A stretch of DNA of 58,587 nucleotides from Opitutia bacterium (lineage in GTDB: Bacteria > Verrucomicrobiota > Verrucomicrobiia > Opitutales > UBA953): contig CANCHK010000124.1 in NCBI GenBank assembly GCA_947377865.1, positions 1 to 58,587 on the forward strand, written 5' to 3'. The notes under the pieces are model-generated. The model was not told the DNA's origin. It saw only the letters and a program-made list of their open reading frames with translations, and ran no database searches. Made by a program: the position numbers and the translations under genes. This document shows positions 1-58,587 of this stretch, in pieces; the first letter of the stretch is position 1, and the number at the start of each line of letters is the position of its first letter.

Positions 1-61
1 ACGGTTCGCCACTACCGTGAATGTGGCAGGGGGACGCCCCAAACCTAGCTAGGAGAACCGT
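1..61 (+). promoter_or_regulatory. Leader with inverted repeat enclosing the ribosome binding site
   Basis: ACGGTTC (1-7) is the exact reverse complement of GAACCGT (55-61), which directly precedes the ATG at 62. In an RNA the right arm would pair just upstream of the start, and the AGGAG (51-55) would lie in the closing loop or stem. A smaller GGGG-acg-CCCC hairpin sits at about 30-40. The structure could modulate translation of the first gene. The stem is seen; its function is inferred. Confidence 0.5.
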
Positions 62-149
62 ATGTACGAGATGGCGAAAAAGGCCCGCGAGGCCATGAGG
101 GGCAAGGCCAAGCGCCTTGCTGGCGAGAAGGACGGCAAGGTCGATAGCT
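1..149. repeat. Left copy of 149-bp terminal direct repeat
   Basis: These 149 bases are identical to the last 149 bases of the window. The repeat covers the leader and first 29 codons of the gene at 62, so it interrupts a coding sequence. That is what an assembled circular or circularly permuted molecule gives when the contig runs slightly past its own start. A physical terminal repeat of the virion DNA is possible but less likely, because the repeat lies inside a gene with no packaging-site features seen. Confidence 0.95.
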
Positions 150-1315
150 CCGACTTCACCCCCGCCGCGCCGCTGGACGCGGACGTAAAGACGGGCATGC
201 GCCCGATCTCCAAGCGCGCCTACAAGAAGGGCGGCAAGGTCGAGGGCGAGAAGATGGACTGCCACGCGGGCCGCAAGCCCCGCAAGTCCGGCGGCCGCGC
301 CATCACTGCCGACAGCCTCATCAATCGCAACCAGAAGGAAGCGAACGAGGAACGCGAGGGCAAGAAGCACATCGGCGCCCTGAAGACCGGCGGCCGTGCG
401 GGCAAGGCCCTTGGCGGCATGCCCGCCGACGCGATCAAGAAGGCCATGATGATGGCGCAGGGCGCCATGAAGAAGGGCGGCAAGGTCGGCAAATCCAATG
501 GCGGCACAATGAGCCGTGTCGGAAACCCCAACCCCAGCCCGGACTACTCGCCCAAGACCGACCCGAACTACAAGCCTCCGGCAAATGAGGGCCCCTCCGA
601 GGAGGAGAAGGCCGAACTCAAGAAGAAGATTGAGGGCCGCAAGGCTGGCGGCAAGGTCAACTACGGCCCCGCCGAGAACGTGGGCGGCAAGCCCGGCGTC
701 TCCATGAAGGAGCAGATCAAGATCGAGAAGCACGATCAGGATCTGTCCAAGCCCACGCGCGGCAAGGCTGGCCATTATGCTGACGGCGGCGCTCCCAACG
801 ACAAGCAGGGCTTCCTGAAGTTCGGCGTTGGCGCTCCCGGCACCCCCTACAAGAAGGGCGGCATGGCCAAGCACGAGGACGTGGCCGAGGACAAGGCGCT
901 CATCAAGAAGATGGTGAAGGCCGAGGCCCGCACCAAAAAGTTTGGCGGCGGCGCTCTCAGCGGCCTGAACATGGGCGATGCCAAGGCCTCCGGCGGCAAG
1001 GCAAAGGGCAAGACGAATATCAACATCGTCATCAACCCAAATGCCGGCCAGCCGCCCGCCGGTGGCCCTCCCGGCATGCCTCCGATGCCCCCCAAGCCTC
1101 CGGGCGGCATTCCCGTCCCCATGGGCCCGCCCCCCGGCGCTCCCCCGATGGGTGCAGGCGCTCCCCCCATGCCGATGCCTCCCGCCCCTCCCGGCCCGCC
1201 CATGGCGCGCAAGGCTGGCGGCAAGGTGTACCGCACCTACAAGGATATGGACGCTGGCGCTGGCGGCGGTATGGGCCGTCTGGAAAAGACTGAGATCCAG
1301 AAGCGCAAGGCATAA
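62..1315 (+). CDS. Lys/Gly-rich KKGGKV-repeat virion-associated protein
   Basis: A 417-aa basic, low-complexity protein. It has many short copies of (K/R)xGG(K/R)(V/A), such as KKGGKV, KAGGKV and KTGGRA, plus HAGRKPRKSGG near residue 70, and a Pro/Gly/Met-rich segment at about residues 325-385. HAGRKPRKSGG recurs in the 80-aa protein at 5783, so the two are related by a shared module. No enzyme fold is visible. It lies between the internal virion proteins (53562, 57407) and the capsid genes, suggesting a DNA-associated or internal head protein. The start has AGGAG six bases upstream. Function unknown. Confidence 0.8.
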   Translation: MYEMAKKAREAMRGKAKRLAGEKDGKVDSSDFTPAAPLDADVKTGMRPISKRAYKKGGKVEGEKMDCHAGRKPRKSGGRAITADSLINRNQKEANEEREGKKHIGALKTGGRAGKALGGMPADAIKKAMMMAQGAMKKGGKVGKSNGGTMSRVGNPNPSPDYSPKTDPNYKPPANEGPSEEEKAELKKKIEGRKAGGKVNYGPAENVGGKPGVSMKEQIKIEKHDQDLSKPTRGKAGHYADGGAPNDKQGFLKFGVGAPGTPYKKGGMAKHEDVAEDKALIKKMVKAEARTKKFGGGALSGLNMGDAKASGGKAKGKTNINIVINPNAGQPPAGGPPGMPPMPPKPPGGIPVPMGPPPGAPPMGAGAPPMPMPPAPPGPPMARKAGGKVYRTYKDMDAGAGGGMGRLEKTEIQKRKA

Positions 1316-1325
1316 GAATTTCGCG

Positions 1326-1386
1326 GGCGGTTCGGTCCGCCTGCGAATACGGGACGGCTGGTTTGACCCCCTCTACCAGCCGTCCC
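1326..1386 (+). terminator. Two adjacent hairpins, terminator-like
   Basis: GGCGG-ttcggt-CCGCC (1326-1341) is followed by a perfect 11-bp stem, GGGACGGCTGG (1351-1361) with CCAGCCGTCCC (1376-1386), enclosing a 14-base loop. No T-run follows, so this may be an RNA-processing or stability hairpin rather than a classical intrinsic terminator. Confidence 0.5.
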
Positions 1387-1417
1387 AATCACATCGAGGG
1401 GGAGCAAAGAGGGGTCT

Positions 1418-1630
1418 ATGCTTACGTTCAACACGCTATTTGAGCGAGAGTTGAAGAAATTAATCGAGGGATCGGTTGAAGACAGGAAAGAAAATCTGTC
1501 CACCGGGCTTAGTACGATTGATTTCCCAACATACAAACATCAAGTAGGAATAATCACCGGCCTGCGCATGGCTCTCGACCTGTGCGACGAGGCGACGAAG
1601 ATCTGTAACCGCATTGAACGCGGCCAGTGA
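1418..1630 (+). CDS. Small phage protein, 70 aa, unknown function
   Basis: A 70-aa mixed-charge protein, predicted mostly helical (ending DLCDEATKICNRIERGQ), between the KKGGKV protein and the GroES-like gene. GAGGGG precedes the start and the gene ends 12 bases before the next. No known domain recognised. The location in the head gene cluster suggests a structural or assembly role, which is inference. Confidence 0.7.
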   Translation: MLTFNTLFERELKKLIEGSVEDRKENLSTGLSTIDFPTYKHQVGIITGLRMALDLCDEATKICNRIERGQ

Positions 1631-1642
1631 AGAGGGGGTAAA

Positions 1643-2053
1643 ATGTCTAACGTCTCCGCACACCACAACATTGCAATGTTGCACGAGAGCGATCCGATGG
1701 GTGCCATACTCAAGGAAGTTGGCGATCTCAGCGGGTTTGAGCTGATGAACACGCAGGTTCTTGTTGCCGTCTACATCCGCCCCGAGAAGACTAAGGGCGG
1801 CATCATTATGACGAGCAAGTCCCGCGACGAAGACCGCTATCAGTCGAAAGTCGGGCTGATTTTGAAGACTGGCCCGTCAGCATTTGTGGATGACGACGGG
1901 AAATGGTTCGCCGGCCTCAGTTTGGGGCCGAAGGATTGGGTTGTTTTTCGCCCGAGTGACGGCTGGAACGTCACCGTTAACGGAGTTTTGTGCCGCATGT
2001 TCGACGACACGGCCGTCCGCATGCGTATTCCCCATCCCGATAATGTTTACTGA
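1643..2053 (+). CDS. GroES-like co-chaperonin (Cpn10 family)
   Basis: A 136-aa protein. The segment TKGGIIMTSKSRDEDRYQSK at about residues 52-71 matches the GroES mobile-loop region (T-x-G-G-I-x-L/M), followed by a VGLILKTGPSAF strand and a KDWVVFRP strand as in Cpn10. Phage co-chaperonins such as T4 gp31 replace host GroES so that GroEL can fold the major capsid protein. No GroEL gene is present, so it should act with host GroEL. It lies directly upstream of the scaffold gene (10-base gap), fitting a role in capsid folding. It is longer than bacterial GroES (about 97 aa), with N- and C-terminal extensions. Confidence 0.8.
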   Translation: MSNVSAHHNIAMLHESDPMGAILKEVGDLSGFELMNTQVLVAVYIRPEKTKGGIIMTSKSRDEDRYQSKVGLILKTGPSAFVDDDGKWFAGLSLGPKDWVVFRPSDGWNVTVNGVLCRMFDDTAVRMRIPHPDNVY

Positions 2054-2063
2054 GGAGTAAATC

Positions 2064-2948
2064 ATGTCAGAAATCGAAAAAGATCCGGAAATCATCAAGG
2101 ATGACGATATTGAAGTCATAAAAGTCGATGATGAGCCTGAAAAAGAAGCCAGAAAGGCCATTGCGGCTGAAGATGGCATCCAAGAGCTGAAAAATCGGCT
2201 TGAACGCGAGAAAACTGCGAGAATTGAGGCCGAGCGCAATGCCCACATGGCCTTGGAGACCGCCGTTTCTGCCAAAAATGAGGTGCAGGACACCAATTTG
2301 CACCTTGTTCGCAACGCCATCGACACGGTGAAGCGCAACAACGACATCCTCAAGTACAACTACAGTGAGGCGATGTCGGTTGGCGACTACAACAAGGCCG
2401 CCGAGTTGCAGGAAACCATGTCCATGAACTCGGCCAAGCTCATGGAGTTGGAGCGCGGCCGGGCCCACATGGAAAACGCTCCGAGGATGGCTCCCCCGGC
2501 CCCTCCCCGCAATTCCGACCCCGTGGAGGAGCTTGCCGCGCAGCTTTCTCCCCGATCGGCCGAGTGGGTGCGCCGCAATCCCCAGTGCGTGACCGACCAG
2601 CGCATGTTCCAGAAGATGATTGCGGCCCACAATCTGGCCATTGCCGACGGCTACACGCCCGACAGCGATGACTATTTTGGCCTCATTGAGGACACGCTGA
2701 AGATCGGCAGGCGCGTTTCTGTTGATCAAGACGACGACGATGCCATGTCGAGCGCCGCCAAGGTGACGCAGCGCCGCTCGGCTCCCCCGGCCGCCCCGGT
2801 TTCTCGGGGAGGAACGGGGATGGGTTCGCGCCCGAATGAGGTGCGCCTGTCCAAAGAAGAAATTGAAACCGCCCGCGATCTTGGCATGACCGAGAAGGAA
2901 TATGCCCGCAACAAGATGCTTCTGAAAAAAGAAGGACGCATGCAATGA
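2064..2948 (+). CDS. Capsid scaffolding protein
   Basis: A 294-aa acidic, highly helical protein: an Asp/Glu-rich N-terminus, a coiled coil at about residues 33-135, a Pro-rich linker, and a short charged C-terminal helix (RLSKEEIETARDLGMTEKEY). This layout, size and position just before the decoration and major capsid genes are typical of scaffolds, whose C-terminal helix usually contacts the coat protein. The same C-terminal motif reappears in the early gene at 43543. GGAG precedes the start, and its stop overlaps the next start (ATGA). Confidence 0.7.
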   Translation: MSEIEKDPEIIKDDDIEVIKVDDEPEKEARKAIAAEDGIQELKNRLEREKTARIEAERNAHMALETAVSAKNEVQDTNLHLVRNAIDTVKRNNDILKYNYSEAMSVGDYNKAAELQETMSMNSAKLMELERGRAHMENAPRMAPPAPPRNSDPVEELAAQLSPRSAEWVRRNPQCVTDQRMFQKMIAAHNLAIADGYTPDSDDYFGLIEDTLKIGRRVSVDQDDDDAMSSAAKVTQRRSAPPAAPVSRGGTGMGSRPNEVRLSKEEIETARDLGMTEKEYARNKMLLKKEGRMQ

Positions 2949-3505
2949 GTGCCAAATTTCAAAGAGTTGTTGCTGAGAAGTCGGCAATGTCGTCCCCCGA
3001 ACGCCCGCCCATGAGGCCTGAAATGCGTGAAGAAGACCCCCGCGCCCGTGCAGCAGCCCGCGCCGCAGAAATCCGCCAGCACGGCGGCGGACTGGATGAG
3101 GGCACGGATGAGTTCTACATCCCTCCAAATATCGTGCCGGACGGCTGGACGTATGAGTGGAAGCGCCACAAGATCTGGAATCAAGAAGACCCCTCCTACA
3201 ATGTCCAGCTTCGCCGCGAGGGCTGGGATCCAGTCCCGCTGCACCGCGACATTGACCACGAGGCCATGATGCCCTCGGGCTGGGAGGGCCAGACCATTGA
3301 GCGCAAGGGCATGATCCTGATGGAGCGCCCGAAGGAAATTTCGGACGAGATGCGCCGCATTGAGCAGAAGCGCGCCCGAGATCAGGTCCGCACCAAGGAG
3401 GCCCAGCTTGCCGGGGCGCCTGACGGCACGTTTACCCGCGACGATCCGCGTGTCCGGCCGAATATCAAGAAGAGCTTCGACATGCCGATCCCCGAGGATC
3501 TGTAG
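2945..3505 (+). CDS. Head-cluster protein of unknown function, 186 aa
   Basis: A 186-aa hydrophilic protein rich in Arg, Glu and Pro. It starts inside the stop codon of the scaffold gene (ATGA overlap), so its translation is probably coupled to it. It has no membrane segment or recognised domain. It ends 8 bases before a strong intrinsic terminator, closing this transcription segment. A role in head assembly is inferred from position only. Confidence 0.75.
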   Translation: MSAKFQRVVAEKSAMSSPERPPMRPEMREEDPRARAAARAAEIRQHGGGLDEGTDEFYIPPNIVPDGWTYEWKRHKIWNQEDPSYNVQLRREGWDPVPLHRDIDHEAMMPSGWEGQTIERKGMILMERPKEISDEMRRIEQKRARDQVRTKEAQLAGAPDGTFTRDDPRVRPNIKKSFDMPIPEDL

Positions 3506-3512
3506 TCTGGGA

Positions 3513-3538
3513 GGGGGCCGTAACTGGCCCCTTTTTTT
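3513..3538 (+). terminator. Intrinsic terminator
   Basis: GGGGCC (from 3514) pairs with GGCCCC (3526-3531) across a short gtaact loop and is followed directly by seven T (3532-3538). It separates the scaffold segment from the capsid gene segment. Confidence 0.88.
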
Positions 3539-3545
3539 ACGCAGT

Positions 3546-3573
3546 TTGCAAGCGTATTGTTTTAATGTATATT
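3546..3573 (+). promoter_or_regulatory. Sigma-70-like promoter for the capsid genes
   Basis: TTGCAA (3546-3551) and TATATT (3568-3573) are separated by 16 bases, just after the terminator and about 115 bases before the next gene. This arrangement would let the capsid genes be transcribed independently and strongly. Confidence 0.55.
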
Positions 3574-3600
3574 GCATCTGTTGCCTTTGACGGCATTCCT

Positions 3601-3660
3601 GCCCCGGCGTGCAGGATTAACGAACCCCGCCTGTGATACTGCCCCGGCGCGCAGTTAACG
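3601..3660 (+). repeat. Imperfect direct repeat in the capsid-gene leader
   Basis: GCCCCGGCGTGCAG at 3601 and GCCCCGGCGCGCAG at 3641 are each followed by a TTAACG-like sequence, 40 bases apart. They lie in the 5' untranslated leader between the inferred promoter and the gene at 3688. They could be operator sites or a structured leader. Function unknown. Confidence 0.5.
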
Positions 3661-3687
3661 GGCTTCCCTTAAAAAGGAGAACCCGTC

Positions 3688-4278
3688 ATGGCGAACACAG
3701 CCGCCTATAACGGTTTTCAGCAGTACAGTGGCACTGGCTCGGCCCCGACCTATGAGCAGGTTGCGGTCCAGATTGCTTACAATGCTTCGGCCATCTTCTA
3801 CGGCGACCCCGTAAACCCCGACACCAATGGCTACGTGGTTGTGGGCGTGACGACTGCCTCGTCTGGCAATGCCCAGATTGCTGGCGTGTTTGTTGGTTGC
3901 CAGTACCTTTCGGTTTCGCAGAAGCGCACCATTTGGTCCAACTACTGGCCCGGCTCTGATGTGGCTTCCGGCAACGTCGTGACCGGTTATATCATCAACG
4001 ATCCCAATGCGAAGTTCATCGCTCAGTTTGGCAACGTCAGCGTTGACCAGAGCTATGTGAACGCCGCCGTCGGCTTCAACATCGGCACCGGCAACACTGC
4101 CAATGGCATTTCAGGCGCCTATCTTGCGACCCTCGGCACCACGGATACAACCTTCCCGTTCAAGGTGGTTTCCCTTGTCACCACGCCCCCCGGCGTGAAT
4201 GGCACGGAAACCGGCGCGTACCAGAAGGCCATTGTGGCGTTCAACTACGTTTCCACCAAGGCCCTCGCGGGCGTCTAA
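3688..4278 (+). CDS. Probable capsid decoration protein
   Basis: A 196-aa protein rich in Gly, Ala, Thr, Asn and Val with few charges, predicted all-beta. It lies immediately upstream of the major capsid gene with a 15-base gap containing GGAGTAGG, and has its own AAAGGAGAA ribosome site. Small beta-rich proteins paired with the coat gene are commonly head decoration or stabilising proteins. No specific family is recognised, so the assignment rests on composition and position. Confidence 0.6.
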   Translation: MANTAAYNGFQQYSGTGSAPTYEQVAVQIAYNASAIFYGDPVNPDTNGYVVVGVTTASSGNAQIAGVFVGCQYLSVSQKRTIWSNYWPGSDVASGNVVTGYIINDPNAKFIAQFGNVSVDQSYVNAAVGFNIGTGNTANGISGAYLATLGTTDTTFPFKVVSLVTTPPGVNGTETGAYQKAIVAFNYVSTKALAGV

Positions 4279-4293
4279 TAAGGAGTAGGATCA

Positions 4294-5199
4294 ATGGCTG
4301 TTAATCTTTCTGCCATCAAAGACCTTCTCCTCCCCGGTCTCCGGGGTGTTGAGGGCCAGTACGAACAGATCCCGTCGCAGTACGACAAGATCTTCACCAA
4401 GCACGACTCGAAAATGGCTCTGGAGCGCACCGCTGAGATGCGCTTCCTTGGCTACGCTCAGTTGAAGACGGAAGGTGGCCAGACCGCGTTTGATAACGGC
4501 GCGGGCGAGCGTTACGTCTACAATCAGGAGCACACCGAGATCGGCCTCGGCTACGCGATCACTCGCAAGGCCATCGACGACAACCTCTACAAGAGCCAGT
4601 TTGCTCCCTCGAACCTCGGCCTGACGCAGTCTTTCCATCAGACTAAGGAAATCTACGGCGCGAACGTGCTGAACACCGCCACGACGTACAATGCGTCTAT
4701 CGGCGGCGACGGCAAGGCTCTCGTGGCTTCGGACCATCCCATCGATGGCTCGACGGTGTCGAACTACACCACCAACGATCTGAACGAGTCCACGCTGCTG
4801 AATGCGATGATCGCAATCCGCACGAACTTCCGCGATCAGGCTGGTCTGAAGATCTTCGCCCGTGGCCGTCGCCTTGTGATCCCGCCCGCTCTTGAGCCGG
4901 TGGCGATTCGCCTGACGAAGACCGAACTGCGTCCCGGCACTGCGGACAACGACGTCAATGCGATAATGTCTACCTCGGGCGGCCTGCCCGAGGGCTACAT
5001 GGTCAATGACTTCTTGACCTCAACTCGCGCTTGGTTCCTCCTGACGAACATCGACGGTTTGTCGTACATGGAGCGCATCAAGTTCGAAACCGACATGCAG
5101 GTCGATTTCACGACCGACAACCTGTTGGTCAAGGGCTACGAGCGTTACAGCTTCGGCTATTATAATTTCCGCAGCATCTACGGCGCTTTCCCGACCTAA
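4294..5199 (+). CDS. Major capsid protein
   Basis: A 301-aa protein of HK97-fold type, resembling the Mu gpT-like/major head subunit group. It has an N-terminal helix region with the EQIPSQYDKIFTKHDSK segment, a central domain with TRKAIDDNLY and a Gly/Ala-rich region, and a C-terminal strand-rich end (RYSFGYYNFRSIYGAFPT). It directly follows the decoration gene, is preceded by GGAGTAGG and is followed by an intrinsic terminator, as expected for the most abundant virion protein. No protease gene was seen next to it. Confidence 0.83.
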   Translation: MAVNLSAIKDLLLPGLRGVEGQYEQIPSQYDKIFTKHDSKMALERTAEMRFLGYAQLKTEGGQTAFDNGAGERYVYNQEHTEIGLGYAITRKAIDDNLYKSQFAPSNLGLTQSFHQTKEIYGANVLNTATTYNASIGGDGKALVASDHPIDGSTVSNYTTNDLNESTLLNAMIAIRTNFRDQAGLKIFARGRRLVIPPALEPVAIRLTKTELRPGTADNDVNAIMSTSGGLPEGYMVNDFLTSTRAWFLLTNIDGLSYMERIKFETDMQVDFTTDNLLVKGYERYSFGYYNFRSIYGAFPT

Positions 5200-5205
5200 G
5201 CCATT

Positions 5206-5236
5206 GGGGCGGGGCTTCGGTCCCGCCCTTCTTTCT
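5206..5236 (+). terminator. Intrinsic terminator after the capsid gene
   Basis: GGGCGGG (5207-5213) pairs with CCCGCCC (5222-5228) around a CTTCGG-type loop, followed by the T-rich TTCTTTCT. It lies 7 bases after the capsid stop codon. Confidence 0.8.
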
Positions 5237-5309
5237 AGGCAACCGATCACGCAGACCGGCCTAGCGGACTCTGCACAGACAGCGTGATCCCATCGTGCAG
5301 GAGGCTCTT

Positions 5310-5762
5310 ATGGGCATCACCACATTCACCGGCCCCATCAAGGCTGGCAATGTTCTTAATACGACTGGCACTACTGCCGGTACGATCAAGAATGTTGGAT
5401 TTGTTGCGATGGCGCAGACCGCGTCCATCACGCAGGCTGGCACTGCAACTGCTTATGCCACCTCCATCGTCATTCCGGCCTACAGTCACATCTTGAACAT
5501 TCAGTTCTTGACGACAACGGCTTGGAACGGCGTTGCGGCTACCGTTAGCGTTGGAACCAGCGCGACCTCGACTGAGCTTGTTGTTGGGCAGAGCCTTGGC
5601 ACCATTGGCCAGCAGTCTGCTGGTCCCGGCGCTGATGCTACCCGCGCGGGCCTTTGGTCTAATACTGGCGCAACCGACATCGTCATCTATGTCCTGTCCG
5701 CGAACACCGGCGCTGGCGTCGGTGATATTGTCGTCCGCTACATTCAGGCCGAAAACGCCTAA
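5310..5762 (+). CDS. Small beta-rich structural protein, 150 aa
   Basis: A 150-aa neutral, Thr/Ala/Gly-rich protein, predicted beta (for example VGTSATSTELVVGQSLG). The ATG at 5310 is chosen over the in-frame GTG at 5295 because CAGGAGG lies six bases before it. It follows the capsid gene and terminator. A head-surface or fibre-type role is plausible. No family recognised. Confidence 0.7.
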   Translation: MGITTFTGPIKAGNVLNTTGTTAGTIKNVGFVAMAQTASITQAGTATAYATSIVIPAYSHILNIQFLTTTAWNGVAATVSVGTSATSTELVVGQSLGTIGQQSAGPGADATRAGLWSNTGATDIVIYVLSANTGAGVGDIVVRYIQAENA

Positions 5763-5782
5763 TCAAACCAAGGAGAACGACT

Positions 5783-6025
5783 ATGAAGGGTAAAGCTCCC
5801 AAGCTTGGTGCGATGAAGCACACGGCATACTCCGGCGGCAACAGCAAGGTTGCGTCCGAGTCCATGAACACCGTTGACGCCTTCAAAAAGGGCGGCAAGG
5901 TCGGCATGAAGGCTGATGGCGTCATGTCTGAGGCTCACGCTGGCCGCAAGCCCCGCAAGTCCGGCGGCGCTGTTCTGTCCTCTGCCGCTGGCGGTTCGCC
6001 CCGTGGCAAGGCTTCGCATTACTAA
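5783..6025 (+). CDS. Small basic KKGG protein, paralogue of a module at 62
   Basis: An 80-aa protein, very basic, with FKKGGKVG and HAGRKPRKSGG. Both motifs also occur in the 417-aa protein at 62, pointing to duplication of a short module. AAGGAG precedes the start. It may be a minor virion protein packaged through the GG motif, which is inference. A GC-rich hairpin follows. Confidence 0.75.
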   Translation: MKGKAPKLGAMKHTAYSGGNSKVASESMNTVDAFKKGGKVGMKADGVMSEAHAGRKPRKSGGAVLSSAAGGSPRGKASHY

Positions 6026-6050
6026 GATCTCCTCCCGACTTAGTGGTGCA

Positions 6051-6071
6051 GCGGGGGCCTTGTGCCCCCGC
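6051..6071 (+). terminator. Intergenic GC hairpin
   Basis: GCGGGGGC (6051-6058) and GCCCCCGC (6064-6071) form a perfect 8-bp stem with a CTTGT loop. No T-run follows, so it is more likely a processing or attenuation structure between the small head genes. Confidence 0.5.
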
Positions 6072-6089
6072 ATTCATATGGAGACTGCA

Positions 6090-6329
6090 ATGTCTGGTGC
6101 TTGGACGCGCAAGGAAGGCAAGAACCCCGAGGGCGGGCTGAATGCCAAGGGTCGCGCATCGCTCAAGGCCGAGGGGCATGACATCAAGCGCCCGCAGCCA
6201 GAAGGCGGTTCACGCAAGGATTCATTCTGTGCTAGAATGACTGGGTTAAAGCGAAAACTGACAGGGTCTGCAAAGGCCGCCGATCCTAACAGTCGCGTAA
6301 ACAAGTCACTCAGGAAGTGGGATTGCTGA
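6090..6329 (+). CDS. DUF6321-like small phage protein
   Basis: A 79-aa basic protein whose segment WTRKEGKNPEGGLNAKGRAS and later SFCARMTGLKRKL and RVNKSLRKWDC match, as I recall it, the conserved DUF6321 family of phages; its function is unknown. The ATG at 6090 has GGAG six bases upstream (inside the ATGGAG at 6078), so it is preferred over the ATG at 6078. It ends one base before the next gene. Confidence 0.75.
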   Translation: MSGAWTRKEGKNPEGGLNAKGRASLKAEGHDIKRPQPEGGSRKDSFCARMTGLKRKLTGSAKAADPNSRVNKSLRKWDC

Positions 6330-6330
6330 C

Positions 6331-6495
6331 ATGGCTGACAAACCTTTCTGGGAAAAGGACGCCCCGAAGGATGCCAAGGAAAAGCACCTGAGCCGCAAAC
6401 AGGTTCAGTCCGCCAAGGCCCACGCCCGTGCCGCTGGCCGCCCATACCCGAACTTGATAGACAATGCCGCTGCGGCTCGCAGCAAGGGGAAGTAA
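6331..6495 (+). CDS. Small basic phage protein, 54 aa
   Basis: ATG at 6331 opens a 54-aa reading frame with N-terminus MADKPFWEKDAPK and the segment AHARAAGRPYPNLIDNAAAA near its end. It lies one base after the preceding stop and one base before the next start, in a cluster of short head genes, so it is very likely translated. Similar AGRPYPNLIDN small proteins are familiar from other phages, without known function. Confidence 0.75.
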   Translation: MADKPFWEKDAPKDAKEKHLSRKQVQSAKAHARAAGRPYPNLIDNAAAARSKGK

Positions 6496-6496
6496 A

Positions 6497-6817
6497 ATGC
6501 AGTACAAAGATCTCACCAAAACCGGCACCGGCCGCAGCACCATATGTGTTGTTGACGACTTTCAGACGCCGTTCAACATCGGCATTGCCGTTTCCCTTAG
6601 CTCCACCGCGACGTTTACCGTCGAGTATTCGCTTGATGATCCGAACGCTGACGGCTACTCCGCGTCGGCGGCGTCGTGGTATGTTGCCCCCGGTTTCACT
6701 TCCGGTTCGGCCGCCATCGCCGGGGCGCTCATCATCCCCTGCCGTGCGATTTCGTTGAATGTCTCCGCCAATGCTGGCACGGTTACGGCCAAGATCGTTC
6801 AGGCTGGCCCTGTCTAA
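6497..6817 (+). CDS. Small beta-rich structural protein, 106 aa
   Basis: A 106-aa protein, Thr/Ser/Ala/Val-rich and predicted beta sandwich (FTVEYSLDDPNADGYSASAA). The ATG at 6497 follows the upstream stop by one base, with AAGGGGAAG before it. In related phages such short proteins sit between head genes and the adaptor. Probably a minor virion component. No named family recognised. Confidence 0.7.
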   Translation: MQYKDLTKTGTGRSTICVVDDFQTPFNIGIAVSLSSTATFTVEYSLDDPNADGYSASAASWYVAPGFTSGSAAIAGALIIPCRAISLNVSANAGTVTAKIVQAGPV

Positions 6818-6827
6818 GGGATAAAAC

Positions 6828-7547
6828 ATGGCCACGAGCAACACCTACACCTTCAATCCGTCGATGGGCGAATTGACCATTTATGCCTACAATTTGATTG
6901 GCGTTCGTGGGACTGCGATTCTTCAGGAGCATATGGAGGCCGCCAGAATGGCGTCCAATATGCTTCTCTCCCGTTGGTCGAATCAGGGTGTAAATCTCTG
7001 GGCTGTTGACCTCGTCGAGACGCCGCTCGTGACCGGCCAGACGACGTATGCCGTTGACGGGAACACGGTCGCCATTCTCGACGCCTATGTGGTGAATGAT
7101 CAGACGGGCGAGAACATTGACCGCATCATTCTGCCGATCAGCCGCACGGAATATGCCAGCTATCCGAACAAGGAGCAGCAGGGGTTTCCGACTGTCTATT
7201 GGTTTGACCGCCTGATTAGTTCGTCGCGCTCCACGGGTTCCGCAGGGCCTTCCGTCACGCTCTGGCCCGTGCCAAACGTAGACAACGGCCCCTCGACGCT
7301 CAAGTATTATCGCGTCAGGCAGCTTCAGGATTCGGCGCTTCAGAATGGCCAGACGGTCGAAATCCCATATCTCTGGCTTGAGGCTTTCGCCTACGCGCTC
7401 GCGCAGCGTCTTGCCCAGATATGGAATCCGCAGGCCGTCGCCATGATTAAGCCCATGGCCGACGAGGCTTACACCATTGCGGCCGAGCAGAACGTCGAGC
7501 AAGCGGCCACTTATATTTCTCCCATGATCTCTGGCTATTTCAGGTAA
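6828..7547 (+). CDS. Head-tail adaptor-like protein (gp4/gp11-type), copy 1
   Basis: A 239-aa protein. An N-terminal helical part (LTIYAYNLIGVRGTAILQEH, ARMASNMLLSRWSNQG) leads to a beta insert and a C-terminal helical part (LWLEAFAYALAQRLAQIW). This layout matches the adaptor/tail-tubular-A-like proteins of podoviruses (P22 gp4, T7 gp11), which form a ring under the portal. A second protein of the same class lies at 18954, beyond the fibre and lysis genes. The assignment is by architecture and remembered similarity, not alignment. Confidence 0.6.
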   Translation: MATSNTYTFNPSMGELTIYAYNLIGVRGTAILQEHMEAARMASNMLLSRWSNQGVNLWAVDLVETPLVTGQTTYAVDGNTVAILDAYVVNDQTGENIDRIILPISRTEYASYPNKEQQGFPTVYWFDRLISSSRSTGSAGPSVTLWPVPNVDNGPSTLKYYRVRQLQDSALQNGQTVEIPYLWLEAFAYALAQRLAQIWNPQAVAMIKPMADEAYTIAAEQNVEQAATYISPMISGYFR

Positions 7548-7557
7548 GGGGGCATGA

Positions 7558-10046
<2,489 letters not shown>

Positions 10047-10059
10047 GAGGGGGGTATCT

Positions 10060-10266
10060 ATGGGCATTGTTTATCTGGAAGATGGCCGTCTGGCCGATGA
10101 GTTTGAGATTGGCACGGAACCTTTCGTGTTGAAAGATGCGCTCGTGATGATGCCTGCGGAGTATGAGGCTTTGACGCCAGATGAGGTCGCCGCCATGAAG
10201 CAGGCCCGATATGACAACTGGTATGCAGTCGTCACCGCTCCCCCCATCGACGTGCCACAGGAGTAA
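10060..10266 (+). CDS. Small protein between fibre genes, 68 aa
   Basis: A 68-aa acidic protein (MGIVYLEDGRLADEFEIG) with GAGGGGGG upstream of its start. It lies between fibre 1 and the 1128-aa beta-repeat protein. Position and size are like fibre assembly or attachment helper genes, but there is no recognised domain. Confidence 0.65.
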   Translation: MGIVYLEDGRLADEFEIGTEPFVLKDALVMMPAEYEALTPDEVAAMKQARYDNWYAVVTAPPIDVPQE

Positions 10267-10269
10267 CTG

Positions 10270-13200
10270 ATGGCAACTCGTTATTGGGTGGGTGGCACGG
10301 GCAACTGGAGCAACACCGCCCGTTGGTCTACTACGTCTGGCGGAACTGGTGGTGCATCTGTTCCGGGAACGGGCGATGCTGTTATCTTCAACTCGTCTTC
10401 TGGCGGCGGCACATCCACACTGGATAGTAGTTTTACCGTTCAAACGCTGACCATGACCGGATACACCGGCACATTGGCGTATGGCACCAATACCATTTCG
10501 TTGAATAGCACTGGCGCAATTTTCGCTGGCGATACGACGTACAGTGTTAGCGGAACGCCTGTAATCAATGTCATCACAGCAGGTTCTACGGCCATAACTG
10601 TGGCCCCCGGCGCAACCACTGAAGCCAATAGCGTATCGTTTATTTTCACTGGCGGCTCTTATGCGCTAACCTTTTTGAGCCTTCCCGCCGGGCAGGCGGC
10701 TAAAAACGTAACATTCTCAGGCTTCACTGGATCGTGGAGCAAAAACAACGGCATCCTTTACGGGAACATTACGCTCTCATCGCCTATGACTCTTGTCGCT
10801 GGTTCATATTTTGTAACTTGTGGAGCAACGTCCGGCACTCAGGTAATCACCACGAATGGTGTTGTAATTAATGGATCTCTGACAATTAATGGTGTTGGTG
10901 GAACGACACAACTTGCGGACGCTTTAACTTTTGGTGGAACAGGCAACGCTATCAATCTGCTTAACGGCACCCTTGACGGAAACAGCAAAACAATATCAGG
11001 CGGCAATGTTTCGGCAGGGTTTTCCGCATCTGCCTCCGCAGGTTCAACAACAATAAAAAACATCGTTTCTACGGGCATGGGTGTGGACCAGTCGGCTGGC
11101 ACCATAACGCTTGGCTCCGATGTCAGTTTCGGTGGCGTATTTAACTCCAACAATTTAGGAACTGTTAATCTTGTCAGTTATAAATTAACTTGTACGGGCT
11201 TCAGTTCAAATGCTTCAACTTCTCGTACCATTGCTTTTGGAACAGGCAACATAGCGATTAATGCTACTGCTGGAGGAACTGTATGGACTACAGCAACTAC
11301 TACTAATTTAACGGTAACGGGAACTCCAATAGTTAATGTTTCTAGTACAGGCGTTCTTTCTACTACGGTAGCTACCGGCATCTTGACTGAAGCGCAAGCA
11401 ATTTCTTTTAACTTTATAAGCGGCAGCTATTCTCTAGTTTTTCTTGCTACCGCATCGCACTCAGCCAAGAGTGTTGATTTTACAGGGTTTACTGGCACAT
11501 GGGCCGCTCATAATGCGGCTGCTACACTTTACGGTTCTTTGACTCTTTCAACTGGCATGACATTCACTGCGTCTGGTGGCGCAATGACGTTTGGTGCGTC
11601 GTCCGGCACACAAACGATCACCACCAGTGGCAAAACATATGACCAAGCGATAACCATTAACTGCGGCGGCACGGTGCAGCTTGCTGATGCGTTGCTCATG
11701 GGCACATCAAGGGCATTTACGCATACGGCTGGAACATTAGACCTAAATGGAAAGACGCTGACTGTTGGCACGACTTATACAACGGCGGCTGGCACTAAGG
11801 TACTCACATTCAACGGCGGGACACTTGTTTGCCCGGCAGTGACGGCGACTGCATTCAACAACGCAGCGCCAACAGGTTTTAGTACGCTTGCCGGAACAGG
11901 TACTGGCAAGATCAGCATGACCGGCGCGACGGCTAAAAGTTTTGTCGGCGGTGGTTCTACCTACAACTGTACCCTATCCAATGACGGCGCTGGCGCGTTG
12001 ACGATAACGGGTGGCAACACCTTCACCACTCTTGCAAATGGCGTTCAGCCAACGACATTCACTTTCACTGCTGCAACAACGACGACGGTAACTAATTTTA
12101 ATCTTGCAGGAACTTCTGGTAATCTTGTCACCATCAATAGCGCGACAGCCGCAACCCACACACTTTCCAAAGCCAGCGGAATTGTTTTAGCGCAGTATCT
12201 CTCCATAACCAATTCAATAGCTACTGGTGGCGCAACATGGTATGCCGTCAACTCCACCAATGTCAGCGGTAACACCGGATGGATTTTTGGTGTCAACAAG
12301 TATTGGGTTGGCGGCACGGGCAACTGGAGTACGGCAGCTAGATGGTCTCTATCATCCAATGGGGCTGGTGGAGCTGGAATTAACATAGCCGACAATGCGG
12401 TGTTTGACTCATTGTCAGGCGGCGGAACATCTAGCATAACTAGCGATGTTAGCGTTCAGACGTTGACGATGACTGGTTATACTGGAAATTTGTCATTCGG
12501 TTCAAATACAATTTCTCTAACAACTGCTGTTCCCGGTACGGCGTATACTGGTGATTCAACATACACCATAGGATTCACCACAGGCACAACACCTAACATT
12601 AATATCACCAATTCTACTGCAAACGCTTTGACGATTGACACCGGAGCGACGGTAACAGAAGCGAACACTATCTCTTTCAATTTTACAGCCGGAACGTATG
12701 CTCTTACTATTGCAGCTTCATCCAGAGTTCGTAGTCTTAACTTTACCGGCTTTGCTGGCACGTTTGTGTCTACAGGAATTTCCATCTATGGCGATTTAAA
12801 CCTTGGCTCTACGGCCAACTTTACGGCTTCTAACGTACTTACATTTACTTCAACATCTGCAACTACGCGCACAATTACGTCCAACGGGCTAACATTAGAT
12901 AGGGCACTGACTTTTAGCGGCGTAAACGGAAAGTGGCAACTTGTTGATGATTTGACGATGGGGTCAACACGCACTCTGACGCATAACAATGGAACGCTTG
13001 ATCTTAACGGAAAAAATTTGACCGTTGGCACTCGATATACAACTGGTACTGGAACAAAAGTCCTGACATTTAATGGCGGAACACTAGTTTGTCCTAACGC
13101 TAATACAACTTCATTCAACAATGCTGTTCCAACTGGTTTTAGTACAGTTGCTGGAACCGGCACCGGCACGATTAATATGACTGCTGCGACCGGCAAAACA

Positions 13201-13656
13201 TTTGTAGGCGGCGGCTCCACCTTCAACTGTACGGTGTCTAATGGTGGCGCTGGCTTGCTGACCATATCTGGCAACAACACTATCAGCACCGTCACTACGA
13301 CATCCGGCAGTGTTGCTATAACCGGCAACAACACAATTACCACCATCTCCAACACCGCCCAGCCCGTTACCTTCACCTTCACTGCTAGCACGACGCAGAC
13401 CATCACCAACTGGAACGTCAATGGGACCGCAGGCAATCTTGTTACCATTGTCAGTTCAGCAGCAGGCACGGCAGCATCTCTGTCAAAGTCGTCTGGCACA
13501 GTGTCGGCAGACTATCTGAGCATCAAAGACAGCACGGCGACTGGCGGCGCTGCTTGGTACGCTGGCGCGAACTCTGTCAACGTCAGTGGCAACTCTGGGT
13601 GGATTTTCACTGGTGTGCCATCAACGTCCACCGGCAACTTCTTTTTGCTGTTCTGA
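10270..13656 (+). CDS. Giant internally duplicated beta-repeat tail fibre/adhesin
   Basis: A 1128-aa protein, Thr/Gly/Ser/Asn-rich with almost no Cys. The N-terminal YWVGGTGNWSNTARWS recurs at about residue 677 as YWVGGTGNWSTAARWS. A later block (LDLNGKTLTVGT to FVGGGST) recurs as LDLNGKNLTVGT to FVGGGST, so about half of the protein is a duplication. It ends with NVSGNSGWIF, echoed as NVSGNTGWIF at the end of the first half. It is probably a beta-solenoid receptor-binding fibre. The codons look lower in GC than in neighbouring genes, suggesting recent transfer. Confidence 0.75.
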   Translation: MATRYWVGGTGNWSNTARWSTTSGGTGGASVPGTGDAVIFNSSSGGGTSTLDSSFTVQTLTMTGYTGTLAYGTNTISLNSTGAIFAGDTTYSVSGTPVINVITAGSTAITVAPGATTEANSVSFIFTGGSYALTFLSLPAGQAAKNVTFSGFTGSWSKNNGILYGNITLSSPMTLVAGSYFVTCGATSGTQVITTNGVVINGSLTINGVGGTTQLADALTFGGTGNAINLLNGTLDGNSKTISGGNVSAGFSASASAGSTTIKNIVSTGMGVDQSAGTITLGSDVSFGGVFNSNNLGTVNLVSYKLTCTGFSSNASTSRTIAFGTGNIAINATAGGTVWTTATTTNLTVTGTPIVNVSSTGVLSTTVATGILTEAQAISFNFISGSYSLVFLATASHSAKSVDFTGFTGTWAAHNAAATLYGSLTLSTGMTFTASGGAMTFGASSGTQTITTSGKTYDQAITINCGGTVQLADALLMGTSRAFTHTAGTLDLNGKTLTVGTTYTTAAGTKVLTFNGGTLVCPAVTATAFNNAAPTGFSTLAGTGTGKISMTGATAKSFVGGGSTYNCTLSNDGAGALTITGGNTFTTLANGVQPTTFTFTAATTTTVTNFNLAGTSGNLVTINSATAATHTLSKASGIVLAQYLSITNSIATGGATWYAVNSTNVSGNTGWIFGVNKYWVGGTGNWSTAARWSLSSNGAGGAGINIADNAVFDSLSGGGTSSITSDVSVQTLTMTGYTGNLSFGSNTISLTTAVPGTAYTGDSTYTIGFTTGTTPNINITNSTANALTIDTGATVTEANTISFNFTAGTYALTIAASSRVRSLNFTGFAGTFVSTGISIYGDLNLGSTANFTASNVLTFTSTSATTRTITSNGLTLDRALTFSGVNGKWQLVDDLTMGSTRTLTHNNGTLDLNGKNLTVGTRYTTGTGTKVLTFNGGTLVCPNANTTSFNNAVPTGFSTVAGTGTGTINMTAATGKTFVGGGSTFNCTVSNGGAGLLTISGNNTISTVTTTSGSVAITGNNTITTISNTAQPVTFTFTASTTQTITNWNVNGTAGNLVTIVSSAAGTAASLSKSSGTVSADYLSIKDSTATGGAAWYAGANSVNVSGNSGWIFTGVPSTSTGNFFLLF

Positions 13657-13708
13657 TGGTTATGTTGATGCAACGCTCAAATTGTGGCACATAGGGGTAG
13701 CGGAGTTA

Positions 13709-15113
<1,405 letters not shown>

Positions 15114-15114
15114 C

Positions 15115-15438
15115 ATGCAGAATATCCGCTATTCTCTCTACGACAACGGCGTTCTCGTTCATCAGGAAGACAACAGGCTTGTCTCTGTCTGCGCTGAACA
15201 GAAGCTCGCTGAAATCCGATACAACTGCGCGCAGTGCATTGCAGCCACCGGCATAGACTGGATGGTCCAGCGCGAAGTGTCTGGCGGAAAGCCGGTGCCT
15301 CAGTCTGTGAAGGATGAGTGCGCGGCTTATCGTGCGAAATCAAATGATCTGGAGGCTAGGGTGGCGTTGTCCGTTACCTTTGCCTTGCAGGACGACGACA
15401 AGAATGTTTGCGACACAATCGAAAGCATTGTGTGGTAA
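15115..15438 (+). CDS. Small protein downstream of fibre 2, 107 aa
   Basis: A 107-aa protein (MQNIRYSLYDNGVLVHQ, IDWMVQREVSGGKPVP). It starts one base after fibre 2. Short genes directly after fibre genes are often assembly chaperones, and the helical C-terminal half is compatible with this. No specific family recognised. Confidence 0.65.
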   Translation: MQNIRYSLYDNGVLVHQEDNRLVSVCAEQKLAEIRYNCAQCIAATGIDWMVQREVSGGKPVPQSVKDECAAYRAKSNDLEARVALSVTFALQDDDKNVCDTIESIVW

Positions 15439-15468
15439 AAATCACCAACCAGCATAGAGGGGGAAAAT

Positions 15469-16083
15469 ATGCTGCCAATCATCGTCTGCTGCAACGCGAA
15501 TAAGCACCTCGACGTACTTGAGGCTTCAATCAAATCCTACGCGCCAGAGATGCAAATTCTCCGCTATCGGTCCACGGGCGCGTCTTTCGGGGAAAGTTTC
15601 AACGCCGCCATGGATGATGCGTTTTCTCGGTATGATGAGATCATCATCGCCAATGACGATATTGTCCTGACGCCGACCACCATTCCGGAGTTTATGGAAG
15701 ATGTGCAGGGGTTGAAGGACTGGCACGGCGACAAACTTGGCCTCGTGGCTACCTACTCCAACGAGATCAGGCAGGCGCAGAACATCCGCTACAATGACAG
15801 AGTTATGCGCAACCTTGAGTGCGTTTCGCCCATCTTTGCTTACATCAGCAAGAGAGCTTATCAGGCGGCTCCATTCCCTCCGCTGAATTGGTACTCGGAC
15901 GACGTGATGTGCGAAGATTTGATTGCCGCAGGCTTCTACAATTATGTTTCAAAAGCCTACGTCCACCATGTTGGGTCGGCCACCATCGGACGAGACTACA
16001 CGGCGCTCAATGATGCCGCCAAGCCGTGGATCATGGAGAACCGGCCCCAGTACTACAGCAAGTGGTTTGGGGTGCTGCCATGA
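15469..16083 (+). CDS. GT-A fold glycosyltransferase (family-2-like)
   Basis: A 204-aa protein. The start MLPIIVCCNANKHLDVLEAS and the nucleotide-sugar-type DD motif in IIIANDDIVLTP (about residues 59-70), with YSDDVMCEDL further on, fit the GT-A glycosyltransferase fold. It is compact, with no membrane segment. It lies after the collagen-like fibres and is translationally coupled to a second glycosyltransferase (ATGA overlap). Likely roles are modification of fibre Thr residues or of host surface sugars. The substrate cannot be told from sequence. Confidence 0.75.
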   Translation: MLPIIVCCNANKHLDVLEASIKSYAPEMQILRYRSTGASFGESFNAAMDDAFSRYDEIIIANDDIVLTPTTIPEFMEDVQGLKDWHGDKLGLVATYSNEIRQAQNIRYNDRVMRNLECVSPIFAYISKRAYQAAPFPPLNWYSDDVMCEDLIAAGFYNYVSKAYVHHVGSATIGRDYTALNDAAKPWIMENRPQYYSKWFGVLP

Positions 16084-17165
16084 AGATATGCGTATACGCT
16101 ATCAGCAAGAACGAAGCGAAGTTTGTCAGCCGGTTCTGCGACTCTGCTCGGGATGCAGACCTCATTCTCATTGCAGACACGGGTAGCACTGATGGGTTGC
16201 CCGAGGAGGCAGAAGAGCATGGAGCGACTGTTCATCACATTAGCGTTAGCCCTTGGCGCTTTGACGTTGCTCGCAACGCCGCTCTGGCATTAGTGCCGGG
16301 GGATGTTGATGTCTGCATCAGCTTGGACATTGACGAAGTTCTGGAGCCGGGTTGGCGTGAAGAAATAGAACGTCTATGGCAAGTCGGAACTACAACAAAT
16401 ATGCGGTTCCTATTTGACTGCGGAAATGGAATTGTCTTCCGACCGGAGAGGATTCATGCCCGGAACGGCTATATGTGGCGTCACCCGTGCCACGAACTGC
16501 TTATTCTGGACAGCCGTGTCCCGGCTTCACAGGTCAGTTCCGATATGGTTTTGATGCGGCACCTTCCCGACGACAGCAAGAGCCGGTCCCAGTATATGGA
16601 CATTCTTGGTATTGCCGTTCAGGAAACGCCCGACTGTCACCGAAATGCGTTCTATTACGCCCGTGAACTTGGGTATCAGGCCCGGCATCAAGAGTGCGTT
16701 GACGCATTCAAAAGGTACTTGAGTCTGCCCGGATCTGTTTGGGACCATGAGCGTTGCTATGCTCATCGAGCCTTGGGACGGGCATATACGTCCCTCGGCA
16801 ATCATTTTGAGGCCGAGAAATCTTTCCGGCAGGCAACAGTTGATGCTCCGCATATTCGCGAATCGTGGAGCGAGCTTGCAATGTTCATGTATCAGCAGGG
16901 CAGGTGGACGGAGTGTTTCTCCAACGCATTGATTGGCCTTGGGATTACTCACAAGGAGCCGATCCACACCTCTGATCCGGGCGTTTGGGGATACCGTCTA
17001 CATGATCTGGCGGCTATTTCTGCTTTCCATCTTGGAATGTCAGAGATTGCTATCAAGCACGGTCAGATTGCGATTGATCTTGAGCCGGACGATGGACGGC
17101 TACAGAATAATCTGCGATTTTATCACGGCGAAAACATCGCTCAACCCGCACTGGCAGCAGAATGA
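16080..17165 (+). CDS. Family 2 glycosyltransferase with TPR repeats
   Basis: A 361-aa protein. The N-terminal GT2 domain has the opening MKICVYAISKNEAKFVSRF, DTGSTDG (residues 33-39) and a DxD-type SLDIDEVLEPGW. A C-terminal helical region of TPR type (HRALGRAYTSLGNHFEAEKS, about residues 230-330) follows. The ATG at 16080 is chosen because it overlaps the preceding stop (ATGA) and starts the GT2 domain. GT2-TPR proteins often modify proteins or surface glycans. Coupled to the glycosyltransferase at 15469. Confidence 0.83.
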   Translation: MKICVYAISKNEAKFVSRFCDSARDADLILIADTGSTDGLPEEAEEHGATVHHISVSPWRFDVARNAALALVPGDVDVCISLDIDEVLEPGWREEIERLWQVGTTTNMRFLFDCGNGIVFRPERIHARNGYMWRHPCHELLILDSRVPASQVSSDMVLMRHLPDDSKSRSQYMDILGIAVQETPDCHRNAFYYARELGYQARHQECVDAFKRYLSLPGSVWDHERCYAHRALGRAYTSLGNHFEAEKSFRQATVDAPHIRESWSELAMFMYQQGRWTECFSNALIGLGITHKEPIHTSDPGVWGYRLHDLAAISAFHLGMSEIAIKHGQIAIDLEPDDGRLQNNLRFYHGENIAQPALAAE

Positions 17166-17179
17166 CGAGGATCGGCCAC

Positions 17180-17410
17180 ATGGATCAATCAACCATAAAT
17201 TTGGTCTTCGGGGCCATTCTCACGATTGCTGGGTGGTTTGCCAGACAACTGTGGGAGGCGGTTCAGTCACTCAAGTCTGACCTACATGAGCTTGAGGTTG
17301 ATCTCCCAAAAACCTACGCCATGAAGGACGATCTCGACAAGCGCATGGCCCACATTGAAGATATGTTCCAGCGGATCTACGACAAGCTGGACGGGAAGGC
17401 GGACAAATGA
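17180..17410 (+). CDS. Small membrane-anchored coiled-coil protein of the lysis cassette
   Basis: A 76-aa protein. One N-terminal TM helix (INLVFGAILTIAGWFA) is followed by a coiled coil (LWEAVQSLKSDLHELEVDL to IYDKLDGKADK). The ATG at 17180 has GAGGA nine bases before it. The in-frame ATG at 17162 overlaps the previous stop and is the alternative. It heads a run of three overlapping membrane genes before the muramidase, so it could be a holin-like or spanin-like component. Confidence 0.65.
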   Translation: MDQSTINLVFGAILTIAGWFARQLWEAVQSLKSDLHELEVDLPKTYAMKDDLDKRMAHIEDMFQRIYDKLDGKADK

Positions 17411-17880
17411 CGACAACCGAAGAAAAACAGGAAAAGATTGCTCTTGAGATGGCTGCGAGCGCCAGCAAGGGCGCGCTGGTCGAGAAAATTGTTTTTGCCG
17501 GCATTCCGATCCTGTTCTCGTGCGTTGTCTATCTCATGAGTTCTCTATCCTCCGCAAACAATGAAATTATTCAACTAAAGTCTAAGATCGCAGTCGTCGT
17601 CAACGCTGACAACAAAGCCATTCCGCCGCAAGGCACAACTATCGACATGGCACAGATCCGCGAAAGTTTGAGCGATCAAATCTCAAAGGTTGAGAAGGAA
17701 AGCGCGTTGGCCCGCGCCGCCATGACCCTCGACCGCGAACGCTCCATGTCTGCCATTGAGAAGAGCCGCATGGATATGGTGGCCGATGCCGCAGCGGCCA
17801 GAGCATCAATCAGGTTTGACACTGCCCAGATGATTGCTGCGTTGGATAAGCGCATCACGTTGTTGGAGAAAAACAAATGA
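17407..17880 (+). CDS. Single-TM coiled-coil protein of the lysis cassette
   Basis: A 157-aa protein with one TM segment (VFAGIPILFSCVVYLMSSL, about residues 29-47) and a long helical tail to the end (LDKRITLLEKNK). It overlaps the gene before and the holin after by ATGA-type junctions. The topology could serve an i-spanin-like or structural anchor function. No lipoprotein partner was seen. Confidence 0.65.
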   Translation: MTTTEEKQEKIALEMAASASKGALVEKIVFAGIPILFSCVVYLMSSLSSANNEIIQLKSKIAVVVNADNKAIPPQGTTIDMAQIRESLSDQISKVEKESALARAAMTLDRERSMSAIEKSRMDMVADAAAARASIRFDTAQMIAALDKRITLLEKNK

Positions 17881-18398
17881 GCCTACTCGACACATTTGGC
17901 CCACTGCTTGGTCAGGTGGCGCCCACAATCGCCACGGCGTTGGGCGGCCCGCTTGCCGGCGTTGCTGTCAAAGCCCTGTCCGGCGTGTTGCTTGGCCATG
18001 AGAACGGGTCAGAGGACGACGTGAAGGCCGCAATGGCTTCCGCCTCCCCCGACCAGCTCGCTGCCCTCAAGAAGATTGACGCTGATTTCAAGGTCAGCAT
18101 GAAGGAGTTGGATATTGATCTTGAGCGGATTGCCGCCGGAGATCGAGACAGCGCCCGAAAAATGCAGACGGAGACCAAGGACTGGGTTCCCAAGCTTCTA
18201 GCCATTGTCATTACGCTCGGGTTCTTCGGCATCCTTGTCTGGATGCTGGTGCAGGGCATGCCGCAGACCGGAACCGAGGCGCTGCTGATGATGCTGGGCG
18301 CGCTTGGCACGGCTTGGACGGGCGTTGTGAATTTCTACTACGGCTCATCCGCCGGCTCCAAGGCCAAGAACGACATGCTTGCTGCGAAGGACAAGTAA
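17877..18398 (+). CDS. Holin, GTA 3-TM type
   Basis: A 173-aa protein. An N-terminal Gly/Ala-rich hydrophobic segment (LAGVAVKALSGVLLG) is followed by a charged helix with the DRDSARKMQTETKDWVPKLLA signature, and then two TM helices (AIVITLGFFGILVWMLVQGM, LLMMLGALGTAWTGVVNFYY) and a SAGSKAKNDML tail. This fits the three-TM holin family known from alphaproteobacterial gene transfer agents and phages. It lies one base before the muramidase start, which it would let through the membrane. Confidence 0.8.
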   Translation: MSLLDTFGPLLGQVAPTIATALGGPLAGVAVKALSGVLLGHENGSEDDVKAAMASASPDQLAALKKIDADFKVSMKELDIDLERIAAGDRDSARKMQTETKDWVPKLLAIVITLGFFGILVWMLVQGMPQTGTEALLMMLGALGTAWTGVVNFYYGSSAGSKAKNDMLAAKDK

Positions 18399-18399
18399 T

Positions 18400-18909
18400 A
18401 TGAAAGAGAATTTCGACAAATGCTTTGATCTTGTCCTCGCGCACGAGGGGGGGTACGTCAATGATCCCCGCGATCCCGGCGGCCGCACTAATTTGGGAGT
18501 GACGCAGCGAGCTTGGGAAGCATTCCTGAATAGGAGCGTGACCGAGGCGGAAATGCGCAGGCTTACGCCCCCGGACGTGAAGGCCTTCTACAAGGCCATG
18601 TACTGGGACAAGATCAAGGGCGACCAACTCCCCGCCGGGGTGGACTACGCCGCCTATGATCTCGCCGTCAATTCGGGCGTGGGGCGGGCGGCCAAGTACC
18701 TTCAGGAAATAGCTGGCGTCCCGGCTGACGGGATCATCGGTCCAAAATCCATGGAGGCCATTCTGGCTTGCGACCCCCAAGAGATGACCGACGCAATTTG
18801 CGACATGCGGCTGGAGTTTCTTCAGCGCCTGCCAACCTTCGCCACCTTCGGCAAGGGCTGGAGCAGGCGCGTTGCCGAGGTCAAGGAAAAGGCGACCAGT
18901 ATGGCGTAA
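18400..18909 (+). CDS. Endolysin, GH108-type N-acetylmuramidase
   Basis: A 169-aa protein. The N-terminal glycosyl hydrolase 108 signature LVLAHEGGYVNDPRDPGGRT contains the expected catalytic Glu (HEGGY). The C-terminal half (GVPADGIIGPKSMEAILACD) matches the peptidoglycan-binding domain that normally follows. There is no signal peptide, so it needs the holin just upstream. The start at 18400 lies one base after the holin stop. It cleaves host peptidoglycan at lysis. Confidence 0.9.
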   Translation: MKENFDKCFDLVLAHEGGYVNDPRDPGGRTNLGVTQRAWEAFLNRSVTEAEMRRLTPPDVKAFYKAMYWDKIKGDQLPAGVDYAAYDLAVNSGVGRAAKYLQEIAGVPADGIIGPKSMEAILACDPQEMTDAICDMRLEFLQRLPTFATFGKGWSRRVAEVKEKATSMA

Positions 18910-18953
18910 ATGATTTGGCGGTGGTATAGTCTCGGCGTCTTGGAGTTTCCGGC

Positions 18954-19706
18954 ATGACCACCCCTATGTCATATGATGGCACCGTAGCTGGCACCACCAG
19001 CTATGTCACTCAGATCGCTACTATGGCGGTTGTGCCAGAGACTGACGCCGCATACCTGACGATCCTGCCCCAAATGATCGCATACGCCGAGCTTCGGATG
19101 TATCGCGACCTTGATTTTCTCTTCACTTCCGGCTCGACGACTGCATACAGCATGACGGTGGGAAGCCGCATCATCAACGTGAACGCCGAGACGTTCCCTT
19201 ACGGTACTCTGGTGGTTCCCGAGCAAATTAACGTCATCACCCCAGCGGGCATCAGCAATCCGGATCTTGGTACGCGCACCCCCCTTCTTCCGGCGACCAA
19301 GGAATTTCTTGACGCCGTTTACGGCTCGTCTGGATACACGGGAACGCCGCAGTATTGGGTGCCGTTTGACGACTATACTTTCTTGGTTGGGCCTTATCCT
19401 GACGCCAACTACACGGTTGAAATCGTTGGAACTTATCGCCCTGCCAGCTTGTCTGCCGACAACAAGACCACGTTCATCAGCCTCAATTTGCCGGATGTGA
19501 TGATTATGGCCTCCATGGTCTACATCTCGGCCTATCAACGAAATTTCGGTCGCGCCAATGATGATCCGCAGATGGCCGTCACCTATGAGAGCCAATATCA
19601 GGCGCTGCTGAAGGGCGCCATGAGCGAAGAGAATCGCAAGAAGTTTGAGGCGGCGGCTTGGTCCTCGCAGTCTCAGTCTACCACTGCCACCCCGACGAGG
19701 GGGTAA
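18954..19706 (+). CDS. Head-tail adaptor/tail tubular A-like protein, copy 2
   Basis: A 250-aa protein: an N-terminal helical part (MVPETDA-type segment, ILPQMIAYAELRMYRDLDFL), a beta core with PQYWVPFDDYTFLVGPYPDA, and a C-terminal helix pair (MASMVYISAYQRNFGRANDD, YQALLKGAMSEENRKKFEA). It matches the class of podovirus adaptor proteins, like the protein at 6828. It lies 3 bases before the nozzle-like gene, a usual pairing of tail tubular A and B. Confidence 0.68.
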   Translation: MTTPMSYDGTVAGTTSYVTQIATMAVVPETDAAYLTILPQMIAYAELRMYRDLDFLFTSGSTTAYSMTVGSRIINVNAETFPYGTLVVPEQINVITPAGISNPDLGTRTPLLPATKEFLDAVYGSSGYTGTPQYWVPFDDYTFLVGPYPDANYTVEIVGTYRPASLSADNKTTFISLNLPDVMIMASMVYISAYQRNFGRANDDPQMAVTYESQYQALLKGAMSEENRKKFEAAAWSSQSQSTTATPTRG

Positions 19707-19709
19707 TCC

Positions 19710-22070
19710 ATGCCGCATAATGCCCTCAAGCTGCTGCCCGGCGTTGATCAGAACAAGACGCCCGCCCTCAATGAGGCGGCCATTTCCACGGGCCAGCTCA
19801 TCCGGTTTATTCCGGACAGGACGCTTGGCGGCCTTGTGCAGCAGGTTGGCGGCTGGACCAAATATCCTACGCAATCCACGGGAGTGCCGATGGGGTCGAT
19901 TGTCCGCGCCCTGTGGGCGTGGGAGGACACCAATAACAACTCTTACCTTGCCATCGGTGCGGATGGTGTGGCCGCCGGTGGCGGTGGTTCCCTGCAATAT
20001 ATTCAGGGAACGAACTCCCCCAAGGATATTAGCCCCCGAACCATAACGGCGAGTACCGTCCCGGTTTCGGTTAGCACCACATATGGCAGCAATGCCGTTC
20101 TGATTACGGACACGAGTCGCGGGATAACCGGCAACGATGCGGTCTGGATCAAGACCCCGATCAGCGTCGGTGGCCTTATCCTTTTTGGCCAATATCAATG
20201 CTACGACTACGGAAGCAGCCCCGACCAATATATTATCTACGCCACTAATCCAGCGAACGGCAGCGACGTATACGCGACCCTTCCGGCAGCGACAACGGCC
20301 GCCTCGGGGACAGGATCTGTTGCAACCCTAACATATGATGGGCCGTATCAATTTGTGGTTGGCGAAGTCGTTGTCGTGTCGGGCGTTGTGCCAGCCGGCT
20401 ACAATGGGTCGTACACTGTTACTGCCTCATCGGCGGGCAGCGTGTCTTATGCCAATGCAACTACTGGCGCAATGACGACGGCTGGGACCGTAAATGATGT
20501 TGCCCTCGTCCCCTATTTCACAAACGACGCAACCAGTACAAGCACTGCAAATAATATACTTGTTACCTTCAATGACCATGGATATTCGGCTGGCGACACG
20601 TTTCCTGTTTTGATCAGCACTGAAGTCAACGGCATAACGCTCTTTGGAAATTATATCGTATCGAGCGTTATTTCTGACAGGCAGTTTATTTTCCGCGCGA
20701 CTGAGTCTGGCACATCCGGATCAACGGCGTCCGCATACGAAAATGGCGGGGATGCTTATTATCTGTATTACAAAGGCACCGTCCCCGTGGTTGCCGGGAT
20801 AGGATACGGCATTGGAACATATGGCGGCACCAGCCCTCTCTCCGGATATGGTGGCACAGTCTCTGGGGGAGCCCCGTCTGGATCTTCGGGGACACCAATC
20901 AATGCGGTTGACTGGACTTTGGACAATTGGGGTGAAATCCTGATCGCCTGCCCGCTGGATGGGGCCATATATCAGTGGTCTCCTACGTCCGGACTTCCGT
21001 CCGCCTATGTCATTCCGGAAGCGCCGCCGGTAAATGAGGGCTGCTTCATCGCCATGCCGCAGCGGCAAATTATCGCTTGGGGCACGACCTACAACGGCAT
21101 CCGAGACCCATTGCTGATTCGCTGGTGCGATGTTGAAAATTACAACTCATGGATACCGAGCCTGACAAATCAGGCCGGCGGCTATCGCTTGCCCAAGGGC
21201 TCCCGCATCGTCCAGTGCATTCAGGGTCCGCAGCAGGGCCTGATATGGACTGATCTTGGGTGCTGGGCCATGCAGTATGTCGGCCCTCCATACGTCTACC
21301 AGTTCAGCGAAGTCGGCACCGGCTGCGGCCTGATTGGTCGCAAGGCCGCCAGCTCCGTCAATGGGATCGTTTACTGGATGGGGCCAAGCCAGTTCTACCG
21401 CCTATCCGGAAATGGCGTCGAGCCAATCCGGTGCCCCGTCTGGGACGTTGTATTCCAAGACTTGGACACGAATAATCTGGACAAAATCAGAGTTGCGCCC
21501 AACTCTCGATTTGGTGAAATCACATGGTACTTCCCGACCATCAGCAATGGCGGCGAGAATGAGGGCTATGTGAAATACAACTACGTCCTCGACCAGTGGG
21601 ACTACGGCTTCAATTCGGACGCCAACCCCTATGTGGCGCGTTCTGCTTGGATCAATGAGTCAGTTCTCGGGCCGCCAATTGGCGCGGGCTTGAACCAATA
21701 CCTGTTCCAGCACGAGACCTCGCAGAACGCCGATGGCGATCCGATGGACTCGTATTTCCAGACGGGGTACTTCGCGCTGACTGAGGCCGACGTCCTCATG
21801 TTCATCGACCAAGTCTGGCCGGACATGAAGTGGGGGTACTATGGCGGCACTCAGGGCGCCAACATTCGCCTGACATTCTATGTCACGAGCTACCCGAATG
21901 AGACGCCTATACCATATGGCCCCTATCTTTTGACAAGTGATACAAAATATATAACACCGAGATTCCGTGGCCGTTTGGTCTCAATCAAAATTGAGAGCAA
22001 TGCTCTCAACTCTTGGTGGCGTCTCGGCAATATCCGCTATCGCGTCCAGCAAGACGGGAAATTCCTATGA
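19710..22070 (+). CDS. Tail nozzle/tail tubular B-like protein (gp10-type)
   Basis: A 786-aa beta-rich protein. The N-terminal LLPGVDQNKTPALNEAAIST and FIPDRTLGGLVQQVGGWTKY resemble the start of P22 gp10-like and tail tubular B-like proteins. The middle has beta repeats and an SSVNGIVYWMGPSQFYRLSG propeller-like segment; the C-terminus has RFRGRLVSIKIESNALNSWW. Position right after the adaptor supports a role in the tail hub that conducts DNA. Its stop overlaps the next start. Confidence 0.68.
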   Translation: MPHNALKLLPGVDQNKTPALNEAAISTGQLIRFIPDRTLGGLVQQVGGWTKYPTQSTGVPMGSIVRALWAWEDTNNNSYLAIGADGVAAGGGGSLQYIQGTNSPKDISPRTITASTVPVSVSTTYGSNAVLITDTSRGITGNDAVWIKTPISVGGLILFGQYQCYDYGSSPDQYIIYATNPANGSDVYATLPAATTAASGTGSVATLTYDGPYQFVVGEVVVVSGVVPAGYNGSYTVTASSAGSVSYANATTGAMTTAGTVNDVALVPYFTNDATSTSTANNILVTFNDHGYSAGDTFPVLISTEVNGITLFGNYIVSSVISDRQFIFRATESGTSGSTASAYENGGDAYYLYYKGTVPVVAGIGYGIGTYGGTSPLSGYGGTVSGGAPSGSSGTPINAVDWTLDNWGEILIACPLDGAIYQWSPTSGLPSAYVIPEAPPVNEGCFIAMPQRQIIAWGTTYNGIRDPLLIRWCDVENYNSWIPSLTNQAGGYRLPKGSRIVQCIQGPQQGLIWTDLGCWAMQYVGPPYVYQFSEVGTGCGLIGRKAASSVNGIVYWMGPSQFYRLSGNGVEPIRCPVWDVVFQDLDTNNLDKIRVAPNSRFGEITWYFPTISNGGENEGYVKYNYVLDQWDYGFNSDANPYVARSAWINESVLGPPIGAGLNQYLFQHETSQNADGDPMDSYFQTGYFALTEADVLMFIDQVWPDMKWGYYGGTQGANIRLTFYVTSYPNETPIPYGPYLLTSDTKYITPRFRGRLVSIKIESNALNSWWRLGNIRYRVQQDGKFL

Positions 22071-22555
22071 GCGCCAGCCTTTCGGACATTCTCACAACGC
22101 AGAAGAATGGCGTTGTTGCTATCAACGGCCTCAATCAGACTCTCAAGGCAATTGAGGCCGATCTTCCTTGCCTTTGCACCAATCTTGCTGCTCTTAATGT
22201 TATCATGGGCAACATTCTAACGCAGCTTGAGCAAATCGCCTTCAACACAACGATTGCTGTTCCCCAAACCAACAGCCCAACATATTTGGCGTCAACCACA
22301 AGTCTTGCTGTCGTTGGGTCTGGCGTTTTGCACTCTATCTCAATTCCTATACATGGCGGTTCTGGTCAGGTTGCCGTCCATGATTGCGCTACAACTGGCG
22401 CTATTTCCGCAGCAAATTGCATTTATAAGTCTGACCCGTCAAACGCGGCAACCTTCAATTCCTATGAAAGTATCACGATGCCGTATACTCTGGGACTTGT
22501 GGTCGTAACAGATGCGGGCATGAACGCTGCAATTGCCTATACCCCTTCTCCGTGA
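22067..22555 (+). CDS. Small structural protein, 162 aa
   Basis: A 162-aa protein with an N-terminal helical half (LSDILTTQKNGVVAINGLNQ) and a beta-rich C-terminal half. The ATG at 22067 overlaps the previous stop (ATGA), which decides the start over an in-frame start at 22013. It lies in the tail cluster. No family recognised. Confidence 0.7.
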   Translation: MSASLSDILTTQKNGVVAINGLNQTLKAIEADLPCLCTNLAALNVIMGNILTQLEQIAFNTTIAVPQTNSPTYLASTTSLAVVGSGVLHSISIPIHGGSGQVAVHDCATTGAISAANCIYKSDPSNAATFNSYESITMPYTLGLVVVTDAGMNAAIAYTPSP

Positions 22556-22562
22556 GGATAAG

Positions 22563-23213
22563 ATGCCGCTGACAAAAGGTTCTTCACAGAAAGCGATCAG
22601 CTCTAATATTGAGGAGTTGATCGGCACCGGCCGCCCGCAGAAGCAGGCGGTGGCGATTGCGTTGGACACTGCGCGCAAGACCAAGGCGCACGGCGGGCGG
22701 TTCCAGCAATCCCCCGTCCAGTTTGGCGGGACGCCATACGGTCAGGGGTCTGCCCCGTACAACCAGACCGCACCGAAGAGGCGGGCCGCTGGCGGCGAAA
22801 TCCCCATGCCCGATGAGGGCGGCAATGCAACCAAAGTCCACATTGGCCCCATCCACAGCCCGGTGGCAGGTCGCACAGACCACTTGCCCATGCACGTCCC
22901 GTCCGGCTCCTATGTCATTCCGGCGGATATTGTCTCGTCTCTTGGCGAGGGCAACACCATGGCCGGGTTCAGGGCCGTGAAGATGATGTTCAGGGAATCC
23001 CCGCATGGCGCATATGCGGCAGGTGGCGGGGTTGGGGAGCCTGTGCCTATTGTCGCCGCCGGTGGAGAATATGTTCTTACCCCCGACGAAGTTATGTGGG
23101 CTGGCAAGGGAGACCTTGACGCGGGGCACCGCGCGCTCGACAAGTGGATCACGGACACGCGGCAGGATCTGATCAATACGCTCAAGAAGCTGCCCGGACC
23201 GAAGAAGAATTGA
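22563..23213 (+). CDS. Virion-associated protein with conserved PQKQAVAIAL start
   Basis: A 216-aa protein. The N-terminal helix KAISSNIEELIGTGRPQKQA is a motif I recognise from many phage proteins. The middle has a GG-rich AAGGEIPMPDEGG segment, and the C-terminal part has SGSYVIPADIVSSLGEGNT and AAGGEYVLTPDEVMWAGKGD, then GHRALDKWI. It is in the tail/ejection gene run and carries the AGG-hydrophobic motif shared by other virion proteins here. Exact function unknown. Confidence 0.65.
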   Translation: MPLTKGSSQKAISSNIEELIGTGRPQKQAVAIALDTARKTKAHGGRFQQSPVQFGGTPYGQGSAPYNQTAPKRRAAGGEIPMPDEGGNATKVHIGPIHSPVAGRTDHLPMHVPSGSYVIPADIVSSLGEGNTMAGFRAVKMMFRESPHGAYAAGGGVGEPVPIVAAGGEYVLTPDEVMWAGKGDLDAGHRALDKWITDTRQDLINTLKKLPGPKKN

Positions 23214-23238
23214 TTCCTAACCGCATGAGGGGATAGTC

Positions 23239-23724
23239 ATGCTTGAAGAACTGAATGTGCGAATTGGAACTCCGGAAGATGTCCACGACATGATGGATCT
23301 GGCCATGAAGGCCTGCGCCGAGAATGGCTTTGTTGATCCGAACCCGAAGAAGCTTTTGGCCGAGATTTGGCCCGCACTCAACCTTGATCACGGGCTTGTC
23401 GGCATCATTCAGGATGACGGCGGCAAGCTGGAGGGGGCCATCCTTCTCAGGATTGGAACAATGTGGTATTCAGATAGCTACGTTCTTGAGGAAAAGGCTA
23501 TCTTTGTGGACCCCGACTGCCGCAGCGCAAAGGGCGGCAGGGCTCGCAGACTCTGCGAGTTCTCGAAGCGGACGGCCGACTCGCTCGGCATGCCGCTGAT
23601 TATCGGTGTCCTGTCGAACACGCGGACGGAGGCAAAGATCCGTCTATACGAGCGTCAATTTGGTAAACCCAGCGGCGCATTTTTCCTGTATAATGCCACT
23701 ACAGGACTGAGCAAAGGACACTAG
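23239..23724 (+). CDS. GNAT-family N-acetyltransferase
   Basis: A 161-aa protein with a GNAT layout: an N-terminal strand-helix (VRIGTPEDVHDMMDLAMKAC), a central strand with EGAILLRIG, a CoA-binding-type segment (FVDPDCRSAKGGRARRLCEF) and a C-terminal SLGMPLIIGVLSN then KIRLYERQFGKPSGAFF. Phage GNAT proteins in tail clusters are common, with unknown targets. It starts 25 bases after the previous gene and ends one base before the giant protein at 23726. Confidence 0.8.
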   Translation: MLEELNVRIGTPEDVHDMMDLAMKACAENGFVDPNPKKLLAEIWPALNLDHGLVGIIQDDGGKLEGAILLRIGTMWYSDSYVLEEKAIFVDPDCRSAKGGRARRLCEFSKRTADSLGMPLIIGVLSNTRTEAKIRLYERQFGKPSGAFFLYNATTGLSKGH

Positions 23725-23725
23725 C

Positions 23726-26700
23726 ATGGGCGGCGGCGGCAAAGGTGGATCGAGCGTTTCGTCCGTTCAAATTCCGCCAGAGGTTCTGGCGAGATACAAC
23801 GCGGTCAATGAACGCGCCGAGACGGTGGCCCAACAGCCCTATCAGGCGTACAGCCAAGACCCCAGCGCCTTTGTCGCCCCGCTCACGCAGACGCAGCAGG
23901 CGGGCATCAAGAATACGAACGCCATGGCCGGTGCGGCGCAGCCCTACTACGGCGCGGCCACCGAACAGTTGATGCAGGCCCAGCAGGGCGCACAGCCCGC
24001 AATGGCTGCTGCTTACGGGAACCTCGGTCAGGCCCAGAATACCGGCCAGCAGTATGCCGCTCAGGCCGGGCAGTATTACGGGCAGGCGCAGGGCGCCGCA
24101 CAGCCTTATTACGGCGCGGCGACTGCCGGATTGGGCAATGCCCTCAACTACACCCAGCCCTTCAATCAAGCGGCGGCCTCGTCGGCAATGGGCGCGCAGG
24201 GCGCGGCCTCTCCGTACTATAACGCCGCGACTTCGGGGACGCAGGGCGCGCTTCAGGCTGGTCAGGCCTTTATGCCCGGCGCCACGGCCGGCGCTCTGGC
24301 TGGCGGGCAGGCGGTCAATGCCGGGCAGCTTCAGACTGACCAGTACATGTCGCCGTACACGAAGAACGTCGTCGAGGCGACCCAGAACGCCCTCAAGCAG
24401 CAGTTCGGCCAGCAGAACGCCCAGCAGCAGGCCGAGGCCATCAAGTCGGGCGCCTTTGGTGGCGATCGTGCCGGTCTCCAGCGTCAGATGCTTCGTGGGC
24501 AACAGGCTCTGGTTGAATCGCAGGCAATTTCTCCCCTGTACCAACAGGCATACAATCAGGCCCTCCAGACGGCCCAGCAGCAGCAGGGCGTCGGCCTCGG
24601 TGCGGCGCAGGCCAACCGCGCGGCGCAGGCCCAAATGGGTCAGCAGCTTGCCGCCCTCGGCCAGCAGGGCTATGGCCAGCAGTTGGGCGCCGCCCAGCAA
24701 ATGCAGGGCCTCGGCAAGGACATCTATGGTCAGGGCATCACCGGCGCGCAGACGCTGTCGGCGCTAGGGCAGACTGGCTTCGGCCAGAACCTCGCCGGTT
24801 CTCAGCAGGCGCAGGCGCTGGGCAAGGACATCTACGGCCAAAATATGCAGACTGGTCAGGCCATTCAGGGCCTTGGGCAGCAGCAATTCGGTCAGGGCAC
24901 GGGCATTGCCCAGCAGCTCGCCGCGTTGGCCCAGCAGGGCTACGGCATGGGGGCCGGGACTTCGGCCGCTCTCGCAAATCTTGGATCTGGGGCGCAGGCG
25001 GCGGGGCTTGCCGGTGCGCAGGCCCAGATGGGCGCGGGCGCGACCGAGCAGCAGACGCAGCAGGCCGGCCTTCAGGCCATGTACAATCAGTTCATGCAGA
25101 AGCAGGGCTACCCCTTCCAGATCGCGCAGTTCCTTGCGAACATTGCGGAGGGCACGGGCGCGCTGTCGGGCAATACGACATCGACGACGATGGCGTCGGA
25201 TCGCCGCCTGAAGGAGAACGTCAAGAAGGTTGGCGAGACCAACGACGGCCAGCCGATCTACCGCTACAACTTCAAGGGCGACCCCCGCACCCAGATCGGC
25301 CTCATGGCCCAAGAGGTCGAGAAGGATCACCCCGAGGCGGTGGACGAGACCCACGGCTACAAGAGCGTCGATTACAAGAAGGCGACCGAGGACGCCATTC
25401 ACAAGGACGGTGGCGGCGAAGTGTCGGGCATGGAGCGTTACTCCATGATGTCGCCCAGCACGATGTTCAAATCGCCCGGCCTTGGCGCTCTGACGCTCCC
25501 GAAGATGGAGACGGGCAGCGACATCGCCGTCAAGCCCGGCGTGAATATGGCAGAGCTTGCCGCCATGCGCGCCCCCACGGCCACTGGCCTGTCTCCGGGG
25601 TCGCTGGAAAGCGCGAAGGCTCAGTACGCCAGCCTCTCCGGCATTACGCCTCAGTCCGGCGAGGATTACGGCGCATACAAAATGAAGCAGCTTTCCGACT
25701 TCCTCGCCAAGTACGGCGAGAAGACGCCGGAAAAAACTGCGTCTCAGTCTCTGTCGTCTCAGGGCGGTCTTGTCGGACCCTATGGCGGCGAGGGTTATGC
25801 CAACGGCGGCTATGCTGATGGCGGATATATGAACCCCGCCCTCCAGTATTATGGCCCGCAGGGCGCGAAGGGCGCGTTTGATTCGGCCGGCCCGTATGGA
25901 GCGGCCCTCACTCCCGCGCAGGCGCGTCAGCTCTTGCAGGGCACCAAGCCCCCGGCCGACAACAGGCCTACGGGCCTCCAGCAGGCCAAGCAGATTGGCG
26001 ACTTGGGCACCATGGCCGGAGCGGCGTGGAAGGATCGCCCCAATTTCTTGCGTTCTGAGGCTGATGTTAAGAACAGAGAATTTGCCGGAAAGGTTGCCGA
26101 GGCCGAGCTTTTGCAAAAGGCGAAAGAGCTTGGAGTTGACAAGGTAGCAACCGGCGGCATGATTGATGGCCGCCACCACTACGCCAATATGGGCTATGTT
26201 GATCCGTCGTCCGGCCCTTATGGCAATAACGATGAAAATTCGCTTGGCGCAATTCTTTCCAAGCCGCAAGAAGAACGCCACGAACTTCTGAGGCCCAATG
26301 AGCGCCGCCAGATGCCGCAGGAGAGCGGTCTTGGAACGGCCATGCAAATCGCCAGCCTCGGCAAGACCGGACTTGAAGGACTCAAGGGTGCTAAGGGCGC
26401 GGCCGATTGGGTCGGCGGCAAGCTTGGTGGTGACGCCGCTGGCGAGGCCGCCAGCAAGGGCGTGATTGACCTGACGACCAAGGCTCCGGGCCTTGGCGCT
26501 GCTGCTGCGCCTGAAGCTGTAACGGCTGCTGTTCCTGAAGCGGCCGCTGCCGCTGTTCCGGAAGTTTTGGCTGGCGTTGGCGAAACTGCCGCCGCCGCTG
26601 CTCCTGAAGTATTGGCTTCTGCGGCTCCAGAAATTTTGGAATTTCTGCCCTTCTTGTTCCTGAAAACTGGCGGGGCTGTCCCCCGCCGTCACTTCGCTGG

Positions 26701-28417
26701 CGAAGATGGAAGCTTCGTCACGCCGCCCCGCGCTGATCGTTTCACCGGCCCCGACACCGGCGAGCCGATGAGCGAGGAGGATATGGCGGCACTCAAGAAG
26801 ATGGCCCAAGAGACAACGGTCATGCGCCCGACGCCCCGCCCGAACATTGCGGCGGCGAGGCCTGCGCCCGTTGAGGCGAAGACTGAGGCTCCGGTTGAAG
26901 CCGAGGCCAAGCCCGCCGGGCGCCCGAAGGTAGGCGACGTCGGATCCGGACGCGCCCCGTTCAAGTATTTTGCCGAGGATCTTCTCTCCGACAAGCTCAA
27001 GCCCGAGACCAAGTCGGCACTCACCTCCGAGAACCTTTGGATTCCCCTCTTGTCCGGCATTGCGACCGCCGGGGCCTCCAGATCACCCACGCGCGGGCAG
27101 GCGCTGTCCGAGGGCCTTCTGGGCGCGACGACGGCCTACACCGGCCTCCAGAAGCAGCAGTCTGGCACTGACCTTGAGCAGGCCAAACAGCGCCGCGAAC
27201 TTGTTGAGGGCGCTCAGAGGGCAATCATCTACAACCAGAAGACTGGCCTCCCGACCGGCGTCCTTGTTTCGACCCCGACCGGAATGCAGCAGGTTGATTT
27301 TGGCTATGCGTGGGATAACCGCGCCACGCTTCCCCTCACCGCCGCCACCATTGCTGAAATGGCGGCGATAGTTAATCGCAACCCAGACATTGTTCAGCAG
27401 AACAAGGCCCCCGCCGGAGGCACAAAGACCGAAACCGGCGCCGGTGCAGGAACTGGCGCGGGGGCTGGTGCGGGCGCAGGGGCTGGCGCAGGAACCCCGG
27501 ACACCAGCACTTCAACAAGGGTGACGGGCCGCGCCCCCGCCGCAGTTGAAGAACGCGCGCAGGCCACGCCCGCACCAACGCCGTCTGCAATCCGCCCCGT
27601 GGAGGAAATCTTCGGCGTGGACAGGCCGACCGAGGGCCGCGTTGCTGAAGAAGTAAGGAAGAGGATTGGCACGGACACGAGCGCCATCAAGGATGAGTTC
27701 ACGGCAAAGACTGCCCGCGCTCAGGACAGCCGCGAACAGAAGCCCCTGCTCATGGAACTTGGGTCTGCTTTTGCTGGCCTGCCCGCAGAGAGCCTGATGG
27801 CTTCCGGCGCCGGCGCTCCTGTAGCCTCAACACTAGCCGGATGGGGCAACTGGCTTGCAAAAACAGTTGGCGCGTCTCCAATTGTCCAGCCCGCAGACAT
27901 TCGCCGCGCCGAGACAATCCAAAAAGTAACTTCTCAAATGAACAAGGCCGTTAATGAGGCGTCCGGGCAGAAATCCTATAATGCCTACGAATCCATGGGA
28001 AAAATGTTCCCATCAATGGCCACCTCGCGTGAGGGCGTGGCGGAAAACTTCGCCAACATTGTCGTCACGAACCAGATGCCCGACGACGAGAACAGGTTTG
28101 CGCAGGACTGGTTCAAGAAGGCGAATAAGGTCAATCCGGCCTACGCCGTGGCCACCGGCCCCGCCGTCTCCGAAGCGTTTAAGGACAAATTCTCCCCGCT
28201 CTACGAGAAGGAGAAGAAGGCGATTGCTGGAATGTTCCTTGAGCCCGTGATGAAGAAGAACGGGGAGCAAGTCCTCGACCCCGAGACGAAGCGTCCGATG
28301 AACTATTTCCAATATGTCTCGACCTACGGGAAAGACTTCTCTCCGGAAGTCAAAAAGGCCATTGAGACCAAATACGGCGAGGGTATCCTTCGTTATTTCC
28401 CGAATATCGCGAGGTAA
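23726..28417 (+). CDS. Giant Gln/Ala-rich internal virion protein with embedded S74-like domain
   Basis: A 1563-aa protein. Residues about 60-460 are Gln/Ala/Gly-rich with YYGQAQ and QQGYGQQLG repeats. QGYPFQIAQFLANIAEGTGAL (about 463-483) resembles QGYPFQAQQFQSNIQQGTGAL in the 57407 protein. A S74/intramolecular-chaperone-type segment (SDRRLKENVKKVGETNDGQP) lies at about 490-560, then long helical and Ala/Glu-rich stretches, RRHFAGEDGSFV near 990, a GAG-rich linker and a helical C-terminal region. It has no Cys-rich or TM region. It is probably ejected or internal. It ends 2 bases before the next giant gene. Confidence 0.72.
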   Translation: MGGGGKGGSSVSSVQIPPEVLARYNAVNERAETVAQQPYQAYSQDPSAFVAPLTQTQQAGIKNTNAMAGAAQPYYGAATEQLMQAQQGAQPAMAAAYGNLGQAQNTGQQYAAQAGQYYGQAQGAAQPYYGAATAGLGNALNYTQPFNQAAASSAMGAQGAASPYYNAATSGTQGALQAGQAFMPGATAGALAGGQAVNAGQLQTDQYMSPYTKNVVEATQNALKQQFGQQNAQQQAEAIKSGAFGGDRAGLQRQMLRGQQALVESQAISPLYQQAYNQALQTAQQQQGVGLGAAQANRAAQAQMGQQLAALGQQGYGQQLGAAQQMQGLGKDIYGQGITGAQTLSALGQTGFGQNLAGSQQAQALGKDIYGQNMQTGQAIQGLGQQQFGQGTGIAQQLAALAQQGYGMGAGTSAALANLGSGAQAAGLAGAQAQMGAGATEQQTQQAGLQAMYNQFMQKQGYPFQIAQFLANIAEGTGALSGNTTSTTMASDRRLKENVKKVGETNDGQPIYRYNFKGDPRTQIGLMAQEVEKDHPEAVDETHGYKSVDYKKATEDAIHKDGGGEVSGMERYSMMSPSTMFKSPGLGALTLPKMETGSDIAVKPGVNMAELAAMRAPTATGLSPGSLESAKAQYASLSGITPQSGEDYGAYKMKQLSDFLAKYGEKTPEKTASQSLSSQGGLVGPYGGEGYANGGYADGGYMNPALQYYGPQGAKGAFDSAGPYGAALTPAQARQLLQGTKPPADNRPTGLQQAKQIGDLGTMAGAAWKDRPNFLRSEADVKNREFAGKVAEAELLQKAKELGVDKVATGGMIDGRHHYANMGYVDPSSGPYGNNDENSLGAILSKPQEERHELLRPNERRQMPQESGLGTAMQIASLGKTGLEGLKGAKGAADWVGGKLGGDAAGEAASKGVIDLTTKAPGLGAAAAPEAVTAAVPEAAAAAVPEVLAGVGETAAAAAPEVLASAAPEILEFLPFLFLKTGGAVPRRHFAGEDGSFVTPPRADRFTGPDTGEPMSEEDMAALKKMAQETTVMRPTPRPNIAAARPAPVEAKTEAPVEAEAKPAGRPKVGDVGSGRAPFKYFAEDLLSDKLKPETKSALTSENLWIPLLSGIATAGASRSPTRGQALSEGLLGATTAYTGLQKQQSGTDLEQAKQRRELVEGAQRAIIYNQKTGLPTGVLVSTPTGMQQVDFGYAWDNRATLPLTAATIAEMAAIVNRNPDIVQQNKAPAGGTKTETGAGAGTGAGAGAGAGAGAGTPDTSTSTRVTGRAPAAVEERAQATPAPTPSAIRPVEEIFGVDRPTEGRVAEEVRKRIGTDTSAIKDEFTAKTARAQDSREQKPLLMELGSAFAGLPAESLMASGAGAPVASTLAGWGNWLAKTVGASPIVQPADIRRAETIQKVTSQMNKAVNEASGQKSYNAYESMGKMFPSMATSREGVAENFANIVVTNQMPDDENRFAQDWFKKANKVNPAYAVATGPAVSEAFKDKFSPLYEKEKKAIAGMFLEPVMKKNGEQVLDPETKRPMNYFQYVSTYGKDFSPEVKKAIETKYGEGILRYFPNIAR

Positions 28418-28419
28418 AA

Positions 28420-30849
28420 ATGGCCGAGGAATATCCGCAGATCGACGTTGAAGATATTCTCTCTGGCCCTTCGCGGTCGGCTCGCCCCGGAACCGAGCTG
28501 ACCGTTGAGGACATAATGACGCCGAGTTCTCAGGTCGAGAGGCCGCAGAGGGCTCCGGCGAAGCCCGAAGACATTGCCAAGTCCGTGGCCACGCAGGGCG
28601 TCCTTGGCGCGACTGCCGACACCATGGGCATCGCGTCCCTGCCGGGGACGGTGATGAAGTTCGCTGGCGAGAAGCTGGGTCTGGTTCCCTCTGAGGAAGA
28701 GCGGATCAAGCAGCAACTTGAATTGGATCGCCAGATTGCGGAGCGCAAGGCAGCGCACGAGGGCTCGTGGTGGCAGCAGACAATGCCGTCATTCATGCAG
28801 CCCAAGTTCGACGAAAGGGGCGACGAAATTGAGCGCGCCTACCGGCAGCGCCTGCCGACGTCCGAGAGGGCCGAGGAAACCATCACCGGCCTCGTCCCCG
28901 CTCTGAAGTACGAGCCGCAGTCCGAGGAAGCCCGCAAGGCCGGAGAGGTGGCCCGCGCCGCCGGTTCCATGGCCGTTGGCCCCGTGGAGGGTATTGCCGG
29001 CCGCATGGCGGCTGGTGCATTGGGCCGCGCCGCCGGGCAGCAGGCGGGCGAACTTCAGGAGCGTACAGGCTTCCTGACCCCCGAAGCTGGGCAATACCTT
29101 GAACCCCTTGTCTCCTTCGTCGGAACCATGGGCGCGTCCAAGCTTGGCAGCGACATCAAGAACCTTGCCCTTCCCGGCAAGGCCGCCGACGCCGGTATTG
29201 CGGGCGCCATGGCGGAAGACTTCAATTCCGGCCGTGTGGACCCCAAGGCAATTCAGAGAATGATTGACAGCGAGACGCCCGGAAGTCTTGCAGACATCTT
29301 CGGCCCCGGAACGGCAGTCCACAAGTTCATTGAGGAACAGGCCGGAATGGCTGGCGGCGAGGGCCAAAAGCTAGTCGAGCGTTATAACGCCGCGATTGGA
29401 AAAGATCTTGGTGTCACGCAGCGCCTGCCGGAGTCTCAGGGCCGCACCCTTAATTTCCTTAGCAGATTTTCTTCGCTTGATGCGCCAACCTCAAAGGCAG
29501 TCACAGAGCGGGCCAATGATGTCACGCGCAATATCATCTACAGCGCAGTCAAAGCCGACCCGGCCGCCCGCGCCATAAGTCTCAATTCTCTTGGTCCTGA
29601 GGTGGCCAACAATGATCTGATTCGCCAGTCTGTTGATGCCGTCACGAAGGCGGCTCCCAGTACGCCAAAGGCGTGGGGCGTTGTGGCCCCCAAAACTACA
29701 GCGGGAACGCCCGCAGCGCCGATTACTGGGCCAAACGGTGCGCCGCTTTTGGATGCCTCCGGCCAGCCCATCATGCGGCCGGCTGTTGCGGCAGTGCAAA
29801 CCCCCGCCAATCTTGCTTTCTATGATCTTGTCAAGCGTGACCTTGATCGAAAGATTAAGATCGCTGAGAGCCTTGCGGGCGGCGAAAGTTATAACCCAAC
29901 GACAGTCGAATCGCTCAAAGAGGCCCGCAAAAATCTTGTGGCTTCTCTTGATAATAGGGTCAAATCATACGCGCCGACGCGGGCGAAGGCTGGCGAACTG
30001 TTCGAAATGGACAGCGCGCCGGAGGCCGGCTCTGATTTCTATCGCAAGCGAATGAACATTTTTGACAAGGCTGACGCTGGAAAGGCCTTCTCTTCAATGG
30101 CCCCCGAGGCGCAGGACTTGTTCCGAACTGGTTGGTATCATGAACTTGCCAACGACTTGAAGACGCCGGGCGGGATGGATAAAGTTACCCGTAATTTTCT
30201 TGGCGATGAAAACTTCCAGCAGAATGCCAAAATGATTCTTGGCAAGGAATATGACGCCGTTCGCGGAAAAGTTTTGTCCGAGACAATTCGCAACAATGCC
30301 AAGGGGATTAAGCCCGTCGAGACAGCTCAGGGCGTTAAGGAAATAATAAAAACTGGCGGCAAATTTGCAGCAGTTCCGGCCGCAATTGCCGCCATGAGCG
30401 CGGAGGCTCTTACGGTCGCAGCCATACAGGCGCAACTCCTGTCGCCCCAAAATTTGGCTTATTTCATCGCCACTGGCCTTGGCGGCGCGGCTGCTAAGGG
30501 CGCGCAGCAATTTTCGGCAACGCGCACAGCGAACCGCGCCATACCGCTTATTCTTTCCGAGAAGCCCGAGGATCTTGCCCGCCTGTCCAAACTGGCGGCG
30601 GCGGACCCGAACACTGCCAAGATGTTGGCGAACCTGAATGCCGCCTACCAGAGCATTCAGCAGTCTGCCCCGGAGGGCGAGGAGCAGCCGGAGGCTCCCC
30701 GTCAGGGCCGTGCCACTGGCGGGGCCGTCAATCTCATGGCATTATCCAAGGCGGCCAAGAGGCACGTCACGCAAAGCACCGAGGGGCTTCTGAACGAGAG
30801 CGACGACGCCGTCGCCCACGCTCTGGAGATCGCCAACAAGCACATCTGA
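28420..30849 (+). CDS. Large internal virion (ejection) protein, 809 aa
   Basis: An 809-aa protein. An acidic N-terminus (EEYPQIDVEDILSG) is followed by Ala/Gly-rich, helical regions with amphipathic segments (RAAGSMAVGPVEGIAGRMAA), a GTAVHKFIEEQAGM region and a C-terminal ALSKAAKRHV and DDAVAHALEIANKH segment. The C-terminal VxxAL motif recurs in other virion proteins here. Size and location after the 1563-aa protein fit a component of the ejection set. No enzymatic motif recognised. Confidence 0.65.
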   Translation: MAEEYPQIDVEDILSGPSRSARPGTELTVEDIMTPSSQVERPQRAPAKPEDIAKSVATQGVLGATADTMGIASLPGTVMKFAGEKLGLVPSEEERIKQQLELDRQIAERKAAHEGSWWQQTMPSFMQPKFDERGDEIERAYRQRLPTSERAEETITGLVPALKYEPQSEEARKAGEVARAAGSMAVGPVEGIAGRMAAGALGRAAGQQAGELQERTGFLTPEAGQYLEPLVSFVGTMGASKLGSDIKNLALPGKAADAGIAGAMAEDFNSGRVDPKAIQRMIDSETPGSLADIFGPGTAVHKFIEEQAGMAGGEGQKLVERYNAAIGKDLGVTQRLPESQGRTLNFLSRFSSLDAPTSKAVTERANDVTRNIIYSAVKADPAARAISLNSLGPEVANNDLIRQSVDAVTKAAPSTPKAWGVVAPKTTAGTPAAPITGPNGAPLLDASGQPIMRPAVAAVQTPANLAFYDLVKRDLDRKIKIAESLAGGESYNPTTVESLKEARKNLVASLDNRVKSYAPTRAKAGELFEMDSAPEAGSDFYRKRMNIFDKADAGKAFSSMAPEAQDLFRTGWYHELANDLKTPGGMDKVTRNFLGDENFQQNAKMILGKEYDAVRGKVLSETIRNNAKGIKPVETAQGVKEIIKTGGKFAAVPAAIAAMSAEALTVAAIQAQLLSPQNLAYFIATGLGGAAAKGAQQFSATRTANRAIPLILSEKPEDLARLSKLAAADPNTAKMLANLNAAYQSIQQSAPEGEEQPEAPRQGRATGGAVNLMALSKAAKRHVTQSTEGLLNESDDAVAHALEIANKHI

Positions 30850-30859
30850 GGGTCGGACT

Positions 30860-32632
30860 ATGGCAGCGAACACCACCAACAAGAACCTTCAGGTGCCCGA
30901 CAGCGGAACGCTCTCCGGGGCGTGGGCCGCCCCCGTGAACAGTGACTGGCAGTATATTGATACGGCCTTCGGCGGGTACAAGGAAATTAGCGCGACTGGC
31001 CTGACCACGCAGACCATGACGTCCGGCGTCTCCGACACCTACAGCTACATCCCGCTGATCCTGAGAATCAAGAATGCGATCAACAATGATGTCGTATTCG
31101 TCATTCCGTCGGGCGTTGGCGGCCAGTGGGCGGTTCGGAATGACACCACAGACGGCACCGGCGGCCCGTGGACCGTCACCTTCGCCTCCGGGGGCGCTGG
31201 CACGTCTGTCATTCTTCAGCGCGGCGTCAGCACCCTGATTTACTCCGACGGAACGAACATCAAGTATTCCGACAACTGGACGCGCACGACTGCGGGCGGC
31301 TCCACCACTCAGGTCCAGTACAACAGCACTGGCGCGCTGACGGGGTCTGCCGGATTTGTCTACGACTCGTCCACCGGATATGTGGGCATTGGCAACACGT
31401 CGCCCGCTCCGACCACGCCTAGTCACCCCCTGACGGTCAAGGGCATCATCCGCACTACCTATAGCTCGGGCACGACCGGCGGCGGCATTCAGTTTCCCGA
31501 CGGGACTGTGCAGACGTCGGCCGCGACCGGCGGCCCGTCCTCCTACGTCGCCAGCATTGACTTCGGCTCTACCGGCCTCCTGCCCTCAATCCCCTCGGTC
31601 GGCGCAGTAACGGTTGGCGGAACTTTGGCAATTGCCTATGGCGGCACGGGCGCGACGTCTGCTGGTTCTGCCCGGACTGCGCTTGGCGCTGCGTCCTCCG
31701 GGGCCAACAGCGACATCACGAGCCTGACGGGCCTGACCACGGCGCTGAGTGCTGCGCAGGGCGGCACAGGTCAGTCCTCGTATACTGACGGCCAACTCCT
31801 GATCGGCAACACCGCAACTGGATTCCTGTCGAAGGCCACGATCACCGCCGGAAGCAACATTACCGTCACTAATGGAAACGGAACCATAACGATCGCGGCG
31901 TCTGGGACTGGAGTTACAACATTCTCCGGCGGATCTACGGGTCTAACGCCCAGCTCTGCTACGGGCGGAGCCGTCACGCTGGCGGGAACTCTTATCGCCG
32001 CCAATGGCGGTACTGGCCTGACTTCACCGGGGACGGCGGGGAATGTTCTGACCAGCACTGGCTCGGCGTGGGCCAGTTCTGCTCCGACGGTTGCCGCCCC
32101 GTCTGCTATTGGTCAGGTTCCCTTCAGCACGAACGGTACGAGCTACACAGCAACCCAGAAGATCGTGCAGACAACGTCGCAGGCGTCCACCAGCGGCACG
32201 TCAATTGACTTCACCGGCATTCCGTCTTGGGTAAAGCGCATTACGGTGATGTTCAACGGCGTGTCCACGAACGGCTCGTCTCAGGTCATAATTCAGTTGG
32301 GCACTTCCGGTGGAGCTGTCACCAGCGGCTATTTGGGCGGGGCAACCGTATTTACGTCCGGCATCCTGACGCAGAACCTTTCATCGGGATTCTCGTTTTA
32401 TTTCTACACGGGGGATTCTTCGTCCGCTGTCCGCAATGGCAGCTTCACCATCAGCAATCTTTCCGGGAATGACTGGACTGGCACTGGCGGCATGGCGCTT
32501 AGTAATTCGGCTTCGTCTGGCTTCACCACAGGCATTGTTCCCCTCGGGGCGGCCCTAACATTGGTGCGTATCACAACTGTGAGTGGATCCGACACATTCG
32601 ACGCCGGAACCATCAACATCATGTACGAATAA
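30860..32632 (+). CDS. Tail fibre protein, 590 aa
   Basis: A 590-aa Thr/Ser/Gly-rich fibre. The N-terminal domain (NKNLQVPDSGTLSGAWAAPV) is followed by TVTFASGGAGTS-type strands, an IQFPDGTVQTSA motif typical of fibre shaft segments, and repeats of the AYGGTGATSAGSARTALGAA type. The C-terminal beta domain (about 450-590) is probably the receptor tip. It is the last gene of the late block and converges with the leftward genes; its stop is one base before the next stop. Confidence 0.8.
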   Translation: MAANTTNKNLQVPDSGTLSGAWAAPVNSDWQYIDTAFGGYKEISATGLTTQTMTSGVSDTYSYIPLILRIKNAINNDVVFVIPSGVGGQWAVRNDTTDGTGGPWTVTFASGGAGTSVILQRGVSTLIYSDGTNIKYSDNWTRTTAGGSTTQVQYNSTGALTGSAGFVYDSSTGYVGIGNTSPAPTTPSHPLTVKGIIRTTYSSGTTGGGIQFPDGTVQTSAATGGPSSYVASIDFGSTGLLPSIPSVGAVTVGGTLAIAYGGTGATSAGSARTALGAASSGANSDITSLTGLTTALSAAQGGTGQSSYTDGQLLIGNTATGFLSKATITAGSNITVTNGNGTITIAASGTGVTTFSGGSTGLTPSSATGGAVTLAGTLIAANGGTGLTSPGTAGNVLTSTGSAWASSAPTVAAPSAIGQVPFSTNGTSYTATQKIVQTTSQASTSGTSIDFTGIPSWVKRITVMFNGVSTNGSSQVIIQLGTSGGAVTSGYLGGATVFTSGILTQNLSSGFSFYFYTGDSSSAVRNGSFTISNLSGNDWTGTGGMALSNSASSGFTTGIVPLGAALTLVRITTVSGSDTFDAGTINIMYE

Positions 32633-32633
32633 T

Positions 32634-32870
32634 CTAGGCGGTGATGATTTTGTTCACTGGCCTGTAGCAGGCACGGTAGTGCGTCCGGCAATAGGAGACG
32701 CGGTGGATCACTTCACCGCAGAATAGCGTTCCGTCATCTTCGTCTTGCCCAACGACATACCGGCACGACGAAAATCGAAGCTCCAGAATTGTCACCCCCG
32801 AATGTTGTTTATCCCCCCCGCTTACGGGGAGGATATTGTTGTCATCTTTGCAATTGTCGGGCATGATCAT
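32634..32870 (-). CDS. GcrA-like C-terminal domain protein
   Basis: A 78-aa protein. Residues 28-74 read VTILELRFSSCRYVVG, then LFCGE and SYCRTHYRACYRP. This matches the C-terminal part of the GcrA family (LEL..x..C+..hG, FCG, YC..H....Y.P), a sigma-70-binding cell-cycle regulator confined to Alphaproteobacteria. The N-terminal helix-turn-helix domain of full GcrA (about 170 aa) is absent, so it may bind RNA polymerase without DNA specificity. It is 12 bases downstream of the DnaA-like gene, with which it should be co-transcribed. Identification rests on pattern, not alignment. Confidence 0.68.
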   Translation of the reverse strand: MIMPDNCKDDNNILPVSGGDKQHSGVTILELRFSSCRYVVGQDEDDGTLFCGEVIHRVSYCRTHYRACYRPVNKIITA

Positions 32871-32882
32871 CTTGTGCCTGCG

Positions 32883-33389
32883 CTACGCTTCTGTGTCACA
32901 GGCATCCGTAAACGCAACTTGCCTCGCCCAAGGTTCATCGCCTTTGGCGAGGTTTTTCTTGTGGCGGTTGATGGCATGCAGAATCGTCGTGTGGTCGCGA
33001 CGTCCCAACATATTGCCAATCTGCTTCAGGGAAAATCCCAACTCGGTGTTGAGCCTGTATGACGCCTCCTGCCGGGCGCAGACATACGCCTTCAGGCGGG
33101 CGGCGCTCTGGACCTGCTTCACGGTCATGCCGTGCTTTTCGGCTACCTCGCGCAGGATCGTCTGCGCGGGCGTCTCAGGCATGCGTATCTGCTGCATGGC
33201 TGGGGTTATAGCCTCAATCACTGGGGGCTGCTCCACGGGCTCCGGAGGCGGGTTGTCGAGCGGGTCTGGATAGGTTTGAGGCTCGGGGTAAATCAATCGC
33301 ACCGCCGGCTCCTTCTTCTTGATGACTGGATTGTCCAGACGCGAGCGGACGGCCTTGTAGTGGGCGTGGAGTTCTTCAAGCGTTAACAT
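32883..33389 (-). CDS. Stand-alone DnaA domain IV protein
   Basis: A 168-aa protein with a Pro-rich, disordered first part. Residues about 76-147 match DnaA domain IV: ILREVAEKHGMTVKQVQS, then GFSLKQIGNMLGRRDHTTIL, with the RDHTT DnaA signature at 131-135. The ATPase domain III and domains I-II are missing, so it cannot initiate like DnaA but could bind DnaA boxes. It could compete with host DnaA, mark the phage origin, or repress. AAGGGGAAAT lies before the start. It heads the DnaA-like/GcrA-like pair at the distal end of the early operon. Confidence 0.82.
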   Translation of the reverse strand: MLTLEELHAHYKAVRSRLDNPVIKKKEPAVRLIYPEPQTYPDPLDNPPPEPVEQPPVIEAITPAMQQIRMPETPAQTILREVAEKHGMTVKQVQSAARLKAYVCARQEASYRLNTELGFSLKQIGNMLGRRDHTTILHAINRHKKNLAKGDEPWARQVAFTDACDTEA

Positions 33390-33400
33390 TTGATTTCCCC

Positions 33401-33535
33401 TTATTCAATGTTGTCTTGGATCAGGTTCCATATTGCAAGCAACAGGAATAGCATTGCGCCGAAGCATGAGATGATAACAACCCCCGTCACCATCGTGAAG
33501 CATATGTTAATCAGGGTGTGCATGTAGTCAGTCAT
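33401..33535 (-). CDS. Small membrane protein, 44 aa
   Basis: ATG at 33535 opens a 44-aa frame (MTDYMHTLINICFTMVTGVV) that is nearly all one or two hydrophobic helices (ISCFGAMLFLLLAIWNLIQ). AGGAGTAATA lies just before the start. It overlaps the end of the next upstream small gene (ATGACTGA). This internal start is preferred to a longer frame from 33625, which has no ribosome site. Confidence 0.7.
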   Translation of the reverse strand: MTDYMHTLINICFTMVTGVVIISCFGAMLFLLLAIWNLIQDNIE

Positions 33536-33629
33536 TATTACTCCTAAGTTCCAGAAAGATGGCGAAGAGGCCGAGAGCAGATAGAACAATGAGGGCGCTA
33601 CCAATGACAGCCTGAAAAAAATCAATCAT
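33528..33629 (-). CDS. Tiny membrane peptide, 33 aa
   Basis: A 33-codon frame (MIDFFQAVIGSALIVLSALG, then LFAIFLELRSNND) with one TM helix, preceded by GGAGGGGAAGG. It starts inside the end of the 33622 gene (ATGATTGA overlap) and ends inside the start of the 33401 gene, so it is in phase with the packed operon. Small size makes it easy to miss. Likely translated. Confidence 0.65.
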   Translation of the reverse strand: MIDFFQAVIGSALIVLSALGLFAIFLELRSNND

Positions 33630-33888
33630 CCTTCCCCTCCAGTGCTTTGCGAGCGATGTTGATGCGCTCAGATAAAATTTGCGCTACGTCGAACATGTTG
33701 CCCATCGTACTAGTTGACCATTCAGTTTCATAACCCGCTGCTATCTCCCGCAGCGCCGCCTCTAGCTGTTTGTTCCTGACCCTGTAGCCAACAAGCTCAA
33801 GCTCCAGCCGCATAACTTGGCTCTTAAGCCGATCAATCCACTCGTTTTGTTCATTGAGCATCTTTTGAACCCGTGAGGCTTCAGTCAT
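33622..33888 (-). CDS. LEGKDD-family coiled-coil protein, copy A
   Basis: An 88-aa helical protein. The N-terminus is MTEASRVQKMLNEQNEWIDR, then LEAALREIAAG, and it ends IARKALEGKDD. The same N-terminus starts the gene at 35047 and the same tail ends several neighbours. The start at 33888 is chosen because it lies in the GGAGGGGAAAGATGACTGA junction. It belongs to the array of paralogues between 33622 and 35312. Function unknown; coiled coil suggests a protein-binding role. Confidence 0.78.
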   Translation of the reverse strand: MTEASRVQKMLNEQNEWIDRLKSQVMRLELELVGYRVRNKQLEAALREIAAGYETEWSTSTMGNMFDVAQILSERINIARKALEGKDD

Positions 33889-34435
33889 CTTTCCCCTCCA
33901 GTGCTTCACGAGCAACACGCCGCATGGCTTGCGACACAGGGCAGCACTCCCACCCGTCAGACAGGTCACGCAGCGCCGCCTCTAACTTTTCAATACGGTC
34001 AGCTTGCTTTTTTGTGTGCGGCACCAATTCATCTGCAAATTTGATATAATCCGCAAGCAGTTCATCCGTTTGCTTGGCATGACTTGAAGCAAGAAAAAGA
34101 CGCTCATACTTTTCTTCAGTCGTATGCCCATCCCATTCGCTGCTATATGCTGGCAAGTGAGCAAACAGATGCGCTTCGCTGTCATGGTAGTGCCATGATG
34201 CCTGACCAACCGGCAAGTCGATATATACACAGTTGTGCCACGCCTCATCCCATCCGGGGATAGCTGTTTTCTTTACGCCAGACGGATAGATGCTGGCAAG
34301 GAAAGCAACCAAACGATTGCGTTCTGTATATGCCCCGTCACGCGCCGCCTCCAGCTTCTCGATGCGGCTGGCAGCTTCAAAGACCATTCCACATGAGCCA
34401 TATTCGCGCAGTTGCGCTACAAGATCATCAGTCAT
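33881..34435 (-). CDS. LEGKDD-family coiled-coil protein, copy B (184 aa)
   Basis: A 184-aa protein: MTDDLVAQLREYGSCGMVFE, a first RIEKLEAARD helix, a central region with WDEAWHNCVYIDLPVGQ, then a second RIEKLEAALRDLSDGWECCP and tail VAREALEGKDD. It is a longer paralogue with two LEAA helices, perhaps a fusion of two copies with an inserted domain. The start at 34435 overlaps the stop of the gene before by ATGACTGA. Confidence 0.75.
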   Translation of the reverse strand: MTDDLVAQLREYGSCGMVFEAASRIEKLEAARDGAYTERNRLVAFLASIYPSGVKKTAIPGWDEAWHNCVYIDLPVGQASWHYHDSEAHLFAHLPAYSSEWDGHTTEEKYERLFLASSHAKQTDELLADYIKFADELVPHTKKQADRIEKLEAALRDLSDGWECCPVSQAMRRVAREALEGKDD

Positions 34436-34643
34436 CTGTTCTCTCCTGTGCTTTGCGGGCAATGTCGCTGACGTACATCACCCGATCCCTGAATGGGATC
34501 TCATGCACTTCTGCCATTTCCATCACATCCCGCAGCACGGCTTCCAGCTTTTCGATACGGTCGGCGGCTCTGCGATAATCTTCAATGACCAAAAGCTGAT
34601 GTTCAGCATTCAACCGCAGGTCAATCACAAGATCGTCACTCAT
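34428..34643 (-). CDS. LEGKDD-family coiled-coil protein, copy C
   Basis: A 71-aa protein: MSDDLVIDLRLNAEHQLLVI, then RIEKLEAVLRDVMEMAEV, ending ARKAQERTDD. The tail is a divergent form (ERTDD in place of LEGKDD) but keeps the ATGACTGA overlap with the next gene. The start at 34643 follows GGGGGAAAA. Function unknown. Confidence 0.75.
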   Translation of the reverse strand: MSDDLVIDLRLNAEHQLLVIEDYRRAADRIEKLEAVLRDVMEMAEVHEIPFRDRVMYVSDIARKAQERTDD

Positions 34644-34833
34644 CGAAGTTTTCCCCCTCTTCATATTCAACTTCAACCTTCAACCGTGCAACAGGCTTCT
34701 TAACCCTATAGCTCGCCCAATAATCCGCCGCAGCTTTAGTTACGAATGCTTCGACATACACATCGTTTTCGCCAATGTTGATGTAGAGCATTTTCTTGAT
34801 ACGTTTAGGTGGGGTTTTTGAAGATTCGTTCAT
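34636..34833 (-). CDS. Small early protein, 65 aa
   Basis: A 65-aa protein (MNESSKTPPKRIKKMLYINI, ENDVYVEAFVTKAAADYWAS, ending YEEGENFDE). It is not a member of the coiled-coil array but is embedded in it and overlaps both neighbours. It starts inside the tail of the 34805 gene, where TACGATGAACG supplies a start with weak ribosome site. No domain recognised. Confidence 0.65.
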   Translation of the reverse strand: MNESSKTPPKRIKKMLYINIGENDVYVEAFVTKAAADYWASYRVKKPVARLKVEVEYEEGENFDE

Positions 34834-35047
34834 CGTAGATTCCTTCTAATGTTTCACGCGCAATTCTGCGATATGTCCAAAGCATTTTTGTTTCGTCTAT
34901 TGAGCATGTCCCATCAGAATATTCGACGGTTCGCGATCCGCAAATCCACCGCAGTGCCGCTGATAGCATAGCATTGCGTTCTTTGAGCCGGTCAATCTCA
35001 GCATTCTGCTCAGTGAGCAGCTTCTGGACCCGTGAGGCTTCAGTCAT
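34805..35047 (-). CDS. LEGKDD-family coiled-coil protein, copy D
   Basis: An 80-aa protein: MTEASRVQKLLTEQNAEIDR (same N-terminus as copy A), NAMLSAALRWICGSRTV, then IARETLEGIYDERIFKNPT. The tail diverges after LEG and continues, so the conserved junction is lost here. The start at 35047 lies in the same GGAGGGGAAAGATGACTGA context as copy A, and the nucleotide sequence around both starts is nearly identical over about 40 bases. Confidence 0.76.
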   Translation of the reverse strand: MTEASRVQKLLTEQNAEIDRLKERNAMLSAALRWICGSRTVEYSDGTCSIDETKMLWTYRRIARETLEGIYDERIFKNPT

Positions 35048-35312
35048 CTTTCCCCTCCAGTGCTTTGCGGGCGATGTAAGAAGCATTGCGCATGTCATAC
35101 ACATGCTGACCGCCTTTCGGATCGTCCAAAGCGCCAACGATCTCCCGCAGCGCCGCCTCCAGCTCATCAATACGAGCCGCATAACTGTTACAGATGCGAT
35201 TCCACTCTTCTTCCCCGGACTCCAACTGCTCGATGCGGGCCGCTGCCTCCGCTGGCTCTTTGCAGGCGCAGGCGAACATGTGGCGAAGACGGAAGGGTAG
35301 GGATTCGGTCAT
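35040..35312 (-). CDS. LEGKDD-family coiled-coil protein, copy E
   Basis: A 90-aa protein: MTESLPFRLRHMFACACKEP, RIEQLESGEEEW, then RIDELEAALREIVGALDDPK and tail IARKALEGKDD. It carries the fully conserved LEGKDD tail, whose codons also form the ribosome site for copy D. It starts in an ATGA overlap with the gene at 35309. Function unknown. Confidence 0.78.
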   Translation of the reverse strand: MTESLPFRLRHMFACACKEPAEAAARIEQLESGEEEWNRICNSYAARIDELEAALREIVGALDDPKGGQHVYDMRNASYIARKALEGKDD

Positions 35313-35641
35313 AGCCCGTCTCCTTCGGCAAAATCCAACTCGACCTTGATGCAGGCGATGCGGTTGGTGATGTCATAATGTGCGTTTTCGGTAGCGCAGA
35401 CGGTGCTATTTTCAAACACATGTAGCCACACCGTCCGCTTGTGGCGGGGGCGAACTTCGATGAGGTCGTCTGAAAATCGCATGTTGCCGCCAAAACCACC
35501 GTCTGAACTCCAATCCTCACGAACCCATCCCTCGTCTGTTTTGATTGCGCCGTGAACTGGACGAATACCAGCCCCATCCGTCGCATAGATGCGGACTTCA
35601 CGGCCATCTCTGGTTTTGTAAGTTTTAGATTTGTCGATCAT
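35309..35641 (-). CDS. Early protein, 110 aa, unknown function
   Basis: A 110-aa protein (MIDKSKTYKTRDGREVRIYA, TDGAGIRPVHGAI). It looks like a compact beta domain with strand-like repeats. Both ends overlap neighbours by ATGA, so it is translationally coupled. Similar phage proteins with a YKTRDGREVRIYATDG opening exist to my knowledge, without known function. Confidence 0.7.
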   Translation of the reverse strand: MIDKSKTYKTRDGREVRIYATDGAGIRPVHGAIKTDEGWVREDWSSDGGFGGNMRFSDDLIEVRPRHKRTVWLHVFENSTVCATENAHYDITNRIACIKVELDFAEGDGL

Positions 35642-35838
35642 TTTGGAACCTCTAACTTTGCGGCTTGCATCATTTCAGCAATCTGCAATGCCAAATGACC
35701 GTCCAGCCTGAAATATATGCGTTTCCCATCTGCATCCGTCAGATTGCGACAAGCCATCATCAGCCATTCGGCTAACTCTTCTTTGGATTTAGGTTTGTAG
35801 CTTGAGAGAAGATCCATCGGTTTTTCATGCGTAAGCAT
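35638..35838 (-). CDS. Small early protein, 66 aa
   Basis: A 66-aa protein (MLTHEKPMDLLSSYKPKSKE, ELAEWLMMACRNLTDADG), mostly helical. The ATG at 35838 is chosen: GGAG lies 8 bases before it and it overlaps the preceding stop (TGATG). No family recognised. Confidence 0.7.
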   Translation of the reverse strand: MLTHEKPMDLLSSYKPKSKEELAEWLMMACRNLTDADGKRIYFRLDGHLALQIAEMMQAAKLEVPK

Positions 35839-36077
35839 CACTCATTCTCCTTCTTGGGCGGCACAGGCAAAGGCATCCAGTGGGTGGGTTGATGTTCGTC
35901 ATTTAACTTCAACCATGTTGCCCTTTTCATCCCAGCCCATTCCATTTTATATAAACAACACCAACCGGAAACCCATTTGATTTCCCCAACTCTGAGATCA
36001 GGGTTTTCGCTGGGAATCTTGCCCTTTAAGGTTGTCCCATCCTTTGGCGCAGTCTCTATCGGTCGCCATTTAGTCAT
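35838..36077 (-). CDS. DUF551-like small protein
   Basis: A 79-aa protein: MTKWRPIETAPKDGTTLKGK at the start and PTHWMPLPVPPKKENE at the end. The WRPIETAPKDG opening and the PTHWMPLPxPP close are the recurring ends of the DUF551-type phage proteins I know; their function is not established. The start at 36077 follows AAGGGGAAGAAC and overlaps the preceding stop by ATGACTAA. Confidence 0.75.
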   Translation of the reverse strand: MTKWRPIETAPKDGTTLKGKIPSENPDLRVGEIKWVSGWCCLYKMEWAGMKRATWLKLNDEHQPTHWMPLPVPPKKENE

Positions 36078-36384
36078 TGTTCTTCCCCTTCTTCTTTTCA
36101 ACAATCGCTCTAAGTTTTTCAACGTACCAATCCCACCGGCACGATGCTCGATCTTTCAGCCCGTCTATTTTGTCTGCGATGAACAGTTCATTCCCATCAA
36201 GAAGGCGTTTGTTCATCGCCATATTGGCAATGATTTCCCAATCTGCTTGATCTCGCCTGCTATGCTGTGCAGACAACTGGATACCGTCTGTCATCCCCTT
36301 TGTGAGCCAATAAACCGCATCAATGTTTTCTTGAACAGATTTGGACGCAAAACTGTACAGTTGAAACTTTTCATTCTCAGTCAT
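36070..36384 (-). CDS. Early protein, 104 aa, unknown
   Basis: A 104-aa helical protein (MTENEKFQLYSFASKSVQEN, IDAVYWLTKGMTDGIQL) with a basic C-terminus (KKKGKNND). It overlaps the winged-helix gene upstream by ATGACTGA, the same 8-base junction as in the coiled-coil array, although it is not a member of that family. Function unknown. Confidence 0.68.
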   Translation of the reverse strand: MTENEKFQLYSFASKSVQENIDAVYWLTKGMTDGIQLSAQHSRRDQADWEIIANMAMNKRLLDGNELFIADKIDGLKDRASCRWDWYVEKLRAIVEKKKGKNND

Positions 36385-36766
36385 CTTTCTCTCCCATCAA
36401 CATCTCGACCTTCGTCTTGTTCTCATCATCCAGATAGTAGCCAACGCCCCTAATGGTGCTGACTTCAATGCCATGCTCGCGCAGCTTCTTCCGCAGCTTG
36501 TGCATTGCAACTTTGACGCGATGGTAGGCGTAGTCCTCACCCTCACCTCTATTCAGGTGGCCTGTCGCCATGCCAATGGCATCCAGATAGGCATAGGTAG
36601 CAGTCCGCTTGTTGTAGATACCAAACAGAAGCGCCGCATGTTGACGCGCCAACAGATGCAGGAATGGGTTGTCACCCGGAACAAGCTCTTCGCGAAGTTG
36701 GCGCAGTTGCTCTTCCAGAAGATGAATGCGGTCATAAAGCTGCCGGATGTGTGTCGCGTCATCCAT
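36377..36766 (-). CDS. Coiled-coil plus CtrA/OmpR-type winged-helix DNA-binding protein
   Basis: A 129-aa protein. The N-terminal coiled coil (IRQLYDRIHLLEEQLRQLRE) is followed by a winged helix: LLFGIYNKRTATYAYLDAIG, then VKVAMHKLRKKLREHGIEVS and TIRGVGYYL. The K-L-R-K-K-L helix followed by T-I-R-G-V-G-Y is the OmpR/PhoB/CtrA recognition helix and wing signature. There is no receiver domain, so it would be phosphorylation-independent. Its tail (MGEKDD) meets the next start with the ATGACTGA junction. A CtrA-like target specificity is possible but not shown. Confidence 0.72.
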   Translation of the reverse strand: MDDATHIRQLYDRIHLLEEQLRQLREELVPGDNPFLHLLARQHAALLFGIYNKRTATYAYLDAIGMATGHLNRGEGEDYAYHRVKVAMHKLRKKLREHGIEVSTIRGVGYYLDDENKTKVEMLMGEKDD

Positions 36767-36767
36767 A

Positions 36768-36851
36768 TCAAAACCCCCATCCAATGATGATATTGATCCC
36801 CACAAGGAACATCATTGTTCCGATCATTTTTAATTCGATGTCGTATGTCAC
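36768..36851 (-). CDS. Tiny membrane peptide with GTG start, 27 aa
   Basis: GTG at 36851 overlaps the preceding stop (GTGA) and opens 27 codons (VTYDIELKMIGTMMFLVGIN, then IIIGWGF), a single TM helix. It ends one base before the winged-helix start. The overlap and hydrophobic pattern make translation plausible despite its length. Function unknown. Confidence 0.5.
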   Translation of the reverse strand: MTYDIELKMIGTMMFLVGINIIIGWGF

Positions 36852-37078
36852 GGCGTACCCCTCCATGCCGCATAGGCGCGACGGCGCAGTTCTTCGCGCG
36901 TGTCGTGATCCTGAATGTGTTCGAATGCGGTCTTGAGAATATAACCCATATGGGTCATGGCGTTGTCGATGTACGCCGCCGCCTCTGGGCCGTTGGGATT
37001 GACTGGCAAGATCCATGTCCCACCAAACCCCATGTCATGCTCCCGAGTGCGGCGGAGCTTTTCTTGTATCTGCTGCAT
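36848..37078 (-). CDS. Early protein, 76 aa
   Basis: A 76-aa protein: MQQIQEKLRRTREHDMGFGG, TWILPVNPNGPEAAAYIDNA, then EELRRRAYAAWRGTP. The start at 37078 has ATGGAGATTGG upstream, the leader motif common to many leftward genes, which decides it over a longer frame from 37159. Unknown function. Confidence 0.68.
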   Translation of the reverse strand: MQQIQEKLRRTREHDMGFGGTWILPVNPNGPEAAAYIDNAMTHMGYILKTAFEHIQDHDTREELRRRAYAAWRGTP

Positions 37079-37173
37079 GTCCAATCTCCATATCAATGTT
37101 GGCGACTTCCCGACCATAGTACCAAGAAGTTGCCGTTCCATTAACGCGGACACGCGCACACTGTATCAATTTG

Positions 37174-37536
37174 CTACGCCTGCGGCTCCGGAGCCGTCTC
37201 TGGCTCTGGGTGCGCCTTGTTCAACATCTCTACCATTTCCCGCATGCTCTCATTGAGAACTGCATCAATGTCGTGCCCGGATGTGGCATATTCCCCGGCA
37301 AAGGCCAGATAGTTGATGCCGTCAATGTAGCTGTCCTTCTTGGACGGGGCCGCACGGATGCGGGCCAGCTTCAGGGCGTGGAGGAAGATGTTGGCCTCAT
37401 AGGGCGTGATCGAACGCCCCGTGATAATTCCGAAGATGTCGCAGGCGCGGGTGATGGTGACAGTCATCTCGCCGTACTGCTCATTGCGCTCGCGGAGGAT
37501 GGCGGCCGCACTGCCAAGGATTGCCTTGTGTTCCAT
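37174..37536 (-). CDS. DUF6378-like protein
   Basis: A 120-aa protein: ILRERNEQYGEMTVTITRAC in the N-terminal half, then ITPYEANIFLHALKLARI, APSKKDSYIDGINYLAFAGE. The R-x-x-x-Y-G region and the L-K-x-A-R followed by K-D-S-x-x-D match the DUF6378 family of phage and alphaproteobacterial proteins, of unknown function; its nucleotide-pyrophosphatase-like helices are only a suggestion. GGAAAT lies upstream of the start. Confidence 0.75.
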   Translation of the reverse strand: MEHKAILGSAAAILRERNEQYGEMTVTITRACDIFGIITGRSITPYEANIFLHALKLARIRAAPSKKDSYIDGINYLAFAGEYATSGHDIDAVLNESMREMVEMLNKAHPEPETAPEPQA

Positions 37537-37545
37537 GTCGATTTC

Positions 37546-38235
37546 CTACTTCTTCTTGATCAGGCGGTTGATTTTTGAGCGGGCTATGTCGATCGCTGCG
37601 TGAACTTTCTTGCTCTCATTTACAATCCTGTTCTGATCATCGACCATTTTCTTTATGATCTGATCCCTCTCCATCCAAACCGTTCTTATCTTAATCATAA
37701 GAACGTCCGCGTCAGCCACATATGACTGCAATTCTTTGACCGCCAAACTGACTTCGTCGCCCTTCTCAGGCCCGAAGTTTTCTTCCCTGACGCTGCGCAC
37801 CCAGCCGACCGGAACCTTCAGCGAGGCCGCAACTTTCTCGTCGTCCCAGCCCTCTGCGTAGCCACGGGACTCGTCGAGGTAATGGCTGTCAATTTCGCCA
37901 AAGATGATGCGGCGCTCTTCCTTCGTGATGTTCAGGGGAACTGTTGGAGTTTTTGTTTTTTCTGTGCGTCTCCGGCGAGTAACGCCCGGAGGCGTTTCAC
38001 CGAAGATTTTTTTCAACTCGTCAAGCTTTACATAACTGAAGTGGGGCGACGGTTGCCTGCGAGAAATCTGGCCGAGCTTGGCCATTTCTGACAGTTTGCT
38101 GTGGCTGGCCCAGCCGAGGCGGTCGGCCTCTTTGATGGCTATCTCTCCGGGGAGGGGAGTAAGTGGCCCGGCGTATTCAACTGTGTGGACCCGCTTGTTT
38201 TGTTCTGTTTCTGACTGACTGGCATGCTCATTCAT
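37546..38235 (-). CDS. Putative DNA-binding protein with helix-turn-helix-like segment
   Basis: A 229-aa charged protein. The N-terminal part contains ADRLGWASHSKLSEMAKLGQ, and the middle has ESRGYAEGWDDEKVAASLKV followed by PVGWVRSVREENFGPEKG, which looks like a helix-turn-helix (AASLKVPVGWVRSVRE). The C-terminal helical tail (IDIARSKINRLIKKK) is very basic. It may be a regulator or replication helper. GGAGATGGAAA precedes the start. Confidence 0.6.
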   Translation of the reverse strand: MNEHASQSETEQNKRVHTVEYAGPLTPLPGEIAIKEADRLGWASHSKLSEMAKLGQISRRQPSPHFSYVKLDELKKIFGETPPGVTRRRRTEKTKTPTVPLNITKEERRIIFGEIDSHYLDESRGYAEGWDDEKVAASLKVPVGWVRSVREENFGPEKGDEVSLAVKELQSYVADADVLMIKIRTVWMERDQIIKKMVDDQNRIVNESKKVHAAIDIARSKINRLIKKK

Positions 38236-38250
38236 TTTCCATCTCCAATG

Positions 38251-38505
38251 TTAATCGTTCCTGTTGCTGAGTTCTTTGATCTTTCCGATGTACCTGTGAT
38301 TGATGCCCGTCAACCCACGAGAGTAATAGGCATCGTGATCGCTCTTTGATTCCGTGTTCCGGTAGAATTCCTCGACGATGATAAAGTCGTGGCTTTCAAG
38401 CGCCTTGCAGAAGTCTGCAATTCCCGTCGCCGGGTACTCGCAGATGACTTGGTGGATTGGAACGCCAGAACGCGCCGGCATATTCATCGTGATCAAAAAC
38501 TTCAC
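38251..38505 (-). CDS. Early protein, 84 aa, GTG start
   Basis: An 84-aa protein (MKFLITMNMPARSGVPIHQV, SHDFIIVEEFYRNTES) with alternating strands and helices. The GTG start at 38505 has GGAGAATGAT directly upstream. No family recognised. It lies between the SSB-like and HTH-like genes, and a hairpin separates it from the former. Confidence 0.65.
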   Translation of the reverse strand: MKFLITMNMPARSGVPIHQVICEYPATGIADFCKALESHDFIIVEEFYRNTESKSDHDAYYSRGLTGINHRYIGKIKELSNRND

Positions 38506-38524
38506 ATCATTCTCCAGCGGTGGT

Positions 38525-38546
38525 GGGGCGGGCCGAAACCCGCCCC
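38525..38546 (-). terminator. Intercistronic GC hairpin
   Basis: GGGGCGGG (38525-38532) and CCCGCCCC (38539-38546) form a perfect 8-bp stem downstream (in the leftward sense) of the SSB-like gene. In the leftward direction no T-run follows, so it may stabilise the upstream mRNA or act as a partial attenuator. Confidence 0.55.
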
Positions 38547-38552
38547 TGTTGA

Positions 38553-39233
38553 TTATCCAAAGTCTTCTTCGTCATGAGGAACAACGCCCATTGGCGCCGC
38601 CGCCCTTGTGGAGCCCGTGGAGGGCGGTGTCTTGGCGGCTGGGGCCCAATTAGGCACCGCCTCGGCCTTCTTCTCTCCGCCGCGCGCAGGCGCATCGGGG
38701 AGGTCTGCCGGACGCTTCACCCAAGCCGTGATCTTGAACACGGGCTGGTAGTTGGTGGACTTCTTGGCGCCCGTTCCGCTTTCAATCGGTACGGTGTCGT
38801 CGAGGGCTACGACCGGCAGCTTCCCGGCGTTGGACTTGAGGCCCGCGAGGTAGTCGTCGTGCAGGAGGTCGATGCCCTTCATCATGGCCGCAGACGTTCC
38901 GGCCAGTTCACGGCAGTCGCCGCCGCAGTCGCCGCCAAGCTTGACGGACATGCGGATGCCCCGCTTGTGGCTCTCCGAGGGTCGGTCGCCCATGGGGGAG
39001 CCGAAAGGGACCATCTGAAAGTCGGGTGCCGAACCTGAATTGAACAAAATCCAGCCGACCTCAAGGTTCTCAAAATCAAACACAGCCTTGAAGCTGCGGG
39101 TGATGTCGTGAGGCGTCGAGACGCCGTCCTCGCGGTCCACGCGGAAGAACCGGCCCGCACGGGCGTCAAACTTCACGATGGGGAGGAAATCTGCACCGCC
39201 GCCGGTGCCACCATACGAAAAACCAAGTGCCAT
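38553..39233 (-). CDS. Probable single-stranded DNA-binding protein
   Basis: A 226-aa protein. The N-terminal domain (MALGFSYGGTGGGADFLPIV, then KFDARAGRFFRVDREDG) is beta-rich; the C-terminal third is Pro/Ala-rich and disordered, and ends in DEEDFG, an acidic tip with a terminal aromatic pattern like SSB tails. It sits one gene after the PD-(D/E)XK nuclease, as expected for a recombination/replication SSB. The start at 39233 follows GGAGAAG. The fold is inferred, not aligned. Confidence 0.65.
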   Translation of the reverse strand: MALGFSYGGTGGGADFLPIVKFDARAGRFFRVDREDGVSTPHDITRSFKAVFDFENLEVGWILFNSGSAPDFQMVPFGSPMGDRPSESHKRGIRMSVKLGGDCGGDCRELAGTSAAMMKGIDLLHDDYLAGLKSNAGKLPVVALDDTVPIESGTGAKKSTNYQPVFKITAWVKRPADLPDAPARGGEKKAEAVPNWAPAAKTPPSTGSTRAAAPMGVVPHDEEDFG

Positions 39234-39371
39234 TGTACTTCTCCAGATGCGCCTGTTTGGCCGGACGCTCGCCTTTGCCCACATGGGCGAAACTTGTGCA
39301 GGGGGCGGGATTTTCACCCACATCTTCGGGGAGCAGCTTCCGAAAGTTTGCGTTAACCTACCCCTGCCCGG

Positions 39372-40124
39372 TCACAAACCCCAAACGTCAAACGCTGCTT
39401 TACGCGCCATAGGGTCTGCGAAATAGAAACTGTCCACCTCCGGCACCACCAAAGCGGCAAGCTCGGCGGGGTCGTTGGAGATCGACAGGAAACGCTGGAT
39501 CGTCAGCGCAATGCGGCCAAGCGCCTGCACATGCTGATCCACATTCTCCAGATGATATGTCGCCGCCTTCTTGGGGGTAACATAGGTGAGACGCGCATCG
39601 AGATTATTGCCCCGTGCAGCGCAATAGAGCGCAACTTGCCGTGCGTGGCTGGTGGATATTTTTGAGGGGAGCGCGTGAGTAGTTTTGAGATCTGTGAGGA
39701 TGCCATGATTCGCCCATTCAATGTCATAGAAACCGATCATGGGCACCATCAGGCCCTCGACCTTATATTCAATCTTGCCCTGCGTTGACGTTGGCTTGCC
39801 ATAGGGCCGCAACTCGGTTAGCCCCATCTTCACCATGTCGCCAATGGCCCCGGCCTCCTTCTCGCGGCGGTTGTCCCCGGAGAGGGCGGTGAGCTTGTCG
39901 AACTCGGCCTTCGCCAGCGCGGCGCACTCCTCGTCGCTAGTTCCATTCAACAGGCCCTCGACAACGCCGGCCTCAACGGCAGTGCCGCGATAGGCTGCGG
40001 CGCCGACCTTCGACCGCTTCTTCATGCACTTCTCAAGCACGAACATGGCGATGCTGTTCGTGAACAAATTACAGGACGAGGGGGAGAGGTGCTGGATGTC
40101 GTGTACTTCAAACGGGTTTTTCAT
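39372..40124 (-). CDS. PD-(D/E)XK nuclease (RecB/exonuclease-like)
   Basis: A 250-aa protein. Catalytic-core motifs are visible: GFYDIEWANHGILTDLKTTH (D...D-x-K pattern) and HARQVALYCAA (the Q-x-x-x-Y motif common to RecB-like nucleases), with YRGTAVEAGVV near the N-terminus. It could serve in recombination-mediated replication or host DNA degradation. First gene of the leftward early operon, read from the inverted-repeat operator at 40162-40244. Confidence 0.78.
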   Translation of the reverse strand: MKNPFEVHDIQHLSPSSCNLFTNSIAMFVLEKCMKKRSKVGAAAYRGTAVEAGVVEGLLNGTSDEECAALAKAEFDKLTALSGDNRREKEAGAIGDMVKMGLTELRPYGKPTSTQGKIEYKVEGLMVPMIGFYDIEWANHGILTDLKTTHALPSKISTSHARQVALYCAARGNNLDARLTYVTPKKAATYHLENVDQHVQALGRIALTIQRFLSISNDPAELAALVVPEVDSFYFADPMARKAAFDVWGL

Positions 40125-40154
40125 TGGTCACTTTCAATTTCGAACGTGACGCAG

Positions 40155-40182
40155 CCTAGACTGATTCGCGAAAGGGCGTCAA
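40155..40182 (-). promoter_or_regulatory. Candidate leftward early promoter
   Basis: On the minus strand TTGACG (complement of 40177-40182) and TCTAGG (complement of 40155-40160) are 16 bases apart, directly upstream of the nuclease gene. The -10 is weak. The left outer operator arm (40162-40171) lies inside the spacer, so a bound regulator would block it. Confidence 0.4.
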
Positions 40183-40244
40183 GAGACATTTTGTCCATTC
40201 CCCCAATTGACACTGTGGACAAAATGTCCCAACCTCGCGAATCA
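40162..40244. promoter_or_regulatory. Nested inverted-repeat operator between divergent early operons
   Basis: Outer arms TGATTCGCGA (40162-40171) and TCGCGAATCA (40235-40244) are exact reverse complements, as are inner arms GACATTTTGTCC (40185-40196) and GGACAAAATGTC (40217-40228). Each inner arm is itself a GACA-N3-TGTC dyad, so there are at least two 11-13-bp sites spaced 32 bp apart (about three helical turns). TTGACA (40207-40212), a likely rightward -35, lies between them. It is the expected target of the small HTH protein at 40375. Confidence 0.75.
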
Positions 40245-40256
40245 CAGGAGGGCAAA

Positions 40257-40388
40257 ATGTATGACGCAATTCAGTACGCCTTGATCGTGATGGCCATGAT
40301 CTCTGGCCTAATCATGTTGGGGGTTGGCCTCATGTCCGCCCTCGACAATCTCTTGGACTTTTGTGGTGGTGACGATGAAGAAGACTGA
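40257..40388 (+). CDS. Small membrane protein, 43 aa
   Basis: A 43-aa protein (MYDAIQYALIVMAMISGLIM, then LGVGLMSALDNLLDF) with one TM helix and an acidic tail (GGDDEED). CAGGAGGG lies just before the ATG at 40257. First gene after the operator, so expressed earliest. Function unknown; possibly superinfection exclusion or host membrane effect. Confidence 0.7.
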   Translation: MYDAIQYALIVMAMISGLIMLGVGLMSALDNLLDFCGGDDEED

Positions 40389-40575
40389 CCTCCAGTGGGA
40401 TTTGATCCTTGAGTGCGCCGACAAGCTCGGCGTCTCCCGGTACAGCAAAATCAAGTGGAAGCAGCGCCAGATGGTGCCGCACCGCTGGCGCTGGGACATT
40501 ATCAAGATGACCAAGGGCGCCGTGAATTGGGATTACTTCCGTCAGATGGACGAACAGGCGAGGAATGCGGCGTGA
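40375..40575 (+). CDS. Cro/YdaS-like helix-turn-helix regulator
   Basis: A 66-aa protein (MKKTDLQWDLILECADKLGV) with SRYSKIKWKQRQMVPHRWRW, an HTH whose recognition helix begins around SRYSKIKWK. Size, basic character and position next to the operator fit a small repressor/Cro-type protein. The start at 40375 overlaps the end of the membrane-protein gene, and the next gene begins inside its stop (GTGA). Confidence 0.7.
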   Translation: MKKTDLQWDLILECADKLGVSRYSKIKWKQRQMVPHRWRWDIIKMTKGAVNWDYFRQMDEQARNAA

Positions 40576-41042
40576 TCTACATTGGAATTGACCCCGGCCT
40601 GAATGGCGCAATCGCATACCTCGACATTGAGGATGGACACCTTTCAATTGTTGATATGCCAACTTTTGAAGTGAAGAGAAACAACAAGGCGAAGCGTGAA
40701 GTCAGCGCGTCGGGCCTCGCAAATGTGCTTGCCGTCGCTTCAGAAGTTCGTGGCGTTGTCGTTGAGCGTGTCGGTGCTATGCCCGGACAAGGCGTCACCA
40801 GCGTCTTCTCCTTCGGCCGCAGTGTCGGCCTCATTGAGGGCATTCTTGCCGCATACGAACTTCCCGTCTCCATCGTTACCCCGCAGGCGTGGCAAAAGGC
40901 CGCAGGGGTGCGCGGGGGGAAGGACGGCTCCCGCATGAGGGCCTGCGAGCTGTTCCCGAACTATGCGGGCCTGTTTGCCCTCAAGAAACATGACGGTCGC
41001 GCGGACGCCGCGATCATGGCTTGGTATGCTGCAACCCGTTGA
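40572..41042 (+). CDS. RuvC-like Holliday junction resolvase
   Basis: A 156-aa RNase H-fold protein. VIYIGIDPGLNGAIAYLD at the N-terminus carries the first catalytic Asp of RuvC (GIDPGLNGA). VVVERVG gives the second acidic residue, and HDGRADAAIMAWYA at the C-terminus the H/D pair. The GTG start at 40572 overlaps the preceding stop (GTGA), which decides it over an in-frame start at 40413. Resolves recombination or replication junctions before packaging. Confidence 0.88.
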   Translation: MIYIGIDPGLNGAIAYLDIEDGHLSIVDMPTFEVKRNNKAKREVSASGLANVLAVASEVRGVVVERVGAMPGQGVTSVFSFGRSVGLIEGILAAYELPVSIVTPQAWQKAAGVRGGKDGSRMRACELFPNYAGLFALKKHDGRADAAIMAWYAATR

Positions 41043-41049
41043 AATTGAG

Positions 41050-43176
41050 ATGAAAATGAGCCTCGCAATGTCATTCGATCCCGACTTTGCCGACCCCACA
41101 GAGTGGGCTCGGATGTACCGCAACTTCGGCCTGCAAGTCGTCCCGGCGATGAGTCCGAAGGAAAACAAAAATCAGTGGAAAAGACCGGCCCTCCCAAAGT
41201 GGCGCGAGTTGGAGCATGTCCTCGCCCCCGACTTCACCTTTGAGCGTTGGTACGGCGAGGAAGGCGAACACGCCCGCCGCAACAACATGGGCCTGATCGC
41301 GGGCGCCTGCTCAAACGGCGTTTTCGTCGTGGATCTTGATCTCCACAAGGACGAGCGGGCGCAGGCGTGGTGGTACGAAGTCCTCGACCTCCAGCAGTCG
41401 GCCGGTGAACTCGACACCGTCGAGCAGGCCACCGGCGGCGGCGGCGTCCAGCTCTTCTTCCGCGCCCCTCTGGGCTGGGTTCCCCCGACATGCAAGACCA
41501 GCATCGGCGTGGACATACGCGGGCAGGGAGGCTTTGCCATGATGCCCCCGTCCATGCACGAGAGCGGCAAGGCCTACCGCTGGAAGTCCGGCCACGAGCC
41601 TTGGGAAATGGACATCGCCAGCGCGCCCCAGTGGTTCTGCGAACAAATTACGAAACTCGCAGTCCAATACGGCGGCGCAAGTGGCGAGAACCGTGTAACA
41701 GGCGAAAGCGTAAAAACTTCGTCGCCCTCAACAGCTATTGATAACTTCGGGTTCATCATTGACGGCCGCGAGGACTACATGACCAAGCTCGTCTGGGCGG
41801 CGGTCGTGGATCTCAAGCGCGACTGCCCCGGAGACCTCGGCCCGCTTTCTCATGTCCACATGATGGAGGCCTTCTCCACCTACGAGCAGAAGGTCAAGAG
41901 CCGCCTGCACGGGCTCGACTCCAACGCAGAGCGACTTGAGCGCGAGGGGCGCGGCGTCTCCATGTTCGCCCAAAAGTGGGAAACCGCCATGGAGCAGTGG
42001 GACGGCAAGGTGGCCCAACACGCCGCCGTGGAGCGGCCCTCCCGCCCTTTCGAAGATAAGCCGGAGCCCATCCCCTTCTACAAGGTGGACCCCGAGACGG
42101 GCGAGTTGACCGTAGAGCCCAAAAAGCCCGCCGAGGGCGTGTTTGAATTTCTCGACATTGAGGCAATCTTGGCCCTCCCCAAGCCGAAGTACCTGATCGA
42201 CAAGTTGATGATTGAGGCGGCCCTCGGGTTCGTCTACGGCCCTCCGGGCTGCGGGAAGTCGTTCCTGACCATTGGCATGGGCCTGTCGATTGCCTCGCAG
42301 TGCGCCGAGTGGTTCGGCCGCTCCATCAAGAAGACCGGCCCCATTGTCTACATATCGTCGGAGGGCACCGGCGACATTGGCTCCCGCATCCTCGCGTGGG
42401 AGCGCGAGAGCGGCGTTCAGGTTCGGGGGCTCCCCTTCTACCTGATCCGTCAGACCATCAACTTCATGGCGGCCGCCGACGTGGAGAAGCTGCTGAAGAC
42501 CGTGGCCGCAATCAGTCAGGTGGCCGGGCAGGCGCCCGTCGCCGTCTTCGTGGACACGGTCAGCCGCGTCCTCCCCGGAGCCGACGAGAACCTTCAGAAG
42601 GACATGACCCTCTTCATTGCGGCCTGTGACGCCGTCCGCGTCACCTTCGACGCCACGGTGGTCGGCGTCCACCACACCAGCCGGGCGGGCAATCTGCGTG
42701 GCTCCACCGTCTTCGACGGCGCGGGCGACTTCCTGCTCGGGATTGAGCGCGAAGAGGGCGAGATGATTGGCGAGATCCACGCGCGCAAGATCAAGTCGGC
42801 CGAGGACGGCTGGCGCCAGCCATTCGAACTCAAGAAGGTCACAGTCAACGACATCACCGGCGAGTCCAGCCTCTACGCCAAGTCCAGCACCGAGCAGGCC
42901 AAGCCCAAGGAAGTCTGGCCGGAGAAGCAGGTGTGCCGCACCATCCTCGACCTGATCCGCCGGGCGTGGTTCGACGGGCGCCCCCTGTCCAGCTACTCGC
43001 AAACCAGAAAGCAGGGCCGGTATGCCCAAGCCGTAATCGCCAAGCAGTTCGACATTCCGGAGAAGCTGGCGGACATGATGATCGACACTTGGCTGTCGAA
43101 TCAGGTGCTGTCCTACGAGGTCGCGGACAAGTCCACCAAAATGCAGGGCCTCAAGGTGATCGGGAGTATTGACTGA
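41050..43176 (+). CDS. PrimPol-helicase replication protein
   Basis: A 708-aa protein. The N-terminal primase-polymerase-like domain has VFVVDLDLH (DxD, about residue 94), a GGGGVQLFFRA strand and DIRGQGGFAMMPPSMH. At the second motif a Gln stands where the AEP His is usual (V-Q), a possible oddity. A RecA-like helicase domain follows: Walker A GPPGCGKS (397-404), Walker B VFVDT (about 500), VGVHHTSRAGNLRGST. It combines priming and unwinding, and no DNA polymerase gene is seen, so host polymerase is likely used. The start is uncertain (ATG at 41050, 41056 or 41068). Confidence 0.82.
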   Translation: MKMSLAMSFDPDFADPTEWARMYRNFGLQVVPAMSPKENKNQWKRPALPKWRELEHVLAPDFTFERWYGEEGEHARRNNMGLIAGACSNGVFVVDLDLHKDERAQAWWYEVLDLQQSAGELDTVEQATGGGGVQLFFRAPLGWVPPTCKTSIGVDIRGQGGFAMMPPSMHESGKAYRWKSGHEPWEMDIASAPQWFCEQITKLAVQYGGASGENRVTGESVKTSSPSTAIDNFGFIIDGREDYMTKLVWAAVVDLKRDCPGDLGPLSHVHMMEAFSTYEQKVKSRLHGLDSNAERLEREGRGVSMFAQKWETAMEQWDGKVAQHAAVERPSRPFEDKPEPIPFYKVDPETGELTVEPKKPAEGVFEFLDIEAILALPKPKYLIDKLMIEAALGFVYGPPGCGKSFLTIGMGLSIASQCAEWFGRSIKKTGPIVYISSEGTGDIGSRILAWERESGVQVRGLPFYLIRQTINFMAAADVEKLLKTVAAISQVAGQAPVAVFVDTVSRVLPGADENLQKDMTLFIAACDAVRVTFDATVVGVHHTSRAGNLRGSTVFDGAGDFLLGIEREEGEMIGEIHARKIKSAEDGWRQPFELKKVTVNDITGESSLYAKSSTEQAKPKEVWPEKQVCRTILDLIRRAWFDGRPLSSYSQTRKQGRYAQAVIAKQFDIPEKLADMMIDTWLSNQVLSYEVADKSTKMQGLKVIGSID

Positions 43177-43541
43177 TGGAGAACGAAAACGTGAACCCCT
43201 TGGATATTGAGATCAAAGACCTTCGCTTCAAAATGTCGGCACGGCTGTGGAATTGTCTGTGGCACGACAATATGGAGACCCTTGGCGACGTTGTTAAGCT
43301 TGAGGCATGTGAATGGCTTCGGTGCCCCGGCTTCGGGCGCTTAACGCTGAAGGAGTTGGAGGATTTCCTCGCCACTTACGGTCTTCAGCTCAAGGCTGGG
43401 CGCCTGCCGCCAAGAGAACTCGCCGCAGACAAGGTCAAGAAGCTGGAAAGGGCACTGCGCGAAATAGCCAGAGTCAACAACAGCCGCGACCGCTATAGCG
43501 ACGAAATCGACCGCATCATCCTCAAGGCGTTGGAGATTTGA
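43176..43541 (+). CDS. RNA polymerase alpha-CTD-like protein
   Basis: A 121-aa protein. Residues about 9-72 (LDIEIKDLRFKMSARLWNCL to LKELEDFLATYGLQL) match the alpha C-terminal domain. By position the E. coli DNA-contact residues R265, N268, C269, G296 and E302 correspond to R, N, C, G and E here; K298 is L and S299 is T. The rest is a helical tail (KKLERALREIARVNN to ILKALEI) resembling the LEGKDD family. It could bind UP-element DNA or compete with host alpha. It overlaps the preceding stop (TGATG). Confidence 0.75.
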   Translation: MENENVNPLDIEIKDLRFKMSARLWNCLWHDNMETLGDVVKLEACEWLRCPGFGRLTLKELEDFLATYGLQLKAGRLPPRELAADKVKKLERALREIARVNNSRDRYSDEIDRIILKALEI

Positions 43542-43542
43542 A

Positions 43543-43809
43543 ATGGGAAACAACATTATCCGCCTCTCAAGAGAAGAGATACAAATGGCCGAAGACCTCG
43601 GCCTGACGCTTCTGGAATATGCGCGCGGCAAGAGCGAGCTGATGAAGCAACAGGCCGAATACGAGGCATGGCTCCAAACCCCTGCGGGTGTCGCCTACAT
43701 GGCCAAGAGGGATGAAGCCTACCAGCGCAGGCTGGCCAAACAGCGCGAATACAACCGCGCCTACAGGGCGAGGAAGAGGGCGCAGAGGGAGGCGGCCAAT
43801 GCCCCTTAA
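43543..43809 (+). CDS. Small basic protein with scaffold-like helix motif
   Basis: An 88-aa protein. IRLSREEIQMAEDLGLTLLE followed by YARGKSELMKQQ parallels the C-terminal RLSKEEIETARDLGMTEKEY of the scaffold. The C-terminal third is very basic (RAYRARKRAQREAANAP). GGAG precedes the start. Possible capsid or nucleic-acid interaction. Function unknown. Confidence 0.7.
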   Translation: MGNNIIRLSREEIQMAEDLGLTLLEYARGKSELMKQQAEYEAWLQTPAGVAYMAKRDEAYQRRLAKQREYNRAYRARKRAQREAANAP

Positions 43810-44026
43810 ACCCATCTCCAAGCGCCGCTGGAAGGCCCGCCTGATGCAGGGGCTGTGGATACCCCGCATGGTCATTGAGGCCCACTCCCTGACCGCCCCA
43901 GAGGGCTGCAAGCTGGTCTGGCACCCTACCGAAGACTTCATCAAGGTTGCCCATCCCTTTTCAATTGCATACCGCCCCTACCGCCCCGGCGACCGCTTCG
44001 ACGGCCAAAAACGGGCGTGGGAGTGA
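43799..44026 (+). CDS. Small protein, 75 aa
   Basis: A 75-aa basic protein (MPLKPISKRRWKARLMQGLW, IPRMVIEAHSLTAPEGCKLV). The ATG at 43799 lies in GGGAGGCGGCCA and overlaps the preceding gene by 11 bases, which decides it over a start at 43688. No family recognised. The last gene before the iteron region. Confidence 0.68.
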   Translation: MPLKPISKRRWKARLMQGLWIPRMVIEAHSLTAPEGCKLVWHPTEDFIKVAHPFSIAYRPYRPGDRFDGQKRAWE

Positions 44027-44044
44027 AAACAGGCTGCGGAACTA

Positions 44045-44132
44045 GTGCGGAGGTTAAAAAGCCCAGAAATCCGGGCAAAATTTACTAACCTCCGCATTAC
44101 CTCCGCACAACCTCCGCAAGCGCCGGAGGTTG
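44045..44132. repeat. Iteron array, candidate replication origin
   Basis: Three directly abutting 11-mers (44086-44096, 44097-44107, 44108-44118) have the form (T/C)(A/T)ACCTCCGCA, so they repeat once per helical turn. An exact inverted copy TGCGGAGGTTA lies at 44046-44056 and a partial inverted copy CGGAGGTTG at 44124-44132, which with 44108 makes CAACCTCCG-N7-CGGAGGTTG. An AT-rich stretch (about 44066-44085) lies inside. Tandem iterons beside the primase-helicase are typical of origins, but a regulator-binding array is the alternative. Confidence 0.65.
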
Positions 44133-44383
44133 TGCGGGGTGTTGGGGTGTAATGTTTTACATTGACACCCCCCGCAGGAGGCGGGGTGAGTTCCGCAAGA
44201 CGCAATGGAGGGTCTAGGGGCGCGCTTCGCGGCCCCCTCTCATGGACCGGACATTGTGGAGGGGGCGGGGTCGGCTCTCCGCTCCGCTGCGAGCCTCGCC
44301 CGCGTTGAGACGTTGGAGACGGGATTGACGTGCTGAAGAAGGAACGCTAACGATTAACATTAGCAGTCAGGATGGAGGTTGGA
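44133..44383. other. Rest of the 357-bp non-coding region
   Basis: No credible gene is seen. It holds AATGT-ttt-ACATT (44151-44163) overlapping a TTGACA-like box, several GC-rich hairpins (for example GGGGC...GCCCC at 44217-44236), an imperfect GCTAA-N9-TTAGC dyad at 44346-44364, and the GGAGG ribosome site for the gene at 44384. It may hold the promoter for that gene. Confidence 0.6.
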
Positions 44384-44974
44384 ATGGAATATGAGATCGT
44401 GAAGGTGGGCGGCGTCCCGTTGAAGGTTCACTCGTATGAGGTGACGATCAGGCAGGCGGGTGACTGGCGGCTGGTCGAATGTACAAAATATTCGAAGGAC
44501 GGTTGGAAGAGCCTCAAGTTGTACCTCGACCGACCGGCGAGGAAGAATGTCTGGCGGCTCGGCGTCAAGGGGACGTACATGGCCGGGACGAGCGACAGCG
44601 TGTTGCTGGTCGAGTTTTACCCCGCCATGCGCGATTGGGTCGTGGCGCAGGTGAATGGCAAGGACGTATCACTCCCGGCAGATGATGGGGCCGCCCCGGA
44701 GGCGATATATGTCCCCCCGAAGGTCAGAGACTTCGTGATTGAGAGTATCTTGGAGCGTATGCTCGCCGTCAGGCCTCCGCTCTCGCACAAGGCGCAGACG
44801 AAAAAGTTGGGGCGCTACATCGTGGACATGATTGCGGAGGAGTTCGGGGTGTCACCCGCCAAGGCAAAATCGTATGTCACGGCCTTGATCGACAGGGGCG
44901 TCATTGAGTTCGCCATGATCGACAAGCACAATCGGATCAGCGGCCTGCGTCTGGTGGAGGCGGCCAATGGCTAA
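44384..44974 (+). CDS. Early protein with C-terminal winged-helix-like domain
   Basis: A 196-aa protein. The N-terminal half is beta-rich (MEYEIVKVGGVPLKVHSYEV). The C-terminal part KLGRYIVDMIAEEFGVSPAK, AKSYVTALIDRGVIEFAMID looks like a winged helix. The ATG at 44384 has GGAGG five bases before it, better than 44372. Immediately downstream of the iteron region, so it could bind it, which is inference. Confidence 0.62.
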   Translation: MEYEIVKVGGVPLKVHSYEVTIRQAGDWRLVECTKYSKDGWKSLKLYLDRPARKNVWRLGVKGTYMAGTSDSVLLVEFYPAMRDWVVAQVNGKDVSLPADDGAAPEAIYVPPKVRDFVIESILERMLAVRPPLSHKAQTKKLGRYIVDMIAEEFGVSPAKAKSYVTALIDRGVIEFAMIDKHNRISGLRLVEAANG

Positions 44975-45605
44975 ATCCACGGAGAAGCCCAAGGCGTGGC
45001 CCAAGGGCACGAAGACGGCGTTCGGGATGCCGACGTCGGACAGGAGCACCCCGGACTGGCATGCCACCCCCGGCACATACATCGCCGGGCGGGAAGTCCT
45101 CGATGATATGGATATGGTCGCCGTCGCCATGGAGGAGAAGTGGGGCAGGGACCGCCTGCGCCTGTTGGTGCCCCGCGAGCTGCGCGAGAAGTTCGACCGG
45201 CAGCGGTACAAGGTCAACAACGCCATCTGGCACGGCAACCTTCAGGACGTGAAGGTGGAGGCCGACCGCATGATCAAGGCTTGGAATGCTCTGGACAGGG
45301 CTGCGGAGGCCGCTGGGGCGCATACACTGGCCCCCGAGGTCTGGGAGTGCGTCACGCCCGAGGGGACTGTGGTGGCCCTCGTCAGGAACGACATGGATCT
45401 GCGCAAGGTTGTGGCCGACGGCAGGCACGTCGAGGTCTACACAGTGGCAGAGGTGGGCAGGCTCTTGGCCAACTATCCGACGCTGGCGGCCGTCAAGGCC
45501 AGCTTCCCCGGCGCGCAGGTCGAGAGGGTGTCGGGGCCGCCCCGCGACCCCTTGCAGGCCATCCCCGACAGCAAGGCCCCGATTGACGACGCAATTCCGT
45601 GGTAG
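44967..45605 (+). CDS. Early protein with SSB-like C-terminal tip
   Basis: A 212-aa basic-to-neutral protein (MAKSTEKPKAWPKGTKTAFG). The central helices include LREKFDRQRYKVNNAIWHGN. The last residues (KAPIDDAIPW) resemble the acidic tip of SSB (DDxIPF) that recruits replication proteins. It overlaps the preceding gene by 8 bases and shares its ribosome site. Function unknown. A link to replication is inferred from the tip and neighbours. Confidence 0.6.
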   Translation: MAKSTEKPKAWPKGTKTAFGMPTSDRSTPDWHATPGTYIAGREVLDDMDMVAVAMEEKWGRDRLRLLVPRELREKFDRQRYKVNNAIWHGNLQDVKVEADRMIKAWNALDRAAEAAGAHTLAPEVWECVTPEGTVVALVRNDMDLRKVVADGRHVEVYTVAEVGRLLANYPTLAAVKASFPGAQVERVSGPPRDPLQAIPDSKAPIDDAIPW

Positions 45606-45614
45606 GAGGAAAGC

Positions 45615-45872
45615 ATGAACCAAAAGTACGACATACTCGACCCAAGCGGCGGCGCCCTCCAGATTTTGGAGACGTGCCTTGCGGACAAGGTTTGGAATCT
45701 TCTCTCGCGCGAGAGTGGCTTCAGCACCCAATGGCTCACGCTCTACTTCAACGAGCCCGAGGAGGACGTGTGGGACGCCGTCGATCAGCTTATTGATGAG
45801 GAGCGCGCTTACTTCACGCCCGCCGGGCGAAGGCTCAATCCGATCTGGCCCGACATCGGGCAGGCCCACTAA
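45615..45872 (+). CDS. Small acidic protein, 85 aa
   Basis: An 85-aa acidic protein (MNQKYDILDPSGGALQILET, FSTQWLTLYFNEPEEDVWDA). The helix-turn pattern SGFSTQWLTLYFNEPEEDVW, then LIDEERAYFTPAGRRL looks winged-helix-like, but weakly. GGAGGAAA precedes the start. The last rightward early gene, followed by a bidirectional hairpin. Confidence 0.65.
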   Translation: MNQKYDILDPSGGALQILETCLADKVWNLLSRESGFSTQWLTLYFNEPEEDVWDAVDQLIDEERAYFTPAGRRLNPIWPDIGQAH

Positions 45873-45879
45873 AGCGAAA

Positions 45880-45911
45880 GGGCCGGGGAACGCTGAACCA
45901 GCCCCCGGCCC
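45880..45911. terminator. Bidirectional hairpin between convergent genes
   Basis: GGGCCGGGG (45880-45888) and CCCCGGCCC (45903-45911) form a perfect 9-bp stem, between the convergent ends of the rightward early genes (45872) and the leftward cluster (45940). It probably stops read-through in both directions, although there is no T-run. Confidence 0.65.
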
Positions 45912-45939
45912 CCCATACCTGACAGCACCCCCTCGGGCG

Positions 45940-46161
45940 TCAGGCAATCTGCAATGACTTGACCAGACGGTCCTCGACCCACTCAATCGACAGTAGGCCC
46001 TCGAATATGGCGTGGAGGACAATGTCCACGGAAGTGGGGACGGGGTTCTTCCCCGCCAGCCACAACTGGACCGTGCGGCGGGTGACGCCCATGACGACGG
46101 CCACGTCTGCCGTGTTGAAGTCCAACTTGGCCATGATTTCTTTGAGCTGTTCGGGGGTCAA
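45940..46161 (-). CDS. HTH regulator with TTG start
   Basis: A 73-aa protein. FNTADVAVVMGVTRRTVQLW is a clear helix-turn-helix, followed by LAGKNPVPTSVDIVL. The TTG at 46161 is chosen because it overlaps the preceding stop (TTGA), with GGAG upstream; the alternative is the ATG at 46134. Cro/CI-like small regulators of this kind sit in leftward phage clusters. Target unknown. Confidence 0.68.
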   Translation of the reverse strand: MTPEQLKEIMAKLDFNTADVAVVMGVTRRTVQLWLAGKNPVPTSVDIVLHAIFEGLLSIEWVEDRLVKSLQIA

Positions 46162-46364
46162 TGTGTCATCTCCAGCAGTGCGGCCCTTGCGGAGGCCAGT
46201 GAGCGGGTGTGGCGCAAGTCGCCGTTGGTTGTTAGGGCTCGCCAGATAGGCCTGCCAGCGGCCACCGCAGAGCCTTGGCGGACCCATCCAATCAGGCGGT
46301 CGAAGTAGTAGACCTCGTAGCAGCCGTCGGCCTGCTTGCGGGACGTGTGGATGGGGTGCGGCAT
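46158..46364 (-). CDS. Small early protein, 68 aa
   Basis: A 68-aa protein (MPHPIHTSRKQADGCYEVYY, FDRLIGWVRQGSAVAAGRPI) of beta-rich type. It overlaps the gene before by ATGA and the regulator after by TTGA. No family recognised. Confidence 0.65.
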   Translation of the reverse strand: MPHPIHTSRKQADGCYEVYYFDRLIGWVRQGSAVAAGRPIWRALTTNGDLRHTRSLASARAALLEMTH

Positions 46365-46561
46365 CAGATGAACTCCCCGATGATGACGGCGTTGATCTTG
46401 GCGACGAAGGGCGCAAGCTGGGCGCGGGCCTTGGTCAACACGTCAGCCTGCGGATTGGTCAAAAAACGAATCTCGTCGGGGTGCAGCTTGGCGTAGTGGG
46501 CCAGCTTCAGGGCGTTCATGTCTGTGGGGTTCTTCTTGTAGGCTTCGATAAACTTGAGCAT
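46364..46561 (-). CDS. Small early protein, 65 aa
   Basis: A 65-aa helical protein (MLKFIEAYKKNPTDMNALKL, AHYAKLHPDEIRFLTNPQAD). The start at 46561 is chosen for the GGAGATTGAC leader (shared by several genes here), over the ATG four codons upstream in the same frame. No family recognised. Confidence 0.65.
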   Translation of the reverse strand: MLKFIEAYKKNPTDMNALKLAHYAKLHPDEIRFLTNPQADVLTKARAQLAPFVAKINAVIIGEFI

Positions 46562-46582
46562 GTCAATCTCCATAGAGTGGGA

Positions 46583-46606
46583 GGGGGCCGAAGCCCCCGG
46601 TTTTTT
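46583..46606 (+). terminator. Rightward intrinsic terminator inside the leftward cluster
   Basis: GGGGGC-CGAA-GCCCCC (46583-46598) followed by GG and six T (46601-46606) reads as a terminator on the plus strand, opposite the leftward genes. On the minus strand it is a GC hairpin between two genes, without a T-run. It would stop antisense transcription from the left. Confidence 0.7.
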
Positions 46607-46769
46607 AAAAGTTCCAAGCAGTGAGGTTGCGTTTTTTGCAGATCGTGTTTGCTTCGCGCTTGCCGCTGATCTTGATGACTTCGGCATTCTGAAACTCTTC
46701 GCCGTTGCAGGGGCGAGCGCAAATGCGAAGTTCGAAGCCCGTGCGGGTTTTGAAGAAGTAAGCGATCAT
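46605..46769 (-). CDS. Small early protein, 54 aa
   Basis: A 54-aa basic protein (MIAYFFKTRTGFELRICARP, NAEVIKISGKREANTICKKR, ending NLTAWNF). It has Cys at CARPC and C-K-K, too few for a certain zinc site. ATGGAGATTGA is directly upstream of the ATG at 46769. Its stop overlaps the terminator T-run on the other strand. No family recognised. Confidence 0.65.
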   Translation of the reverse strand: MIAYFFKTRTGFELRICARPCNGEEFQNAEVIKISGKREANTICKKRNLTAWNF

Positions 46770-46790
46770 TTCAATCTCCATGAGGTAGGT

Positions 46791-46806
46791 GGGGGCCGGA
46801 GCCCCC
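46791..46806 (-). terminator. Intercistronic hairpin
   Basis: GGGGGC-CGGA-GCCCCC lies between the leftward genes at 46815 and 46605. It resembles the hairpin at 46583-46598, giving these leftward genes a repeating hairpin-ribosome-site pattern. Confidence 0.6.
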
Positions 46807-46814
46807 GTTGATGA

Positions 46815-47117
46815 TTAGGCCGCCTTCTTGACCTTCTTGGCCTTGATGCGGATGACGGGGAATGCCGCGCCCTCGACCTTGCAGGAGTCGATCTGGGCCT
46901 GCGTCAGGCCGAAGGCCAGCAGCATCTTCTCGTCGATGGACTTGCGGGACTGGACGGCGACGTCGAGGTCGGCAGTCTCGCCTTCGAGGAAGCCATAGCC
47001 GCCGACGATGGCGATCACGTCGGCCTTGGCGGCCTTCACGATGGACTCGGCCTGATCGAGCTGGTTTTTGGCGGCGAGGTAGACTTCAACGGCGGCGGTG
47101 GTGTTGGAAGCGGTCAT
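46815..47117 (-). CDS. Early protein, 100 aa, unknown
   Basis: A 100-aa helical protein (MTASNTTAAVEVYLAAKNQL, DQAESIVKAAKADVIAIVGG) with a basic tail (RIKAKKVKKAA). The start at 47117 has the GGAGATTGAC leader. It is the first gene behind the promoter at 47165-47193. No family recognised. Confidence 0.7.
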   Translation of the reverse strand: MTASNTTAAVEVYLAAKNQLDQAESIVKAAKADVIAIVGGYGFLEGETADLDVAVQSRKSIDEKMLLAFGLTQAQIDSCKVEGAAFPVIRIKAKKVKKAA

Positions 47118-47164
47118 GTCAATCTCCATCTGGTTAAGTTCCGGTCTGTCTTGACCGTGATTTG

Positions 47165-47193
47165 AATCTACGCGAATCAATTTCGCCTGTCAA
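47165..47193 (-). promoter_or_regulatory. Leftward promoter with dyad spacer
   Basis: On the minus strand TTGACA (47188-47193), 17-base spacer, TAGATT (47165-47170). The spacer contains GCGAA-ATTGA-TTCGC, a perfect dyad that could be an operator. The promoter at 47658-47686 has a similar spacer. Confidence 0.72.
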
Positions 47194-47225
47194 CAGGGGG
47201 AGAGAAAATAATTCGCCCCCCCTGT
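47193..47225 (-). repeat. Inverted repeat upstream of the leftward promoter
   Basis: ACAGGGGG (47193-47200) and CCCCCTGT (47218-47225) are reverse complements, ending at the -35 box of the promoter at 47165. The stem lies just after the gene at 47234 (leftward) and may end its transcript. Confidence 0.6.
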
Positions 47226-47233
47226 GAATAATT

Positions 47234-47419
47234 TTATTCGACGTTTTCGGCTTCGGGCTCGTACACGCTTTCGATTTTGATCACGCACCAGCGGTGGCCG
47301 GTGTTCGCGGTGCGGCGGTCTGCTTGCTGCTTTGCCTGACTGAGCCAGCAGAACGTGTCGGCAATGGCGATCTGCTGGGCGAAGGACAGGTCGGAGTCGT
47401 TGTCGATCAGATAATACAT
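47234..47419 (-). CDS. Small acidic early protein, 61 aa
   Basis: A 61-aa protein (MYYLIDNDSDLSFAQQIAIA, DTFCWLSQAKQQADR) with an acidic C-terminus (EPEAENVE). AAGGAG lies upstream of the start. Translation is plausible. No family recognised. Confidence 0.65.
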   Translation of the reverse strand: MYYLIDNDSDLSFAQQIAIADTFCWLSQAKQQADRRTANTGHRWCVIKIESVYEPEAENVE

Positions 47420-47422
47420 GGT

Positions 47423-47611
47423 TCAGGCTCCTTCGATGATGTTGAAGACAATCTGGTCGCGCTCGTCCTGCGAGACGCTGAACACGTCGCCGTTGGTCAG
47501 CTTGAGGAAGAGGTCGATCTGCTCTTCTGAGGGCTCAGGGGTGCCGATCCAGCGCGAGTAGTCGTATGCGTCACGGGCATCTTGGCGCTTCTCTGCGAGG
47601 TAGTCGGTCAT
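47423..47611 (-). CDS. Small early protein, 62 aa
   Basis: A 62-aa protein (MTDYLAEKRQDARDAYDYSR, EPSEEQIDLFLKLTNGDV). The start at 47611 is preceded by GGAGATCGAC, a variant of the common leader. It is the first gene from the promoter at 47658-47686. Unknown function. Confidence 0.65.
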   Translation of the reverse strand: MTDYLAEKRQDARDAYDYSRWIGTPEPSEEQIDLFLKLTNGDVFSVSQDERDQIVFNIIEGA

Positions 47612-47657
47612 GTCGATCTCCATCGGGTAAGTGATTCGGTCAGCGACCTTGATTAAT

Positions 47658-47686
47658 CTTGTACGCGAACAAATTACGCCTGTCTA
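47658..47686 (-). promoter_or_regulatory. Leftward promoter similar to that at 47165
   Basis: On the minus strand TAGACA (47681-47686), 17-base spacer with a GCGTA...TTCGC half-dyad, TACAAG (47658-47663). Sequence similarity to the promoter at 47165-47193 extends over the spacer, suggesting the same regulator. Confidence 0.55.
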
Positions 47687-47757
47687 CTCCCTCCAAGCAA
47701 AAAATCGACATTTTTCAAAAAATAATTTCGGTGGTATCTCCGGGGCAGGAGACGCCC
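47687..47757. other. AT-rich divergent intergenic stretch
   Basis: A 71-base AT-rich segment with CAAAAAATCGACATTTTTC and AAATAATTT runs, then the CAGGAG ribosome site of the next gene. It probably holds the rightward promoter of the gapR-like/terminase operon, but no convincing -35/-10 pair was seen. Confidence 0.4.
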
Positions 47758-47982
47758 ATGCCAAAGCCCCGAATTGACGCCGAAGCCGAATTACGAGACA
47801 CTATCTCTCGGGCAGTCTGCTCCCTCGGGGGCAGCGCCTCAGACGCCTGTGAACAGGTCTGCATATGGTGCCGCGAGAACGCAGACGTTTTGATTGAAAT
47901 CTTCAGGAAATACGAGGGGACCTATGATAAGCAACAACCAAATCGCCTCCGTCGTGGAGCGCATCGAACGCATGGAAGATGA
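47758..47982 (+). CDS. Small protein at the start of the packaging operon, 74 aa
   Basis: A 74-aa protein (MPKPRIDAEAELRDTISRAV, CSLGGSASDACEQVCIWCRE) with four Cys in the first 46 residues. CAGGAG lies 8 bases before the start. It overlaps the GapR-like gene by 59 bases in another frame. Function unknown. Confidence 0.6.
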   Translation: MPKPRIDAEAELRDTISRAVCSLGGSASDACEQVCIWCRENADVLIEIFRKYEGTYDKQQPNRLRRGAHRTHGR

Positions 47983-48196
47983 AAAGACCGCCATATCCAT
48001 CGACATCTCCGAGATCTACAAGGAAGCCAAGGGCAACGGCTTCGACACCAAAATCCTCAAAAAAGTCATAGCGTTGCGCAAAAAGCCCCAGCACCAGCGC
48101 GACGAGGAACAGACCATCCTCGACCTCTACATGTCCGCAGTCGAAAGCTTCGACAAGACGCCGCTCGGCGCAGCCGCCAAACAGGACGATCGGTAA
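47924..48196 (+). CDS. GapR-like DNA-binding protein (DUF2312)
   Basis: A 90-aa protein. IASVVERIERMEDEKTAISI, DISEIYKEAKGNGFDTKILK, KVIALRKKPQHQRDEEQTIL, then DLYMSAVE match the DUF2312/GapR family throughout its length. GapR, a nucleoid protein of Alphaproteobacteria, encircles overtwisted DNA ahead of polymerases and supports replication in Caulobacter. A phage copy could assist phage replication or displace the host one. The start at 47924 has GAGGGGA. Immediately upstream of the small terminase gene. Confidence 0.85.
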   Translation: MISNNQIASVVERIERMEDEKTAISIDISEIYKEAKGNGFDTKILKKVIALRKKPQHQRDEEQTILDLYMSAVESFDKTPLGAAAKQDDR

Positions 48197-48729
48197 TGGT
48201 TCGCAAAGCCGTATCCATGAAGAAAGATCCCTCCGCGCTCCCGCGCGCGGTGGGGCGCCCGTCCAAGTTCACGCCCCAACTCGCGGACTACATCTGCGAG
48301 GAAATCATGTCCGGGCGCGACCTGACCGAGATCTGCGCGAACGACGACGGAATGCCGTCGCGCGCGACTGTCTATCGGTGGACTGTGGAGCGGCCCGAAT
48401 TCGCGACTCAATGCGCCCGCGCGCGTGAGGCTTGCGCCGACCTTGAGCTGCATAAAATGAAGCAATTGGCCGAATCCTGCACCGAGGAGAACGTCAACTC
48501 GACTCGCGTGAAGCTGAACCACATGCAGTGGCGCGTGATGAAGATCGCGCCCCGGCTGTACGGCGACAGGACGACGACGCAGATCACCGGGGACGGCGGC
48601 GGGCCTGTCGTCATCAATACGACCATCGACGTCCGGCAGCTCGACAGCGATTCGCGTGACGCATTCAAACAGGCCCTGCTGTCGGCGGGCAAGATCATCG
48701 AGCATGATCCGGACGAGGGAGAGGACTGA
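48196..48729 (+). CDS. Terminase small subunit
   Basis: A 177-aa protein: VGRPSKFTPQLADYICEEIM, an HTH-like DLTEICANDDGMPSRATVYR with WTVERPEF, then a helical oligomerisation part with MQWRVMKIAPRLYGDR and a C-terminal acidic tail. This is the classic small terminase layout (HTH plus multimerisation). The start overlaps the gapR-like stop (TAATG). It recognises the packaging site and hands DNA to the large subunit at 49299. Confidence 0.83.
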   Translation: MVRKAVSMKKDPSALPRAVGRPSKFTPQLADYICEEIMSGRDLTEICANDDGMPSRATVYRWTVERPEFATQCARAREACADLELHKMKQLAESCTEENVNSTRVKLNHMQWRVMKIAPRLYGDRTTTQITGDGGGPVVINTTIDVRQLDSDSRDAFKQALLSAGKIIEHDPDEGED

Positions 48730-48899
48730 TGGGCAAGTTCCGCAGCAACATCGTCCGCAAGGGCAAGCCGCCGGTCAAGACAGATGCCGAGCTGGTCGCC
48801 ATGGAGCGCGCCAAGACCGAGCGCATGGTCATCCTGTCCGACCGCGCCCGGTCGAAGGGCCAGAAGGTCACGCTGCCTACCTTCTCGTGGGAGAAGTGA
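48729..48899 (+). CDS. Small basic protein, 56 aa
   Basis: A 56-aa protein (MGKFRSNIVRKGKPPVKTDA, KTERMVILSDRARSKGQKVT, ending FSWEK). The ATG at 48729 overlaps the TerS stop (TGATG), and its own stop overlaps the next start in the same way. Basic and short. Possible packaging accessory, unproven. Confidence 0.68.
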   Translation: MGKFRSNIVRKGKPPVKTDAELVAMERAKTERMVILSDRARSKGQKVTLPTFSWEK

Positions 48900-49090
48900 T
48901 GCTTCAACTCAACCCGCCGCTGCCGGTCACGACGCCCAAGGGGCCGGGCCTAGCCCACGTCATCATCGACTACGGCGTCGAGATGGATCTGGTCTGGGTC
49001 GTGTTCCAGCAGAATGGAGAGTGCTGGTCGTGGCGCAATCAGGACATTCGGGCGCAGGCTAACATCACCATGGGGAGGCGCATGCAATGA
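48899..49090 (+). CDS. Conserved small phage protein, 63 aa
   Basis: A 63-aa protein: LPVTTPKGPGLAHVIIDYGV, EMDLVWVVFQQNGECWSWRN, ending GRRMQ. Its GPGLAHVIIDYGVE with later W-x-W-x-N is a pattern I recognise from a widespread small protein in packaging clusters; its function is unknown. TGATG coupling at the start. Confidence 0.72.
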   Translation: MLQLNPPLPVTTPKGPGLAHVIIDYGVEMDLVWVVFQQNGECWSWRNQDIRAQANITMGRRMQ

Positions 49091-49302
49091 AGCCGTACCA
49101 ATCCACCGGCCCCCACTGGACCTACGGCTGGCTGCGCCGCACCGAACTCGACAGCGCCACCGAGGGCTTCTGCTATGAGGCCCCGGACGGCGACCTAGTC
49201 TACTCAACGCACGAGGATCACGAGGAGATTATGATCCTATTCGAGGTCGTGGGCGCCGACGGCGAGTCCTACCTTGTGGACAAAGTCGGGCTGATGCTGT
49301 GA
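49087..49302 (+). CDS. Small acidic protein, 71 aa
   Basis: A 71-aa protein (MKPYQSTGPHWTYGWLRRTE, DSATEGFCYEAPDGDLVYST) with mostly strands. GGAGG lies before the start. Its stop overlaps the terminase start (GTGA). No family recognised. Confidence 0.65.
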   Translation: MKPYQSTGPHWTYGWLRRTELDSATEGFCYEAPDGDLVYSTHEDHEEIMILFEVVGADGESYLVDKVGLML

Positions 49303-50981
49303 CCAAGTTCATCCGCTATGGCGGCCAGACCATCGACGTCGAGAAGCAGCTCTTCGAGATCAGCAAGGTCGAGTGCGAGGAGTCGCTGGCCGAGTTCGTG
49401 CGGCAGGCGTGGCACATCATCGAGCCCGGCCAGCGGTACATGCACGGCTGGCACATTGACTTCATCTGCGCCCACCTTGAGGCCATCACCGACGGCGTCG
49501 AGCTTGATGACGGCTCGCTCTACAACCGCCTGCTCGTCAACGTGCCTCCGGGCACGATGAAGAGCCTGCTGATCGGCGTCTTCTGGCCCGCGTGGGAGTG
49601 GGGGCCGCGCAACATGCCGCACATGCGGTATGTCTGCGCCTCCCACAGCCTCGACCTCGCCATCCGCGACGGTCTGCGCATGCGCCGCCTCATCACGTCC
49701 GACTGGTATCAGGCCCGCTGGGGCGACCGCGTCGGCCTGACCGGCGACCAGAACCAGAAGACGAAGTTCGAGAACACCGCCACCGGCTTCCGGCAGGCCG
49801 CAGCCGCAGGCTCGATCACCGGCGCCCGTGGCGATCGCGTCATCATCGACGACCCGCACTCCGTCGATGGCGCGAACTCAGACGCCCAGCGCGAGTCCAC
49901 TGTCCAGTGGTTCCTTGAGGCCGTGCCTACCCGCCTCAACAACCCCGACTCGTCCGCCATCGTCGTCGTCATGCAGCGCCTGCACGAGGCCGACGTGTCC
50001 GGCACGATCCTCGACAAGCGCCTCGGCTACGACCACGTCATGCTCCCGATGGAGTTCGACCCCATCCGCGCCCGGCCGACTCTGCTCGGGATCGAAGACC
50101 CGCGCCAGAGCGACCGCGAGCTTCTGTTCCCCGCCCGCTTCCCGCAAGAGGTCGTGGACCGCGACAGCCGCGTCATGGGGCCATACGCCACCGCCGGTCA
50201 GTTCCAACAGGAGCCCACGCCCCGAGGCGGCGGCGTCATCAAGCCCGGCTGGTGGGAGACGTGGATGGAGGAGGGTTGGCCGCCAATCGACTACGTCGTC
50301 GCCAGCATCGACACCGCCTACACGACGAAGACCGAGAACGACTTCAGCGCCATGACCGTTTGGGGCGTCTTCTCGGGCGACTACTCGACCATGCGGGCCG
50401 AGGCCTTCGTCAACGCCCGTGGCAAGCGCCGCGACAACGCCGAGGAGGCCGCCCGCTTCGACGAGGGCGTCCGCATCCGCGACATGCTCGACGTGGACCC
50501 CGAGTCCGTCCCCCGCGTCATGCTGATGGGCGCTTGGCAGGAGCGGCTGGAGCTGTCGGAGCTGGTGGCCAAGGTCGCCTCGACCTGCCGCAAGTTCAAG
50601 GTGGACAAGCTGCTGGTCGAGGGCAAGGCGTCCGGCCTGTCCGTGGCGCAGGAACTTCGCCGCCTGTACGGGGCCGAGGACTGGGCCGTTCAGCTCATCA
50701 ACCCCGGCGCGCTCGACAAGCTGGCGCGCGTCTACTCCATCCAGCACCTGTTCTCCGAGGGCATGATCTACGCCCCCGACCGGGCGTGGGCTGACATGGT
50801 CATCAAGCAGTGTGAAGTCTTCCCGAAGGGCAAGCACGACGACTTGGTGGACACCGTCAGCCAAGCCCTGCGCCATTTGCGCGAGACGGGCTTGCTCGTC
50901 CGGGCGCCCGAGCGTATGGCTGAGATCGACGCCGGCCGCCGCCATGTGGGCGCGAGCCCGTCGCCATTGTATCCGATCTGA
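49299..50981 (+). CDS. Terminase large subunit
   Basis: A 560-aa ATPase-nuclease. Walker A VPPGTMKS (82-89), Walker B VIIDDPHS (about 181-188) with the acidic pair at DD, and a C-terminal nuclease domain with ASIDTAYTTKTENDFSAM (about 335-352) supplying metal-binding Asp. The GTG start at 49299 overlaps the preceding stop (GTGA). It powers packaging and cuts concatemers; with the circular permutation suggested by the ends, headful packaging is likely. Confidence 0.93.
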   Translation: MTKFIRYGGQTIDVEKQLFEISKVECEESLAEFVRQAWHIIEPGQRYMHGWHIDFICAHLEAITDGVELDDGSLYNRLLVNVPPGTMKSLLIGVFWPAWEWGPRNMPHMRYVCASHSLDLAIRDGLRMRRLITSDWYQARWGDRVGLTGDQNQKTKFENTATGFRQAAAAGSITGARGDRVIIDDPHSVDGANSDAQRESTVQWFLEAVPTRLNNPDSSAIVVVMQRLHEADVSGTILDKRLGYDHVMLPMEFDPIRARPTLLGIEDPRQSDRELLFPARFPQEVVDRDSRVMGPYATAGQFQQEPTPRGGGVIKPGWWETWMEEGWPPIDYVVASIDTAYTTKTENDFSAMTVWGVFSGDYSTMRAEAFVNARGKRRDNAEEAARFDEGVRIRDMLDVDPESVPRVMLMGAWQERLELSELVAKVASTCRKFKVDKLLVEGKASGLSVAQELRRLYGAEDWAVQLINPGALDKLARVYSIQHLFSEGMIYAPDRAWADMVIKQCEVFPKGKHDDLVDTVSQALRHLRETGLLVRAPERMAEIDAGRRHVGASPSPLYPI

Positions 50982-50990
50982 GGAAAGAAG

Positions 50991-51197
50991 ATGATACCCT
51001 GCAATGCCACCGTGGACGTCGAGAAGGAGCCCACGGCCATCAGCCTCGGCCGCTACCGCGTTGAGGTCTGGGGCCGCCAGCCCCACGACTACGTCCGCGT
51101 CTATACGATTAACGCAGCATCTGATACATTGGCCGCACAGGAAGGCCTTCGCCGCTTCAGCGATGAAATCTCCCTGTTGCTATCCGCAGAGGAATGA
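50991..51197 (+). CDS. Small protein before the portal, 68 aa
   Basis: A 68-aa protein (MIPCNATVDVEKEPTAISLG, RYRVEVWGRQPHDYVRVYTI) with an acidic tail. AGGAAAG precedes the start. It ends 2 bases before the portal start. No family recognised. Confidence 0.68.
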   Translation: MIPCNATVDVEKEPTAISLGRYRVEVWGRQPHDYVRVYTINAASDTLAAQEGLRRFSDEISLLLSAEE

Positions 51198-51199
51198 CC

Positions 51200-53557
51200 A
51201 TGCCGCTTCCCGGCCTCATGCCCGCCAACATCCGCCTGCCGGGCCTGCCCGAGGCCGCTATCCCGACGACGCCCGACGTGGCCATCGAGGAGAGCGACAC
51301 GCTGCAAGAGCCCGCCGGCGGCGAGCCCCTGCTGCGGATTGAGCATGAGGACGGGTCGATCACGATCAGCATGGACGGCCGCAGCCTCGCCCCGGTGGCA
51401 GAGAAGAAGCCGGGCAACTGGTTCGACAACCTCGTCGATGACATTGATCAGGGCACACTCGGCACCATTGCCGACGACCTGCTGCGCGGGATCGGTGACG
51501 ACATCGAGAGCCGCAAGGAATGGATCGAGGGCCGGGCGCAGGGCATCAAGCTCCTCGGCCTGAAGACGGAGATCCCCGGATTGCAGGGCGGCGCTGACGG
51601 TGCCCCGGTGGAGGGCATGTCAAAAGTCCGACACCCGCTGCTGCTTGAGGCCGTGCTGCGATTCCAAGCCAACGCGCGTTCCGAACTGCTGCCCACCGAC
51701 GGGCCGGTGAAGATCCGCGACGACAACAACAACGCCACGCTTCAGGAAGACCAGCTCGCCAATGCGCTTGAGCGTGACCTGAACCACTACCTGACCGCGA
51801 CGGCGTCCGAGTACTATCCGGACACCGACCGCATGCTGCTGATGCTGGGCTTTGGCGGCACCAGCTTCAAGAAGGTCTACTTCTGCCCCCTGCGCGGGCG
51901 CCCGGTATCCGAGAGCGTTGACGCCGACGACCTGATCGTCAACAACGCCGCGACCGACTTGCAGAACGCCAAGCGCATCACGCACCGCAGCATGATGCGG
52001 GCCTCGACGGTCAAGCGCCTCCAGATCCTCGGCGTCTACCGCGACATCGACCTGCCGATGCCCAAGGATCAGGAACTCGACTCCCAGCAGCGCGAGGAAC
52101 GCGCGGTTCAGGGCATCTCGGTCGGCAGCTACCGCCCCGAGGACCGCGACCGCGAGATTTACGAGTGCTACTGCGAACTCGACATTCCCGGCTTCGAACA
52201 CAGGTACAAGGGCAAGGTCTCCGGCCTTGAGGTGCCCTACCGCGTGACCATCGACCTGTCGTCGCGCGAGATCCTGTCGATCGTCCGCAACTTCGACGAG
52301 GATCAGGCCGAACTGCCAGAGGCGCGCACGAACTTCGTCAAGTACACGTTCGTCCCCGGCCTCGGCTTCTACGACATCGGCTTGCTCCACATTCTCGGCA
52401 ACACCACGAACGCCATCACGGCAGCGTGGCGCGAGATGCTCGACGCGGGCATGTACGCGAACTTCCCCGGCTTCCTGATGGCCGACACGGGCGCCCGTCA
52501 AAATACCAACATCTTCCGCGTCCCGCCCGGCGGCGGGGCTCTGGTGAAGACTGGCGGCATGCCGATCAATCAGGCGATCATGCCGCTCCCCTACAAGGAG
52601 CCGGGTCCGGCGCTGATGAACCTTGTCAGCAACATGGCCGAGACGGGCATGCGGATTGGCGGCACGAGCGAGCTTCAGGTTGGCGAGGGCCGGGCCGACG
52701 CGCCCGTGGGCACGACGCTGGCGATGATTGATCAGGCCACGAAGGTGATGAACGCCGTCCACAAGCGCATGCACTCGGCGCAGGCGCAGGAGTTCCAGTT
52801 GCTGGCCCGGTGCTTTCAGGAGAACCCTGACAGCTTCTGGCAGCGCAACAAGAAGCCCGCCTACCCGTGGGACGAGCAGACGTTCTTGGCCGCTCTGGAC
52901 GACTGCCAGCTTGTGCCGCAGGCCGACCCGAACACCGCGAGCCACGCGCAGCGCATGATGAAGATCATGGGCCTGAAGCAGTTGCAGGCGGGCAACCCGT
53001 CGATGTACGACCCGATCGCCATTGATCAGGCGGCGTTGCAGGCCATGGGCTGGAGCAACCCGCAACAGTTCATGGTGCCCCCGGACACGCTGAAGCAGAA
53101 GACGCCGCCCGAGGTTGAGTACGCCAAGGCGATGGTCCAGATTCAAAAGCAGGAGGCCGACGCCAAGACCGCGATGGTCGAGGTGAAGAAGCAGGAAGTC
53201 ATGGCGAAGATGCAGCAGGCGGGGGCCGCGCAGCAGGGCCAGCCGCCCGCTCCGCCGACGATTGCCGAGCAGATCAAGATGATGGAGCTTCAGGCGCGTC
53301 AGCAGCCGACTGTGGCCGACCAGATTAAGTTGGCCGAGTTGCAGGCCCGTCAGCAGGAAATGCAGATGGACCAGAAGGACAGCCTGATGGACGCCATCAA
53401 CCGCAAGCGCGACCGCGAGAGCCGCGAGAGGCTGGCGGCCGTGCGTCTGGCCGAGGACATGGCGAAGAACCCGCAGGGCATCCCGGTGATCGACAGCGTC
53501 CTCGACCCTGATATGATCAAGCGCCTTGAAGACAACGAGCAGCCTCTGACGGAGTAG
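51200..53557 (+). CDS. Portal protein (P22 gp1-like)
   Basis: A 785-aa protein. Its region with SEYYPDTDRMLLMLGFGGTS and FKKVYFCPLRGRPVSESVDA, then LGFYDIGLLHILGNTTNAIT and SNMAETGMRIGGTSELQVGE, is characteristic of P22-type portals. A long helical C-terminal region is Gln/Met-rich (MAKMQQAGAAQQGQ). The ATG at 51200, six bases after AGGA, is preferred to 51194, which overlaps the preceding stop. Dodecameric ring at the head vertex. Confidence 0.9.
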   Translation: MPLPGLMPANIRLPGLPEAAIPTTPDVAIEESDTLQEPAGGEPLLRIEHEDGSITISMDGRSLAPVAEKKPGNWFDNLVDDIDQGTLGTIADDLLRGIGDDIESRKEWIEGRAQGIKLLGLKTEIPGLQGGADGAPVEGMSKVRHPLLLEAVLRFQANARSELLPTDGPVKIRDDNNNATLQEDQLANALERDLNHYLTATASEYYPDTDRMLLMLGFGGTSFKKVYFCPLRGRPVSESVDADDLIVNNAATDLQNAKRITHRSMMRASTVKRLQILGVYRDIDLPMPKDQELDSQQREERAVQGISVGSYRPEDRDREIYECYCELDIPGFEHRYKGKVSGLEVPYRVTIDLSSREILSIVRNFDEDQAELPEARTNFVKYTFVPGLGFYDIGLLHILGNTTNAITAAWREMLDAGMYANFPGFLMADTGARQNTNIFRVPPGGGALVKTGGMPINQAIMPLPYKEPGPALMNLVSNMAETGMRIGGTSELQVGEGRADAPVGTTLAMIDQATKVMNAVHKRMHSAQAQEFQLLARCFQENPDSFWQRNKKPAYPWDEQTFLAALDDCQLVPQADPNTASHAQRMMKIMGLKQLQAGNPSMYDPIAIDQAALQAMGWSNPQQFMVPPDTLKQKTPPEVEYAKAMVQIQKQEADAKTAMVEVKKQEVMAKMQQAGAAQQGQPPAPPTIAEQIKMMELQARQQPTVADQIKLAELQARQQEMQMDQKDSLMDAINRKRDRESRERLAAVRLAEDMAKNPQGIPVIDSVLDPDMIKRLEDNEQPLTE

Positions 53558-53561
53558 GGTG

Positions 53562-56500
53562 ATGGCCGGTGAGAAGCTGATCCAGAAGGCGCTGAATGCT
53601 GTTGGTGGTGCGTTCAAGCCAACCGAAACTGGCTGGATCTTCAAGGATGTAAAAAATCCAAACCTGACCCCTGCTCAAAATAGGGCGATTACACACGCAA
53701 TTGACGCTGGAAGATATTCTGAGCAAGAGCTTCCGATCCGTTCGATGTACGCCACCCAACCCCATGTTAATGAGGATTTTGCTGCGCCGGTCTCTTCCAA
53801 TAGGGGCAATCTTCCCGTTGTTCAGCGCATCGGTGATGAATTTTATGTTCGTGATGGGCACCACAGGCTCACAAAACTTGCGACCGAAGGTGCTGAAACG
53901 GCCAAAGTAAACTTGGTCGATCCGTGGGAAAGAACGCCAACTGATATGCCGCTGCTTGATTGGAAACCCAAAACGCCTGAGCAAATTGCTTCAGAGCGGG
54001 CACTGGCGCAAAGACAAAAGCAGGAAAATGATGACCTATACAATGATCTGATGTCGTTGGGGTTTGGCGACTTTCCGCATAAAGCACGAGGCGGCCACGT
54101 TGACGCCGCCCTCCACGCCGTTCGCCACCACTTTGCTGGCGGCGGCATGCTCTCCGGCCCCGACTACCTGTCCACTGGCAAGGAGGCGTCCTTCGCCAAC
54201 TTGGACCCGAACAACGAGACGAACGCCGACTTCTTCAAGGCCGATCGCGCCCTGCGCTTGGCGCGTGAGATACAGGCCAAGGCCGACGTCGAGGCCAATC
54301 GGCCGCCCATATCTGAGGAAGCTGTAGCCGCCGCCCCGAGGCTTGCCCGCGCGTCCCTGCGCGTGAAGGAGGAGGAGCCGCCTGTGAGCTTCGCTGCCCC
54401 GCCGCAGCCCTATCGGCTTGACCCGTCCGACACCAGCCCGCCGCCCTCTTATGTCCGGAATTATGTGCTGCCGGCCGCCGCTGCCGCGCGTCAGGAAATT
54501 CCGCCGCAGGCCACTGCCCTTATGCAGGGCCAAAAAATCAGCACTCGCGCACCCAGCGATTCCGATTATTCGCCTGTTTTGGCTGCGATTAGCATGAATG
54601 AAAGCCGCAACAAGGTTAATGCGCAGAACGCCAAGTCATCCGCTGGCGGCCTCTATCAGTTCCTCAATAGCACATGGGGCAACATCCTCCGCCGCATGGA
54701 CCCGGAGAATTATGGCCACCTGACCGATACTCAATTGAGCGGATTCAAGCTCAAGCCTGAGTATGCTGACCTCCAGCATGCTGCGGCGGATTTTCATCTC
54801 AAGAATGACATCCTGCCGAGATTGGGAAGGGCTGGCATCGAGGCTACGCCCGGCTCAATTTATCTGAGCTGGTTTCAGGGCCCGGCTGGCGCTGTTCGGG
54901 CTAATACTGCGCCGCGCAACGCGACTGTGTCTGAGATTTTCCCCGAAACCGTGTCGGCTAATTCGAATATGCGCTTCAAGGGTAAGTCATACGCCGACTG
55001 GACGATGGATGATCTGCGCCAATGGGCCGAAACGTCAATGGCGAATCGCATGGGCCGCGCCGAGGGCGGCGAGGTTGACGCTGCGCTGCGCATTGCCCGC
55101 CGTCACTTTGACGGGAGTGACGGAAGCTTTGTTGACCCCATGGGCAGCATCGGCATCCCCGCAGTTGGCCCGGAAGAAGAGAGCCAGCCGGTCGCGGTGG
55201 ATAATGCCGAACGCCTTCAGGCCGCAGCCCGAGCTGCGGAGTTGGCGAAGCAGATCCAAGCTTACGACGCCAGCATGTCGGGCATTCGCCAGCAGCCGCA
55301 AGACATTCAGTCAATGACCCATGCCCCCGAGAAGCCCCGCGCGCCGATCAGCGTCGAGGCGCTTGGCAAGAACAGGGAATTTGGGTCCGCGCCGTATGAT
55401 GTGGCCAACCCCCTCTCGACGCTTGCGCAGGGCGCGTATGACATGAAGACTATGCCGCTCTATGCGGCTGGCATGGCGTTCCCGCCCGCAGCGGCTCTGG
55501 GGACGGCGCTGGACACCGCCGAAGGTGTTGCGACTGGAAGCCCGACACAGGTGGCCATGGGCGCATTTGGCAGCCCCGTGAAGCTTGCGAAGAGCGTGAT
55601 CGCTCCGTTGGCCGTGGCGACGGGCGTTGGTGCCCCCGACGAAGCCGAGGCGGCTCGCCTCCCGCGCATTGGCGGCGTTGCCTCTGCGCTGTCGAAGGTT
55701 GGGCCGAAGGCCGCAGACGCATCTTTGGAGCAGGCCTTGAATGTGGTGCGTCAGGCTGCTCCGCAGCGCGAGCTGTCGCCAATGGGCTTCTACAGCCATG
55801 GCGCCGAGACGGCGGCTGCATTGCAGCAGGCGAAGGGGACGCCGGAGCAGTTTGCGGCGATGCTTCAAAAAGCTGGCGTGAAGCCTGCGGAGATGGAGGG
55901 CTTCGGTGAGGCGTTTGCCGGTCGCCCCAGCGTGACCCGCGACGAGATCGCCGCGCACTTCAAGGAGCGGATGCCGCAGATTGAAGAGACGGTGTTGGGA
56001 CAAAAGCGTGAACCGCTTTCGTATGAAGATTGGGTCAAGACAAATTATCGAACAACCTATGACCGTATGATGCGGGCGCGTGAAGAAAACGATGCTGAAA
56101 CATTTGCGATGCTCAAACAGCAGCTTGATCGTGAATGGAACGCTGGCATGGGCAAACGTTTTTCTGGCGATACCAAATTCAGCCAATACTCCCTCCCCGG
56201 CGGCGAGAACTACCGCGAGGTGTTGTTGAAGTTGCCGGAAGGTTATGGCGCTCCGAAGCAGGCGCTTGATGACCTTGCCGCCGCAAGGCAGCGGTTAAAA
56301 GACCTTGATAAAAGGCATGGCGATGAGCTTGAAGCCGGTCTGACCGGCGACATGAACATGAGCTATGAAGATTTTGATAAGCTGACGCGAGAGCGCGACA
56401 TTGCCGCTGCGCGTGTGAAAAACTTTGAAAAGCTCGCCAATCAACCCGCTTTCCAATCCGGTCATTGGCAAGACCCCAACGTCCTCGCGCATCTTCGCAT

Positions 56501-57401
56501 GGCTGACCGCACCGGCCCGAACGGTGAGAAGATCCTGCATGTCGAGGAGATCCAGTCTGACTGGGGGCAGAAGGGGAAGAAGGAGGGGTTTGTCACGCAA
56601 TACAAACCTGAAGACATCAAGCCTATGGACCCGGCTAACATTACGAGCGAACGCAGACGTAATGAGTTCTGGAACTTTGAAACGCCAACTGGCGCTATAG
56701 ATGTTCCAAGAAATGATCGTTGGCCAACAATCGAGGCTGCAAGACAGCATATCCTTGATAACGTGAAGCCAACAGGCATCCCCACCGCCCCCTACGTCAC
56801 CAACACGCAGGCATGGACCGACCTTGCCCTGAAGCGCGCTCTGCGTGAGGCGGCTGAAGGCGGCTATGAAAAGCTCGTCTGGACGCCGGGCGCTGAGCAG
56901 GCGAAGCGGTATGATCTGAGCCAGCAAATAAGTGGTTTGCGTTATTATCCCGAAAAAAATGCGCTTGTTTATAGAAAGGCCGATGGCGATCAATGGCTTA
57001 CTGGAGGCGCGCAAAGAAATGTTAAGCCTGAAGATCTTTCAAATTATGTTGGCAAAGAAGTTGCTGAAAAACTTTTGGCTCAAAAAACCGATGAGCATGG
57101 CATCAAAGAATTGAACGGAATGGACCTGTCCGTCGGCGGCGAAGGCATGAAGGGCTACTACGACAAGATCGTGCCGACCCAGTTGAGCAAGCTGGTGAAG
57201 AAGCTCGACCCGGAGGCGAAGGTCGGCATGACTGATGTTATGCTTCCGCCCAAGGGCGGCATTGGCCACAACAACCCGCCTCTTGAAGCGCCGGGCATCA
57301 CCATCACCCCCAAGATGCGCGAGGCGATCTTGGGCGGCCAGACGGCGTTCGCTGAAGGCGGCCTTGTGGCCCGCGCACTAGAAATCTCTCGGAAAGGATA
57401 A
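53562..57401 (+). CDS. Polyvalent internal virion protein with ParB-like, transglycosylase and DUF domains
   Basis: A 1279-aa protein. Near residue 98, DGHHRLTKL resembles the ParB/nuclease-type motif. SLT-type lytic transglycosylase domain at about 340-450: catalytic Glu 347 in ISMNESRNK and SAGGLYQF at about 360-367. GG-V motifs recur (GGHVDAALHAVRHHF, GGEVDAALRIARRHF). The C-terminal region about 900-1200 matches the phage polyvalent-protein domain with EEIQSDWGQKGKKEG. It is probably ejected with the DNA, to open peptidoglycan and act in the host. Starts at ATG 53562 after GGAG. Confidence 0.85.
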   Translation: MAGEKLIQKALNAVGGAFKPTETGWIFKDVKNPNLTPAQNRAITHAIDAGRYSEQELPIRSMYATQPHVNEDFAAPVSSNRGNLPVVQRIGDEFYVRDGHHRLTKLATEGAETAKVNLVDPWERTPTDMPLLDWKPKTPEQIASERALAQRQKQENDDLYNDLMSLGFGDFPHKARGGHVDAALHAVRHHFAGGGMLSGPDYLSTGKEASFANLDPNNETNADFFKADRALRLAREIQAKADVEANRPPISEEAVAAAPRLARASLRVKEEEPPVSFAAPPQPYRLDPSDTSPPPSYVRNYVLPAAAAARQEIPPQATALMQGQKISTRAPSDSDYSPVLAAISMNESRNKVNAQNAKSSAGGLYQFLNSTWGNILRRMDPENYGHLTDTQLSGFKLKPEYADLQHAAADFHLKNDILPRLGRAGIEATPGSIYLSWFQGPAGAVRANTAPRNATVSEIFPETVSANSNMRFKGKSYADWTMDDLRQWAETSMANRMGRAEGGEVDAALRIARRHFDGSDGSFVDPMGSIGIPAVGPEEESQPVAVDNAERLQAAARAAELAKQIQAYDASMSGIRQQPQDIQSMTHAPEKPRAPISVEALGKNREFGSAPYDVANPLSTLAQGAYDMKTMPLYAAGMAFPPAAALGTALDTAEGVATGSPTQVAMGAFGSPVKLAKSVIAPLAVATGVGAPDEAEAARLPRIGGVASALSKVGPKAADASLEQALNVVRQAAPQRELSPMGFYSHGAETAAALQQAKGTPEQFAAMLQKAGVKPAEMEGFGEAFAGRPSVTRDEIAAHFKERMPQIEETVLGQKREPLSYEDWVKTNYRTTYDRMMRAREENDAETFAMLKQQLDREWNAGMGKRFSGDTKFSQYSLPGGENYREVLLKLPEGYGAPKQALDDLAAARQRLKDLDKRHGDELEAGLTGDMNMSYEDFDKLTRERDIAAARVKNFEKLANQPAFQSGHWQDPNVLAHLRMADRTGPNGEKILHVEEIQSDWGQKGKKEGFVTQYKPEDIKPMDPANITSERRRNEFWNFETPTGAIDVPRNDRWPTIEAARQHILDNVKPTGIPTAPYVTNTQAWTDLALKRALREAAEGGYEKLVWTPGAEQAKRYDLSQQISGLRYYPEKNALVYRKADGDQWLTGGAQRNVKPEDLSNYVGKEVAEKLLAQKTDEHGIKELNGMDLSVGGEGMKGYYDKIVPTQLSKLVKKLDPEAKVGMTDVMLPPKGGIGHNNPPLEAPGITITPKMREAILGGQTAFAEGGLVARALEISRKG

Positions 57402-57406
57402 CAACC

Positions 57407-58423
57407 ATGGGCGGCATGTCTTCACCTAACGCTACCGGCTACACGCCGTCCGGCACCACCCCCACCGCTGGTGGCAAGGGGCCCTCTTCCACCACGTCCG
57501 GCGGGTACGGCGCCCCTCCGGCTACGGGCAAGGGGCCGTCTACTTCTCAGTACACGCCGGGCCAGTCCCAGACGGGCCAGCAGGGCGCCCGTGGCGACGG
57601 CAGGCACGGTCGGCAGCAACAGCAGCAACAGCAGCAACTGGGTGGGAATCAGGCGTTTTCGGCTGATGCCCTGCGGAAGGCTTCGCAGGACCAATATAAC
57701 CAGTACCAGCAGAACTTGCAGCAGTTAAACGCCCAGCGCGCGGCGGCTGCGGGGCAGAATCAGCAATCTCGTCTTTCGGGGACGCCACTAACCCCTGAAG
57801 AAGGAAACCGTCAACGCGCGGAAATGGCCGAGAAAGCTGGCCACCCCATGACAAATGAAGAGAAAGCCGCCGATCTAAAAGAGAGGCAAAATAACTATAC
57901 CCCTCAAGCCCTTGAAAATGCGCGCACTACCTATTCACAGCCCGCGCCACAGGCCCCGCAACCGCTGACGCAGCAGCAGATGTCTGACCGCGCACTTGAT
58001 GAATATCGTCGGACCCAGAATCAGGGGTTGCTTATGCCGGGCGGGTTAGGCCAGCAGGGGCAGGCGGGCCAGCAGGGCTATCCGTTTCAAGCGCAGCAGT
58101 TTCAGAGCAATATCCAGCAGGGGACGGGCGCTCTTACTGGATCTCCCGATTATTCTTCTCAGCAATATAACCAGTTCAATCAGAATCAAGCTATGGGGCA
58201 GGGCCAGCAAGCGCAGGGCGCGGTTGGCTCGCAGTCCACGGGCCAGTCCGGCGGCGGCGGTTTTATGAGCGGCACGGGCGGCGGCACGACTGGCGGCGGC
58301 GGTATGAGCCGTGGCAAGGGCTTCCGCTCCGGCGGTGCCGTGCGCGAGATCAGCGAGAAGGACATCAAGCAAATCCTCGACGCCCTCCGCGTTGCCCGCG
58401 AAGTGGTCATCAAAGGCAAATAA
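57407..58423 (+). CDS. Gln-rich virion protein with C-terminal GG motif
   Basis: A 338-aa low-complexity protein, Gln/Gly/Ser/Thr-rich with poly-Gln runs. GYPFQAQQFQSNIQQGTGAL matches the GYPFQIAQFLANIAEGTGAL segment in the 23726 protein. The C-terminus (FRSGGAVREISEKDIKQILD, then ALRVAREVVIKGK) carries the recurring GG-V...ALxxAR motif. It lies between the polyvalent protein and, across the junction, the KKGGKV protein at 62. Probably an internal or head-tail structural protein. Confidence 0.7.
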   Translation: MGGMSSPNATGYTPSGTTPTAGGKGPSSTTSGGYGAPPATGKGPSTSQYTPGQSQTGQQGARGDGRHGRQQQQQQQQLGGNQAFSADALRKASQDQYNQYQQNLQQLNAQRAAAAGQNQQSRLSGTPLTPEEGNRQRAEMAEKAGHPMTNEEKAADLKERQNNYTPQALENARTTYSQPAPQAPQPLTQQQMSDRALDEYRRTQNQGLLMPGGLGQQGQAGQQGYPFQAQQFQSNIQQGTGALTGSPDYSSQQYNQFNQNQAMGQGQQAQGAVGSQSTGQSGGGGFMSGTGGGTTGGGGMSRGKGFRSGGAVREISEKDIKQILDALRVAREVVIKGK

Positions 58424-58438
58424 TGCTATTTTCTTGGT

Positions 58439-58587
58439 ACGGTTCGCCACTACCGTGAATGTGGCAGGGGGACGCCCCAAACCTAGCTAGGAGAACCGTA
58501 TGTACGAGATGGCGAAAAAGGCCCGCGAGGCCATGAGGGGCAAGGCCAAGCGCCTTGCTGGCGAGAAGGACGGCAAGGTCGATAGCT
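58439..58587. repeat. Right copy of the 149-bp terminal repeat
   Basis: Identical to 1-149. The 5' part of the gene at 62 is therefore present twice, but this right copy is cut after 29 codons. It is the same locus seen again because the molecule is circular or circularly permuted, so it should not be annotated as a second gene. Confidence 0.95.

Follow-up and report, generated by a model that had tools for sequence, protein, structure and literature searches.

What does a phage do with detached parts of proteins that govern the alphaproteobacterial cell cycle? The question is raised by a contig of 58,587 nucleotides, which we analyzed over its whole length and refer to as the window. A preliminary description had assigned four of its proteins to DnaA, GcrA, CtrA/OmpR and GapR, and had read them together as a kit for overriding host cell cycle control. 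The ends of the contig overlap by exactly 149 bases, and the window is therefore a circular phage genome of ~58.4 kb. The bin that holds it is Opitutae by appearance, and a close relative of the phage (CANBWJ010000128.1) lies in an Opitutae MAG. GcrA is missing from 59 of 61 genomes of the bin's family, the exceptions being the window's own contig and G108 (contigs C128 and C127), which belongs to the same genus as the bin, and the bin's sole match to the DnaA ATPase (PF00308) is on another contig, C12. The host of the phage is likely alphaproteobacterial.

Domain content of the four proteins

The DnaA-like protein (positions 32883 to 33389, minus strand; 168 amino acids) consists of a DnaA domain IV without the rest of DnaA, as the preliminary description had proposed. 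In a Pfam scan it matched PF08299 (Bac_DnaA_C) at 57 bits, against a cutoff of 31.5, and had no match to PF00308. We refer to it as DnaA-IV. Its layout is a nearly invariant N-terminal segment, a proline-rich linker and a DNA-binding domain with R106 and D132-H133-T134-T135. All 16 members of our alignment match PF08299, and all 16 carry the DHTT motif. DnaA-IV also retains the residues that align with the recognition residues of PDB entry 1j1v, which we take to be DNA contacting.

Twelve bases beyond the end of the DnaA-IV gene, on the same strand, lies a gene for a 78-amino-acid protein (32634 to 32870) that corresponds to the sigma-interacting domain (SID) of GcrA. Its PF07750 match (38.5 bits; cutoff, 26.9) spans only profile positions 97 to 149 of 155, so the helix-turn-helix of the N-terminal DNA-binding half of GcrA is absent. 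A 40.3-bit GcrA match that ran through the DnaA stop was set aside as noise over the 38.5 bits. PF07750 alone is imperfectly specific, because in a control over 14 named genomes it matched Sulfolobus acidocaldarius as well as Caulobacter. When a profile of the phage SID-only proteins was searched against PDB, the top two matches were GcrA chains (5yix_B, E = 1.6e-7; 7ye1_G, E = 7.3e-7), and the next and last match up to an E value of 10 was a defensin (E = 0.57). Fourteen of the 15 aligned SID sequences match PF07750, and C36, R37, C51, G52, Y60, C61, H64 and C68 are invariant among the 15. The AlphaFold model of the protein, at a pLDDT of 47.6, is too poor for inspection of the predicted sigma contact. 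The earlier view that both DnaA and GcrA had been cut down to their binding parts is thus borne out, and the reduction is conserved in relatives.

The third protein (36377 to 36805, minus strand), encoded in the same gene block, combines a coiled coil with a putative winged helix of the OmpR/PhoB type, to which its matches are weak. PF00486 (Trans_reg_C) scored 24.4 bits (E = 3.1e-5), just under the cutoff of 26.2, and exceeded the cutoff in none of nine relatives. Profile matches in PDB were weak as well (2m1b, E = 1.7e-4; PhoB family, 5.7e-4). The structural model (pLDDT, 80) has an N-terminal helix, and Foldseek paired it with the DNA-binding domains of SaeR, YycF, ToxR and CadC at probabilities of 0.98 to 0.99 but E values of 0.056 to 0.22, with MarR-type and ribosomal proteins also among the matches. 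In the NCBIfam library, which may hold no CtrA model, the window protein weakly matches TctD alone, and 11 members gave TctD seven times, BirA repressor six times, and BirA and PspA once each. TTAA-N7-TTAA, presumably the CtrA site, occurs 0 times in the window against 0.18 expected. No receiver family matched the protein up to an E value of 1. The receiverless, OmpR-like winged helix is a weak assignment, and the link to CtrA is unsupported.

The GapR assignment is firm, like those of DnaA and GcrA. The protein (47894 to 48196, plus strand, with candidate starts at 47894 [TTG] and 47924 [ATG]) matches PF10073 at 96.3 bits, against a cutoff of 22.6, and its gene lies just before that for the terminase small subunit. 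The presence of GapR varies among relatives, and because one complete relative (G020) lacks the gene, we do not count it in the core set; at least two phage records are common to the GapR and DnaA matches listed from 50,697 records. The clade to which the phage belongs under-uses GANTC, some members to zero, as judged by synonymous-codon shuffles. These replaced an estimate from simple Markov shuffles, which overstated the avoidance: by that measure the observed/expected ratio was 0.40 in the window, and chromosome stretches of Opitutae-type bins themselves gave 0.37 to 0.98.

DnaA-IV and SID genes as a conserved adjacent pair

GcrA matches were present in 24 of 50 related records and fell into 16 SID-only proteins (PF07750 match starting at profile position 49 or later) and 8 with the N-terminal half (start at 13 or earlier), one of which, in G048, contains a stop. 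A DnaA_C domain adjoins the SID-only GcrA in 16 of 16 cases, on the same strand and with the domain matches at most about 250 bp apart, and adjoins none of the eight GcrAs that have their own DNA-binding half. Likewise, a short GcrA-like open reading frame directly follows DnaA in 20 of the 24 DnaA loci retrieved, a set that includes identical sequences, and the divergent DnaA-IV loci L074 and L075 have no SID neighbor. The DnaA-IV and SID genes are thus a conserved adjacent pair. The SID relatives were obtained by a whole-record Pfam search and by reading downstream of DnaA; a scan of viral contigs with the SID protein alone gave 12 stretches that fit a pattern, none of which was confirmed. 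Matching records among the 50,697 phage records numbered 154 for GapR-like proteins, 24 for DnaA-IV, and 1 each for SID and the winged helix.

The winged-helix gene is present in 14 of the 17 pair-bearing sequences tested. The co-occurrence of the DnaA and GcrA pieces in related phages is supported, and GapR is not a fixed member. Avoidance of GANTC does not track with the pair, since it is equally strong in G044, which has a GcrA with its helix-turn-helix, and in G046 and MW202675, which have neither.

Promoter-like elements with DnaA boxes

On the minus strand at 47165 to 47193, the window contains a promoter-like element of a type also found in relatives, with a -35 of TTGACA (47193 to 47188), a 17-bp palindromic spacer (47187 to 47171) and a -10 of TAGATT (47170 to 47165). 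A candidate DnaA box, TTATTCACA (47223 to 47231, minus strand), lies 29 bp before the -35. A second element of the same type (TAGACA-17-TACAAG; 47658 to 47686, minus strand) has no DnaA box; at the matching place, TTATCCACA is present in several relatives and missing in several others. Small genes downstream of both elements (46815 to 47623, minus strand), which carry a repeated leader like ATGGAGATTGACATG, would be expressed from them. The combination of box and promoter occurs once in the window and in none of 300 shuffles. The window's -35/spacer word has a single exact copy and, at up to three mismatches, is not above chance (2 seen versus 1.6 expected). Boxes as such are not enriched window-wide, whether counted by the TTWTNCACA pattern (2 seen versus 2.2 expected) or as TTATCCACA with one mismatch (10 seen versus 6.7 expected); one of the one-mismatch sites (40214 to 40222) is part of an inverted repeat and was left out. 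The window thus has one boxed promoter, whose box carries one mismatch.

Across all loci examined, 45 of 68 distinct promoters of this sigma-70-like type had TTWTNCACA within 45 bp upstream and 23 had no box by this pattern; the promoter pattern was written after boxed examples had been seen, and the box was excluded from the pattern used for counting. In most boxed promoters the box is a perfect TTATCCACA. Spacing from box to -35 was 14 bp in 20 of the 45 and 25 bp in 16, values that differ by one helical turn, and ranged over other values from 15 to 35 bp in the remaining 9. In the 14-bp class (14 nonredundant promoters), conservation reached at least 90% in all nine box columns but in just 21% of those that separate the box from the -35. 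In the 25-bp class, the hairpin in this interval is also conserved (76% of columns), so that the box is not distinctive there. The promoter type was found in seven of eight pair-bearing records, the eighth (G016) stopping inside GapR before the region, and in none of nine records without the adjacent pair, some of which may not contain the matching region. G020 has the pair but just a TTATCCATA variant box. In G004, TTATCCACA occurs five times versus 0.1 expected, four times before promoters and once in a primase-like gene; the latter box, which by its flanks recurs in several relatives, was not counted as a promoter box.

Possible roles of the pair and comparison with known systems

On the basis of the exclusive adjacency of SID-only GcrA to DnaA_C, the regularly spaced boxes and the occurrence of the promoter type in pair-bearing records, we tentatively favor the reading that the pair acts as a split GcrA, with DnaA-IV as the address and SID as the sigma-70 contact, aimed mainly at the phages' own promoters. 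The two genes would form one operon unit encoding a split transcription factor, in which DnaA-IV would bind boxes (TTATCCACA; in the window, TTATTCACA) upstream of the -35 and SID, lacking GcrA's reader of methylated GANTC, would grip domain 2 of the host primary sigma factor. The two proteins might be joined by the conserved segment at the N terminus of DnaA-IV or sit side by side on the promoter, and together would bring or stabilize host RNA polymerase at boxed promoters, activating rather than repressing them. The phage would thereby retain the polymerase-contact half of GcrA, while DnaA boxes would replace methylated GANTC as the address and the ATP switch of DnaA would be lost. It is possible, if on the doubtful side, that GcrA was readdressed in this way by recruiting the DnaA domain as a second, separate protein, and that phages which avoid GANTC thereby acquired a DnaA-box regulon independent of both methylation and the ATP state of DnaA. 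Several points speak against a split factor. Shared descent may account for both the pair and the promoter type; the box centers, which calculate to about -54 or -65, are a long way from sigma domain 2; the -35 and -10 elements look strong enough without an activator; and these boxes could be read by host DnaA as well. Also against it count the lack of box enrichment in the window as a whole, the absence of a box from its second element and from 23 of 68 promoters, the variant box of G020, the conserved hairpin of the 25-bp class, the avoidance of GANTC in phages without the pair, and the DnaA-IV loci L074 and L075.

A somewhat unlikely alternative is a timer in which host DnaA reads the boxes until the ATPase-less DnaA-IV later competes, altering or shutting the promoters, while SID acts on sigma separately. 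Consistent with it, most boxed promoters carry the perfect TTATCCACA and the boxes fit what we take to be the general DnaA consensus, and a different gene block, ~14 kb away from the boxed promoter of the window, holds the DnaA-IV gene; yet a timer leaves unexplained why DnaA-IV accompanies SID-only GcrAs (16/16) and not those with both halves (0/8). We regard as unlikely a set of decoys directed at the host, with DnaA-IV blocking oriC and DnaA-controlled genes, SID displacing host GcrA from sigma, and the winged helix and GapR completing the kit. Retention of the binding part and loss of the regulated part in DnaA-IV and SID would suit decoys, but the winged helix is not CtrA specific, G020 does without GapR, and it is promoters of the phages themselves that carry the boxes. 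The last observation also argues against the broad overriding of host cell cycle control first envisaged, although some action on the host may occur. It is improbable that DnaA-IV is a phage origin-binding protein and that the boxed stretch preceding the terminase genes serves as the origin, with SID a neighbor that has a role of its own. The window's DnaA-IV does match phrog_27829, described as a DnaA-like replication initiation protein, G004 has four boxes within 2.5 kb, and the DnaA gene of MW202613 adjoins a putative replisome organizer; however, the boxes are hundreds of bases apart and stand at fixed distances upstream of -35/-10-like elements, and the window has one such box.

If the split-factor reading is correct, the pair is a natural experiment in which the halves of GcrA prove separable, the sigma-contact half functions when a different address directs it to DNA, and the DNA-binding domain of DnaA can act on its own as a transcription factor module. 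Two short proteins and one promoter type would then offer a small system for how sigma domain 2 cofactors work, and the phages would have rewired, beyond copying, host cell cycle regulators.

Phage-encoded members of pfam07750 are described in phiCbK-like phages, where they are proposed to alter the replicative state of the host; the sections of that report available to us describe no DnaA piece (PMC3556154), whereas here the SID stands alone, its gene paired with one for a DnaA DNA-binding domain. GcrA regulators (five) and a DnaA-annotated protein (one) are listed for phiLM21-like prophages of Sinorhizobium, and the portion of that account consulted describes neither pairing nor domain reduction (PMC12429752). 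Erythrobacter phages carry a GapR gene as well, called the first in a phage genome in the part of the report that we cite (PMC12185513), whereas 154 of the 50,697 phage records searched here contain GapR-like proteins by their matches. DnaA-IV resembles bacterial DnaA in domain IV, including the DHTT signature, but in place of the ATPase it carries an N-terminal segment particular to the phages and a linker rich in proline. Caulobacter GcrA is described as a sigma cofactor at methylated promoters, with a DNA-binding domain at residues 1 to 45 and an SID at 108 to 173 that binds sigma domain 2 (PMC7403470); the phage protein shares the SID by sequence (PF07750, 5yix and 7ye1) but lacks the DNA-binding domain and is therefore no reader of methylated DNA. 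Finally, sites for a cell cycle factor in phage promoters recall the control of alphaproteobacterial phages by host CtrA, in an account that found DnaA sites to lack positional asymmetry in the phages it examined (PMC9437464). There the factor used is the host's, whereas here a DnaA site occurs together with the phage's own piece of DnaA.

DnaA domain IV and the GcrA sigma-interacting domain as adjacent genes

The preliminary description had assigned the adjacent genes at 32883-33389 (-) and 32634-32870 (-) to DnaA (domain IV only; 168 aa) and GcrA (C-terminal part only; 78 aa). Both assignments held, each protein matching a single Pfam domain above its curated cut-off. When a profile built from phage sigma-interacting domain (SID) sequences alone was compared with the PDB, the top two matches were GcrA chains, with the next far weaker, and the profile aligned to residues 105-156 of 7ye1_G. 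Since GcrA's DNA-binding domain spans residues 1-45 and its SID 108-173 (available text of PMC7403470), the phage GcrA-like protein is, judged by sequence, the SID. The control for PF07750 was less clean, as this profile also matches in Sulfolobus acidocaldarius. The DnaA-IV protein consists of an N-terminal segment, a variable proline-rich linker and then domain IV; across 16 aligned sequences, T3, E5-R15, R17 and L18 are invariant in the first, and R106 and DHTT in the last.

We searched 50 related records whole, picked by length and closeness (related loci, L006-L156, number 151), and found matches to GcrA in 24, DnaA_C in 20, GapR in 20 and Trans_reg_C in 9, none of the last reaching the cut-off. 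Sixteen of the 24 GcrAs are SID-only, the match beginning at profile position 49 at the earliest, and a same-strand DnaA_C adjoins all 16. It adjoins none of the eight GcrAs starting at position 13 or earlier, with G040 having a DnaA_C 2.2 kb off. DnaA_C lacks a neighboring SID in G015 (where the contig ends), G025, G040 and G049. The pair is visible in 20 of 24 fetched DnaA loci, some of identical sequence; it is missing at L074 and L075, L076 ends, and at L073 (record G024) it is present by whole-record search. At L072:3723-4025, a short GcrA with a helix-turn-helix-like front part lies beside DnaA-IV and is perhaps an intermediate form.

The winged helix and GapR

The protein at 36377-36805 (-), earlier described as a CtrA/OmpR-type winged helix, gives a good model of a winged helix (pLDDT 80). 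Its best fold neighbors, of weak E-value, are OmpR-type domains; MarR-type and ribosomal proteins are among the other hits. An OmpR-type domain is suggested at those E-values, and CtrA is named by no match to this protein in the profile and family libraries searched. GapR (47894-48196 (+)) scores above its curated Pfam cut-off, which confirms its first assignment. The proposed co-occurrence was found for the DnaA-IV/SID pair and, in 14 of 17 pair-bearing sequences, for the winged helix (missing from G038, G019 and the 20-kb piece L252). The presence of GapR varies among relatives, and the complete relative G020 lacks it.

At 33622-35312 (-), several short proteins have common stretches like RIEKLEAALR and C-terminal ALEGKDD or similar; these are a local, apparently coiled-coil-like family.

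Phage genome and host

The window very probably represents an entire phage genome in circular form, because its ends overlap exactly over 149 bases (1-149 and 58439-58587) and its genes include terminases, portal, major head protein, tail fibers and primase/helicase. Terminal overlaps also occur in the relatives G004 (99 bases), G020 (123) and G040 (127). Amid the tail genes lies a beta-1,4-glycosyltransferase-like gene (16026-17165 (+); phrog_13126, 328 bits). By large terminase, the closest named phage is MW202675, an uncultured phage (64% identity), and phages of alphaproteobacterial hosts account for 16 of 30 among the matches listed.

The contig (G000:C124) belongs to a bin of 2.32 Mb, 75.7% complete, that shares its genus with an Opitutae MAG. 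GcrA is absent from 59 of 61 genomes of the bin's family; GcrA-SID matches occur in two, on the window contig and on contigs C127 and C128 of the bin's relative G108, and reflect either mis-binning or an unexpected host. Relative to synonymous-codon shuffles, GANTC is under expectation in all 17 phage records (z -2.8 to -11.3), with 72 seen versus 123.6 expected in the window (z -6.0) and 0 versus 92.7 in the 63.8 kb of G046. In chromosomal DNA from the genus of the bin, z lies between +0.3 and +1.7 (five stretch sets); within G108, C128 (phage) gives -5.9 and C127 -1.4. This avoidance fits, indirectly, a GANTC-methylating host and not the bin's own organism. It does not follow the pair, being as strong in G044 (HTH-bearing GcrA), MW202675 and G046 (neither) as in pair-bearing G038, and GANTC depletion is published for some pelagiphages (available text of PMC9516812).

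Putative promoters with DnaA boxes and a proposed mechanism

In G004, four perfect, intergenic DnaA boxes lie immediately upstream of sigma-70-like elements with a palindromic spacer, and a fifth lies inside a primase-like gene. A scan of available loci turned up 68 distinct promoters of this kind. A box lies upstream of 45 of them, at spacings that peak at 14 bp (20 promoters) and 25 bp (16). The 14-bp class has a constant box and a variable stretch from box to -35; in the 25-bp class, a hairpin between box and -35 is kept as well. One strict form of the module recurs in 20 stretches of a collection scan. The window has one boxed promoter, TTATTCACA (spacing 29), and 0 of 300 shuffles give such an element; box content across the whole window is not raised (2 seen versus 2.2 expected).

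Seventeen records were examined over all or most of their length. Of the eight with an adjacent pair, seven carry the promoter type and the eighth (G016) stops inside GapR; none of the nine without the pair, which may not all contain the matching region, carries it. Six of the seven have an upstream box when both strands are counted (reversed in G038); G020 has a variant with one mismatch.

The promoter spacers at 47171-47187 and 47664-47680 (-) are each an inverted repeat (CGAA...TTCG), operator-like between -35 and -10. By eye, an ORF at 45940-46416 (-) has a helix-turn-helix-like stretch, VAVVMGVTRRTVQLW, making it a candidate repressor. Another inverted repeat, around GGACAAAATGTC (40140-40240), lies upstream of a minus-strand gene block and resembles one near 4274 in L252.

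We propose that each protein retains one grip, DnaA-IV on DNA and the SID on sigma. DnaA-IV would stand in for the lost DNA-binding half of GcrA, as argued by an adjacency found only with SID-only GcrA, and the boxed promoters would be the targets. In this proposal DnaA-IV and the SID would make contact, the boxes would be read by phage DnaA-IV rather than host DnaA, the boxed elements would be active promoters, and the outcome would be activation.

Among the titles and opening abstract lines listed in searches of the open-licence literature, none described a phage that pairs DnaA-IV with the GcrA SID, or a family of phage promoters with DnaA boxes. From the available text of the respective sources, phage GcrA (PMC3556154) and phage GapR (PMC12185513) are already known, and a Sinorhizobium prophage table has GcrA and DnaA entries (PMC12429752).
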